Shown: piece by piece, positions 1 to 64,000 of the stretch
Layout of the letters: the number at the start of each line of letters is the position of its first letter
How positions within the stretch are numbered: position 1 is the stretch's first letter
Source of the DNA: Coptis chinensis
Lineage: Eukaryota > Streptophyta > Magnoliopsida > Ranunculales > Ranunculaceae
DNA: 64,000 bases
Assembly: GCA_015680905.1 (NCBI GenBank)
Contig: CM027381.1
Location: 86,143,501-86,207,500 of the forward strand
Direction of reading: 5' to 3'
The notes under the pieces: model-generated
Database searches by the model: none
What the model was told of the DNA's origin: nothing
What the model saw: the letters and a program-made list of their open reading frames with translations, nothing else
Translations under genes and position numbers: made by a program

Positions 1-446
1 CTTCTCGGTTTGTTGGCTTTGGTTCTAATGTCGTCATGTGCAGCAGAAACCGTAAATTGACCATTCTTAGTGGATAACCAGATCCTTTCGTCCTCTCTGG
101 AGCTGTGAGGTTGCTGCAGTGAATTGATATCAGTACCAATATGATTCATCACTTGAATCATACTATTAGAGAAGTCCCATTCATCTCCATGAATGCAGTT
201 TGTGAGTGTTGCCCGAAGCTTCATTATGTGTTTTCTTTCCTCCTGAAAGTAGTCACAAATAGGTTTCTGACATAACCAATTGTCCCTCCATAGATTTATA
301 GATGCACCATTCCCAACAATCCATCCATGAAATGGAGCCATTTCCTTGAGACCCCATCTTATTCCCAGCCATACAGTTGAGGTCAAATCCACTTGCTGCA
401 CAACAGCTGAAGTTGGGATCTTGAGGATTATTTGATGAGGGTCTTA
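1..446 (-). mobile_element. LINE (non-LTR retrotransposon) ORF2 fragment, cut by window edge
   Basis: Read on the minus strand, one open frame gives text typical of the C-terminal part of plant LINE ORF2: a WLGIRWGLKEMAPFHGWIVG segment followed by NGASINLWRDNW, and later DERIWLSTKNGQFTV, the stretch that normally sits between the reverse transcriptase and the zinc-binding zf-RVT region. The frame stays open to base 1, so the element continues outside the window. Upstream of about 446 the frame meets several stops, which suggests 5' truncation or decay. The obvious 69-residue ORF here is in another frame and is a shadow. LINE identity is family knowledge; the frame and motifs are seen directly. 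Confidence 0.75.
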
Positions 447-1231
447 AACTAGCTAGTCTCAATAAGAGTGTTCATGGCTCCAGCTTAGGAAATTCTTGAA
501 TGCAGTAGTACTATCTCTGAAGTGTTTGACATCTTTAAAAGCCAATTTTTTGTCGGAAATACCATGGGGGTTAATAAAAATGATATTAATACATTAGTTG
601 AACTCCAGGGAACATGACTTGTTGCTAACCTGCTATTCCTAATATTTTAAGTAATGAACTAAGAATTATATAATGGGGGATTGTAAGTAAAATAATAGTG
701 AATAAGGACAAATTAAAAAGCAGGAATGGTCTAGACAATCCAATTATGGTCTGCTTGTACTCATCAATTCAATACCTATGAATCTATGTTGTTCATGAAA
801 CGCAGCTACTTCGAAATTATTCAAACTTCCGAGTTCGTTGTGACTGCATGTGTAATATGTGTTCAGCAACAGTAGATTCAAGCATCTTGAAACAGTAAAA
901 GGTTGAGCTTGGATCAATTCCCATAAGCCCCTGGGGAGTGGTTTAAGGGTTTAGGGCTTAAAATTATGTAAAGTTCTACCAATGAAAGAAAAATAGAAAG
1001 TTCTACCAATGAAAAAATAGAAAGAAAAATAATGTGAAATAGCAAGATACATGTAACATTTAGATGTCACCTACATGAGAACAGAGAAGGTTACCTTTAC
1101 ATTAATGAAACAGATCCACAGCAACAAAAAGAACTCTGAAAATAAAATGGGAAGAAAAAAGAAAGAAAGAGGAGCTAGATGATGGTGAAATCCTAGAAAG
1201 AGAGCCTACTCTATTCACCAACCTAACCTTT
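447..1231. other. Intergenic, no gene seen
   Basis: AT-rich sequence without a convincing open frame. The part next to 1231 must hold the 3' UTR of the DUF1645-type gene. A short direct repeat (AAAGTTCTACCAATGAAA) occurs at about 971-1015. Confidence 0.5.
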
Positions 1232-1981
1232 CTACATTCCCTTCCTTAAGTGAAACAGAGGAGGCATTACACTAGTCTTCCCTTGGATGGATGAGGGTAC
1301 ATTAATCACAGGTCTTATTCTAATGCTAGCTGATCTTGTTCTCTCTAATCCTTGTTTTATTCTCTTCACATGCTTCTCCCTATTCCATAAACTTTCCTTG
1401 CCTGTTTTTCCAGCATCTACTGAACCTGTATGGACACTGGAATCCATGGACGATGAAGAAGAAGATGTAGATGATGATGGTGACAATGTTGAGGCACGCT
1501 GTTTCTTCAACCTTAAGAGTTCTTTCCATAATAAAGTGCACTTAGGTGGACGAGGAGATGGATCTTCGTCTAAGAACCAACTTACTCTATTCTCTTCCTT
1601 ACCTGCTTCCTTCTCTACTTCCTCTTTTGCCTTGAGAGTGATTTTGTTGAGCTTATTCGATTGTTGCATTTGCCAAAAGGGGAGTAACCTTCCCTCAAAG
1701 AAAAGCTCGTCGGCTGTTATCATGGTATTTGTAGTAGCAGAATTACCAGAGAGAAACTCAAAGTCCATATTACGCGCTTTGTCTTTCTCTGCATCGGCTT
1801 TTTTGGTCTCAGAGTTTGGAGTTAAGGAAAGGAAGTTGTCGTCGTCGAGAAAGTCGACTGAGAATGAGATTCTTGGGCTACAAGTTGTGTCAATGGATCT
1901 AGAAGTTGCCTGAATACTTTCTAGGGAAACCATGGTGGTTGTGTCTGCTTTGGGAGAGGAGAAGAGAGGAGGGTGAGTCAT
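1232..1981 (-). CDS. DUF1645-type plant protein, intronless
   Basis: A 249-residue single-exon protein. The domain signature is seen directly: an acidic, Ser-rich N-terminus, FEFLSG at about 74-79, ADELFFEGRLLPFW at about 90-103, CTLLWKELLRLKKQR at about 148-162, a poly-Ser stretch at 168-178, and a basic C-terminal part ending PPLFHLRKG. This order is that of the DUF1645 family (PF07816), small plant proteins whose biochemical role is poorly known. No transmembrane segment or signal peptide is visible. The first ATG at 1981 is taken because a TATA box lies about 50 bases upstream; an internal Met at residue 17 is possible. The ADELFxxGxLLP motif also occurs in the BKI1 homologue at 20 kb, so the two share a short linear motif but not overall homology. 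Expression and function cannot be read from the sequence. Confidence 0.85.
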   Translation of the reverse strand: MTHPPLFSSPKADTTTMVSLESIQATSRSIDTTCSPRISFSVDFLDDDNFLSLTPNSETKKADAEKDKARNMDFEFLSGNSATTNTMITADELFFEGRLLPFWQMQQSNKLNKITLKAKEEVEKEAGKEENRVSWFLDEDPSPRPPKCTLLWKELLRLKKQRASTLSPSSSTSSSSSSMDSSVHTGSVDAGKTGKESLWNREKHVKRIKQGLERTRSASIRIRPVINVPSSIQGKTSVMPPLFHLRKGM

Positions 1982-2030
1982 GTATGAAGTTGGTTACTTG
2001 GGTGTGTCTTAAGGCATGCACGAGGTTCTG

Positions 2031-2037
2031 TTTTATA
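2031..2037 (-). promoter_or_regulatory. Probable TATA box of the DUF1645-type gene
   Basis: TATAAAA on the minus strand about 50 bases upstream of the ATG at 1981. This leaves a 5' leader of roughly 20-25 bases if transcription starts about 30 bases downstream. It is inferred from motif and spacing only. Confidence 0.5.
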
Positions 2038-3079
2038 AATGGAGCTTGGTGCTTCTTTTGCTCCTTTTTTGTTTTTCTTTTGGTCAGTAAATGTTTGGAC
2101 GGTGAGATTATTTAACTAAATGGTCTGGTGAAGCTGAAACAAGTGAGTTAAGATTGTGTTTAGATGTAGGGTGACAGCAAATGGAGCCCATTGGAAGTAA
2201 AAGACAGACTATATACATAGTTTGGCTTGGATTTTGCATGTTTGTCACATTTTTTTCGCTTTTTTTTTGGGTTCTTAACAGTAAGCTTCTGTTCGGTTAC
2301 TCCAACATAATGTTGCAGTAGCAACATTCAAAACTCAAAAGACAGGTACGTGCAGTAAAGGAATCTTGCACACATGGCAATAGATCAAACAGTTTTTTAG
2401 TTTCTGTAGCTGGTTTAATTACTTCAAAACACAAAATCTGGTAACATTTTTACCTTCAACTAACTTTTGTGTTCTTTTAGTCCCTGAACAGAACATGCTA
2501 GCCAAATAAGAGCTATCTAATTTTATTTAAGTGATGAACTGATGATACAAACACTTCCTTAGTTAGAACACCAGCAAACAAAGAACAGAAAAGCTGATTT
2601 AATTTTTAAACCAGGTCCAGGTGAAAAAGAGATATATAGTTAATGGCTTAATGGTACAATAATTTTTCTTGGAAAGGGCCAAAAAGAGTATTTAAAGTAG
2701 TTGGTCAAAAGAGATAAGCATTGAGAGCTTGACTCATTGCTTACAGGATAAAACTTTGCAATGGTCCCTAGCATGTGGTAACATGAGAGAAGCTTTCTCT
2801 TCATGTTACTTCTACTCTTAAGTCTTAACTAGGTCATAAACCATATCTAAGATACCTACTTAATTAACTAAATAACCCGTTTGAACCATTCTTTGATGGT
2901 AAACTTTCAACTTTCTCATCATTGAATTGGTCAAGGGTATTCAATTCAAGTCTTTCACATATACATAATGTTCGTCTTTTTTAAATGTTTCAGTTAAAGA
3001 TACCATGTTACCCTAATCTCATATAGCCTGCAGGCAGCTAATAAACAAAATGGTAGTACAAGAGTTGAGGCGAGGAGCG
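2038..3079. other. Upstream region, no gene seen
   Basis: About 1 kb of AT-rich sequence upstream of the DUF1645-type gene. No open frame of note and no clear repeat. Confidence 0.5.
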
Positions 3080-3258
3080 ATCGTGTGTAAGGGTGGAATT
3101 TGAGCATCTGGCTTGGGCTCGGTTCAAGTTCGCTCATTTAATTATATTAGCCGAGCTCGAGTTTAAATATAATTAAAACTCGTGTAACAAATGAATTTGA
3201 TGAAGCTCGGCTTGTTTATCTCAAATAACATCTTTGTAGTATAAAACTAGATTTTGGA

Positions 3259-3276
3259 CCCGGGCATACGCCCGGG
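3259..3276 (-). terminator. Helitron 3' hairpin
   Basis: Perfect 7-bp GC stem with a 4-base loop, separated by 8 bases from the terminal CTAG. This is the palindrome Helitrons use as a rolling-circle stop signal; it is not a transcription terminator. Confidence 0.8.
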
Positions 3277-4289
3277 ATCTATTAAATATTTTGTGTGCTG
3301 AAAAGGCTTTATAAAATGTCTCACACAAATTTTCGAATCGAATATATTTTTATTGAAAATAAATCAAATATGTTAATCGATTATGGTGCATAAGTACTTA
3401 GAAATTAAGAGATCAAATTGAGATAGTATCTTCACTTTATGGTTTAGGATATTAATCCATAATTTTCAAATAAAATTATCTTAAACGATCTAGCTTGTAT
3501 AATAGTTTTTAGATTTATGGTGATTTAGCGACAAATTTTCGAATCAAAAAAATATTTTTATTGAAAATAAACCGAAATATGTTAATGATGATTATGGTGC
3601 ATAAGTACTTGGAAACTAAGGGATCAAATTGAGATAGCCGAGCAACGATTATGGTGTATAAGTACTTGGAAACTAAGGGATCAAATTGAGATAGCCTCTT
3701 CACTTTGTGGTTTAGGATATTAATCCGTAATTTTCAAATAGAATTATCTTAAACTCGATCTAGCTTGTATATATAATAGTTTTATTAGATTTATGGTGAT
3801 TTAACGGTAAATCATCACCGCTCAGCTTACGTACTAATGTGTACAAATCACTAAAATAGATTGATTGTTTCCATATCCTCAAAGAATATACTACTCCCAC
3901 TTGAAAAGATTTATCACATGAACGTGTCCTACGAACGGGTACCGTTATATTAAATTATTCTAAAAAATATTAGCAACTATGCATAGCTATGAGATATGAA
4001 AATTATATTAATTACTCAATTAAATTTCTTGCACCACTCTCTATAAAAAGGAAGCATCAAACTTTGATAAAACTCATCGACTTCTTTTCATTGTTAGTTT
4101 TAACAATAGAAGTTTGATTGAAGTTTTTTGAGAATGTCCAATTTGGTGAAGATAATATTGAAGCTACTTGAATAGCAAGGCATTCCCAATCACAATAAAA
4201 AGAAGTATGATAAACATTACTTAAAATGCAAAACTATATTTGTCGAGACATTTATTCCCCTACATATAATACAAATATATTTTAGGGTT

Positions 4290-7215
4290 ATTAGTTGAAT
4301 ACATTTGCATCAAGTTTATAATTTTTCATTAATTATTCTTTTGAGGTTAGTTTAATGTAGCACGTTGCATCCGGTTTCCAAATTCTCATTAATTATTCTT
4401 TGAGATTAGTTCAATAGTTGCATCAAGTTTCCGATTTCCCATCAATTATTATTTAAGGTTAGTTCAATTGCATCCATTTTATGATATCCCGCTACTTATT
4501 CATTAAGGTTAATTCAAGATGTTGCATCCAGTTTTTTATGTTTCGTTAATTATTATTTGAGATTAGTTTATTGAATTTGCATCCGTGTTCTAATCTCTCG
4601 TTAATTACTCTTTGAGGTTAGTTCAATACATGCATCCAATTTCGATTTCTGTTAATTGTTTTTCTAGGTTAGTTCGATAGTTTACAATTTCTATACAGTT
4701 TGCATATATGTAAGAGTCTGTTTTTAAACTCACTTTCATTTTGGGTTCCTAATTACTCAGAATTACTCATGTGAGAAGGCTAAAAACCGACATTTATGCT
4801 TTGAGGTCGATGCGATGCGCTTACATTCGACTTTCGATTTTCGAGTTAACTATTTTTGAGGATATTTCAATGCATTTGCATCCAATTTCTGATTTCTGTT
4901 AGTTAATATCTTATTTTAGTTTAATGCGGTTGCATCTAGTTTTTGGATTTTTGTTAATTATTTTTTGAGGTTAGTTCAATGCAGTTTGCATCCAATTTCG
5001 AATTTATGTTAATTGTTCTTTGAGGTTAGTTCAATGTATTTGCCTCAAGTTTTCGATTTCCCGTTAATTATTTTTTGAGGTTAGTTCAATGCAGTTACAT
5101 CACATTTATAATTTCCCGATAATTATTCATTTAGGTTAGTTCAGTGTAGTTTCATCCATTTTTCAATGTTTCATTAATTAGTCTTTGAGATTAGTTCATT
5201 GCATTTGGATCTAGTTTTCAATTTCCCGTTAATAACTCTTTAAGGTTAGTTCAATACATCTGCATCTAGTCTCTGATTATTTATGCTTTAAGGTTAGTTC
5301 GATGCAATTATATCTGGTTTCTGATTTCCGTTAATTATTATTTTTGAGATTATTTCAATGCATTTGCATTTAGTTTCGATTTCCCACCAATTATTCTATG
5401 AGGTTAGTTTAATGCGGTTGTATTCGGTTTTTTATTTTATGTTAATTATTTTTTGAGTTTAGTTCAATGTATTTGCAAGGTTTCGATTTCTCGGCCTATT
5501 AATTATTATCGAGGTTTGTTTGATGTATTTGCATACCGTTTCGATTTCCCATTAAATATTTTTCAAGGATTTGTATACAATTTCTAATTTCCCTTTAGTT
5601 ATTATCGACATTAGTTTAATGCAATTGCACTCAGTTTTCAATTTCTAGTTAATTACTTTTTTAGTTTAGTTTATTGCATTTGCATAAAGTTTCCAATTTT
5701 TTAATTATTCTTTGAGCTCAGTTATGCATTTGAATCCAATTTCTAATTTCCTTTTAATTATCCAATGTGGTGTATAATACCAACTTCTACTGATCCATCT
5801 GTAGTGTTCTTGCAAACATGACATAAAAAGTAAATTATGTTTGATTTATTATGTGGGATCATTGAAGATTATCAGTTCGATTTCCCATTAATTATTATTT
5901 TAAATTATGCATGACTTACTATGTAGAATCTTCAAAGATTATCTACGAACGGGTGTTGTTATATTAATTATTTTGAAAAATATTTGTAAATATGCAAAAC
6001 TTTTATATATTAATATTATATTAATCACTCAACCAAATTTCTTATAACGTGAAAACCTTATTCTCCATTAAAAAAAAATAACTCATGTACCTTTAATAAA
6101 ATCCTTCAACTTCATTTTGTTGTTTAATAATAGAAGTTTGATTGAAGTTTTGTGAGATTGCCTAATAAGGTGAAGTTCATATATATTGTAGCTACTTGAA
6201 TAGCAAAGAGTTCCCAATCATACGGAAAGAGATAAGATAAACATCATTTTAAATGCAAAACTATACTTACCGAGACATTCCCACAACATATAACCCAACT
6301 ATGTTTTGAGGTTAGTTTAATGTATTTGCATCCGGTTTATGATTTTCCGTTATTTATATTTTGAGGTTAGTTCAATACAGTTGCATCCAATTTTCAATTC
6401 CTGTTATTTATTTTTTGAGATCAATTCAATGCAGTTGCATCCAGTTTCTGATTTCTCGTTAATTATTCTTTTTAATTAGTTCAATACATTTGCATCTAAT
6501 TTGAGCATTAATTATTCTTTGAGGTCGGATTCAATACATTTGCATCCAGGTTCGATTTCCCATTAATTATTCGTGAGATTAGTTTAATGCATTTGCATCC
6601 AGTTTCTGATTTATCGTTTATTATTTGATAAAGTTACATTTGCATCTAGTTTCCGATTTCTCATTAATTATTGTTTGAGATTAGTTCAATGAATTTGCAT
6701 ACAGTTTCCTATTTACCATTAATTATTTTGAGGTTAGTTCAATGCATTTGCATCCGGTTTATTTTTGAGATTAGTTGGGTAGTTCCATCCGGTTTCCGAT
6801 TTCCCATTAATTATTTTTTAATATTAGTTCCACGATTTGCATCATGTTTCCAATTAATAATTAATTTTTCTTTGACGTTAATTCAATGCAATTGCATCCA
6901 GTTTCGATTTTCTATTAATTTAATCTTTGAGGGTTAGCTCAATGCATTTGCATCCGATTTCGATGCGACAATTATTTTTTTATGTTAGTTTGATGTATTT
7001 GCATCCAAGTTTTGATTTTCCGTTAATTATTCTTTGAGGTTAGTTTAATAGGATTGTATCCATATATATTCTAATTTTCTATTAATTACTTTTTAAGATT
7101 AGTTTAATGTTTGCATTTGCATCCAGGTTCGATTTTCCGTTAAATATTATTTGAGGTTAGTTCGATACATTTGCATCCAGTTTTGGTTCCCCATTAATTG
7201 TTTTTTACGTTAGTT
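4290..7215. repeat. Degenerate minisatellite of about 55 bp inside the Helitron
   Basis: The unit resembles TTAGTTCAATGCATTTGCAT followed by CCAGTTTCCGATTTCCCGTT and AATTATTCTTTGAGG, about 55 bp. It is repeated some 40 or more times in two blocks, about 4290-5765 and 6300-7215. Units diverge strongly. Between the blocks, 5945-6300 is a second copy of the non-repeat segment at about 3930-4290, so a segment plus its array was duplicated as a whole. The ORF at 6671-6937 is only a reading of this repeat. Confidence 0.85.
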
Positions 7216-7239
7216 TCATTCAATATTATATATATTTTA

Positions 7240-7860
7240 AAATATTTGTCATTATTGCTTTTTTTTTTTTTTTTTTTTAATTTTCTATTATATATTTTGT
7301 GATGTTATTTTTGTATAATTGTTTTAACTATGTTTTGAGGCCATGTTAAGGATATATTGAAATAAGTCGGTGTTTTATCATAGACACTAAAATTGTATGA
7401 TTTGTAGTAAGGAATTAGTTTATACAAATTACATATTTTTTAGCAATTTTTTTATTTGATCAAATATATAAGAATTGGAACACTAAAAGTGTTTGATTCA
7501 GAATAATAGAAAATTACTTTATACAAATCACCTATATTTTAGCAATTTTAAAAATATTTGTCATTATTGTTTTGCCGTTATTTTTTTTTTTTTCATTTTC
7601 TATTATATATTTTGTGATGTTATTTTTTGTATAATTGTTTTTAACTATGTTTTGAGGTGTTAAGAATATAGAAATAAGTCGGTGTTTTATCATAGACACT
7701 AAAATTGTATGATTTGTAATAAGGAATTCTACAAATTACATATTTTTTTTTTATTTGATCAAATATATAAGAATTGGAACACTAAAAGTGTTTGATTCAT
7801 AATAGAAATTACTTTTACAAATCACCTATTTATTTTTTAGCAATTTTTTTTTATTTGATC
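7240..7860. repeat. Tandem duplication of about 300 bp inside the Helitron
   Basis: The segment with TTTTGTGATGTTATTTTT, AATAAGTCGGTGTTTTATCA and TTTGATCAAATATATAAGAA occurs first at about 7240-7545 and again at about 7550-7860, with small deletions in the second copy. Copies of a different unit (GGGATCAAATTGAGATAG) lie near the other end at 3410-3720. Confidence 0.75.
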
Positions 7861-8342
7861 AAATATGTAGAATTGGAAATACACTCAAACTCTCCAAATA
7901 TAATAATTAGAAATACACTCAAACTCTCCTAAGAGGTTCTATGTATGTGAGATTGTAGGCTATTGAAAAAGACTATCTTTTCATATTAGAGTGCCACATG
8001 AGAGAGAAAAACTAACTCTCTCATATTAGAGTGCCACATAGGAAAGAGAAAATACTCAATTAGAGGTCTCTGCTTTAGTATATAGATAGTAGATAACCGA
8101 TTAGGTATTCCAACTCACTCGTTTAGCTCAAATAATATTTTTGTAGTGTAAAATAGCCGAGCTACTCTAGTTTGCTTGTTTAGCTCAAATAACATTTTTG
8201 TAGTGTAAAATAACCGAGTTATTCCAGTTCGCTCGTTTTAAGTATATGAGCCGAGCTCCATATCAATTTAAAACTCGTGTAATAAACGAGCCGAGCTTGA
8301 ACATAGTCGTTTAGCTCGAATTAATTCCAACTTAATCGTGTG

Positions 8343-9868
8343 TAAGCAGTTAAGCACACATGCAATATTGATGGACCCAAACCATGAAGAGACCAAGATG
8401 CATCGAAGATCTTACCCTTCCAATTCTCACCACGGATAGCATTTTGTCCTAAAGTGGCTTAATCATGAATTAAAAAATGTGTACAAAAAGATGCAAATTA
8501 GTATGTAAATATATCTCTAAACCATTAGCTGTACATGTCAGAATAGATCCATATCTTACCAGATGCAGGCATGCAGCTCAACTGGATTGGAGCAGGGTAG
8601 ACTGTTTTTTTTGTGGGCCATAGCGAGCTCTTAAAATATAAAGCCTCTCCTGAAGAAAAAGATTGCCATGCAAATTTGTTCATGTATACGTAGTTTTCGG
8701 TTATTGCAGCCATCTATCATCTCATACAAGTATGCGAACGGCTATACATCGTTTATTTTTTTTTCTTAAAACCCGTTATGGTTTTTTCGGATTCTAATTA
8801 TTGTAATTATATAGGAGAGGATTATCTTTTTTTTTAAATAAAATAAAAGATAATTATGTTATTTAAGGGGTGATTTTTGACATACCCAACAAAACACTTC
8901 CGTCCCCCAACTTTAAAATAAATAAATAAAATGATTTTAGACATATTTAGCTTTCTAAATTACACTTCTTTTCTATTAAACGTATCCAAGATATTTATTG
9001 ACTAAAACAAGTCATTTACTCTATGTGATTTAGAAGAAAAAGACGTTTTTTTTTTTTTTTTTTTTTTTTTTCCAATAACCTCTTATTCTTTTGTCTTATC
9101 AATAAACATAAAAACACCCACTTTTGATTTGGATCAATCATACCAAAGTAATAAAGATGAATACCAATCAAATGAGGATGAAGAAAAAAAATTCAAAATC
9201 AAATTTTGACGAATGGGAAAACGAAGAAGACTATTTGGATTGCGGGTGAAGACCGAGTGATGGGTCAAAGGTTTTTTATACACTCCTGCCAATGAGCCAA
9301 ACATTTGCCACGCCACACCTGAAAATAATGAAACCTTTGAAGCTAATTTAACGTTAAGATTTAACGGAGCATATGAATTTCGAATAATGAGTATGCCACT
9401 TCGACTTGCGTTTCTAGACATACTCTCTGTTTTTCAGTAAAATATTAAGTGAAGTATATGAATGAAGTACACTTTAGTACCATCCAGTTACGCGACTTCT
9501 TCAAGAATTCAAGTGATCATGCACAACTATTGCTTACTATTCCCAGATGGAGAATCAGAGTCTTCAATTGCTGCATTATATTTTTATAATGGAGTTCTTA
9601 TAGCTCTGCTTGTTCTGATGAATCTTCTATTAGAGTTATGCTAATTGGAGCTGTTCAACATCTCTAGGATTATGTTCTTGCTGATTTCAATTCGTCTTCA
9701 AAGATCAGAGAAGAAAAAGCAACAATGTGATGCAATGTTTGCCTGCTTTGATAGGCAACTGAGTGTGCTCTTATGAGTTTTAGACTAGTTGTGCTAACAT
9801 GCAACTTTTCCAGGTGTTTAAGTTTTGTGCTAGCATTCCGATAGGCACCAAAGTTCATCATGTTTTTG
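8343..9868. other. Intergenic, no gene seen
   Basis: No coding pattern recognised. A run of 26 T lies at 9046-9071. Short frames here show no family resemblance. Confidence 0.5.
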
Positions 9869-11573
9869 ATGGGAGAAAGTTTGGTCAATAATTTCATGTC
9901 TCTTGGGGCTGATGAACCTGAAGAGATAAAGGGAAATCATAAAGAAAGTGCAATCGCATCATCATGTTCCTAGCAGTCCAATATAAGTAGCTTATTAGTA
10001 GAAACTAGGGATGATAATGTTAACACGATAGAAAGGCTAAATCAAGGATTCATGCAGTATGGATGTTCACATTACCGATGAAGGTGCCAAATTAGAGCAC
10101 TGTGCTGCAATGAGATTTTTGACTGTCGTCATTGTCATAATGAGGCAAAGAACAATATAAATGTTGAAGGAAAGCTTAGACATGACCTTCCACGCCATGA
10201 AGTTCAACAGGTCATTTGTTCACTTTGTGGCACTGAACAAGTTTGCGTCAACTGCGGTGTTTGTATGGGTAAATACTTTTGCAAAACTTGCAAATTCTAT
10301 GATGACGATACATCAAGAAGTCAGTACTGTTGTATGCAGATAAAAGAAAACAATAGAAGACAAGGACATAATAACAGGTAATAACCAAGGCGCGGATTAG
10401 GCTGTCCTTAAGGAAAGATTTTGCCCTTTCTAATGGTGCAGAAAGGCAACAGTGGCATCTTTCTCACAGGATTCAATGGTTAACAGCAGCCTGACTTTGC
10501 ACTAGAAACGGACTACCCTCTAGAACAAAGAATATAACTCTCTCTGGCGGGCTGAAGAAGAAGAAGAAGAATAGGTGTGAATCTCGTTTTCGAAAAGTGG
10601 GATGAAGACCGATAGAGTATTCACGATTTATGGTTTTCTCTTGAATTGGATTTGGTGTATAGAGGCGATAAGACGACTTCGACCTCTCTCGATATAGAGG
10701 CGCAGCAAAGACGACTTCTGGTATATACACGAGTTCTCTCTCTCTGTTCTGTGATGATCTCTCTCTATGAACACAGCAGTGTTTACATAGAGTATGATTG
10801 GTTATCATAGATGGAGAAGGACACCTCTCCAAGTCGCCGATAGGCAATTGGTAATCCACTACCCACTAGACAAACTACCCACTGACCGAGCCCACTGACT
10901 TCGGTTCGTTCGGGTGGCGTGGCTTGTAGGTGTGTGGCTATGGGTGAGTCCTCCCTCCTAACACAAAAGCCTTTGTACCCTAAGGGCACGCCCTTATGCT
11001 AGAGGATCACCTCATATACCTCACTTGCTAGTGGTGGTTCACCAATGTGGGACTAAACAACACACAAGTATTTTGAAATACTCTTTAGATATTCCAACAA
11101 GTACCACTGTAACGGCTGTGGGATTTGCAGAATTGGAGGGCGTGAGAATTTTTTCCATTGTTACAAGTGTGGTTGTTGTTACTCGGTGCATCTAAAGAAT
11201 AGCTATCATTGTGTGGAAGGGGCAATGCATCATGATTGCCCCAGTTTGCTTTGAGTATCTATTCGAGTCGAGAAATGATATAACTGTCATGCCTTGTGGA
11301 CATACCATTCACATGAACTGCTTGAAGGAGATGCGGCAACACTTGCAGTATGCCTGCCCCCTTTGCTCCAAATCTATCTGTGATATGTCCAAGGTGTGGG
11401 AGAAGCTTGGCATGGAAATTGCCATGACACCAATGCCTGAATCATATCACGATAAAAAGGTTTGGATTTTGTGCAACGACTGTGGAGCATCCTCAGAAGT
11501 TCAGTTTCATGTGGTGGCTCAGAAATGCATGAGTTGCAATTCCTATAATATTCGTCAAACCAGAGGCTTTTAA
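9869..11573 (+). pseudogene. CHY zinc finger / RING E3 ubiquitin ligase (MIEL1/RZFP34-like), broken by LTR-type insertion and other lesions
   Basis: Conceptual translation runs from ATG 9869 through a CHY-type zinc finger (YGCSHYR, then [17 protein letters not shown]), a CTCHY-like finger ([20 protein letters not shown]), a C3H2C3 RING ([29 protein letters not shown]) and the C-terminal zinc ribbon (WILCNDCG, CMSCNSYNIRQTRG). This is the full order of CHY-RING E3 ligases, which act on ABA and stress regulators in plants. Lesions seen: TAG at 9971-9973; TGA at 10079-10081 inside the CHY finger, where the family has Arg; loss of about four residues before VCVNCG; a 772-bp insertion with 5-bp target duplication at 10328-11099 that splits a contiguous exon; and an extra C in the run at 11239-11242 that shifts the frame before the RING. 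The 120-residue ORF at 11211 is only the piece after that frameshift. The copy appears intronless over this stretch, so a retrocopy is possible but not shown. Confidence 0.9.
10328..11099. mobile_element. LTR-retrotransposon derivative (solo LTR or TRIM) inserted in exon
   Basis: A 772-bp insertion starting TGTTG and ending CAACA, with the perfect 5-bp duplication AGTAC at 10323-10327 and 11100-11104. TG...CA ends plus a 5-bp target duplication are the marks of LTR-retroelement integration. It has no gag-pol coding capacity. Removing it with one AGTAC joins the zinc-finger exon in frame (SQYHCNGCG). The 128-residue minus-strand ORF at 10473-10859 lies wholly inside and has no recognised domain. 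I cannot tell the orientation of the LTR. Confidence 0.85.
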
Positions 11574-14395
11574 TTCAAGATGACTGGTTTCTCAATTGCT
11601 TTATTTATCTTTCATTTTGTTCTCTTCCGGAGTTTGCCCTCCTTTTGAAGTAGGAGAGGAGATGGGCAGCTATTTGACCCAAAAAAAAACTGAGACAGCA
11701 ACTGTGAATCCTTGTTTACCTTCTATTATAAAACATGTTGTTGGTGGAGGGTTACAATGTTTTAAAACATGTGGAGTAATTTTGTTTTTCTTTTTTTTAA
11801 TCTCTTTGCCCTTATGGAAAATACCCCAAAAATATATGGGAGATATTATTGGATTTAGGCAGTTATTGGGGTATGACAAATATTTATGTTAGTTATAAGG
11901 TATGGGAGTGTTTTGTTGGGTTTATGTCGTGTTGACATTGAGAATAATAAGCTACTAGAATTTAAGTGATATCTGAAATATATTGAGAATAGCTTTCAAC
12001 ACGATGATAATAGCTTTTCTTTCGTGTTGACATTGAGAATAAAAACCTTTCAACACGACAGAACGACTTAAATCTCACTGGAATTTAAGTGATATTTGAG
12101 AGGATTTTTTAAATTATCAATAAAAGAGGACTTATTTTAATTTCAGTGAGAGAAATTGAGAATAATTATATATTTTAACTTTTTAAGTGACATTAGAGAG
12201 GTTCTTCTAAATTATTAATAGGGAGGGATTTGTTCTAATTTTTGTGAAGGAAGTGTTTCTTGTTTCTAAATTGAGCAAATAGTAAGATTACAAAATGCCT
12301 ACACGGATAGAGGGTTCCTGAAAACCTGGCTATTATATAGTGTATTTATATAGTGTAGAGATAAGTAATGTTGTGTTGTTGTTCTCCATAGATTTCTTTC
12401 CTGTTCAGGCAGATGTTCCACTGTTATATTAGCGCCATATGTATGTATCTTATTTTTGGGGATGTAAGTCGTCAATATCTTGATTGTGTGTTTAACATGA
12501 TTGTGTCTTTATTAGCTGATTGATCGAACACAGGTTAGATCTTGATTTTCTTTTACTTAGTATGTTTTTCCACCATGGTACTTGAGATCATTGAAGAAGC
12601 CATTTGCAGTCTCCACAATTGCACCACGATTTTCTCAATGAGTTAAGGCAAAGTCTGATCCTATAAGAAGTATAGTAGATGATGAGATGATGGCCAAGAT
12701 CTTTGAAATTGTTCTTTTCTTCTCTGTTTTTCTTTCTATAGATCCTCAAATCCTTTCAGTCCCAACACTTAATTTTGTAAAAGTTATGGTTCGTTTTGAC
12801 TCAATTGACATCAAAAGATTGAAAATTAGTAGTTTGGGACCACGAAGTTTCCCAATCACAACTCACAAGTACGTACTATGCACTGTGCTCACTTTAATTG
12901 GCCCAGCCCAGTGACCCGGAAAAACATACCAAAGCAAAGGCATAAGCTTAAAACGCAGTAAGATTCAAGGGGACCATTATTCTTGTTTAAGGAAATGGCC
13001 TGTAAATCACGTGCTCAATCATGTGAAACAAAGCCAGGTTTTGTGCAACATCTAGCTGGTAACGTGAACCATTGATTTTATATATGCTGATTAGCTGGGG
13101 TCAAAATTTGACTTCAAGTGGAACTTTTGTTCTTTTGTTGAACTATTTTGTCTGGTAGTGAATGAAACAGTTGTTTCTGCTAATCATTAGCTCAACTTGC
13201 AACTGTGTACTTGGATCCATTGGATCCCTGGTCGACACGTTGTTGTGTGGTGGACTGTGGAGTGGAGCCATGATGTCCTGCTACTACTATTGATGATCAC
13301 TATATTGCTGGTCAGAATTTGATCCATGGTGGGACCAGCATGTAAGTTGATCCATGGTCAGAATTTGTGCAGACCATTTGCTGATTGTGGCTCTGTTTTT
13401 GCTTTGATCGGTGATTTTAGCTCGATCCAACAAGATACAGAATGGACTGGAGTTCTAAACTATCACCGTTTTGACGGATTGTCAGACACTATTGAGATTT
13501 TGGAGCATTAGAGGGACAGGTTTATTTTGGGGAGTGGGCTGTAATGTTTCTACATGACAATAGCTGTCCCTTTAGCACTTCTCTTGAGGATATACAAGAA
13601 TAATGATATCCCTGGGAGGTTGCAATGGCTGGGAATGAGACATTCGAGCTTAGTTGTTCATATTAGGCAAAGTACGAAGGCGAAACTAATGCAAGCAAGT
13701 CATCCAAACTGACTAAATCCACATAGATGTTACAGATTCTGCTACTTCTTTTTGGAAGCAACTTCTTGTTCTTATCTCGCATTACTAAAACATGGAAGGG
13801 GAACGAAGAGAGGGCATGGACTACGCTCTAGCATGTTATTAGCAGACATTAGATGCAAGGTACCAGTTAAATGTGTACAATAATATATATATCAGATGTA
13901 TAGATTAGATTATCGCATTTCCTGAATCCCTGTAAGCTAGAATTAGTTTGTGAGGGCTTATGAAGCCTCTTGTCTACAATATGATCTGAAATCTCAATAA
14001 TATGAGGTGAAATTTCAATAATTACAGTTACATATAACTTCTCTCTAAAATTATCATTCAAGAGCTGTTGTCACTCGAAAACATATCTCAACTTCTCAAG
14101 TAAGATTGCTTTGAAACTACCTTGTTTTGAATGTCCAAGAAACAATTTGGTTTTTCTGTAAAGTGAAGCCTTACTGTCCAAAACCAAACAATCCATGTCT
14201 TCAACATTGTATTGTTAATGATGAGTACCTACTTACATGACTCATTCGTTATTGTATGGTATTTCATACCAGAATACACTTCTTGTCAATATCCTAAGAT
14301 AACATATAAAATTTCGTAAACTTTTTCTGATTTTTCTAGTTGGTGACACAAGTAATTTCTCATGCTTTACATAAAAAACCTCCTTGCTATCAGAT
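11574..14395. other. Intergenic, no gene seen
   Basis: About 2.8 kb holding the 3' flank of the CHY-RING relic and the 3' flank of the PPR gene on the minus strand. Locally repeated phrases such as GTGTTGACATTGAGAATAA occur near 11928-12045. No convincing exon was recognised. Confidence 0.45.
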
Positions 14396-16324
14396 CTACG
14401 CCATAGAGTACAAAAGGCTTTGTTTTGGTACATATCCTTCGTCCGTCATCGGTATAATCAGGTCCTCCAAAACCTCATAAAGCATCTCAGCTTGTGGATG
14501 AGCTCTGTCATCGACAACGAAGGTGTGTACCTCCTTCTCAATATCAATCCAACTCATCCCTGCCTCCTTCTTCACACCCTTCTCCTTCATTTTCTTTATA
14601 ATCCTAGCTCTCTCTGCCCATCGTCCCTCAGAAGAATATATATTGGCCATTAAAATATATGGTATAGGGCTTTCTGGTTGCAAAAAATGAAAGTTATCCG
14701 CAGCGTATCTTCCCATTAAAGAATCCCCATGAATACTACAAGCACCTAGCAAAGCTTGCCAGACTACAACTCCAGGCTGTACTGGCAAGCTCTCAATGAA
14801 AATCTTCGCTTCATTCAAATGTCCTGCTCGTCCTAACATGTCGACCACACAAGCATAATGCTCCATTCTTGGACTAATCCCATGAACCTTAGACATGGAC
14901 TCCAAGAACTCCATGCCCTTTTCAACTGTTCCAATATGACTACAAGCATGAATCAACGATAAAAAAGTAACATCAGTTGGTTCAACGCTTTCTAATTTCA
15001 TATCTTCATACAATTGAAGTGCTTCAAATCCCCGGCCATGGCGTGCAAAAGCAGCGATCATAGAGTTCCAGGAAACTGAATTCTTTTGAACCATCCGACT
15101 GAACACCTTACTAGACTCTCCCAAGTCACCACATTTGGAGTACATGTTGATAAGGCCATTGCTCACGTAAGGATTAGAAAGAAAGCTTTTCTTCACAGCC
15201 AGCGAGTGAATTTGCTTGCCTAAAGACAAATGCACGTCAGCACCAAGGACTGCCGAAACAAGATTTGAATCTATCCTGATCCCCGCCTTCAACATCTTCA
15301 CAAAAATATTGATAGCTTCTTGTTCGAATCCATTTTGAGCAAAACCTACAAGAATCACAGTCATGGATATCTCGTCAACTTCCTCAGCAGAATCAAATAT
15401 ACGACAGGCATCTTCCACGCAACTGCATTTAGAATACATGTCCATTAAAGCACTCTCAAGGCACAAGTCCGACTGATATCCCGATTTCAAGACAAGACCA
15501 TGAATTTGACGCCCTTCACTTAACGCCCGAAGACCAGAACAAGCAAGGAGTGAGCTCGAGTACGTCAAAGAATTAGGTTCAACAAATTCACGACGCATCT
15601 CCCAAAACAACCTCAGACTCTCCTCACAAAATTCGCTTTGGGCAAGACCAGATATAACCGCCGTCCACGTTATTACATTAGTCACAAACATCTCACAAAA
15701 CACCCTCCTACCCGATTCGCAACACCCACACTTAGAATAGTTAGTTATCAATGCATTCCCTACCGAAACTTCCTGCTCGTACCCATTTCTTAAAACTAAA
15801 CAATGCATCATCATACACACATAAAGCATATCCGGGTTATCACAAGCAGATAAAACACAAGTCAAACTCGCCTGATCAACTCGAAAAACACCCAACCTTC
15901 GCATTTGTTTAAAAAGCAGAAACCCCCTTCTAAACTCCCCAAGTCTCAAAAAACCAGATATCATAGAATTCCATGAAACAGTATCTTTCATTGGCATTTC
16001 ATCAAACACTTTAGCCGCACTGACCAACAGTCCAAACTTTGAGTACATAGATACCAGAGAGTTCCAAACAGCAACGACATTTCGAGTATTGGATTGAAGC
16101 ATTGGGTGGAAATACTCATAGTTCTTAATAATGGAAGCATGGAGTGAAAGGCCGAGACGAAAATGCCCTTCTCTTCCACAGATGGAAAGAAGGGTACTCA
16201 AGCCTACATGGCTGAGGGTAATATCGGAAATATGTGGGTTTGGGGAATGCTGAAATTTTTTTGTTAGGAATGATGAAATTTGAGATGAAGGATGGTGGGT
16301 TTTTATTGCCCATCTTGCTTTCAT
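14396..16324 (-). CDS. PLS-class pentatricopeptide repeat protein with E/E+ C-terminus
   Basis: A 642-residue intronless protein built of P, L and S type PPR motifs; the repeats are visible as recurring phrases such as NALITNYSKCG, SALMDMYSKCS, NGLINMYSKCG and VSWNSMIAAFARHG. The C-terminus has the E motif (VVWQALLGACSIHGD, PIPYILMANIYSSEGRW) and an E+-like extension ending YVPKQSLLYSMA, without a DYW deaminase domain. E/E+ PPR proteins are organelle RNA-binding factors, most of them specifying C-to-U editing sites with a DYW protein supplied in trans. The N-terminus is rich in Lys, Ser and His with few acids, consistent with an organelle transit peptide. Length and layout resemble Arabidopsis At3g05340 (my recollection, not checked). 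The frame is intact from the ATG to TGA. The target RNA and the organelle are not determinable here. Confidence 0.93.
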   Translation of the reverse strand: MKARWAIKTHHPSSQISSFLTKKFQHSPNPHISDITLSHVGLSTLLSICGREGHFRLGLSLHASIIKNYEYFHPMLQSNTRNVVAVWNSLVSMYSKFGLLVSAAKVFDEMPMKDTVSWNSMISGFLRLGEFRRGFLLFKQMRRLGVFRVDQASLTCVLSACDNPDMLYVCMMMHCLVLRNGYEQEVSVGNALITNYSKCGCCESGRRVFCEMFVTNVITWTAVISGLAQSEFCEESLRLFWEMRREFVEPNSLTYSSSLLACSGLRALSEGRQIHGLVLKSGYQSDLCLESALMDMYSKCSCVEDACRIFDSAEEVDEISMTVILVGFAQNGFEQEAINIFVKMLKAGIRIDSNLVSAVLGADVHLSLGKQIHSLAVKKSFLSNPYVSNGLINMYSKCGDLGESSKVFSRMVQKNSVSWNSMIAAFARHGRGFEALQLYEDMKLESVEPTDVTFLSLIHACSHIGTVEKGMEFLESMSKVHGISPRMEHYACVVDMLGRAGHLNEAKIFIESLPVQPGVVVWQALLGACSIHGDSLMGRYAADNFHFLQPESPIPYILMANIYSSEGRWAERARIIKKMKEKGVKKEAGMSWIDIEKEVHTFVVDDRAHPQAEMLYEVLEDLIIPMTDEGYVPKQSLLYSMA

Positions 16325-17608
16325 CCATGAAAAAAGCAGTTAATACCGTTGGAGAATAAGGGTTAACGGTTTAATATCGTAAGAATGTCATTTGAGATGC
16401 ATACATTTATATATTGGCAATTTTCTTAGAATTTTGATTCGAGTATATTGATGAACGTATGTATAGACTGCAAAACTTGATTAAGTTTCGAGTATTTAAC
16501 TAGTATGGATATCATATACCCATAGCCAATAGCCATAACCCAACTGTTTAAGAATATTTTTTATGAAATGAAATTGATAGTTTTTCAAAATGATTCGGCA
16601 GCTGAGAAGAGTTTGACGAGAAGGCTGCCAGCTAAGTTGCTAACAATCACATTTTTAGTGTCAATTTACACTTTAGACAGTGAATATAAAGGGTTACATA
16701 ATATAAAGAGTTTGTTGTTGTCGTTTTTTTTTACTAAATTTTAAACTCTAATGCTACCAACACTTCTTAGATGGTTTCATATACTAACAAATTTTCCACA
16801 ATGTAACATGCATCTAAGCAGTTTTATAGATAGTCTCATATTACGAAATTTTTCACACGTATTACAATGAAATTTTGTTGAAAAAGTTTTTTGGAGATGA
16901 ATTTTAAACTCTACAATCAACCAACAAACAATGGATTATATACTAACAAATTTTCCAACAATATGGAAACATGCATCTCTAAACAGTTTTATAGATTTTG
17001 TAATAGAACAAAAAAAACTTTTATATATAATAATAAATTTTTGAAATGAAGAAACCAAAATGAACTACAGTCAACCACAATCAACCGACAAACAATAGAT
17101 TATTCTGGCAAATTCAACATATATTCTCAAAGAAAGCAAATCAAGCTCTCTCTCATTTTCATTGAGAACATAAAAAAACTGTTATATATAATAATAAAAC
17201 TTGATATGAAAAAATAGTGTACACAGTGAAAGGTCTTTATACTTGAAGATGAGTGATATTAATCTTTAAATTAGGTTGAACATTCAGTTAGCTGGAGTTT
17301 CAAAGTTAATATTTCTTCTTAATTCTTATCCTTTTGTATTGATAAAGAAAAGCTGTAAATCTACAAGTATTTTTTATTTGATCAAGTGCGTTAGATTCAG
17401 TTAATGGTCCTGGTCCACATTCGGTCACACCTGCGTGCGCTAGGATCCTCAACTTTTCAAAACTAAATCATTTCTGTCCATGACTTGCAAGTCGAACGTT
17501 CTGCCAAGCCTGCAAACTAATATCTGAGTACACGACAGACACATAGCTGGCCAACAAAATTAATTCAGACAAAGGTTATAACCTGCAGCATACAACGGTA
17601 ACAGTATC
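16325..17608. other. Upstream region of the PPR gene, no gene seen
   Basis: AT-rich sequence with several related phrases around ACTAACAAATTTTCC and AACAGTTTTATAGAT (about 16780-17040), pointing to a small degraded repeat. No coding pattern. Confidence 0.45.
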
Positions 17609-17934
17609 TAAGGTGGAATTTGAGCTAATCAAGCCGAATTTCACTATGCTCAAGCCGATAAAAGAGCTTTGAAAAAATACCCAAATTTAGTTTATATAAT
17701 ATATGAATGAGTCCGAGCTGAGATTTAAGCGAGCCGAACCTAAATAATTTGGTTATTTTATACTATGATGATGCTATTTAAACTTATCGAGCCGAACTTC
17801 ATCAAACTCGTTTGTTAGATCAGCTATACTATAGGCTTAAATTTGGCTCATTTATTAAATGAACAAATTCAAACCGAGTTCAAACCGAACTAAACGAGCC
17901 AAACCCAAACCGCTCGGCTCAAATTCCACCCTTA
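17609..17934. mobile_element. MITE, same family as the hAT-type element at 3088
   Basis: The ends are TAAGGTGGAATTTGAGC and its inverted copy GCTCAAATTCCACCCTTA. The interior repeats GAGCCGAAC/GCTCGGCTC phrases like those at 3088-3246 and 8094-8334. No 8-bp target duplication is visible (ACAGTATC on the left, CTTCCCTA on the right), so one flank has changed or the ends are older. Confidence 0.7.
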
Positions 17935-19212
17935 CTTCCCTATGTGGCCTATATGGAACTGTATTCAGACATTCAGTACTATGTATTTGGCAAGAGAATG
18001 TTACACTTTTACTTGTGTAATTCCTTGCCTTAATTACCCCATTGTGGATTAACTGTCTTTCGTTATATCTTTTTGCTAATAGCCAATGACGGATCATGAG
18101 TCATGACTGGCTGTTGTACAAGGCAAGAATTCCACAATTCACAGATTTCTGACATTGAAAGCCACTTTCACCCACATTCAACAGTTTTGGAGTTTTTGCC
18201 AACATTTTCATAAATTTTGATACCAATTGTTTTCATCTTTCCAACAAAAATTATGTTTATAGTTTGGGGATGCTTGCGTGCCAACTGCCAACGACCAAGA
18301 TGACACGGGACTGACGGGAGTAGCTTACACCTTAAAGCCCCGGAATCCATAGAGCAACGACTTGCTAACCAAAAGCTTCATGCTAGCTAGGTTGTTGGAC
18401 TCGTCATGTTAGCTTCCATGATGTAACCGCTTTATACATACACTGCCAAATACGTTATGTGCTAGAGGCCTTTCTCTAGTAAGATTGGCATGTTGTGTAA
18501 AATTGGTACTAGATCGAGCACATGAGAAAATTTTGTCTAATCCTCAAATTCCAGAACAAAATCATCACAAAACAAGTGATAGCTGTAAATATGTAACTTT
18601 GCCATTGCTTCAAGAATTTCACTAACTTCCTAATTTCTAAACTTTTACCCCCTTTGAAATTCCAAGGATTTCACAATTTTCAACTATGAGTGGGGAGTGT
18701 GGGACAACAAATTATATTGCTGCACTCCCTCTCCATGCATCTTTAGATCAAACTTTCTTAATCTCAATTTTCTCAATTCACTAAACATATGGTTGCACTA
18801 AAGTCTTATGCCAATGCCTCAAAGGTTTAAGCCAATAATGCTTCCTGAATCCAATGCAACCCAATAGGCTTCTTCTGACTTCTAGTTGACCGCAATTAAA
18901 ATGAAAAGATGAAAGTGATCTGATCCATCTTGGAATAAAAAACGGGAAAGATGCTGAAGCACATTAAAGAAAATTGAAAAGTGCCCAAATTTAATAACAT
19001 ACTCCAACAGAAACGTACAGCTTTTCTCAATTCTCAATAAATCCAAAAATTTCACATAGTCCAATGTTACATAAATTTAGATTTCCAAACTATCTTGTTA
19101 GAATCAAGAAAAACGGCATCAAATATTAACGATTTCTCTTCAAATTTAATCCCCAAAAAAAACCATATTAGCACTAAAAAATCTAGTAAAATTTATGATA
19201 ATCTTAGATCTC
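17935..19212. other. Downstream region of BKI1 homologue, no separate gene seen
   Basis: Contains the 3' part of the BKI1-like transcript on the minus strand. A strong GTAAGT follows the last conserved codon of BKI1 at about 19222, so a short further exon could lie here (see findings), but I could not identify one with confidence. Confidence 0.4.
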
Positions 19213-20133
19213 TTAACTTACCATAGAGTTCTTGCAATGAGCAATAGCACCTTGAATAGCACTTTGCAACTCTTCCATTGATGAAAAATCCGAACACTGT
19301 GTAGTACTCCCAAGATTTTTTGCACTAACAAGACTATTTGAAGGAAGAGCATTATAAGAATGATTTGGTGATGAACGCATTGAAGATGGGCAACTAGAAA
19401 CACATCTTCTCCTTCTTGGGTATTTCAAATTACCAGAAAATGAATTAGAGAAAGCACCATTACTTGATTTCTTTGTAATTGTAACAGAGTTTTCGGTCAT
19501 TGCTTTAAAACCAACTTCTGGTTTTTGTTTCTGTGAAAACTTATCATATAAAGGCTTCACCTTTTTCAAATACTTTCTTATCACTTCCTTTGTTGTACTC
19601 ACTTTCTTCACTGCAATATTCTTCTCTGCATGTTCTTTATTCTTTCCTTTAAACACAGAAGAGAATCTAGAAAGAGATAAGTACTTTGAAGAAGATGGTT
19701 TTTTAACCTGTACTTGTTTAAACACTTCATCTTCATGATCAGTAACTGAACTAGGCCGAGCTGAGTCTTCATTGTTATCAAACTCATTGTTAAGTAACAC
19801 TAAGTCACTTGCAAATGATGAGTTTGAGTCGTTAGAACTATTACTACCAGTTGAGTCACGTGAAGCAGTTGTTGTAGTATCTGAAGATGAAGAAGTACTT
19901 GGTGAAGAAAGTAAAAGTGTTCTAACCAGTGATAAACGTGGGGAGAGATGAAGTGGAAGAAGTTGGCCTTTGTAGAAAAGTTCATCAGCTGGTATTGATG
20001 TTTTTTGAGCTGATGATGTAATGGTAAACTCAAAATCTGATGATGAAGATGATGAGAATGAGTGTGATGGTGAAGGTGGTAGTGTTTGAGCTTTGTTTAC
20101 ATCTCTTTCTCTTGCTCTTCTACTTCTACCCAT
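19213..20133 (-). CDS. BKI1: BRI1 kinase inhibitor 1 homologue (BKI1/MAKR family)
   Basis: A 306-residue protein starting at ATG 20133 (MGRSRRARER). This start is preferred to the in-frame ATG at 20211, because the upstream 26 residues are hydrophobic and not family-like. Seen in order: DFEFTIT plus ADELFYKGQLLP at about 33-60; Ser-rich low-complexity stretches; a Lys-rich segment EVIRKYLKKVKPLYDKFSQK at about 183-202, which in BKI1 holds the membrane-targeting basic residues and the regulatory Tyr; an RRRRCVSSCPSSMRSSP stretch at about 240-256; and the C-terminal BIM motif MEELQSAIQGAIAHCKNS at about 286-303. In Arabidopsis, BKI1 binds the BRI1 kinase domain at the plasma membrane and blocks BAK1; brassinosteroid causes Tyr phosphorylation and release to the cytosol, where it binds 14-3-3 proteins. 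All key parts are present, so function is likely kept. The stop follows a GTAAGT donor-like sequence, leaving the exact C-terminus open. Confidence 0.92.
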   Translation of the reverse strand: MGRSRRARERDVNKAQTLPPSPSHSFSSSSSSDFEFTITSSAQKTSIPADELFYKGQLLPLHLSPRLSLVRTLLLSSPSTSSSSDTTTTASRDSTGSNSSNDSNSSFASDLVLLNNEFDNNEDSARPSSVTDHEDEVFKQVQVKKPSSSKYLSLSRFSSVFKGKNKEHAEKNIAVKKVSTTKEVIRKYLKKVKPLYDKFSQKQKPEVGFKAMTENSVTITKKSSNGAFSNSFSGNLKYPRRRRCVSSCPSSMRSSPNHSYNALPSNSLVSAKNLGSTTQCSDFSSMEELQSAIQGAIAHCKNSMVS

Positions 20134-22487
20134 TTTGAGGTTGGGTTTGAAAGAAGAGTAGAGAATCAAGAGTAAATAGAAGAATGAGGACAGGTTAAAT
20201 TGTGTAGCCAATTTTTTAAATCTCGGAAAATGTCTACACTCGATATTTTGATGTTAGTATTTGAAACAGTGGGATATGTTACGAGAGTTTTGAGATTTGA
20301 GACACTGGGACATTGGGTTGTGAGTTTTTGATTGAGATTTGAGTGATCACATCAGAAGGTTTTGATGTACTTTATTTTTAAGTAACTGGTTAATGGTCTG
20401 TGATAATTTAGCGTCATGTGTTGTGTTTATTTAGTTAGGGAATCACGTGTCATGCATGTGAATGAGACGAGTGAGGAGAGGGTGATTAGATATAGAGTAT
20501 TTTAATGATGGATTAAAATTAAGATTGGATTTGGAATTTGATAATATAAGGTCAAGTCAGGAGTTCAGGAGATAGAGACATCAGGTTATTTAATTGATTT
20601 GATATAATCTAAATTAACCAGTTCTGATTTTCAATTATCATTAGATCTAGTTGATAAACAACTTAGACTTTGGAGGACTCAAGGTCATATTATACATCTG
20701 TAATTTTGTACCATATTCATAAGATATTATAGAATTTTGATAAAACGATTTATGCTTGATTAGTCGTTTATCTTTCTTCATTTTTGTTTTATTCTTCTGT
20801 AGGTGTGCGTAGCCCTTAGAGAAGCATATTTCGTTTTTTTTTTCTGAAAAGAACAAGAATTTCCACTCGGGTAACATTTTCAAATTTTTGGTTGAGATTC
20901 AAACTTATAATCATATGTATGTATATTATAAAAAAGAAGCAAACAAATTAGCAATCAATCAAACCCCTTCATGTCAAATTGTCAATACTTCCACCGTTCA
21001 GTGGTTGAGCAAAAGTGATTGCATTATCTTATATAAATGTTCGTTAGAATCTAGTGGAATTCCATGATCTTCAACTTCCATACTTCCATGTCAATATTCA
21101 AAAACGAAATGAAAAACAGAAAAAGAAGACACCCCTTAATGCCAAAACCTCCATTATTGGAAGTCACAACACAGTGCATGGTATCAACTATCAAGCTATA
21201 AAGGTTCAAGCATAACTCTCTTCTAAAACTGTATGGTCCTGTTTGTAATGTGGAGAAACTATAATCTACATGTAAGTATGTAACAATTTTTTTTTTCTTG
21301 GATAAACGCTGTGCCTGTAACAATGATTTGAACAATGCATGGAGACAACACATGTTGCTAGACCGACACATTGGTCCTGTCATTAATCAAACAAAATGAA
21401 GATGATTGGAGTCACAAGAAGTGATAACTGTTCTATCTCCATTCTTAAACTTAAAAGAAAGTAAATTTCCACCCACCACTCTACCAGCTAATCAGAGCTT
21501 TTCAATTTGCTTATTGTGCTGACCAAGAAAACTGAGGCTGGACTGTAGCGATATGGCTGAGGGAGGGACCACACTTCACAGATTTAGTTTTGAGTTTCCG
21601 CAACAAATTCCAATGATGCATTGGAGATAATGTAATGGTTTTTGGGGTGCAACGTTTAATGGATCCCGACAGTGAGCACGTGAAGAAAAGAAAGAAGCTG
21701 GCAAAAGGTTTATGGCATTTCCAAAAGACGGTTTAATAATTAAGTAATTAACCTTAAGTACATCGAAAAAAGCTCATCTTGAAATCTAAAAGTGACTAAC
21801 ATCATGGTTTAGAGGGTCTTCTAGCAATTATTAAAGAGGGGCGGATTACATGAACCTGATTTTCAGAACTGCAAGAAGCTTATATCTTGAAATATGCAAT
21901 AAAACAACAAATTTCAGGATTTTTTCCCCAGGACACAGTCTAATTGCTACATATCCCAGCTACCAGTAATTGCTGCATATCAATATTATTATATTATATA
22001 GCTCTATTTTCTTCATGCATGGGCCATCCAAGAGAGGTACACATCCACTCGGATATATGCCAAAAGGCGTGATTAGACTGAGAACTGATGGCGTGCAGCA
22101 CAAGGGATACCGGCCTAATCTTTTTGTTTTTCTCTATCCAGCCAGGTTCCTGAATCCTGACTTCCTCATTGGCATATATCAGACAAAAATTGTACACCTA
22201 TTGGTCGGCTTCCCAAACCGATATATGCTGTAGGTGATCTATTAGTTGATCTACCATGATAAACTAAGGTGGTGTTTGGATCCCATATTCCTCCACATTT
22301 TCTGGACAAATGCCAAAAAAGAAATCTAACACAAAACCCTTGGGCAAAATAAGCTTTTGCATATTCCAAACAATATTAGCGGAAGCTAAAACTAGGATTT
22401 ACCTCCTATGAAACAATATGATACAACAAAATCTCTTTAAGATTAGATGCATACATACATTGACTAATAGAAACATGGTTACCTGCC
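20134..22487. other. Intergenic, no gene seen
   Basis: Holds the BKI1 promoter on the minus strand and the 3' flank of the mannosidase gene. The open frames at 20647-20883, 21051-21383 and 21970-22233 show no recognisable domain and poor coding character. Confidence 0.45.
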
Positions 22488-25400
22488 TCAGTAGACAGAA
22501 ATTCCATCACGGTGATTCCATCCATGAAGCCAAATCTCTGGACTGACACCTGAAGGAACCTCAAAAGCAATATCAATGACCATTGTTTCACCTGGTACAA
22601 GTGAGAAATAGTTGTCTGAATAATGCACTGGGAGAACTCTCGTGTCTTCTCCTTGTAAGACTTTTTTTGCAGCATGGACAGAAAAATGAAGAAAGAACGC
22701 GACTCCAGAGTCAGAGCTATCCACTTCCACAACTTTCAGGCTATCATCACTGCTTAAGAAACGTCTGTAAACACATCGCAATATACCAACTTCATGTTTC
22801 TCTTCACCTTGTACAGCAAACATAGATTCCGGATTGTGATCATTTTCATGTTGTCTAGTAACATGATTCTTGGAGTCCAGTCTTTTCAAATTTGGGCTTT
22901 TGGAAGTATTCTCTACAGATATTTGAACTTTGTAAGTGAACCCTGTGATGGAAGCTTTAGATGTTATCTTGAGTGGTATTGTTTTTGTTCTGTAACTCTC
23001 CAATTGTTTGTAATCTCCACCAGATAGATGCAACCAATAGAAGTTCCTGGAAATAATGGAGTTGTCTGATGTATTAAGTAGCTTGAGGAGAAGAAAGTAG
23101 ACTGGCTGTGGATTTTTTGACTTCGGATACGTCATCTCCACAATTATTTGTGTTCGTTTGGCTGGTACAGTGAGACTTTCAGTTACTTTGTAATATGTGA
23201 GCGTTCCATCCAAATCCCAGACTGACGCTTCTAATGCTATGTTAGATAAGCCATCCGATGTCGTGTTCACTACCTGTTTAAGCACGAAAAGCCTCCTTCA
23301 ATGGGTGTTTGGAACCTAAAGTAAGTTAGCTTGTAAACAAGAGATAATCAAGACACTGTTTACCTCTATAAAATATGTTGCTAGATTGAGCTGGACATGA
23401 ATTGGTTCTGCTGCACAACGGCAGCCATAAAAACCCGCTGTTTGGTCAAGGAGATGATCATAGAACTGACCCCGAAGGCCTGTCCAAGGATTCTGGGTCT
23501 TCCAAATCAAAACACCAGTGTATTTGGTCCACATACGAGAAGTCCATCCTTCCAGCAGAGCTCTGTACTGAATGTAGTTAACAAGTTGTGCCTGCATTGG
23601 TAGTTTGGCACTAGTCAGAAAGAAACAAGGACTTAAATACAGCAGAAGAAAGTGGCAAAGTTATATTTGGTTACCTTCTCGCAGAAATCATCAAGGTCCT
23701 TTGGTTCCCCATAGAGCTCAACTTGATAAGGAACCAATCCTTCTTGTGAATATTCAATGTACTTGTGGTATTCCCATATTGGGTTTGCAATTTCTTTCTT
23801 GTAACCGTCATGCTGCATACTGGTTACTGGTATTTTCCAACCTTCTGGAGGCATTGTTGCTCTAATGGTAGCCGCAACAGGCATTCCCACAGAGCCCACC
23901 TCTGGGTTAAACCCATATTGGTAAAAACTATCCTTGAAAAAATCTTCCGGATTCTGGATACCATAAGGGCCATCAGTGAAGTCTCCTTTTCCATTTGCAA
24001 AGCCATCCCACATTGATCCTTGGATGTAAACACGAGTACCATCAAGGTATTGACTAGGATCATCTGATGCAAGATATAACTCTTCAAATGAACTGCATAT
24101 TATATCCAAGCCTTTGAAATATGGGTGGAGCTCCAAATTATTTTTCAGAGCTGTGTTTATATCGTCTGGTGGAGTTTGTTCATTTCCCCCAACCCAAAGA
24201 GCGAGACTGGGATGATTTCTTAGGAGCTTGATGGTGTCTGCGGCACATAACAAGAACAGATCATGGTCCAAAGGGCCATTTGGGTTTGAAATAGGGTCAC
24301 CCCGTCCATCAACATCACCTGTTATCCAGAACTCTTCCCACACCTGTGAAAATCAGATTAATTGCAATGTACAACTAGAACAGACTATTGAACTAAATTT
24401 ATGGAGCTCCGAATATACAGAACCAGTGCGTCAAGCTTACCAGCAAACCATATATATCACAGTAGTGATAGAACTCTGGCCTCTCAGCCAGCCCACCACC
24501 CCAACAGCGAATCATGTTAAAGTTCATATCCGCATGAAACTTTATGTCAGTACTGTATCTTTTCTCTGAAAGACGTAACAGTCCATCTGACGGCATCCAG
24601 TTCCCACCACGGATGAAAACAGGTTGTCCATTGACCTTGAACAGCCTTTAAAAGTGAGCGTGCAGATCAGGATACATTGATAAATACCTAACTGAGGAAG
24701 GCTAACTAATGTAAGCAATATACTCTTTTCTTTTCTTTTCTCAGAGTGTACCTTCCACCAGTAGCATCATCTATGGCGCTCTCAATTTTCCGAAATCCAA
24801 ACAAATGGCTCCAAGAATCAGATTCTCCATAATCTTCAACATCAACGGAGACCACAACATTATACAGGAACTGTTTGCCCATGCCGTTTGGCCACCACAA
24901 ATTGGGCCTGTACAAAAAAAGCTATGAACTCATTTCAATCAGCACCAGAACAACATCGTTGTATGAAAAAAAAACTAAACATATATTTTAAACTTTAAGA
25001 GCATCCAACTCATAACCAATTCGTGGCAAGTGGTGTGCCCCCAGGAACATATACTTTAAGCTTTAATTTTACCATGTGGGACTATACAAACATCTCAACA
25101 CACACCCTCACGTGTGGCGTTACTTGAGCCTAATACGTGGACACCATACTGGGATGGCATGGAGTAAACGGGCCCTTTGGCCAAACACCATAGCGTGCTC
25201 TGTTACCATCTTAAACTTTCGAAGCATCCAACTCAAAACTAAGATGAGTGAAGCCCCAGGGACAGGAGTGCAAGGCTTCAATTATACCATGTGGGACTAT
25301 ACTAACATCTCAACAATATTAAACAATTGTTGGTTCAATGACAAGGCAGATGTTTACCTCCGGTTGCAACTCTGGCAACCAGCAAAGCATACATGAAATT

Positions 25401-28069
25401 ATTCCATCACTTCACTAAAAGTATTGATATTAGTAATTTAGACGCGCTCTTATGGGTACATAGTCTCCAACAATGGTAAACGAATTAAGAAAAGAAAAAC
25501 AAAAAAAATATTGAAGATGCTGCTATGGTCGTAGTTTTTTGTGAATTATTTGAGTAAAATACATGCACATGGACCAAAGTTATTCCAGTTAATAAGAATA
25601 ACTATACATGCATATTTAAACTACGTATTCCAGTTGAACCACTATAGAGATTGTAGTACTGACCGGTGGAAATGTTTATTGTATGCATGAACCCGGAGAA
25701 ATTGACAATTGCTGAGTCTGAAGATGTTCAACCAAACAAATATTTCCCTCCAGTTCAGCTGTCACTTGGACATTCAATGAACATTCAGCAACCCAGGCAC
25801 TTCTATTTTCCAACTCAGTAGTAGTGTGGAGATATGCCCTCTCATAATCATCAAAGAACGTTGAAACCAGGTGAGGGTCCACTATTTTCACTGGCTGCAT
25901 TAATTACGAAATGCAGTTATGCACCAATGCAAGGAATGTCATTCTCCTATATCCACGTGCAAGTGTAAATTGAATCCATCAATAAAATTATCTCATAAAA
26001 TAAACTTTGGTATGACAAGTACTACAATACTTTAAAAATAGATAAAATAAATTAATAAATAAAAACCGAACTGCCATATAGTGCATAGAAGATCTGTTTC
26101 TTTACGTTCAAAACAAATCCAAACCAGAGTACTAAAGAAAATTACGAAGTGAATTAATTGTCTAGCAGTGGTCCGCACAGACATAAGAGAAAGGGGTTAC
26201 AGTGATAGCCTAGAAGACATTTGTTGTAAAGAGGACAACATCAAAGATTCTGGAAATCAGTATATATTATGAGTTTGGATATGAACAAATTTAGTCAATT
26301 GTCCTTTTCATTATATATTTATATCTTTTTCATCAGTAATTTGAGATTAATTTATGAATCCTGTGATACAAAAAAAATTGTCTATAGCCACAAGTCCACA
26401 ACTTAATAAGAACAAAAAAAGAAAAGATCTTCTTTTAATTAAAGGACTAGTATATTGATATCACTGGCTGAAAACTTTGAATGAGTGGAGACTGGAGAGA
26501 TACTCCAATGTGGAGCTTTGCACTTCGATGGGATTCTTGATGTGCATGACTTAATGAGCTCTAGGGAGTTGTGCTGTTTCCTTTTTTCTCTCCAGTATTT
26601 GTGTATATTTGTTGTCTTCCTTGTACTAGTAGTGTAGGATCCTACACAGCTCTCTTTGTTTCTCTCTTTGACTATATAGAATATATATAGCTATGTTGAC
26701 CAATCAAAAAAATAAAAAAGAAGAAATGAAAAGAAATCAAGGGAAAGAGAGAGAGAGAGAGCTTACCCCAGTAACAGAAATTGATACCTCATCCCAAATA
26801 CCAGTGTTCCTATCCCTGTGATGGTACGAAAATTAAAACCTTTTATTCCTCTTATTTGATGGAAAGGAAGAGTCGTAGTTTATAGAGAACAGGGAACACA
26901 CACTATCTAGAAATATCAGAATAGATAATCTAGAATGTACAAGACACTCGAATACTTCCATGCCTCTAACCGGTAGTTCCCACTGATAAAAGGATCGTAC
27001 TCTGTGATGCTTTCTAAACACAAATTATTTTCAGTAATTGGTAATATGGAGCTCAGATGATAATAGGCATATCATTGTGAATGGTTTTGTCACATATTCT
27101 AACCGATCTAAACTTTAGACACAAACTGAACCAAACTACAAAACAAACATACTTGGGACTTGGGAGTCTCTAATTATGATATAATGGTTCCCTTGATAGT
27201 GTTTCCAGTCCCACCCTCAATAGGTTTGTTAAATTTCAGAGAAAAAACTGATACAACACTTACCTTATTGGGGTCATCCAATCCCAACCTTGAACATACT
27301 GTGCAGCAACATCTTTTCCAATCTAACATAGGGAGATAAAAAGAAAATGTCAGTACAATTGAAGCCATAAACTGATGCAAGAAAATCGAATACCTGATGA
27401 TCACCACCCTGGCCGCCTTGCTTGGGAATTTTTCCAGGATTGTCAGGTGGATGAATAAGAACAGCTAGTAAATTTTTGGAATCAGGATGAAGAATATCTG
27501 TAACATCAACGGAATGCCTTCGGAACATTCCCTTAGGAAGATCCTTTTTGTACCCATTCACATACACTTCCCCAGAGTAGTTAATTCCACGGAAATTAAT
27601 ATCCACGTGTTGATGTGCTAACTGCAATAACCAATTATTATATACTAGTCACCACAAAAAAAAAAAAAAAAAAAAGTAAAAATGTTTACCGGGGCAGATT
27701 GAAATGTTGTAAAAAACCAGAATGTGTAGTACTCCCTCCCAGAATCAGCAATGTCTATAATAGCCTCGTTTTCCAACCCATAAAAAGGATCAGGTACGAG
27801 GTTGTTCTTTAACAAGGTTCCTAAAACACTGAAATCCACGACACAGTTAATTTATGTGTAATAATAGTGAAATGATTTAAGTGAGTTAAAGAGTGAGTTA
27901 CGAACGTTCCGGGAACTACGGCTTGAATCCAGTAAGGTGGGGATGTGGGACCAGGAGGAGGGTGAGTAGTGGTGAGTTGGATTCCAGTAAGGTGAATTTC
28001 CGTGGATCTCGCTGCTATCCAACCTGAATCTAGCTTTCTCTTCCCTATTACTTCCACCATCTCTCTCAA
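22488..28069 (-). CDS. EBM: Mannosylglycoprotein endo-beta-mannosidase (GH2), 11 exons, in-frame TAA in exon 6
   Basis: Exons, minus strand: 28069-27906, 27828-27690, 27621-27394, 27322-27264, 26815-26767, 25894-25664, 24921-24752, 24645-24441, 24343-23675, 23591-23364, 23273-22488. All introns are GT-AG and all phases join, giving 976 codons including the final TGA. The plant enzyme cuts the Man-beta-1,4-GlcNAc bond in the core of free N-glycans (cytosol or vacuole). Seen: the GH2 sugar-binding N-terminus ([22 protein letters not shown]), the sandwich domain ([17 protein letters not shown]), the catalytic barrel with WVGGNEQ (acid/base Glu at about 470) and [11 protein letters not shown] (nucleophile Glu at about 563, by family comparison), and a C-terminal beta domain. 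Odd: codon 286 is TAA (25678-25676), where relatives have His or Tyr before TF(P/K)P. This would stop the protein before the catalytic barrel. The rest is intact. The start could also be the ATG at 28060. Confidence 0.93.
24985..25315. repeat. Direct repeat inside mannosidase intron 6
   Basis: The phrases AGCATCCAACTCA and CCATGTGGGACTATAC...AACATCTCAACA occur twice about 220 bases apart (24999/25223 and 25072/25287). The first phrase recurs in degenerate form in two introns of the UBP relic at about 37795-37860 and 41803-41855, showing a dispersed repeat family, probably LTR-derived. Confidence 0.6.
25676..25678 (-). other. In-frame TAA in exon 6 of the mannosidase gene
   Basis: Codon 73 of exon 6, in the phase set by exons 1-5 and kept by exon 7. 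The preceding codons read SCIQ and the following ones TFPP, matching conserved family sequence on both sides. One base change from TAC or TAT explains it. Confidence 0.85.
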
Positions 28070-28444
28070 TTTTAGTCAACACACAAACTCACCTATAAGT
28101 GAACCTAATTGGATCATTAGGGGGTAATACTAGTTAACCGACAAATTTATTTTTATCTAGATGACTTGTACCCCAAGACTAAGGACTGGAGGGGCAGTTA
28201 TACTATATATTCGTATCTTATTAAGCACGGCGTAGTTACTGATGATGATGAGGATTTAAGTTTTTTGGGCTTTGTTGTGGTGGTCAATATAGCATGTTTT
28301 AATCTTAATTGAAACAAGGCCTTGTTTTTACTTTGTTTTGTTGTCAATATAATTATAAACAATTGAGATGAGGGGTAATTTTGTAAAGAGTGTGGGGAGA
28401 GTGAAAGCATTGTAATCTTTATTGCCATGCTCTTATTTTATATA
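28070..28444. other. Promoter region of the mannosidase gene
   Basis: Sequence upstream of the mannosidase ATG. I see no clear TATA box and no other gene. Confidence 0.4.
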
Positions 28445-28472
28445 CTAGGTATTGCCCGTGTCGAAGACACGG
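28445..28472 (-). mobile_element. Helitron 3' end (extent unknown)
   Basis: On the minus strand: hairpin with arms CCGTGTC and GACACGG and a 3-base loop (28472-28456), seven bases, CTAG at 28448-28445, then host T. This is the same end structure as the Helitron at 3247. The matching TC start should lie at higher coordinates, but I could not find it, so the element may be truncated. Confidence 0.6.
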
Positions 28473-29294
28473 ATGATATTACCAACTTTCTCTACACTAT
28501 ATATACCTCATTCGTATATTAGAATCACCTCCCAGCTGAAATACTTTCTATACTTTTTAGATATTGTTTTATAATTTGTTTGGGGGCTAAAGTCTTAAAA
28601 AAGAATAACCGGTGTAGACAAATTTGTTTCTATAATAAAAACTGTGAAATATAATATTAATACCACCAATTCCAAGCATTTGTACACATTTACACGCACA
28701 ATTAGAAAGTGTTATTATCAATTATATTAAACTAAAATCAGTAGAAAGAACATGTTATTCTTGATCAATGTAACAAATCTATTCCAAAGATGTAAGAATG
28801 AGGCTACATCCAAGATTCCACTCCCTTAAAACAATTAGGCGAGTACATAGTCATTATGAGTATATAACTTTTATACAAATTTAGCATAAGGTTGTAACAA
28901 TAAGTTGTCATTCCGAAAAGCAGACAACAAAAGATGCTTCATGGTATCTATGTAAAAGTGTAATATTCCTACTTGCAATGTCTTTCTATCTCCCTCCCCC
29001 TCAATTGTAACACCCATGAAGCTATATATAGGCAGTGACTAAGTTTGAACACACTTTTTCATACCACCTATTCTTCAACACTGGTAGAGTTTCAAATTGA
29101 GAACTTTGGTTTACATATTCTTCTGCTAAAGAAAATATATTTTATTCCATTCAATCAATTTACACCACTGGAAAAGGAATGAAGAAAGACCTTTAACACT
29201 TGATGTTTGCCATACAATCAATACTTTTTCTTTTTTCTTTTTTCTTTTACTTTTTGGCAAAACTCAAGCTGTGGTGAAATGAAAATCCCTACTA
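28473..29294. other. Intergenic, probably Helitron body, no gene seen
   Basis: AT-rich, without coding pattern. It adjoins the Helitron 3' end and may be its interior. Confidence 0.35.
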
Positions 29295-29297
29295 TAA

Positions 29298-29724
29298 GGG
29301 CATCTCCAATGGGGGGTGTAAACCGTATAAAGTGGAAATTTTACACCCCAAATATAAAAAAAACTCTCTCCAATGGGGGTGCTATACCGTAGGTAATAGT
29401 GTATTAGCTAATAGAGAGGGTGGGGAATTTCCCCTCTCGCTATTGACGTCTGAGTGAAATAATTTTCGGACGTCACTTGGAGTAACGTCCCTTTCTAATT
29501 CTAAAGTAATTTTTTACTTTCGGGACGTCATTAAAACCTGGACGCCACTTAAAAGTGACGTCCGAAGTTTAAAATCTATTTTTTTACACTTCTCCATTGG
29601 AGAGTATAGAGTTTGGATATTTATAAGCTATACAATAGTATACAATTAGAGGTATAAAATCCTAATGGCACCTACGTGGAGCCTAGGTGGAGGTGTAATT
29701 TTACACCCCCCATTGGAGATGCCC
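29298..29724. mobile_element. PIF/Harbinger (Tourist-like) MITE
   Basis: 427 bp with 25-bp identical terminal inverted repeats beginning GGGCATCTCCAATGGGGGGT, flanked by TAA at 29295-29297 and 29725-29727, the 3-bp target duplication of PIF/Harbinger elements. The interior has several GACGTC/GACGTCC phrases. No coding capacity. Perfect long TIRs suggest recent movement. Confidence 0.85.
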
Positions 29725-29727
29725 TAA

Positions 29728-31530
29728 GAAAACACAATAAATAAGTTTGTTTTATCAAATATCATGTCTTGAGTATCATTTCTAAATTGAGTTGCAATTT
29801 TATTTGAGAAAAGGATATGCAAACACCATCGGTTTGTCCCAACTCCAGCAAGTAGATGCTAAGCGCTAAGGTATCAACCACCTTGTTAGCTTCTCTGGAA
29901 AACGTGGCTAGAAAACCGCCGTGTATTGTTCACATGTTCATTTGTTAAATTATACCTTTAAACGACCTATCAAAGAATTTACATCTAAAGTTGCGTAAAT
30001 TTTTCGAATACTTGTCTATGCTTAGTACCACTAATAAGGAAAACAAAGTACTACCATTTGTACATTCCCATGATCCACCATTCAAACCCTCTATGTCCCT
30101 TTGTGTTTCAAGAGCTTGACCACGCTGATTTAACTCCCTTTTTGAACGCAAAAAGTAAACCCAAAAATAAATAATTAAGTTAATATCAATCAGCCAAGGA
30201 CTTTGCTTCATTTTCTTACTTTCGAGACATAAAAATGTTTGGGGTATTTTCTCATAATGGACTGTAAGATAACAACAATATCTTAGATGCTTGAAAAAAA
30301 TAGTCTCAATTGGTTGTTCGCCATTAGTTTAAAGGACTGAGGATACCTTACAAACGTTAGCAATGATAGATTAAACAAACAATACCAATTGACCGTTTAA
30401 ATAAGGGATTGACCCTATGAGAAATTACATCTGACTATCGCAATAAAAAAATTCAATTAAAGTATAATATGGCTTTTCAAATTATGAAAGGAAAAATAAA
30501 ATTAAGATTTGCTGAACCAAGTAAAATAAGTTGTTCGAACAAATTTTTGAATTGAGTATGTAATTAAAATGGGTAAGCAAATTTAAAAGAAATTGAAGTT
30601 GATGGCTATTTGAAAGGAGATTTTCCATTTGATAAGTGCTTATGCACAATGAAAGACAAAGTAACTGAATTAGAATACGTATTACAGAGAAAATCATACC
30701 CTTGCTTGTGTTAAAATGAGCTAACCCTTTCCTGAGAACAAAAAACATAAAGATTTCAAAAAAGTCATTTGTACCTAAACTACCAATCCATTTAGAAGCA
30801 ACCTTTTGAGTGATAAGACACCAATAACCACAAATTGATTAGTACAAAATACAAACTACAAAATTATGAAAGATCTGCAAAGCAATCTTATAACCAAAAC
30901 TGAAATTAAATCTTATATTATAAAACAAATCCAGCATTCCACGTAATGAGAAACATGAGCAAGCATAAGTTGCTGACAGGCAACCTGTCAGGTTGTTGTC
31001 GTTGCCACGATAACTGGTTCTAATAAAAATATCACCTTAAACGAACTTTAAAGTATAGATTGAGTAGTCCACAAAATTATTAGTGTAATGGTGCATGAAA
31101 ACTCCATTTATACTTCATTATTACAAACAGAATGCATGTAGAAAACTCCAAACGAAAAAAACATGAAGAAAACTCACAAGTCAGTGATGGGGTACTGGGG
31201 TTAGTGGAGACGATTTACATCGCCTTGAGCTAATGAGGAGTTTTTGTTGAGATTGTGCCGTGATGCCGTCACTAGGGTCATGCTTAATCTTCATATATTT
31301 TTTGGTTTTTTTTTTTTTTCGAATGAGTATTATTACAGTAGTGGCAAGGTGTGTAAGGGCGGAGGCAAAAACCCAGGTTTCCTAGGAGTTTTATTACAAA
31401 ATAGGAGTAGGAGATCTAATGAACCCCACATGTAGTTCCAACTTACTTGGACTCACTCATACCTATTATGACAACCAATTTTATCACGTGAGAAATTGGT
31501 TCCTAACCATTACACTTGACTTTGGTATAA
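29728..31530. other. Intergenic, no gene seen
   Basis: AT-rich sequence without recognisable exons or repeat ends. Confidence 0.45.
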
Positions 31531-31535
31531 GTGTA

Positions 31536-31880
31536 TAAATTGTTAGAATGTTGTAAAGACAGACCAAACACAAACCAAGGGTCAAAAAATGTTTACATTG
31601 TTAAAATGTTGTTAAAATGTTGTAAGGACAGACCAAACACAAACCAAAGGTCTAAAAATGTTTAAATTGTTAGAATGTTGTAAAGACCGACCAAACACAA
31701 ACCAAGAGTCTAAAAATGTTTAAATTGTTAAAATGTTGTAATGACATACCAAACACAAACCAAAGGTCTAAAAATTATTAGAATGCCTAAAAATGTTTAA
31801 ATTGTTAAAATGTTTAAATTGTTAGAATGTCTAAAAATGTTTAAATTGTTAGAATGTTGTAAGGACCGACCAAACACAAA
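31536..31880. repeat. Tandem repeat, unit about 58 bp, five to six copies
   Basis: The unit contains TTGTTAGAATGTTGTAA, GACAGACCAAACACAAACCA and AGGTCTAAAAATGTTTAAA. Spacing is about 58 bp, with one longer and some truncated copies. Confidence 0.8.
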
Positions 31881-32984
31881 TTCCAACTTGGAAGACAATA
31901 TAGTTCCGTTTTCCAAAAACGGCGTGTAGTTTCTTCCCAAGTAAGATTTCACCCCCAACATACAAATTCCAAGAATCTCATATAATAGTACTCGTCATTC
32001 CCACTTTCCAAAATAACTCACAATACAATACCACTTACATTTCATTTATTAACTGCACATATGATAACCTAATTAAATATGAGTTTGGTATACCTTACCT
32101 TTAAGCCAACACGTCGTCTTAGGGTAGGATATTTACGCCCCCGCAGAAAAGATTAATAGATCCTACCCTCCTCCGAAAAAGCGAGTTAGACATCACAATA
32201 AATTGATTTATCTCGGTACCGGTCAAAATTTCATTCATGACCACACCTCCTTTAAGACATTTAAGTCTAATTGATATAATTTTGGTTCGTCCCAAGATAT
32301 TTGGGGAATACCACTTATCATAATACCTTCATCAAGGGTAGTCATTCATATGACATCATTACGTCATAAAGTTTTCACAGACATAACCATAGATCTCGGA
32401 CTATCACAAGTCATTAATATTTTCGTAATAACATATCAAGTTATAGTCAATTCATAGTCACATAGAAATCACAACCATTTACTAATACTATTCACAGTCA
32501 CACGTCCACATCCATAACATCACACAATTCATATACTTTTACTTTAGTATCACTCGCCTACTTATGAGCGAGGGAAAAGTCACAACCAAAGGAGTACATT
32601 CATCCCTTGTGAGTATCAACTCATACAAACCACGTAAACATTTATCATAAGAAATTATATACATCATATGCAATAACTCCATCACACGAAAAATCAATAT
32701 TTTACTTTTGCTTATTACTTATCTCGTTGACTCATTTATTCAAAGACCGCGGTTTTCAACCTTTAGTTCCTACTCCACGATTTGCAGACTACACACACAT
32801 TTGCCAAATCACACATATCCGTCGCCTCACTCACACCGAAAGTACCACTACAAGACATACGCCCCAAGCGGGGATATCGCCTCGTGAAACATACTTTCAT
32901 CTTGTAAACTCGTAAATTTGAGTCGGACCATCATATGGGCTTTCCATACACATAATCACAAAGCCTCTTTAAGCATAACAAAAT
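31881..32984. other. Intergenic, no gene seen
   Basis: No coding pattern. The texture is CA- and TC-rich, like the interior or LTR of a decayed retrotransposon, but no boundaries were found. Confidence 0.35.
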
Positions 32985-33245
32985 ATTAGGTCATTCATGG
33001 CACATTCCATGAATACCTTGGGTCATTCCCGCCACATTCAAGGAATACCCATCATAACACTAACGGGCCATTCACAGACATTCAATAAATGCCCCGAGTC
33101 ATTCCCGCCACATTCAAGGAATACCCAAACCTACATTCCAGGTACATTCAAGGAATACGACCAACCCCAAAGGCGAATACCTTAGTTCCTCTCTAGGGGT
33201 CCAAACTATTGGGTCATTCATGGCACATTCAATGAATACCCATCT
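32985..33245. repeat. Repeat block with GGTCATTC...CACATTCAAGGAATACC
   Basis: The phrases GGTCATTC(A/C), (G/C)CACATTCAAGGAATACCC and variants recur about five times in 260 bases, with unit length near 30-60 bp and irregular spacing. Confidence 0.7.
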
Positions 33246-34352
33246 ATCACATGACATCACAAGTCATAATATCTCATTACCAAATCCTGAGGCATGGAGA
33301 GTTCTAAAGATGTGGGCGACACTTTAAAACATTATTATCACTTATAATTATACTAGCATTACTCATGTCAAAATAGACCACACATGCAAAGAGTCACTTT
33401 CGCGCGTCAAGGCAAATCAAGCACTTAAATATCATTAAATGTAAACAGACTTATAATCAAACAAATACAATTTATATAACCATACTCATATATACAATAT
33501 CGTAAACAAATAGTTCATTAGCCCAAATTCAAGTCCACACACACTAATGTCTAAAACATATCCACATATACTAAAGTCTATATTCATATACAACTTCTAT
33601 CTCCCACATATATATTTATGTAGTCTCAAAACAATGATAATTTCTAACATAATCACATAGTTATCACACAACTAATATATATATTATAGATATGGTGAAG
33701 TAGTGGGTGACTTTTGCTTTCAAAGTGCTTTCACGTATCCAAATCTTTCAAGATTGGAATCAAGCTTCGTAGTTTTATCACCCACAAAATAAATGCTAAG
33801 GTTTTTCCTACATTCATCCAAATGACATGTAACTTAATTATTTAGAAACTAAGGTATTTAGATATACTTTTCATGTAGAACTTCGAAGTCCCAACCTTAG
33901 CCCATCTAAAAGAAAATTTAGGTTGAAAACGGTCAAAATCCTAATTTCAAAGCAAATTGGATTTCGACGGGATATCTTCGAATGGAACAACTCTTTCCAC
34001 GGTATCCAAACGATCGAAGCTTTTTTTGTGTTGCAAAGTCGACGACGAGAACTTACTTTCTCTTGTTTAACAAAAATACCCAATCATCAAGGTCAAATCT
34101 TTTCTTAGATAAATGACAACCAAAGTTATACAAGCTTCCACAACATTTTATTACTATATGTGTCCATATAATATACACATAAAACGAATCATACAATTAA
34201 ACAATCCACGGTCCACAATCAAAGCCCAATATGCTTTTACACTACTCACGCCAAAATCTAAATTAGATAATTTACCAACCAAGTTATACAATATCCGAAG
34301 ATTTTATTACTATATATATATCCATATAAACAAACATATGAAAAACTGGAAA
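33246..34352. other. Intergenic, no gene seen
   Basis: No recognisable gene; many short CAT/ACA phrases. Confidence 0.4.
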
Positions 34353-34620
34353 AGTCAACGGTCAAAGTCAACGGTCAACAGTCAAAGTCAACAGTCAACG
34401 GTCAAAGGTCAACACATCATGGTCAAGGTCAAACTCACATGTCATGGTCAAGGTCAAACTCAACATGTCATGGTCAAAGTCAAACCTGTCCTAGTCAAAG
34501 TCAAACTGGCCCAAGTCAAAGTCAAAGGTGAAAGTCAACCGCCCATGGTCAAAGTCGGCGGTGGCGGTCAAAGTCAAACCTGTTCTAAAGTCAAAGTCAA
34601 ACTGGCGTTTTCCGTGTTTG
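34353..34620. repeat. Short tandem array of GTCAA-type motifs
   Basis: About 270 bases made of GGTCAAAGTCAAC-like units of 6 to 12 bp. Every GTCAA is the complement of TTGAC, so the array carries dozens of W-box cores, although its repeat origin is the simpler explanation. The 173-residue ORF through it is repeat translation. Confidence 0.85.
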
Positions 34621-35284
34621 GATTGGTTCAGTAAATCATGCCTACGGTTGGCTAAGGTCAAAGCGCATGGTTTCGTCTGCTCGTGACTAAGGTATTGGTT
34701 GGGACCTATTCTGGTTCCCAAACCTTAAACCGAAAGTCTAAAAAAGTCCACTTATTTATTCTATTCGACCCGAGGATGGATCTATATTAAATTATATGGA
34801 CCGCCCAAAGAATATTAAACGGGCCCATAGACTAATATTAGAACTGGTCCCAAAACTTACTTAAACTGGGCCCAAACTAAACTTAATTACACTGGTCCAA
34901 AGATTACAAAACAAATAGAAAAGGGCCCAACCACTTAAGTTAGATTTCGGCCCACATAAAACAAATTCTGAAATTTCGGCCAACCACCCCTGAAATTTCG
35001 GCCTAGCCACTAAAACAAAACAAGGTCGGCCCAACTAAAACAAAACCGGCCCAAAACAAAACTTAAGGTTTCGGCCCAAGGCCCAAACCGAAATTCAGTT
35101 ACTGTTCATCATCTTCTCTTCTCCAACAGCAGCCCAAATCCGGCCACCACCAGATTCCAATCGGCCACCCAATCCAACCTAGCGGTTTGACTCCTCATAG
35201 AAACCCACACCACTTTCCATAGTATTTCCTTTCCTTTCCATCATAACAAACACACCCTTAGAATGTAGTTATTCCTTTAAGATG
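34621..35284. other. Intergenic with GAAATTTCGGCC repeats, no gene seen
   Basis: Repeated phrases GGGCCC, CGGCCCA and GAAATTTCGGCC. No exon recognised. Confidence 0.45.
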
Positions 35285-38200
35285 GCTTTCGTAATATTAA
35301 ATGATACAGATATGCGGTGATTCTCCTGTTGGGACTCGAACTATATCTTAATATCGCTTCTGTGTAGAGTGCACAATTTTTCTTTATGCACTTTCTTCTT
35401 CTTGTTGGCGCAGTGTTTTGGTTCACAACGGCGGGGAGCATGGTGGACGCTATTGTGCTTTTATCAGGCCAAATCTCTCTCACCAGTGGTATGTAGCATA
35501 TTTTTGATACTTTATTCAATCATCTTTGCAGATTCTTTCCAGCTTTGAGGTGATGTACAACTACTTATATGAAACAGGCAGCGGCTTAGAATGCTCATGT
35601 TTTTGGTATAATAAGTAATATTATTCTCATTTTGCTTCTCTGTGTTGTGTATTTATGTTCATGTTTAAATAAAATTTTCCTTCACTTTTAAATGTTGTTG
35701 CATTTTATTTTTATCTTATAGATTTCTTGTCTTTTTATGCAATCACATACCAGTGCATGTGTACAGTTTCTTTTTTGTATTTTCACAATAGGTTGATGAT
35801 GAATTGGTAACAAAAGAAGATATGATAAGAGCATTAGAGGAACAATATGGTGGGGAGGAGGAGGTATTTCTATTAAATTTGATATTTTTTAATCGGTTTC
35901 TACTGTTAATGCTTGTGGTCATCGATTACTTTTTGTATTCTTCCCTAGCTAAATATGTTCTTTTTATGTCCAACAGCTACCTCAGACGAATGGGTTCAAC
36001 AGCACTCCATTTAAACTTACAAAATACTCGAATGCTTACATGCTTGTCTATATACGCAAAAGTGACGTAGAAAAAGTAATCTGTAATGCAGATGTACAAG
36101 GCATTGTTAAACCCGTGCGGGTAAGATTCATATTGCATACCATTGACTGAAATCTCAAATTTATATTTTCTTTTAGAAGGCTGAACTGAGCACATGCATT
36201 GCCATCTTACAGTTAAGGTTGAAGAAAGAACACGAAGAGAATGAATACAAGAAAAAGGAGGCTCAGATGCATACTATTATAAAGGTTTAGACTTGCCTTG
36301 GTTTCAGGAGTAATTGTAGTTTGTAGAAAAAGAATTGTGTATATTAAATGAATTACTTGTTAATATTTTGACAATTACTAGGCGTGATACTTTATTGCAG
36401 GTTGCACGGAATGAGGACTTTGTCGAACAGGTCGGAAGAGATATTTATTTTGATCTCGTGGATCATGATAAAGTCCATTGTTTCCATATGCCGAACCAGA
36501 CACCTTTCAGTAATTTCAAAGTACTGCGTCTGTTTTCGAGAGTTTGACATTTTTTAATCTATAGTGCTTCACTATTTCACAGTTTGTAGTAAGTTTTTTT
36601 TATTTTGTTTTTATTTTTATTTTTCAGAGATGCAATCTAGGGAGGACTTTACTGCAAGTAGAAGTTTTGATTCTAAAAAGAAGTTGAAGTTTTCCTTGCT
36701 TTTCAGGCCACTAAAGACTATAAATAAACTTGTAGGCATTCGCCAAATTGTTGGTTGGTTTATTAAACTGTGTGTTTGTGAGAAGGAAGAGTTTCTCCTA
36801 TTGTGAGCGTAGATTATTAACCGAGCGTAGATTATTATCCGTGTGATTACCAGTTACATAGAAGACCTTGTCATCCCCTTCTTCAAGATTGTGAGTATCA
36901 AGTCTCATAGTTGCTCACAACAATTATAGTGCAGTGTTGATAAAACCATACATTTCCCTAGTTAAAACGCACATTTTCTACCAGTTTAGTTTTTCAATGG
37001 CCAATTGCCACATTCAACCACTCTCACAGCATGCAACTTTGAGTCCATAACCTTCTTAAGAACCTGATATGCATATGCATGTCCCCACTAGGGTAATTAA
37101 ACTGGGACTAAATCAACTTAAGAGATATGTGGAGTGCAGGGGAATCACTGTGTCCAGCAATAGTACACATGAAGAACAGTAGAGTTTTTGTAACATAGAG
37201 TAGTTTGGTGGGTATTCACGAAGCATCCACCAGACTAGGTACACTGGGAAGCTCCTTTTTTTTTTTTTTGGAACAGCACAAGTTAGAGAGGGGGAACCGA
37301 TACACATAGGATGATGTTCCGTTCACTCCATATAATCACTGATTTTTCTTTTGTGGATCTATTTCTTTTAGGTTTTAATTAGAGATTTACTTGTAATAAC
37401 AACATATTGAAACGAAAGAAAAAGAACAATAATATTAGACTGAGTAACTAATTTTCTAGTGGTTTGTAGGGAAACGTGGCGAAGGAATTTGGTATACCAG
37501 TAAAGTTTCAAGAGGTTTTGGCTGTGGACAAAACGCCAAAATCTTACATATCGTCCACATCGGCAGTTGACGCCTGAGGAAGAGACACAATCTGTAACTT
37601 CCCTTCATTTTAATGCTTGGATTCAGATATGGTAAGACATTTATAGCTCAAGTATTGTAATTTTATTTTCTTGCATTGCAGGTTGGACAATTGAAGGAAG
37701 TATCAAATAAGGCTCACAATGGGGACTTAAAGCTGTTCCTAGAAGTAGAAGTTGGGCCGGTAATGGTTATTACCAGTTACGGAGTCGATTCTTAATTTTT
37801 GAGTATCCAACTCAAAGCCAGTTGGTTATGAGTGGAGTGGCCCCAGGGTTTATAAGTTGTAATCAAGGATTTAATTGTCTGCGCCTTCATGCATTTTCTA
37901 GGACTATGTGGATCTTAAACTTGTTTTACATGCCCTGGAACTCGTCTGTGTTGCCTGCCTTACTGATTTTCTTCATTACCTTGCAGGATTTGCATCCTAT
38001 TCAGCTCCCTGAAACGACCAAAGAAGATATTCTAATATTTTTTAAACTTTATGACCCTATAAAAGAAGAACTGATGTAAGTTATTTTTACTTACCCCTTT
38101 TCCACATTGTCACCCGGTATCAACGTTATATTATTAGACTAGCAGTTTTCCTATGGGAGAGGAAGATGGAGAAGGATGGAAAAGATGAGGACAGAAGGAA

Positions 38201-38415
38201 GATGGAGGATGGGAGAGGAAGATGGAGAAGGAGGAGTGGAAAAGATGAGGATTTCATTTAAACCAACCAAGTTGGTTTTGTCCCATAAGCCCCCTTCTCC
38301 CAAAATGTTAGTGGTAGTCCGGATTAGACTTTTTTCGTCTACTGATTGGATGGAGAAAAAAAGAGAAAAGGCTATTGATTTCCATTTGTCTTTTTTTGAA
38401 GGTTTGGTAGTTTGA

Positions 38416-39480
38416 AATTTGACAATTTAAAATGGCTGGGTCTACTCAACAAATAGCTGGGTTCGTTAGATTGTATTAAAATGAAAAAAGAACAAAAGAA
38501 TGGTGTGAGTGGATTGTGACAAGTTCACATCTCACTCAGAATCAGCACTAGGTCTTTACAAAGATTCAAAAAAGTGCAAAACACTATCTAAATCTATAGT
38601 AGGTACTCGCAGGATGCTCCCATCTTGTAATCCATGAAGGTCTACCAAGATATGTTCTTCCCATGTTGTCTGTAAGTGTGACTCCCTTTCTGGCAGCAGC
38701 ATCAGCAGAGAAGTTTGCTTCTCTCCAAATTGAAGTGATGACAAACTTTTGTAGCATATTTTGGACATGTTTCCATCTGTGCATCAAGGCCCATGGCAGC
38801 TGTGACGATCCAAAAGCCTGGACTGTTGCTTCAGAGTCTGTTTCAACCCAAATGTCAGACCATCCCTTAGTGGCTGCCAGTTCAAGGGCTTCAATGATTG
38901 CCAAACACTCAGCCCAGTAACTCGTAGTCACTCCCACTGCCCTGCAGTAAGTTAAGAGAAAATCTCCGTTCTGATCTCTGAAAGTAGATCCAATCCCGGC
39001 AAGTCCTGGATTACCCCTAGATGCCCCATCAGTGTTGACTTTGATGGTTGGAGCATTTGGTGCAACCCAGTTAACACTCTCTATTCGGGGAGCAGTTCTT
39101 AGTTTCCCTTGAATGCCCCAATCGCTGAGAATTTGAGTGTCTTCTGAGTACATGACAGCCTTGGATAAGTGAGAAGAACAATGAATTTGTCTTCTGACTT
39201 GTCTAAGGCATTTTAAGATGTCTGGCTTCTTGTCTTCAAACACAACCATGTTCCTATGTTTCCAAATGATGGTCATAGTGCCCACCACTGCCAAGGTCCA
39301 TAGTTGTTTGATTAGTGGACTTCTGAACTGAGAGAGTTTGATGGCATCATTTAACTTGTTGAAATTTCCTCTCATCTTAAACTTTTGTCTGAGCCAGCTC
39401 CATATCTGTAATGAGAAGGAGCATTCCCATATAAGGTGAGAATTTGTTTCTTCATTATTTCCACAAATAGAACTTTATCT
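38416..39480 (-). mobile_element. 5'-truncated LINE with intact zf-RVT and RNase H region
   Basis: On the minus strand 39474-38584 encodes SSICGNNEETNSHLIWECSF (zinc-binding zf-RVT) and then a plant LINE RNase H domain with all four acidic residues in context: VNTDGASRGNPG, AECLAIIEAL, ETDSEATVQ and NFSADAAARKG. The frame is open for about 297 codons to the stop at 38584; the tail to about 38416 resembles a LINE 3' UTR. It is truncated at about 39480, before the reverse transcriptase. It sits in an intron of the UBP relic, in antisense, at the place of a missing exon. The fragment at 1-446 carries the segment just before zf-RVT of a similar LINE. Confidence 0.85.
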
Positions 39481-39999
39481 TGGTACTTGGGTTAATCCGT
39501 TAATGTGCATTTTATTGCTATTGTAAAAGTTTTCTTTTTTTTAGTAGATGTGAAATTCTCTGAACCAACTTTCTTTATATGTTTTTTAGGAATTAAAGTT
39601 TGAGCCAAGTGTCATGTGTGAACCTATCCACAATAAGCTAACTTTTCGAGCTAACCAGGTATGTAGTATGCATGTGCATTTTGTTGGAAAAGTATGAGCT
39701 GCATAAAAAGTCAGGTGGTATCTGCCGTCATTGTTAATTTTTTTGCTATCCTTTACTTTCTGGTTGTTTTTTACAGCTTGGAGATGGGGACATTTTCTGT
39801 TTTCAGAAATCCCCTCCAGTTCAGTGTCTGCAACAGTGCCGCTATCCAGATGTCCCTTCATTTTTTGAATATGTGCATAATCGCCTGGTATGGTTGAGTT
39901 TGTTTTGAGATTTCATTTTTAAGATTAGTATATAAATATGGTGCATCATGCTCTTCTCTCATTAAGGCAATTTACTGTGTGATGGTTTTTAGTGAATAC

Positions 40000-40384
40000 T
40001 GTTACAAACCCTTCTTTTGAGTCCTAATTGGTTTATGTATTACTAGAGATTTCCTAAATATTTCTTGATTTCTATTTTTATGTTTTTAGCATAGGTTATT
40101 TTTAGGTTTATTTTTAGTTCCGAAAATTACATATTTAGTTTCTAAAATTGAATTAGAAGCCTAGCTTCTAAATTCATTGGTTCCTTAGCTATATATATTG
40201 AGTTGTATGCCTTTGGCCATACTTGGTTGATTGATAATAAACTTTGTGTTTGTGTGAGAAAGGTTTTCTCTCTTCGTGTGTGTGTATTCGTTTAATAAAT
40301 TGCAGGGCTTCTTTTGTGATTCCCTTCTCAATTTTGTGGGTTTCAAGTCTGGTTGTCGCTGCACAACAACCGTAGTGGCGCACA
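40000..40384. mobile_element. Possible solo LTR or TRIM in an intron of copy A
   Basis: Starts TGTTACAAACCC, has a TATATATAT-rich core and AATAAAC, and ends GTGGCGCACA. This resembles Copia-type LTRs in layout, but I found no matching 5-bp target duplication, so the limits are uncertain. Confidence 0.35.
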
Positions 40385-43300
40385 AGTAATTAGTTCGTGA
40401 TTCTTCAGCATCACGTTCATATCTTTATTGCACATAAGTGCATCACTTTGTTTTTAAGTTGATAAGGTATAGGTGTTAGCTATTAAATTTGCATGGCTTC
40501 CCGCGTGAATTTTGTTTTATGTAGTGCTCGATTCTGGTTATTTACATAACTACTAAAAACATGATATTCACATTTTTCGTAGAATATATCATATATGGGT
40601 TGTGAAATATAGGCATGGGCAACAGTGGCACGTCATTGAAAAAGAAACGGCTTGCTGAATTTCCCTCAGTAGTTCTGAACTGTGATTTTGTTATTGAAGT
40701 TTCATTCAGTATTCTCTTGACGTTTCATTATTGAAGTTACATTAAGTAACTCTGTAGTCGATTACTAGTCTTTGTTGAGGAGATTTTGAAGAAATTGGTA
40801 ACTGGGGATTCAGAGTGCAGGATTTGTTCTGTTGACCTAAAGTTTGATTAAGCAGAGGATTAGTGCGTTGATGAGATATTGTTTTGTACTACATAAATGA
40901 TAATTAGTGGCACAATGACGAGTTGATTCTGAGCTTCCACAATGTTGGTTAAGCACTTAATGTCACTTATAAGCATAACACATTGAATGGATTCTGTATT
41001 CATTTATTTTCAAAGAAGTGTTCTTAGGCTGTCCATACATATTTTAAGCATAATACACTTGATGTTTCTTTCCTAGGTTGTCCATTTCCAATCACTTGCG
41101 AAACCAAAGGAGGATGCTTTTTGTTTACAGCTGTAAGCAACTTACATTCCTACTGTTGTCATTATTATGGTCTGAAAATGTAATGTTTTTGGTTACATAT
41201 TTTATTCAATGTGTTCAAACCCATTGTCCTTTTCCAGATCAAATATTTTCAATTATGATGAGGTGGTGGAAAGTGTTGCTCGCCAACTTCTTGTTGATGT
41301 TTCATCAAAAATCAGGCTTACACCTCACAATTGTTACTCTCAGCAACCTGAACCAATTCCTATTAGGTACAGGGGTGCGGATCATTTGTCTGATATGCTG
41401 GTCCAGAACAACCAGGTGATACATCTATTAGTCTGGATTTCTGAGGCTGTCTGGATAACTGTTTTGTTTGAAAACTTATGTTGTGCACGACTGAACAAAT
41501 CTTGATGCACTCCATCCACACAGACTGCTCATTTATTGTACTACGAAGTATTGGACATTCCTCTACCAGAACTGGAATGCTTAAAAACGCTGGAGGTGTC
41601 CTTTCACCATGCGACAAAAAAAGAAGTAAGTATACGCACAATTGGCAGAACCTGGCTTGTTTATGTTTATTGTTCATTTAGTATGCCTGATCCTGGCACA
41701 TTTTCAGGTTGTGAAACACTGTATTACACTTCCAGAACATAGCACTGTGGCAGACCTGATAAGTGACCTAAAAAGAAAGGTAATTATTGCTACTGTTAAC
41801 TTTCGATCATCCAACCCAAAAACAATTGGCAATGAGTGGAGCTGCCTGAGGAGCATATATTCATATGTATTCTCCTGCGAAGCTTAAAATTCCCTACGTC
41901 GGATCATATATGCTATGTTCTCGTCCTTGTAGGTGGTAGGGATGAGATAGATTTCCTGAATGCATGTTTTATGCTATCTTCTCATCCTACTAGATTCTTA
42001 CTTGAAAGTTCTATGGTTCGCTTACACTATGCTTAATTTCTGTTTATTCATCATTTCCCCTCCTTATTTCCTGAGCTACCTAGAAACATCTTGATTGAAT
42101 TGCAAGTCAGGTATCCTGGTTGGTATTTTGTAACAGGTTGAGTTGTCTCATCCTAATGTGGAGCTTCGATTGCTCGAAGTTTTCTATCATAAAATCTATA
42201 AGGTTTGGAAACTTTTTATTTCAATTATTGTTGGTAATGTGCACACTGCCCATGTCATCTGAGAGCACAATTTTGCGAATGAAATCTTGCAGATTTTTCA
42301 AACTAGTGAAACGATTGAGAATATAAATGACCAGAACTGGACATTACGTGCAGAGGAGGCAAGTTATATTTTCTCCGTCGAACACCAAAATTTGTTAGCA
42401 GTCAATATGAGTCTTCAAACCCATATTGAGATATACGATTAATGCCACAAGGAGTGGGCTTACAAATTGCTCTGCCAGTGAAATTGTTTGATTGTCCGTT
42501 TATGTCATGCCACAGATTCCAGAGGAAGAGAAAAACTGTGGTACTCATGATCACATAATTCATGTTTACCATTTCACCAAAGACACCTCTCAGAATCAGA
42601 TGGTAAGTTTAAATATCAAGCACAACTTGAGTTCGGATAGGTACTTGTACACTTAAAATTTCTACTTTTTGGATGCTCTTGTTTTGAAATCTTGTAATGT
42701 GTCAACCAGCTGGTTCAGAATTTTTGCAAACCATTTTTGTTGGTCATTCATGATGGCGAGACTTTAGCTGATGTTAAAGTGCGTATTCAAAAGAAATTGC
42801 GAGTCCCAGTTCCAGACTTGTGCAAGGTATTTTTCTCCTGCATACTATTTATAAACAGTTAGAGACCTTAATTCAGTCTAAGTTCTACTCTGATGAATAC
42901 AAACTAAACATACATGCGTGCACATTCACAGCTTTCTATTGGCCTTTTTTTATATTGGCATTGGTATTGGTATGGACTTCTACAGTGTACGAGTATATGC
43001 AATTTATTCTGAATTTAAAGCAAATTCTTTTGGTCAGTGGAAGTTTGTATATATCTCATTGGGTCGGGCCGAGTACCTCCAGGACACAGACATTGTGTCT
43101 ACCCGTTTTCAGGTCTCTCTACCTGAACTTAATATTTTTACTTATATACTTTTCTTTCCATATAAATTGACATTTTTTGGTATGTAATGACAAATGCTTC
43201 TGTTTGCATTGTTTCACCCACAGAGAAGAGAACTTTTTGCTCCATGGGAGCAGTATCTTGGGTTGGAGCACTCTGATATTGCTCCAAACGGGCTTCATGC

Positions 43301-43891
43301 AGCTAATCAGGTTCAAACTTTAAACTATTAGGTTTTAGCAGAGAAGCTTGCTTTGTGACTTTGTACATAGCGCATTATTCTTGTGTGACGATTAAGACCC
43401 AATTTGATCCATTATGCGGATATTTGCCATTTAGTGCCTTTTATCATATAAACGATTTATTTTTTTTAATTGCCAAATATGACGAGAGTTTTTTTTCCCG
43501 TCGTGGAATTTTGCCAAATCCCATATTGCTAAAAAGGGTATAGAAAATACCCAGCAAAGGTTTCTCTTTGTCAGTCGAACAAGACGAACATTGACAAGTG
43601 GGTCTTAAATTGTTTCAACTTGACTTCATCCGAAGAGTTTGCTACTAGAAGATTTTTTGTCAGGGATGTGTTGGTCAGTTGCTTGATCAATAACTCCTTG
43701 TAGTCTACAAATCTTGAGTTCCTACTACTTCCCCTTTTCCCAACAGTTTCAAGAACGTAGGTTTGTGAGTTGATGAAGATTTGTTTGTTGATCCTTATTC
43801 TTTTTCGGAGGTTCTACTGTGTTCAGTTTGTATGAAGGTAGATGCATTTTCAATGTTTTGATTTCCTGTTGATTGTTGATTGTTGTGATAG

Positions 43892-45367
43892 GTCAAGAGT
43901 GCTCCGGTACTATGCAGAATCATCCTGCTGTTGATCTTCCATCATCAAAATTCACTTGGACTATTAGAAACTTCTCTAGGTTGAACATGAAGAAGCATTA
44001 TTCTGAGTCTTTTCAAGTCGGCAGTTATAAATGGTATACTAACTGCTCTCCTTTGTTTGATTTCTTTTGCAATCCTAGAGCTATTTGATATAATCAGCTC
44101 TTTTTAGTCTCTGACCATTGTGTGTTTTTGATAGGCGACTGTTGATTTATCCTAAGGGGAACAATGTAGATTATTTGTCAATGTACTTAGAAGTAGCACA
44201 TGCACCTGATTCGCCTTGTGGTTGGAGTAGAAGTGCCCAGTTCAATTTGTCAGTGGTTAATCAAGTATACAGTAAATACACTGTGCAAAACGGTTTGAAA
44301 TTTCCCCCCTGCTCTGCATCTCTTTCTTCCGAAAAACTCTGTACGGGTATATGTACCCTTCTATAATTATGTAATTGGTGAATGAATATTTGTTAGAATA
44401 AATTGTTAATTTAGTACTGCCGCCGTTTTTTTCAATAGCTATTATAGACTGCGAAGTAGTTGTAGTCTGCAATTAATGCATATTGTTTCCCAACCTTGGT
44501 ACATTTCCATTTTTTTTTTGTGAAATCACGTAATACACAACTTATTTTCATCTGCAGTAACATTACCTTGTCCTTAACAAATTGAGTCCTTAATCTTCAT
44601 CCAGACACACAACACACATTTAATCTACGAGAGAGTGATTGGGGATTCACATCATTCATGCCTCTCAATAATCTGTGTGACCCTAGTAGAGGGTTTCTTG
44701 TGGATGATACTTTGATTTTTGGGGCGGAGGTAGACGTTAGTGAGGTTGTGGAAGGTAAGTATTTCTCTGAGTCATATACAAACTTTTAATCTGAAACGTG
44801 ATTAAGGAATAATAAATATAGTGTTTCTGGAGTCATAACAAATGAAGCTGCGGACTACTTTGCATCCCTTTAATTTACAACTCTACTGAAGAGAAGCTGG
44901 TTCATAACCCCCCCCCCCACACCCCAAGATACACTCTATGGTGTATAATGATATGATAGAGACAGTGCACATTTGTTTTGTTAACTAATACTTGTGGCAG
45001 TCTGCCTATAGCCAAAAACGATGAATATATTCTCATCGAAGAGTTGAATTTGTGAATCGGTCGAGTTTTACTTTAAGGTTTTGATTTGCTGTCATTTTTT
45101 TGATTGTTGATAAGCTCAAGCAGGCACTGTGGTCATTCAGCAGAATAAAGAGGGTGTACCTGAAGCTGGGCCGAGTAACAGTGCAACTCAGCAGGGCAGA
45201 CTTTCATCATGTGCGATATGTTTGGATGCTCCAATAGAGGGGGCTTGCATCCCTTGTGGTCATATGCCTGGATGCATGTCTTGTTTGAGCAATATTTAAG
45301 TTAACTCCTGGGGTTGCCCAATTTGTCGTGCCAAGATACAGAAGGTTGTGAGGATCTACACTGTTTA
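43892..45367 (+). pseudogene. MATH domain joined to XBAT34/35-like RING tail (copy A), in-frame TAA in RING
   Basis: Exons 43892-44033, 44135-44292 and 44605-44754 encode a complete MATH domain closest to UBP12/13: FTWTIRNFSRLN, YKWRLLIYPKGNNVDYLSMY, GWSRSAQFNLSVVNQVYSKY, TFNLRESDWGFTSFMPL. The fourth exon 45124-45367 encodes the C-terminus of an XBAT34/35-like E3: EAGPSNSATQQG and the RING finger CAICLDAPIEGACIPCGHMP GCMSCL, then, after TAA at 45297-45299, WGCPICRAKIQKVVRIYTV and the normal stop. All four exons join in phase (G|GC at the MATH-RING junction). The stop removes the last Cys pair of the RING. In UBP12/13 MATH is N-terminal, so here it either belongs to the 5' end of a third, truncated UBP copy or has been relocated. 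Exon 43224-43310 ends in phase 0 while 43892 needs phase 1, so direct splicing from the UBP part would shift the frame. Confidence 0.85.
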
Positions 45368-46141
45368 AGCGGTCCTTTAAGCTATGCCATATGCTGAAGC
45401 AGGTTCTTGAGTATTGTAGACGCACCTTAGTCAATCACAGACACCGGTGTATCTCTACCCTATATATTATATATGATAGCCGGTTGGAACCACATTTCTC
45501 AACCGAATATGCTATTTCTAATCTCTCATGTTTTACAATTTAGAAACACATTCCTCAATTATTATAGTAAGATCCCTCCGTTTTAAGTAATTTATAAAAA
45601 AAACTCTCTCACCTCACTAAAAAAATTAGAATTAGTTTTCATATTATTTAAAATAATTTAGAAAACCTCCTTCACATCACTGAAATTATAATCAACACCT
45701 TCTAATGTTTTTATATTATTTTTTAAAGATGTTAAGAGCGACAGGTTTATGCGTAACACGGTACGCATACTTGTATATATATATATATAGATAGATAGAA
45801 TCATAGAAAGCATGAGAGATGTAACAATATGATGTATAGGCTCTTAGTTCTCAGCATATATATGAAAAATACTGATTGAATTAGTTAATACTTGATTATG
45901 CAACTAAAGAAATATGTCCTTCATAAAGTGATGCTCATTTTCATTTCACTTGTTCTCTTCCAAAACTTTAAAAATTGTACTTGGGTTTTGTTTTGTTTTC
46001 TGCAACTCTAGACAGACTTTTGGTTGATAGCAATGAAAATTTAGTTATCAATTTTCCATGCTCTCATAGTTGAAGACAAATTCAGTAGATTTTCAATTAG
46101 CTTCTTTATCAGGTCATCACCATTTCACAATTAATCCCGTA
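45368..46141. other. Intergenic, no gene seen
   Basis: AT-rich sequence with a short TA and TAGA microsatellite at 45775-45799. No gene. Confidence 0.5.
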
Positions 46142-46485
46142 TAAGAGCATTTGCAATGCAAGTCATAACTTTCACCCCCTCTATCACCGCCACCTCCTCA
46201 CTTTTCACCCCCTCTATCACCAACCCGGTGATAAACAAGGTGAAGCTGTGCAATGCAAAGGTGATAAAAAACATCTCGGACGGGATGTTAGATTCCGTCT
46301 GGAGTTTTTATACGAGACGGAATGTAACATCCCGCCCGATATTTTATAACGAGAGGCGGGATGTAACATCCCGCCTCGATGGCTCAATACCAACAGACTT
46401 AACAGCTCCATTTTCACTTCATTTCCACCAAAATTCGATTTTGTAGCCTCCATTCACAACCTTTGAACACAAATTTCCATTCATA

Positions 46486-49183
46486 ATGACTTCTCCATCC
46501 CCCAACCCATCCCCACCAACCTCACCACATCAAGAGCATTCCGATGGTTTGGAAATGTCAAAATTTCCAAAAAAAGGGGCAAAAAGGATCGTTCGTCGAG
46601 AACGCCAGTAATGTGGGCGTAGGAGGACTAAATTGAACTTGGGTTTAATTTTCCAGCGTTGTGAAATCGAGGACCACCCACCATTAGCGTCAACATCGGT
46701 CCGACACGTAGCAAATCGAGTGGCGGAATCTCAAGTAAGTTTTTGATTTTTTTTTTAAGTTAATTATTATTATTTATGTTAGTTTATATCAAGTTTTTGT
46801 TGTTGTTTGAATTTGTCGTATTATTTTAGTTTGAATTTGTATTAGTTTATATTAGTTTATTTTAGTTTGAATTTGTCGTATTATTTTAGTTTGAATTTGT
46901 ATTAGTTTATATTAGTTTATTTTAGTTTGAATTTGTCGTATTATTTTAGTTTGAATTTGTATTAGTTTATATTAGTTTATTTTAGTTTGAATTTGTCGTA
47001 TTATTTTAGTTTGAATTTGTATTAGTTTATATTAGTTTATTTTAGTTTGAATTTGTCATTATTATTTTAGTTTGAATTTGTATTAGTTTATATTAGTTTA
47101 TTTTAGTTTGAATTTGTATTATTATTTTAGTTTGAATTTGTATTAGTTTATATTAGTTTATTTTAGTTTGAATTTTATCGTATTGTGCGTGTTTGTTGAA
47201 TGTAGGAAGTACACTTATGGAAAGTGCGTTGTGCACTTTCAAATGTTGTGTCGTGGTGGCGTTGTATGAAATCAAAAACGGATCCTAATTTTGTCACAGT
47301 TACCGATATTATATCCGCCACACCATTTGGGAGTTTTTTTAATTGTAATTTGGGACAAAATGATCAGGCGTTGTTGTTTGGGATAGTTGAGCGGTGGTGG
47401 CCAACTACCCACACATTTCATTTCCCATGGGGTGAGCTTGGGATTACCCCTCTTGATTTCACAATGCTCACGCGGGTATCCCAATTGGTTATGGAGATGC
47501 CGTTCCTTTTGATGAAACTTTAGAGGTTTTACTACGGGCGATGAGTTTCTTTGAATGTTTTGATTTGGTTGAAGATGATGAGCAAGACGAAGTTTTGAGA
47601 TTATCGGCCGAAAGCAGGTTTAAGGGAGGAGCTATAAATATGAGTTGGTTTTTGAGATATTTGAATAGACTCAAGGAGAAGCCGAAAGACTATCATATTG
47701 GTGAGGAGTCGATCCACGAAGTATGTACGTGCCTTCCTCTTCTACTTTGTTGGTGCGGTATTATTTGGATATGCCGATAGTTATTTACGATCGGGTGGAT
47801 GGCGCTTGCCTCAGACGTAGAGAGGATGTGGGATTATGATTGGGGTCAATCCATCTTAGCATACCTTTACTACGTTGGCTAGACCCATAGTTGAGACGAA
47901 AAAGCCGCTAAAGGCAATTTGTGCGGCTTTGTTTGGATTATACCGTAAGTCTTATTTATTAAGTTATTGTTTCATTTCATTTATTTATCTAATTATTAAT
48001 GTTGACATGTTTATATATATATTGATATTGTATTTTATCTATTGATGATTGATATTGGTGGTACGAGCATTTTCGTGTGATGCATCCCGTGTTGAAGAGG
48101 TTGGAAGAGGATGAGACTCATGACCGATTCCACGTATTCAAGCATGGGGGCTTCATCGAATGGAGAGGGGTATGGGGACCTATCACATAATATTCATAAC
48201 ACTCGCCGCCAGATTGAGCTTTTAGGAGCTAGTCGAATGAGTGGCAACCCCGGGCGAGTCCTTCATCTTTCGGACCCTTTATGCGGATATTCCGGATGTT
48301 CCAGAGAATGAGTACCGTAGACTATCATATATGTGTCATAGAGCAAGGTTTCTTTCACCGCGAATGATACTTATAGGGTGGTCACCGCGATGGTACCCTG
48401 GGGATGATGTTGGCCGCAAGTATCCGAGAGATTGTTATACCTTACCCACCACCTATGGATATGATATGACCCTCGATATTCTTCCCCGCCGTTCTTTCAC
48501 ACTATAGAGCAAACCCAAATGAGTGGCCGACGACGCCTTCACTTTTTAGTTTTACACTAATTATGACTTATATTGGAAGAGGGTTGGTCGAGGTCTCTTG
48601 CCCCGTTATACGGGGCACCAATTTTGAAGGGTTACTTCCGGAGCATGAGGCCGACATTCATTTCCCGGGAGGAGTGGAGTTGCCATACCGATCCGCGACC
48701 GTGGTGTTTCATGATATTCGGATCTTCGCAAAGAACTCCACAGATATTTGATGATGATGACCTTTGGCATTGGAGCATGATTACTTCTCAGGGGCAAGAT
48801 ATGAGAATACCTATTCCACCAGTAGATGCCGCAGTGGTAGCAGATTTGTCAGTACAGTTCGAGCAGTTAGCCGAGGTTAGTATGATTTGAATTTATTTAT
48901 GATTTGTTATTATTAGTATTCACTATAACCCCTAACTTGCATTTGTTTTGTTAAACAGGATGAAGTAAGGTCAGAGCTCCTTAACTACAGCTCTCTCACT
49001 TATGCCATGCGTGAGTCCTTCATGGAGTCCTCTCGTCGCAGTTTTGAGTACTTACAAGAAGAACGTAATCGAACTTTGGAGCTTCAGAGACGTGTGCAAG
49101 AGTTGGAGAATGCTGGAAGTGGAGTACCTCAAGCTCAAGCTCAACCAGAGAGGCGACAACGACGTAGGGGGGAGAGCTCTTGA
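46486..49183 (+). pseudogene. Plant mobile domain (PMD, MAIN-like) protein gene inside the transposon
   Basis: A likely start ATG at 46486 (MTSPSPNPSPPTSP) leads to a Pro/Ser-rich N-terminus, then an intron of about 470 bases (GTAAGT near 46735, AG at about 47206) filled with 60-bp repeats. Then comes the PMD proper: LLFGIVERWWPTTHTFHFPW, GELGITPLDFTMLT, a FLFYFVGAVLFGYADSYL stretch and DYDWGQSILAYLYYVG, the hallmark order of PF10536. Further parts are RFHVFKHGGFIEWRGVWGPI and, after an intron ending near 48959, a coiled-coil tail SFEYLQEERNRTLELQRRVQ ending RRRGESS at TGA 49181-49183. Frameshifts are evident, for example near 47480-47495 between MLT and GYGDAVPFDE. PMD proteins such as MAIN and MAIL1 act in silencing and genome stability, and many PMD genes are carried by transposons. 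The size and completeness indicate a once-functional cargo or element gene. Confidence 0.8.
46780..47170. repeat. 60-bp tandem repeat, about 6.5 copies, in the PMD intron
   Basis: The unit is TTTGAATTTGTCGTATTATT followed by TTAGTTTGAATTTGTATTAG and TTTATATTAGTTTATTTTAG, exactly 60 bp. Copies at 46861-47040 are identical; the later two differ slightly near the TCGTATT part. Confidence 0.93.
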
Positions 49184-50069
49184 CCGGCCTTTCGTAGGGG
49201 AGGAGGTCTCGAGAGATATTTTTGTAGTTTGTAATAACCGTAGCCATTACTTGTCTTATGGCGTTTGGGATTGTTGTTTGTAATGAATTTTTGATTAGCG
49301 TGTTTTTCTTTGATGAGTTTTGGATATGAATATGTCATTAAACAAAGGAGGTTATGTCCAATTTTTTAAGAAATTATAAGTTAGTTTTTTACCGAAGTTT
49401 ACGTGTTAGACTTGGGTGTTGTTCATGATTGTTGTTTGTCTTCTTTATTATTTTCAAAGTATATTAGCGAGGTTTTTATATGAATATGTCAATAAAACAA
49501 ATGAGGTTATGGCAAAAAAAAAAAAAATTAAAACTTATAAGTTCAGTATGTTTCCAAAAAATGGAACATTCGTTTTCGCTTCGTTTCACATTTGTTTCAC
49601 TCATTTCTGTCATTGTTGAAACAACAAATTTTTAGTTTGGAATATCACTCATTTTGCAGGTGGTTTGGTTCGGCGGGGTTCGACAGAATAGTGTATGGGG
49701 ATACGAGGACGGAATGTAACATCCCGTCCCGGGTTTTAGACCGAGCGGAATGTAACATCCCGGCGGTTTTTAAGCCCTCCTCCTCGCACATTTTACTATT
49801 CCAAACAATGCAATTATGGATGGTGGCCCATTTGGAATTATTGAGGGTACATGGATAGACATTTGGATACAATGTGTTGTCACTTGGAGAGTGAACAAAA
49901 ATCTAATAAAATGTGTTGTCAATTGGTAAGTGGACCAAAATCAAAGTATCACATGTGACCTTATCATATGTGACCTTACCTTTCATATTTCGTTTTACTC
50001 TTCTATCTTTTATATCAAACAAACAACATAGCCATCTTCTTCCCCACAACCAAGCTAAAAATAGAAAAA

Positions 50070-51510
50070 ATGTCTAGAGAAGAAAGAATTACATATAACC
50101 AAAGGTTATGGGGAGGATCTAGTAGTAATATAGGTTTCACTAGGGTCGCCTTACGTATGGAAGATGACTACATGGAAAAGAGTAAGAGATGAGCATAATG
50201 ATATGATGAGGGAAGGAGGAGGAGGAGGTTGCAGTTTATTATTTTCTTTGGGGCATTAATGACTCAAGCAGCCATTGAAATTGAAGATGTGGATACAATG
50301 CGGAGGCGAGAGTACACGTTTAGAGATGGTGGTGATTTGGAAAAACAAAAGATAATGAGGGATTACTTCACAACACCTTGTAGGTGGCCTCCCTCATAAG
50401 TTTAGGCGAAGGTACGGGATGACAAGAGAGCTTTTTATGTATATGTTGCATCTTTGTTGCATCATTCGACGATTACTTTAAAGACAAGGTGGATGGATTG
50501 GGTGCGGCAAGCAATTTCTGGGTTACAAAAGTGGACTAGTTTGCGATTTGCACAATTAGCAACCGGGTTGTTCTTCCGATTCAACGGATGAGTATTTACA
50601 AATTGGAGATTCCACAGCAAATGTATCTATGAAGCGTTGGTGCAAGGCAATTATCACGGCGTTTGAGGAAGAGTACTTGAGACGACCAAGTGAGGCGGAT
50701 TAATCGCTAGGATATTAGCTGAAAATGCAGCAAGGGGTTTTCCAGAATGCTTGGATCAATCGATTGTATGCAATCCGGGGTGTGGAAGAATTGCCCAAGT
50801 GGATGGGCTGGAACACATGTAGGGTACAAGAAGGAACCAACTTTGATACTTGAAGTTATAGACAAACATTGTTGGATCCGGCATTGCTTCTTGACCTACC
50901 AGTTCGCGATAATGACATTAACGTGCTTCATCGTTCTCATGTTTTTGAATCATTAGAGCAAGGTGAGGCTCCTGCTATTGCATTTAATGTGAATGGTAAT
51001 GACTATGATATGGGATATTATCTTCTTTGATGGTATTTACCCAAAATGGGGCACATTTGTTCAAGCCATTCGTTATCCAAGAAATAAGCATGAAAAGATC
51101 TTTACTCAACGCGTCAAGAAGCCGCAAGAAAGGATGTTGAAAGGGCGTTTGGAGTTTTTGCGACACGATGGCATATTGTTAAGGCTTCCGCCGCGTTGTC
51201 ATAGTGTTGTTGTTCTTGGAGATATAATGAAGGCATGCATTATAATGCATAATATGATTGTTGAGAATGAGCGTGAAAGTGGAGTTTGGAATTGGAAAGG
51301 TCGAGGAAAGAAACAATACAAGCTCTTTCGTGAAGATGATGGTTTTCATTTTGTCTATCGGATGATTGAAGCAAGAAATAAGATCGTAAAATGAAGTTAC
51401 ACATACTAATCTTCAAAAGGACTTAGTTGAACATGTTTTTAATTGGACTGGCATTGAAGAAAGCAAAGCAGATCCGGTACCAATTTATGATCCAAATTGG
51501 TCGGATCCGG
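50070..51510 (+). pseudogene. HARBI1-like (DDE_Tnp_4) transposase of the PIF/Harbinger element
   Basis: Pieces in several frames add up to a plant Harbinger nuclease: YTFRDGGDLEKQKIMRDYF and the KRWCKAIITAFEEEYLRRP region, then ENAARGFPGMLGSIDCMQ, WKNCPSGWAGTHVGYKKEPT, LPVRDNDINVLHRSHVFESL, YYLLDGIYPKWGTFVQAI, and a C-terminal MIVENERE. The DDE region starts at GSIDCM, where the first catalytic Asp is expected. Many small indels (for example between the 50747 and 50993 frames) and stops show inactivation. It would cut and paste the element at TAA sites together with the Myb-like partner. Confidence 0.85.
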
Positions 51511-51559
51511 ATGAGGGAGAAGGAGGCTTAAAATTAAAATGGAAATGAAAATGTATTTC

Positions 51560-51965
51560 CTATGTATTTCCTAACGTGAACTATTAAGTTCCAACGTATT
51601 TCCTATGTATTTCCTATGTATTTCCTAACGTGAACTATTAAGTTCCAAGCGTATTTCCTATGTATTTCCTAATGTATTTCCTATGTAGTTCCAACGATTT
51701 AATCGGTTGTATTTTAATGAACTATATTACAATGTATTTTAATTTGATTGGTAATTGTATTTCTATGAAAATAATTATATTGGACGAGAACATACATAGT
51801 GCATTAATTAAAAAAACAGTTAGATAAAAATACATAGTTCATTAATTAAAAATACAATGAAATTAAAATACATAGTGCATTAATTAAAAGACGATGAAAT
51901 TAAAATACATAGTGCATTAATTAAAATACATAGTGCTTTAATTAAAATAAAATACTAGATAATTA
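51560..51965. repeat. Short AT-rich repeats between the convergent transposon genes
   Basis: TATTTCCTATGTATTTCCTAA repeats at about 51555-51690 and AAAATACATAGTGCATTAAT repeats at about 51780-51940. Confidence 0.75.
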
Positions 51966-52000
51966 AAATACATAAGCTTAGTTAGAGCCTAGAACCACCT

Positions 52001-53106
52001 CTAGACGTATTTCAGCTTGTTGTTGCTTTCGATTATAAAAGCGGTATCGGGATGGAGGACACTTGTATCGGTCGCTAAAATCTTAGCTTCATATTGCATC
52101 TTTTGAAACCCGATTTTTTCCAATTGAACCTGATTTTTTTTCTGCTTGAATCCGATTTTTTTCTTCTCTTGCCATCACAGTTCTTTGACCATATGCAAGT
52201 TCCCTTTCCCTAAGTTCTAAGCATTTTTGTGTTTCATTTGCATCTGTGCAAATGTATCCTCTAAACGTGTAAAGTAACCCTCCAACATACCAAATGATTT
52301 TTTCTTGGTTCCTTTTGGACTTGGCTTTCTTGATCCAAGAGGGCGCTCCCATTTCTTTTGGGCGCTCTATTTCTTGAGAACCCTCCAATTCAACTCCACC
52401 AACACTTGGTGAATTAGAAGTTGAATCTTCACCATCATTTTGCGACCTTTTTCCTTTTGGGGCGGCTTGACCTTGCCTCAAAAACGCTTACTCCACTTTG
52501 GATTATCCTTGAGTATAACGTAACAATGATCAATCAAAAAAAGCCGATTTTTTTTCTTGTTGGTTGATGCGTCATCCTTGCCTCGGACAACTAAAAAAAA
52601 ATGGTGGTAATTAGACTAAAATAATCACTAGGACTAAGATAATTAAACTGCAATAATAATTAGACTAAGATAATAATTAGACTAAGACTAAAATGGAAAT
52701 AATAAATACACTAAGATAATTAGGACGAAGACGGAAATAATTAGACTAAGACTAAGATAATCAATAAATTCCAAATTGACAACGTTGTAATTACCGGCTT
52801 TGTATTGTTGTACCACTTGCATGTCGAGCCTCCACGCATTCACAATTGCAACAAATTTGTTCATCATTTTTGAAATATATTTCCACCTTCCGCTAATTGA
52901 ATCGGAGACCTATCCGACCCGTGCTTGATTGAACTCGTTTGTTACACGATTCCAAAATCCTTTTGCATTTTGGAAAGCACCAACAATAAGTCTTACACTA
53001 ATTTTTTATCCAAGCAAGACATAGAGCTTGATCATCGGACATGCTAAAGTGAGCTCGCTTTTGCTTGAGTGCTACCACTTGCTTGAGATGCTTGAGTTGA
53101 TGCCAT
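52001..53106 (-). pseudogene. Myb/trihelix-like second protein of the PIF/Harbinger element
   Basis: The start ATG at 53106 gives MASTQASQASGSTQAKASSL. Frameshifted pieces follow that resemble the DNA-binding part: DQALCLAWIK, FWNRVTNEFNQA-like text, RWKYISKMMNKFVAIV-like text. Then comes the open part 52481-52089 with SWIKKAKSKRNQEK, CLELRERELA and MAREEKNRIQAEKK, and a tail after another shift (MQYEAKILATDTS ... LKYV) to TAG at 52001. This is the usual Harbinger accessory protein that recruits transposase to the ends, often labelled GST-T3-like or NAM-associated in plants. Family assignment is from pattern memory. Confidence 0.72.
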
Positions 53107-53504
53107 TTGATATTTGGTTTTTTTAAGAACTGATTTTAAAGAAGAAGAAATATGATATATGATTGTTGGAAGTGTGAGTTGAAATGAAACAAATGTTGTA
53201 TATATACCAAAGTTTTTTATTTTGACCGTTTTTTGACCGTTCTGACTTTTTGACCGTTGGTAGCCGTTAGGACTCCGGACGGGATGTTGGATTCCGTCTG
53301 GTGAGTTTTGTAATCCAGACGGAATCCAACATCCGATATAGAGTTAACAAGTCGATGAAAACTTCGGTGGTTGGTTTCACCTCGTTTTGAACTGGGGATA
53401 ATTATCACCTTCATTATCACCCTGCATTGCACAGCAGTTTTGGACCCAAGTAGGTGATAATTATCACTACCCCCTCTCTATCACCTGCATTGCAAATGCT
53501 CTAA

Positions 53505-53871
53505 AGTGCTTAGTTATTACTGCCAATTAGTCAAAAAGGGCTTAGGGTATCACCAATGGGCCTGGATACGGGCCTCTATCTCCAAATTTAACGGAACTTA
53601 GTGAAAAACTGTTTCCAAAGCGGCCCTAAATGGGCTCAAATTTATCCATCCTGATATATGTCTTCATTTCCATGGATGTTTATAAAGACATGACTTCTCC
53701 GTTGGAACACCCATCGATATAGAGTTTTAGCTCCTCCTTATTTGCCGCCACCGGTAACCATCATTCATTTTAAAAAAATAGCCCAAACCTCAAAAACACT
53801 CTCTCAACAAAAAATGAGAAAAACTGCACCAAAATACCTCCTGAAAAACCTTCGCTACTCACTCTCCACCA
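53505..53871. promoter_or_regulatory. Upstream region of the second PPR gene
   Basis: About 370 bases between the transposon and the PPR start. The ORF beginning at 53742 overlaps in another frame and is a shadow. No clear TATA box. Confidence 0.35.
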
Positions 53872-55742
53872 ATGGGCATCCTCAAAACCCTCTCTCTTCA
53901 CATTTCACCCCTTTTCTCAAAACCCATCTCTACATCCCCACTTCCACCACCAGAATGGATAGAACCACTAACAGATATATCAGACCTTATAATAAACACT
54001 AAAAACCTTAAACCTTCACCTTGGGTAACACGTATAGTCACTATACTACTCAACTCTACAACGAATACCATTGAATCAAATCTCGATGAATATTGTAGTA
54101 AGTTTTTTATTAAGTTATCTCCTACTTTTGTTACTTATGTACTCAAGTTAGATAGTATTAAGCAGAAGCCTGAACTAGCTTATACATTTTTTACTTGGTG
54201 TGGTAGACAGAGAGATTATTTACATAGACTTGATACTTATGTTGTTTTAATTGAGATATTAGTGTTGGAAAAGGATGTAGAGAGGATTAGAGGACTAGTT
54301 GAGGAGATTAAGAGGAAGGGATTGTTAATGAATGTTATTTCGACGAATGCTTTGATTAAAAGCTTTGGGGTCTTGGGTATGGTTCAGGAATTGTTATGGA
54401 TTTGGCGTCGAATGAAGGAAAGTGGGATTGAGCCTAGTTTGTTTATGTATAATTTTTTGATGGATGGGTTTGTGAATTCGATGTTTGTTGAGAGTGCCGA
54501 GAAGGTTTTTGATGCTATGGAAAGTGGGAAAATTTTGCCTGATGTTGTGAGTTATAATATTTTGATTAAAGGGTATTGTAAGGTTGGAAAACACGTAAAG
54601 GGTTGGAGAAGTTAAAGGAGATGGAAGTGAAAAGGGTTTTCCCGGATAAGATTACTTATATGACTTTGATTCAGTCGTGTTATTCGGAGGAGAATTTGGA
54701 TTCTTGTTTGCGTCTTTTTAATGAGATGGAAGAGAAAGAGTTGGAGATTCCATCTCATGCTTATAGTTTAGTGATTAGTGGATTGTGTAAAGCCGGTAAA
54801 TCAGTTGAAGGGTTTTCTGTTTTTGAAGGTATGGTCAGGAAGGGAGTGAAACCAAATGTAGCGATTTATACCGCTTTGATGGATTCGTATGCTAAGAATG
54901 GTAATGGGGATGAAACTATGAGGCTTTTCCAGAAAATGAAGGATGAAGGGTTCGAACCCGACGAGGTTACTTATGGGGTTATTGTTAACAGTTTATGCAA
55001 GACTGGGAAGTTAGACAATGCGGTGGAGTATTTCAATTTCTGTAAAGAGAGCAGTGTGCCAATTAATACCATGTTTTATTCTAGTTTAATTGATGGTCTT
55101 GGTAAAGCTGGGAGAGTGGATGAAGCGGAGAAGCTTTTTGATGAGATGGTTGACAAAGGATGCACACGAGATTCTCATTGCTACAATGCACTTATCGACA
55201 CTTTTGCTAAGTGTGGAAAGATGGATGAAGCATTAATGCTGTTTAAGAGAATGGAGGAGGAGGGTTGTGATCAGACTGTTTACACGTACACCATACTCAT
55301 TAGTGGATTGTTCAAAGAACACAGAAATGAAGAAGCATTGAAGTTTTGGGAGATGATGATTGATAAAGGTATCACACCTACACCTGCTTCTTTCAGAGCT
55401 CTTTCCACTGGGCTTTGCCTTTCAGGCAAAGTTGCAAGGGCTTGTAAGATATTAGATGAGTTAGCACCCATGGGGGTTCATCTGGAGGCGGCATATGAAG
55501 ATATGATCCATGTCTTGTGCAAAGCAGGTCGCATAGAGCAGGCTTGCAAGTTGGCTGATGGAATTGTCGATAGGGGGCGTGAGATACCTGGAAGAGTTCG
55601 TACTGTTTTCATCAATGCCTTGAGAAAATCAGGTAATATTAACTTGGCCATCAAATTAATGCATAGTAAGATAGGAATAGGCTATGAAAGATGGCATGGT
55701 ATCAAAACCCGAGTCAAGTTTCGAGTTCTCTTAGATAATTGA
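53872..55742 (+). CDS. P-class PPR protein (At1g03560-like), single-base frameshift at about 54588-54591
   Basis: Two frames, 53872-54615 and 54603-55742, form one intronless P-class PPR protein of about 620 residues. Seen: PEWIEPLTDISDLI near the N-terminus, then regular 35-residue repeats (YNILIKGYCKVGK, YSLVISGLCKAGK, YTALMDSYAKNG, YSSLIDGLGKAGR, YNALIDTFAKCGK, YTILISGLFKEHR) and a conserved C-terminus LSTGLCLSGKVARACKILDE and LMHSKIGIGYERWHG. The layout matches the mitochondrial PPR At1g03560 as I recall it. The break is at GGAAAACACG: one more A in the A4 run would keep the second frame from KVGK into LEKLKEMEVK. Everything else is open, so a sequencing error in a homopolymer, or a very recent mutation, is likely. 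If real, the protein ends after about 247 residues. P-class PPRs stabilise, cleave or help translate organelle RNAs. Confidence 0.88.
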
Positions 55743-55849
55743 ACTTGAAGTTTCTATATGTTTGTATTTGTATATTACGTTTCTAAAAGTGAAATTTGGT
55801 TCCTTCTTATTATCTGTGTTTCTGCTCCAGTTGTTTTACCTTTTTAAAT

Positions 55850-56565
55850 GCATATTTTTTTTATAAGTGATTTTTATTAAGAGGGTAGCGCACATCACAA
55901 AATTACAGTAAAAAAAACTAAAGCGTAAAACAGTGAGTGAGGACCTCACTTGTTTACATAGAAAAAACTAAAATAGACAAACAAACTACCCAACAAAGAC
56001 CACCGGCATCACTCTCCTGCTAAGACATTCGACCAATCGAAAACAAGGTCTTTGAATCTATAATTCCTTCTTTGATATGTAGTGGACATCCAATGCTACA
56101 ATAGTCCTTCTGAATTGATAACCCTTTGCCCCTGAAGATATGGTTGTTTCTTGTTTTCCACGGCATCCAAATAGTTGCATACGGTAATAGACGGCATATC
56201 TTGTTTGTATCTTCTCCTTTGTCATAGTGATAGAAAATTTTGTAAAGATTCAGCTTGAGCAAGTAGTGGAAAAGCTATTACCCTTGGTTGTGTCAGCTCT
56301 GCCCACACCTCTAAAGAAAAAGAACAGTGTAAGGAAAGATGACAAATATTCTTATCAAATGTGTCACACATTGTACATACTTGAGACACCATAGTTCCCC
56401 TGTGTTTGAGTACATCAGCAGTGTTAATGCAACCCGAAATGGCCTACCAAAATAAAATTTTCACCTTCAAAGAGATGGGAACCTGCCACACCAGTTTAGT
56501 GGGAAAAGAGAGGGGTTGGTACTCTCTTGGTCTCTACCTTCAGGCTTCAGCAGTTAGAATACCAT
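55850..56565 (-). mobile_element. Decayed LINE 3' fragment
   Basis: Minus-strand text EYQPLSFPTKLVWQVP, CINTADVLKHRGTM, CTMCDTFDKNICHLSLHCSF and LPYATIWMPWKTRNNHIFRG follows the end of LINE ORF2 with its zf-RVT Cys/His pattern. Stops and at least one frameshift are present. A run of A on the minus strand at about 55851-55862 marks a probable poly(A) tail, just past the PPR stop codon. It is a different LINE family from the one at 38.4 kb, judging by the linker text. Confidence 0.8.
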
Positions 56566-57480
56566 AGAAAGTGCTCACCGAGAAGATACCATCCTTCGTT
56601 GAGCACCACAAACACCTGTCTTCCTGGTCAGTTATCTCCACCGTATCCAAAAGCATGGCCAAGTTGGCATATTTCTATTTCTATTTCTTCCCCTACTTTA
56701 AATATTTTCAGTTCCAAGTTTACAGACTTGGGTCTTCTACAGTGAAAACACCATCTCAGTCACTCATCTCATTAATAAAATTGTTGTTCACCTAGCAAGA
56801 CATAGAACTTAGCGCTGTTTCTGAAATCATTTTTTGTACCACATAAATAGTAAACTATCCAAATTTCTCAAATTTCTAAGAGAGTTCGTGTGCTGGATAG
56901 GTGTATAGGATGGCGATTTCTCACAAGGCTTAGGAGAGAAGTTTCCCGCCCAACATAGAAACTTTACTGACCAAGTTGTCTAGTGCCGGTACAGAGTCTC
57001 AAATCTAACATCTTTGTGGTTTTACTTGTCAGAAATCATTCCGAATATGAACTATTTAAAACTGGAACTCTGTTAGTGTGGAATCTGGACAGGAATGGCT
57101 TTCTTAGGGACTTTTGTTCACCTTTCCATTACAATGGTGATTATTTTCAATTTACCTAATTGGATGAACATTTCTAACTTTCGTATCTCGTCCTAGATAT
57201 AATAGCAGTTCTAGGTTCCTTATCAATAACTTTGGTGCTGGTAGCACTCTAAAAGCTAAGGACAGCTTCAGGGCATATGGGCCTCTATTTTCATATTTGA
57301 AGGAACACCTCACCACAGACTTTTATATTTGTCATCCTTAAAAACGAGAGATTACCACCTTTGAAACAAAAACACCCCCCTAGCAACCCAAAAACAAGCT
57401 CCCAATTGACTACCCAGTCCCTATCAAAACAATAAAATTTCTACTTGTTTGAGTCCCCTAATACACCAGCTTTTTACTCT
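56566..57480. other. Intergenic, no gene seen
   Basis: No recognised exon or repeat end. Confidence 0.45.
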
Positions 57481-57492
57481 AATGAAGTTTTG

Positions 57493-57656
57493 GACACTGC
57501 ACGGGAGATGTCATTGGACAATCACTCACTCCTAAAGGACCAGGCTTGCCTTTTCCTGCTGCACTATTAAGCCAGGATGATATGAACCTGTCAAGACCTT
57601 TCAAGAGGGTCAGGGAAGAAGAAGAAGAAGAAGAAACAGAACACCTATGGGTAAGG
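57493..57656 (+). other. Unidentified coding-like segment
   Basis: One frame gives GHCTGDVIGQSLTPKGPGLP, then FPAALLSQDDMNLSRPFKRV and REEEEEEETEHLW, which reads like real protein (basic patch followed by an acidic run) and ends at a GGTAAGG donor-like site. I do not recognise it, and it is not UBP. It may be a first exon acquired by copy B or a chance frame. Confidence 0.3.
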
Positions 57657-57743
57657 ATCATATTGTACATACCAGTTAATGGCATTTTTGAATGTTCATT
57701 TGGTAAATTGCTTTAGCTGAGCACGTGCATTGCCATCTTGTAG

Positions 57744-60700
57744 GTGAGGTTGAAGAAAAAACAAGAAGAGAAGAAACACAAGAAAATGGAGGCTCAACTT
57801 TGTACCATTATAAAGGTTTATACTTTCTCTTGTTTTACTAGTGACTGTAGTATTTTGAAAATTAGATAAAATTGGTGTTTATTCAATGAGTTATCCAATT
57901 ACTTCTTTTAGTAGTTTGGAAACTGCTAAGCTTATCTTTTATTTTAGGTTGCACGGAATGAGGACCTTGTCAAACAGATTGGAAGAGATTTTTATTTTGA
58001 TCTCGTGGATCATGACAAAGTCCATTCTTTTTGTGTACAGAAGCACATCTCTTTCATTGTTTTCAAGGTATTCCATTTATTTTAAGAGTTTGGCATTTCC
58101 TCATTTTAGTGCTTAACAATTCTAGTGTTTTGTTGTTTGAAGCTTAGAATGTCTTGATTTCCAGATATTTAATACAGTAAGTGAATTTTAGGAGTGATTT
58201 AAACTCTTGATAGCTTTATTTATTTTCTAATAACTTGATGAAATGAAGTTAGTATGTCGATATCATTGCATCATTATATATATTTTAAAGGTTTGGCAAC
58301 TATTAAGAATCCATTGTATATGCTTGTTTGGTAAAAAAAAAACTTAGAAACCATTATTGCATAATTGATTTTGCACACAAAAATACTTGTTTGGTAAAAA
58401 AACAATACATTAAAGAATGAGAAACAAAAATTCTGGAGCTTTCGCTTGACATGAGTTACCTTATTTTATTCATTTTTTAATTTTGTGAAGTTTTCTCTTT
58501 ACAATTTTATCTCAGTCAGTAATTAACTCAAGTAGTGTTTGGTATCATCTCTTCCATAAAGGTTAATATCAAAATTAATTACGCTAAAATTGATTTTATA
58601 AACATAATTAGTTCTACTTAGAATGGTTTATGGCCCCTAAGTTACTACTTTTTTTTATCAATTTATGCGTAAGTTGGTAGGGGAACTCCAAGAAAATCTA
58701 TTTGATTGGGCACGTGCTACTCCATTAGTCCATTGTTTGGGTGTAAAATTTGTTAATGTTTTTCACTTTTTCTACAAAAATCAGATACAGTTTGTTGTTG
58801 ATTTTATTTTTCAATATCAGATATAACCTTGTTAGTTATTATGGTTATAGAATGAACTGATGGGAAATGATTATAGATCGAATTTTTAATTCTGAAATTG
58901 TTTGCAGGAAGAAGTTGAAAAGAAGTTTGGTATACCAGTTCAGTTTCAGCGGTTATGGCTGTGGGCAAAGCACCAAAATCATACTTATTGTTCATTAACA
59001 GCCCAGGAGGAGATACAATCTGTAAATTACTTATGTCATACCTTTTCCTATGCGTATGCGCGCGCTATTGCACTTTAACAATTTAAAAGTTCTATGGAGC
59101 TGAGGGATTCATTTGCTATCCCTCAAAGTTTCTAAGACGCGGAATTTTATAGTTACAATAATTTAGTTCAACAATTCATAGGGTTAAGAGTTTCCGACCT
59201 TTGTTTTTTTTGGTATGGGGTTCCAACAAGCGAGAGTAAGAGTAAGTAAGTTCTAAACGATTTTTGTTTAGAGCTGTAAGCACTTACATTTATGTTGTTG
59301 TCATTATCATAATTTGAATTCTATAAGATCTAATTGGATATCTTATTTGGGTGTCCAAACACATTTTCCTCGTAAATTATTAGATCGAACCTTTTCAATT
59401 ATGATGAGGTTGTGTAAAGAGTTGCGGGCGAACTTGGAGTTGATGATCCATCAAAAGTCAGGCTTACGGCTCACAATTGTTACTCTCAACAACCTAAACC
59501 AACTCCTATTAGGTACCAGGTTGTGCATCATTTGTCAGATATGCTGGTCCATTACAGGAAGGTGGTTCCATCTCTGATTCTGAATCACTGAGGCTTTTTG
59601 TATTTTTGTTTTTGCTGAGCAAATGGTTGAATATTTTGAGGGGAATTCTTCCATACAGACTTCTGATATCTTGTATTATGAAGTATTGGGCATTCCTTTA
59701 CCGGAACTGCAAGTGTTTAAAACGCTGAAGGTTGCCTTTCATCATCCGACAAACATGAAGTATGCCTAATACATACACTTCAGCTTTTATACCTTTGTTG
59801 TTTATCTAGTATACGTAAACCTGACTCATTTTCAGGTTATTCTCAGGATTAAACTGCCAAAGGAAAGCACTGTGGGGGACTTGTTAAATGACCTGAAAAG
59901 GAAGGTACTTATTGCTACAATGTGCACATTTTATGCAATGTTATCATCCTAGTAGGTAGTTGGGGCGAGGCAATTGAACTGAAGACAAGAATGATTATTG
60001 CTACGATATGCACATCTTATGCTAGTTGGTAGCAGGGATGCTTAGATTATAATTCTGTTAAGATGGTTCTTATTCTGTAACAGGTTGAGCTGTCTCCTCC
60101 TAATGCGGAGCTTAGATTGCTTGAAATTTTCTATCATAAGATCTATAAGGTGGGAAACCTTTATTTTGGTTACAATGTCAGTGTTTTGGCGTCCATGTCA
60201 AAAGATTGAGAAATTAAATTCTTGCAGATTTATCCTGCTACTGAAAAGATTGAGAATATAAATGACCAGTACTGGACGTTACGTGCAGAGGAGGCAAGTT
60301 GCATTTTTTTCGTTGGACACTAATATTTGCTTATGCGATTTGAGATCTCAAATCCATATATTGGGAAGTTTTATGTGCATTTTTCCCTTGGACCCTATTA
60401 TTTGTTGGTGAAGCAATTTGAGTCCTCTAATCTTTATTTTTGGAGATAGTTGAGTACATTGAAGGTGGGGTTACAGATTTCTCTGCTAGTTAGATTGTTT
60501 GATCCTTCTTATATGTTCTATCACAGATTCCAGAGGAAGAGAAGAACCTTGGTGCTCATGATCGCCTAATTCATATTTATCATTTCAGCAAAGACATCTC
60601 TCAGAATCAGATGGTAAGTTTAGATATTAAGCACAGCTCAAGTCCAATTGGTACTTGTGCAGTGATGAATGGCAATGTTCAACCTCTTGAATGTTTGGAA

Positions 60701-61570
60701 TCTTTTCATATTTCAATCAGCTGGTTCAGAATTTCGGCAAACCATTTTTTCTTGTCATTTATGAGGGTGAGACTTTAGCTGAAGTTAAGGGGAATATTCC
60801 AGAGGAAGAGAAGAACCTTGGTGCTCATGATCGCCTAATTCATATTTATCATTTCAGCAAAGACATCTCTCAGAATCAGATGGTAAGTTTAGATATTAAG
60901 CACAGCTCAAGTCCAATTGGTACTTGTGCAGTGATGAATGGCAATGTTCAACCTCTTGAATGTTTGGAATCTTTTCATATTTCAATCAGCTGGTTCAGAA
61001 TTTCGGCAAACCATTCTTTCTTGTCATTTATGAGGGTGAGACTTTAGCTGAAGTTAAGGTGCACATAAATAAGAAATTGCTTGTCCCAGATGAGGAGTTC
61101 TCTCAGGTACTTTTCTCCTGCACACAGTTGATTAGAGACCATCTTATTTCATCTTAGTTTGAGTCGCTCAATACGAAGTAAAGATACATCTATATCACAT
61201 TATTTGGTAACTTCGCTTAATTACTGTGAAATTTGACTTTTCTAATGTTTGATGCGATGAAAATCTAAATTTAGAACTCATTATTTTGGCCAGTGGAAGT
61301 TCGCTTTTTTGTCATTGGGTCTCCCTGAGTACTTCGAGGACACAGATATTGTGTCTATTCATTTTCAGGTCTGTCTATCTGAACTTTATATTATGCATCC
61401 CCTGTTTCTTGGCTTATGTATTTCTTTTATTTTCTGTGAGTTCTGCTTGATAAATGCCTTGTTTCCTATGGTGTTGCCTACAGAGAAGAGAGATGTGTGG
61501 AGCATGGGAGCAGTATCTTGGGTTGGAGCACTGTGATAGTACTCAATCATGGGCTTCTGTATCCAATCAG
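57744..61570 (+). pseudogene. UBP12/13-like deubiquitinase relic, copy B
   Basis: Exons recognised: 57744-57815, 57948-58067, 58908-59021, 59378-59571 region, 59659-59759, 59836-59904, 60084-60149, 60228-60293, 60527-60613, 60990-61106, 61294-61368, 61484-61570. They match copy A exon by exon, including a GC donor after 60293 and homologous intron sequence before 57744. Missing relative to A: everything before VRLKKKQEEK, and the exons between EEIQS and the SNLFNYDEVV exon. Lesions: TAA at 59415-59417 where copy A has Glu (VVE); exon 59659-59759 is one base short; a 269-bp direct duplication of exon 60527-60613, its intron and most of the next exon (60527-60795 and 60796-61064). Where copy A has a frameshift (near 37511) copy B is intact, so the two decayed independently after duplication. 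No catalytic domain is present. Confidence 0.9.
60527..61064 (+). repeat. Near-perfect 269-bp tandem duplication in copy B
   Basis: 60527-60795 and 60796-61064 are the same sequence, with one difference noticed (CATTTTTTC versus CATTCTTTC). The unit spans one whole exon, one intron and most of the next exon, and joins as GTTAAGGGGAAT|ATTCC in the first copy. Near identity shows it is far younger than the copy A/B duplication. Confidence 0.95.
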
Positions 61571-61620
61571 GTTCATAATAATTTGTTTGAACAGTAATTT
61601 GATATGTATGTGATGTATCT

Positions 61621-61931
61621 TGTTGGCGGAAGCTTCAACAATGGATAAACATCAATAAGATTTAATAAATCAAACACCTAAATCTAGGGTTTAAACCTTC
61701 AATCATGAAGAACAATTCTTTTAGAATAAATATTCAATAACAACCATCTAACAACAATGAAGGCCTAGATGCCTTTATATAATAAACTTTGTTCCTAAGT
61801 CTATTTAGAAACCAAAATAGAAACCTTACTAAATAACCTAGATCTAAAACAAATAGGAAACTCTTCTAACTTAATAAGACTACTAATAATATAATTAGAA
61901 CTATCTAATATTGTTCCATGCTCATGCATCA
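61621..61931. mobile_element. Possible solo LTR or TRIM
   Basis: Starts TGTTGGCGGAAGC and ends CATGCATCA; on the minus strand it has a TATATAAAGG box in the middle. Flanks TATCT and GTATG do not form a clean duplication, so the limits are tentative. Confidence 0.35.
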
Positions 61932-63123
61932 GTATGTCTACATGTGTACTTCATATATGTGTGTCCCAAATTCACTTTTACCTTTTTATTTTTTATTTTC
62001 TAATTAAAATCTGTATTAGTCCTTAGTTCCACACTTCCACACGGATTTTGTCTGATTTGTGTAGTTTTGAATTTATAATAATTTATTTTATCAATTATGT
62101 AAAGACTTGCTTTTCTCCCATTATTGCGGACTTTTGCCAAATGTTGGATGGGTAAAAATGCACAGAATATATCCCGAAAGAGTTTCATTTTTTGTAACAA
62201 TGACCCTCCATATTTTCAAACAATATGCATAATTCGAGTCCTAGCTTATTTTCTGTTGATGCTAAGTTTAGTAGTTATTTATTTTGGTTTCCAAATTGGA
62301 AATTCATGTTCTCCAAAGAATCTCTTGTATAAATAAGGCCTGTGGCCAAATCAAATTGTTGTTTTTAGAAAAATTTATTTGTTTTGGATGAAGATGTGTT
62401 GTTTTAGGGTCTATCCCGTTGCCCTTAAATTAGGGATTATTTATATTTGGTGACGTTTTTGGACTTGCTTCTGCCTCTGAAACCCATCCGAATCCATGTC
62501 GGTCCCGCGAGGCATCTACCTCTTGTTTCGCATACATGGGCACATGCTGCTGCTAAAATTTCAGGTTAGAATTTCTGAACATTAAAACAAATTAACAAGA
62601 AGTTAAACCCCAAAAAAGAGATGATGAAACAAATTGCATTGAGGAAAAGAAAAAAAAAAAAGAAAAATAAAACCATGAAACTGTTGTAATGACCAATAAG
62701 ACTTGACTGTAACATCATCAAGACCAGTCCTATACTATTATGAAGGAACTTTAATCTTGGCCCTTTCTTAGTTATCATCACAGCCAAACTGTCCTAGCCA
62801 GTGCATCAGCACCCATCTTCGAGAATGTTAAGGTAGTTAAGTAGGCAAATTGTTTCAGTTGTATTGGGTTTTGATGAATTTTACTACTATCATCTTGGAA
62901 AATTAAGATGGCCACACATGATTCTTGTGTCATTACTCTACATGCAATTGGCAGTGACAAGCTTTTGGGGGTTGAAGTTGGTGATAAGTCTGCTAGAAAT
63001 AACTTGTATAAATGTTTTTCTGTTGGCAAGAAAATGTTGGTGTACTCAAATTTTGACTTGTTCCACCACTGCAGGTGATGGATTGAACCTTACCACTTAA
63101 TACCAATGCTTCACTTATTCCAG
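61932..63123. other. Region between UBP part and RING part of copy B, no exon recognised
   Basis: About 1.2 kb of AT-rich sequence with an A-rich tract near 62645-62662. If the two parts were ever one transcript this would be intron. Confidence 0.4.
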
Positions 63124-63598
63124 AGACTGCATCAACAACTAACATTGAAGATTTAGAGTTAGCCATGGCTATTAATGCCTCAATTCATTCCGCCATGGAG
63201 GAGAGAACACCACATCCAAATGCACACATGAGCTCTGTAATCAGTCACACAAATGATTGCATCAACTCTTTGGACACCAACTCTAGTCAGAGTGATTCTG
63301 GTCCGCTAAGACGAGCTGCAGCTCCTTTAATTGGTACTAGCAGTAGATTGTCGTACCAACCTGCTCAAGACACATACAATGGAGGGGATGTGTGTGAAGC
63401 TGGGCCCAGTGACAGTGCTACTCAGAGCGGACCTTCCTCATGTGTAATGTCTGGATGCTCCTTTAGAAGGTGCTTGCGTCCCTTGTGGTCATATGGCTAG
63501 GTGTATGTCTTGTTTGAATGAGATCAGAGCTAAAAAGTGGGGTTTGCCCAGTCTGTAGGGCCAAGGTAAAGCAGGTGCTAAGGATTTATGCTGTGTGA
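63124..63598 (+). pseudogene. XBAT34/35-like E3 C-terminal exon with RING (copy B), two frameshifts
   Basis: After an AG acceptor the exon reads TNIEDLELAMAINASIHSAM, EERTPHPN, a low-complexity Ser-rich linker and EAGPSDSATQSGPSSC, the typical C-terminal part of XBAT34/35-type ankyrin-RING E3 ligases. The RING should follow, but two bases are missing around 63446-63449 (the ICL of CxxC) and one T is extra around 63543-63545 (WGCPVC). With those allowed, all RING Cys/His positions and the end RIYAV before TGA 63596-63598 are there. Copy A has the corresponding exon from about 45124 with other lesions. No ankyrin repeats are nearby, so only the tail was joined to the UBP part. Confidence 0.85.
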
Positions 63599-64000
63599 GA
63601 GGCCACCAGAGATATGTTGTTGCTTCAGGGTTCTTGAATTTATCCGCATTCGGTGGGGACAGGGTAGGTTCCCTTAGTCATTGAAGACAACATGGCCTTA
63701 GGCGTACTGAATCTCTGAAAGCAAGAGAGATGCCAACAATGAAATGTACAGGTTCTTATTAGTTAGGTGTGTGCATATATCAATATGTTTGTACTATGGA
63801 GTAATATTTCATTATGCTGATTTAGGGTTGAATTTCAATGCCTCGTACTTCAACTTTTGACTACCCAAACTATTATATATGATTAATGACAATGGTAAAT
63901 TGTTGATCCCTCGTTTCTTTTAAGAACCCTAACACGGTAAACCAGTACTCGATTTTGTTACCTCCTTGCAAGCATACAACAGTACTTAGGTTTTGTTACT
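63599..64000. other. Downstream flank, no gene seen
   Basis: Sequence after the copy B RING relic to the window end. Nothing recognised. Confidence 0.45.

Follow-up and report, generated by a model that had tools for sequence, protein, structure and literature searches.

The window, by which we mean the whole stretch of 64,000 nucleotides analyzed here (Coptis chinensis, GCA_015680905.1, CM027381.1, 86,143,501-86,207,500, forward strand), contains two sets of plus-strand exons, copy A (35.3-45.4 kb) and copy B (57.7-63.6 kb), in which UBP12/13 deubiquitinase exons are followed by an XBAT-like RING. This much of the first-pass annotation held, whereas its view that both copies have the same order did not, because a MATH domain lies between tail and RING in copy A and no MATH or USP exon was matched in copy B.

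Copy A starts with two exons that encode the last part of the USP catalytic domain (35415..35866), identified by exon matching as the His-box exon GGEHGGRYCAF, with Arg in the position of the catalytic His, and the DDELVTKEDM exon. Tail exons t1-t6 come next (35977..38075; exon matching), with a frameshift in t4 near 37,512. Exon matching yielded no match to t7 in copy A, and the list of open reading frames places at its expected position a minus-strand open frame of 296 codons (38584..39474) that presumably resembles the RNase H of a LINE-type element. Exons t8-t18, called without lesions by Pfam and exon matching, cover the remaining ICP0-binding region and USP7_C2 (39590..43310) and end in ..WEQYLGLEHSDIAPNGLHAANQ in phase 0. 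The beginning of the UBP last intron (43311..43761) matches the full-length fusion on C6 at 95.5% (blastn, F6i 1-487 vs WAi 1-481), but this match stops near 43,761, within the intron, and downstream of that point copy A resembles a separate type of MATH-RING gene. The MATH exons of this part (43892-44033, 44135-44292 and 44605-44754, with an ATG at 43912; Pfam MATH_2, 3.7e-36, and gene model) span 43.9-44.75 kb, between the tail and the RING exon (45115..45368; Pfam and gene model), in which a TAA at 45,297 precedes the last two zinc ligands. Pfam detects USP7_C2 (1.2e-46), USP7_ICP0_bdg (1.8e-27) and PF13920 (8.2e-13) in this copy, and its lesions comprise the t4 frameshift, the absent t7 and the RING exon TAA.

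We interpret copy A as a second-order chimera of a fusion tail and a neighboring MATH-RING gene, which would have arisen most simply by deletion. Given that tail, MATH and RING follow each other in that order on one strand, copy A could be thought to encode a UBP tail-MATH-RING protein itself. However, the phase-0 donor of t18 does not fit the phase-1 acceptor of the MATH exon, so that splicing the two gives an out-of-frame product (VKSAPVLCRII..) that stops after 30 codons; furthermore, the MATH-RING part contains an ATG (43,912), the same one from which its relative L016 has an open frame. Such a protein is therefore hardly credible.

Copy B opens with a 5' remnant (57460..57650; sequence comparison) that resembles the stretch behind the Agenet domain of the C7 copy and ends in ..TEHLW at the place where the canonical exon t1 ends in ..AEHLR. 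The partly damaged UBP tail exons t2-t4 and t10-t18 follow (57744..61570; exon matching), with a stop in t10, a frameshift in t11 and, in t15-t16, a tandem duplication of 264 bases (60527..61059; sequence comparison, 99.6% identical). Exon matching gave no match to t5-t9 in this copy, and the queries used matched no MATH or USP exon upstream of it. The fused XBAT35-like last exon (63076..63598; exon matching and Pfam) consists of a UIM-like segment and a RING (PF13920, 4.5e-8); its fourth codon is TGA, and the RING is frameshifted near 63,447 and 63,544. Two open stretches before this RING, x1 and x2, were considered as exons and rejected, since the x2 region is intronic, with a closed frame, in both the full-length fusion and the XBAT35-like gene. 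We interpret copy B as a genuine UBP12/13 tail to which the UIM-RING last exon of an XBAT35-like gene was joined and, more specifically, as a broken offshoot of the Agenet-tail-RING type.

Both copies are broken, as the first-pass annotation had noted; each contains frameshifts and stops. Given the MATH-RING part and the breakpoint in copy A, and the lack of matched MATH or USP exons in copy B, the two differ in order and are not simple duplicates of each other; their descent as duplicates of one fused gene is contradicted by the exon maps, the breakpoint and dS.

Fused loci across the genome and the exon junction

To place the two copies in context, loci were picked from the RING matches in this one assembly. 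Of the 26 match rows with an identity of at least 62% in a genome-wide list, four from three places (C6:96965k, two rows; C6:25354k; C2:74052k) were left out; whole-genome counts are lower bounds. UBP tail exons lie upstream of a UIM-RING on one strand in at least six of the 21 RING loci examined. The first-pass annotation had argued that the fusion predates the duplication from the order shared by the two window copies. That argument fails because the RING of copy A belongs to a MATH-RING gene and the splice leading to it is out of frame, but the conclusion itself stands on the fused loci elsewhere. The order of tail and UIM-RING recurs on C5, C6 and C7 in diverged sequences, so that an assembly error joining unrelated exons, which the annotation had allowed for, has a negligible probability. 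Its suggestion that intact relatives may exist elsewhere in this genome was borne out for fused relatives as such but not for their intactness: none of the six fused loci is intact, and each carries lesions or truncations where read (one assembly, with four RING rows left out).

The most complete locus, F6 (C6:96978568-96990108), retains the whole order of MATH, USP, tail t1-t18 and UIM-RING on one strand, with MATH followed by UCH exons (UCH, 1.1e-50). It carries one stop and four frame lesions, of which one, at the start of MATH, is also found in L024 and possibly reflects an error of the query there; a start codon for F6 was not found. The USP7_ICP0_bdg and USP7_C2 regions are present in copy A and in B7, another fused copy (Pfam). 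In the canonical genes C7u and C8u, the last intron is in phase 0 after ..NQ and is followed by the C-terminal exon NRHxYEKPVKIYN; in F6, L022 and B7, the UIM-RING comes next in frame instead. Four junctions in which t18 is complete could be read: three run in frame from ..NQ into VM.., and in the fourth, copy B of the window, a TGA follows four codons on. The last exon of the XBAT35-like gene L002, which was covered over 3.1 kb, has the same VMNPSL start as the fused exon, and the F, B and MATH-RING forms all lack the same segment of the XBAT exon, about 60 residues long. The RING is of the C3HC4 type, with PF13920 above the cut-off and all eight ligands in the F6 and B7 translations. Taken together, these observations indicate that the last exon of a UBP gene was exchanged for that of an XBAT gene via two phase-0 introns, and that the resulting fusion of UBP12/13 with an XBAT RING is real and older than its duplications.

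The fusion thus resembles UBP12 and UBP13 in its MATH domain, USP fold, ICP0-binding and USP7_C2 regions, and exon structure through ..NQ, but differs from them by replaced catalytic Cys and His, by a UIM-RING in place of the C-terminal peptide exon and, in the B form, by the lack of MATH and USP exons. With XBAT34 and XBAT35 it shares the splice acceptor and the last exon, with a UIM-like segment and C3HC4 RING, except that roughly 60 residues in front of the RING are deleted. According to PMC3596331, membership of the XB3-like (XBAT34/35) group takes two or more ankyrin repeats; Pfam found no ankyrin match in either the pieces of the window or the protein of B7, and the fusion lacks these repeats in the pieces scanned.

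The active site is altered as well. In an alignment with human USP7, it reads GATSY instead of GATCY and GGRYYAF instead of GGHYYAF; a Cys box was also located in canonical C8u. The catalytic Cys position is Ser in both fused copies with a Cys box (F6 and L024), and the catalytic His position is Arg in all three copies read (F6, L024 and copy A). This loss of Cys and His strengthens the earlier proposal of a deubiquitinase-to-ligase conversion, of which the ligase part remains inferred.

Probable constraint on the fused frame and the number of fusions

Estimates of dN/dS (Nei-Gojobori, 100 bootstraps, alignments from a custom spliced aligner), obtained after masking of stop codons and of columns that matched poorly, a procedure that tends to lower dN, were 0.28 (0.21-0.39) for the tail and 0.22 (0.12-0.36) for the UIM-RING between F6 and B7, 0.39 (0.23-0.71) for the tail between F6 and copy A, and, between B7 and copy B of the window, 0.79 (0.51-1.47) for the tail versus 0.16 (0.03-0.57) for the RING part. 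The tail in the latter branch therefore shows no visible recent constraint. Neutral simulation of 923 codons at d=0.10 produced a mean of 10.5 stops, and none of the 500 runs ended with one stop or fewer, whereas F6 has one. For the UIM-RING exon alone, the simulated mean was 2.1-3.3 stops, with one or fewer in 14-38% of the runs, so that the shortage is not significant; an open frame by itself was accordingly rejected as proof of constraint on this exon, for which the case rests on dN/dS because few stops are expected there. The combination of low dN/dS with stops too few for a long neutral decay suggests that the fused frame was probably long maintained as protein-coding.

Alternatively, no fused protein might ever have existed, the UBP pieces and the XBAT RING exon having been carried together by segmental duplication while the RING was constrained in separate transcripts. 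The damage in all six fused loci, the UIM-RING without a UBP exon in the fetched flank at five of the 21 RING loci examined, and the discrepancy between tail and RING part in the comparison of B7 with copy B are all compatible with this possibility. However, frame and splice sites are kept at three of the four junctions read, the upper bounds of tail dN/dS between F6 and B7 or copy A are below 1, and F6 has a single stop where about 10 or more would be expected under neutral decay at d of at least 0.10. Moreover, in L009, one of the five solitary copies, some 600 bases of the B-form intron outside its XBAT part are still present, pointing to descent from a fused copy. We therefore consider separate transcripts unlikely, compared with a maintained fused frame.

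Whether the fusion occurred once or twice is a separate matter. Independent capture of an XBAT35-like last exon by the F form and by the B form, each time in the same UBP intron, is compatible with a dS between F6 and B7 that is greater in the UIM-RING (0.83) than in the tail (0.56) and close to the dS of either to the XBAT35-like gene (0.84-0.96), as well as with the lack of a blastn alignment of F6 and B7 in the intron sequence that precedes the XBAT part. However, both forms share the UBP intron, the XBAT exon and the internal deletion of that exon, and the trees agree: F and B are grouped at 99% in the tail tree (codon and nucleotide) and, weakly, at 62% (codon) and 57% (nucleotide) in the UIM-RING tree. 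A base-exact common breakpoint, hinted at by blastn, was not fixed by multiple alignment, and we make no claim for it. A single fusion event is thus likely, although not proven, and two independent ones are quite improbable.

Offshoots and a model of the fusion family

The MATH-RING gene is best interpreted as a derived offshoot of the fusion family. Its representative L016 (C6:97.37 Mb) has an intact open frame of 227 residues, with MATH preceding RING; the MATH-MATH-RING locus L013, although its seven exons align without lesion, was rejected as a complete gene because its start codon was not found. In animals, TRAF proteins and TRIM37 combine RING and MATH, in TRAF with an N-terminal RING and a C-terminal MATH. 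The offshoot has the same two domains but in the reverse order, and its MATH is UBP12-like. TRAF-family MATH proteins, and likewise TRIM37, are described as absent from green plants (PMC10218331). In the available text of plant MATH surveys, RING appears only in the introductory list of MATH partner domains (PMC10218331, PMC3664471) and, in one of the two, also in a reference title; the literature matches listed, mostly open-access titles and abstract starts and in one case 8 of 1,067 papers, mention neither UBP-RING nor MATH-RING genes in plants.

It is probable, in our assessment, that the exons in the window are remnants of a chimeric gene family, specific to this lineage, that went through a UBP/XBAT exon swap, catalytic loss, long retention of the frame, spread and decay. 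Under this model, a duplicate of a UBP12/13 gene, with its nearest canonical relative at C7:10.64 Mb, would have undergone recombination between its last intron and that of an XBAT35-like ankyrin-RING E3 gene, each of phase 0. The sequences show the outcome: the UBP last exon (..NRHAYEKPVKIYN) has given way, without loss of frame, to the last exon of XBAT with its UIM-like segment and C3HC4 RING. With the catalytic Cys and His lost, the product would be a USP7-like substrate-binding scaffold (MATH and USP7 C-terminal domains) with a terminal E3 RING, and would ubiquitinate the former clients of the deubiquitinase. After the fused frame had been kept for long, later copies would have spread, recombined into the Agenet-tail-RING and MATH-RING offshoots, and decayed. 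The E3 activity, expression and targets of the fusion are putative. A20/TNFAIP3 likewise unites modules of the deubiquitinase and E3 types in a single chain, but there an active OTU deubiquitinase is combined with zinc fingers, whereas the fusion joins a RING to a USP7-type domain whose catalytic residues were lost.

More tentatively, a plant USP7-type deubiquitinase may have become an E3 by replacement of a single exon, a UIM-RING taking the place of the activating C-terminal peptide; the catalytic residues would then have been dispensable and lost, and clients once rescued would now be marked. Intact versions may work in relatives, and MATH-RING genes of the L016 type may be a living plant counterpart of the TRAF type.

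If true, the exchange of a deubiquitinase tail for a RING, with the client-binding domains kept, would have reversed a regulator's sign in a single step. Because the genome keeps the likely parents, the junction, the lost active site, the offshoots and the decay, this path may be datable and testable, and the model predicts that the fusion binds UBP12/13 clients and promotes, rather than removes, their ubiquitination.

Fused loci and the junction between the likely parent genes

The RING exon gave at least 36 matches in the 935.6-Mb assembly at E ≤0.001, at least 26 of them at 62-100% identity. We assigned 21 RING loci to classes by exon mapping: 19 from the RING family list, with fetched flanks, and the two in the window (C5:86143501-86207500). 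Six carry UBP12/13 tail exons upstream of, and on the same strand as, the XBAT35-like last exon, here UIM-RING (L010, hereafter B7; L022; L023; L024; L025, part of F6; and window copy B). Eight are MATH-RING or MATH-MATH-RING loci (L011-L017 and window copy A, which also has the UBP tail ahead), five have UIM-RING with no UBP exons within the fetched flank (L009, L018, L019, L020 and L027), and the remaining two are L026, an ordinary XBAT-like gene, and L021, a weak fragment.

The full-length fusion, F6 (L029 plus L025; C6:96978100-96998099, minus strand), holds, in order on a single strand over 11.5 kb, the MATH and USP domains, the tail from t1 to t18 and a UIM-RING exon of 168 codons. The UIM-RING exon is free of lesions; upstream of it, the frame shifts where MATH begins and again in t7, t13 and t18, and a stop interrupts the USP domain. 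The MATH frameshift, perhaps a query artefact, is common to L024, in which UIM-RING comes after MATH, USP and the initial tail exons, with several lesions. B7 (C7:10826391-10834.6k, minus strand) comprises t2-t18, with two frame lesions called at t10, and a lesion-free UIM-RING exon. L022, modelled as t16-t18 plus the fused exon, has frameshifts in t18 and the UIM part, and in L023 t18 is shortened and the UIM part damaged.

Two canonical UBP12/13 genes were located, C7u (C7:10639399-10649055) and C8u (C8:86738896-86748755), with no lesions called in their fetched exons; the closest member of the RING cluster on C7 lies 44 kb from C7u. Both end in ..NQ, a phase-0 intron and then NRHxYEKPVKIYN, and the last exon of an XBAT35-like gene at C5:93.547 Mb starts VMNPSL... 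The junctions read, in frame, ..NQ/VMNTSL.. in F6, ..NQ/VMNPSL.. in L022 and ..NQ/VMDRSL.. in B7; thus, the fusion swaps last exons in frame. Part of the XBAT intron also persists upstream of the exon, with about 165 bases matching in F6, L022 and L009 as well as in B7 or window B. Both XBAT-like genes have, N-terminal to the RING, about 60 residues that are missing from the F6-type (F), B7-type (B) and MATH-RING forms. Tail trees, whether built on codons or on nucleotides, group the F and B forms with 99% support, and the UIM-RING tree agrees (62% codon, 57% nucleotide); a single fusion event therefore appears likely.

Three scattered F-type UIM-RING exons, L027 (C2:70771827), L020 (C8:29958093) and L019 (C9:71493310), mutually share 0.8-1.6 kb upstream at 88-95% identity, beyond the F6-matching part, as if moved by a mobile or duplicated segment.

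The window copies and the MATH-RING offshoot

The first-pass annotation had placed UBP12/13 tail exons, with XBAT-like RING exons downstream, in both copies (window 35.3-45.4 kb and 57.7-63.6 kb, plus strand), and exon reading and a domain scan of the pieces bear this out. From the shared order it had argued that the fusion predated the duplication, and it had proposed that such a protein would be a deubiquitinase converted to a ligase. The core idea stands, on evidence stronger than that in the window, but the inference from the two copies fails. Their matching blocks show 72-78% DNA identity, and copy A has a previously overlooked MATH domain between the UBP tail and the RING. Given that copy A resembles F6 up to about 43,761 and then MATH-RING copies such as L016, a deletion between neighbouring F6-like and MATH-RING genes would account for it; MATH-RING matches lie about 13 kb downstream of F6 (C6:96965-96967k). 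The splice from tail to MATH exon is out of frame, so copy A yields no tail-RING protein by that splice.

Exon mapping of copy B found no MATH or USP exons and a tail starting at t2. This copy is damaged, its fused exon reading V M D and then, at the fourth codon, a stop; a 264-base tandem duplication (60527-61059, 99.6% identical) lies within its exons. B7 and window B have in common the t1 end ..TEHLW, where canonical genes read ..AEHLR. The sequence before this end is also similar in the two, and in B7 it is preceded by an Agenet domain (1.3e-8). An Agenet remnant stands immediately before the B-form t1 end in L030/L013 (about C7:10834.6k-10835.3k), a third gene pulled into the shuffling.

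Elsewhere in the window, open frames at 10082-11573 look MIEL1-like and putatively encode a CHY zinc finger-RING protein, and those at 22488-28075 (minus strand) resemble a plant endo-beta-mannosidase. Self-comparison revealed an AT-rich array at 4278-7878 whose repeats have diverged, most of them to 66-88% identity.

In L016 an ATG opens a 227-residue frame that runs through MATH and then RING to its stop codon, and each of its three introns has a GT donor and an AG acceptor; copy A contains the same gene with one TAA, and the C8 copy L014 has a remnant of t15-t18 upstream. Measured against the consensus of eight copies, the RING exon has a dN/dS-like ratio of 0.45, from 16.5 N and 10.5 S changes, and MATH2 pairs give 0.09 to 0.80, indicating weak to moderate constraint. 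TRAF-family MATH proteins are described, in one survey (PMC10218331), as present in animals and absent from green plants.

Probable coding constraint and the active site

If the fusion was single, all F6-B7 divergence is post-fusion. Between these loci, dN/dS is 0.28 (0.21-0.39) in the tail (511 codons) and 0.22 (0.12-0.36) in UIM-RING (153 codons); arithmetic splitting of tail distances over three branches gives about 0.31 for the F branch and about 0.27 for the B branch. The C7u-C8u tail value is 0.04, and that of F6-C7u is 0.21, the same in the USP region and the tail. Since its split from copy A, the F6 tail shows 0.39 (0.23-0.71). By contrast, the B7-window B tail value of 0.79 (0.51-1.47) suggests that the B-form tail was recently free to drift; the UIM-RING part has 0.16 (0.03-0.57). 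In simulated neutral decay of a canonical gene (923 codons, 500 runs per distance), stops averaged 10.5 (d=0.10) and 20.6 (d=0.24), and none of the 500 runs at either distance had one stop or fewer, compared with the single stop in F6. For the UIM-RING exon alone, the same simulation had no power.

In an alignment with human USP7, the residues of F6 at the two catalytic positions of that enzyme are Ser in place of Cys (GATSY, against GATCY in C7u) and Arg in place of His (GGRYYAF, where C7u and C8u keep GGHYYAF), with the FDD motif retained. At least four matches covered the MATH3-Cys-box exon almost completely, those in F6, L024 and the two canonical genes, with Ser in the Cys box of both fused copies and Cys in C7u, the canonical gene that was read. 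Full activity of USP7 depends on its own C-terminal peptide, according to PMC6502913. The peptide lost in the fusion is probably its plant counterpart, and because the fusion would have removed this activating peptide, loss of deubiquitinase activity may have accompanied the fusion itself. The intact RING in several copies, together with the conserved client-binding domains, points to a putative E3 function of the fusion.
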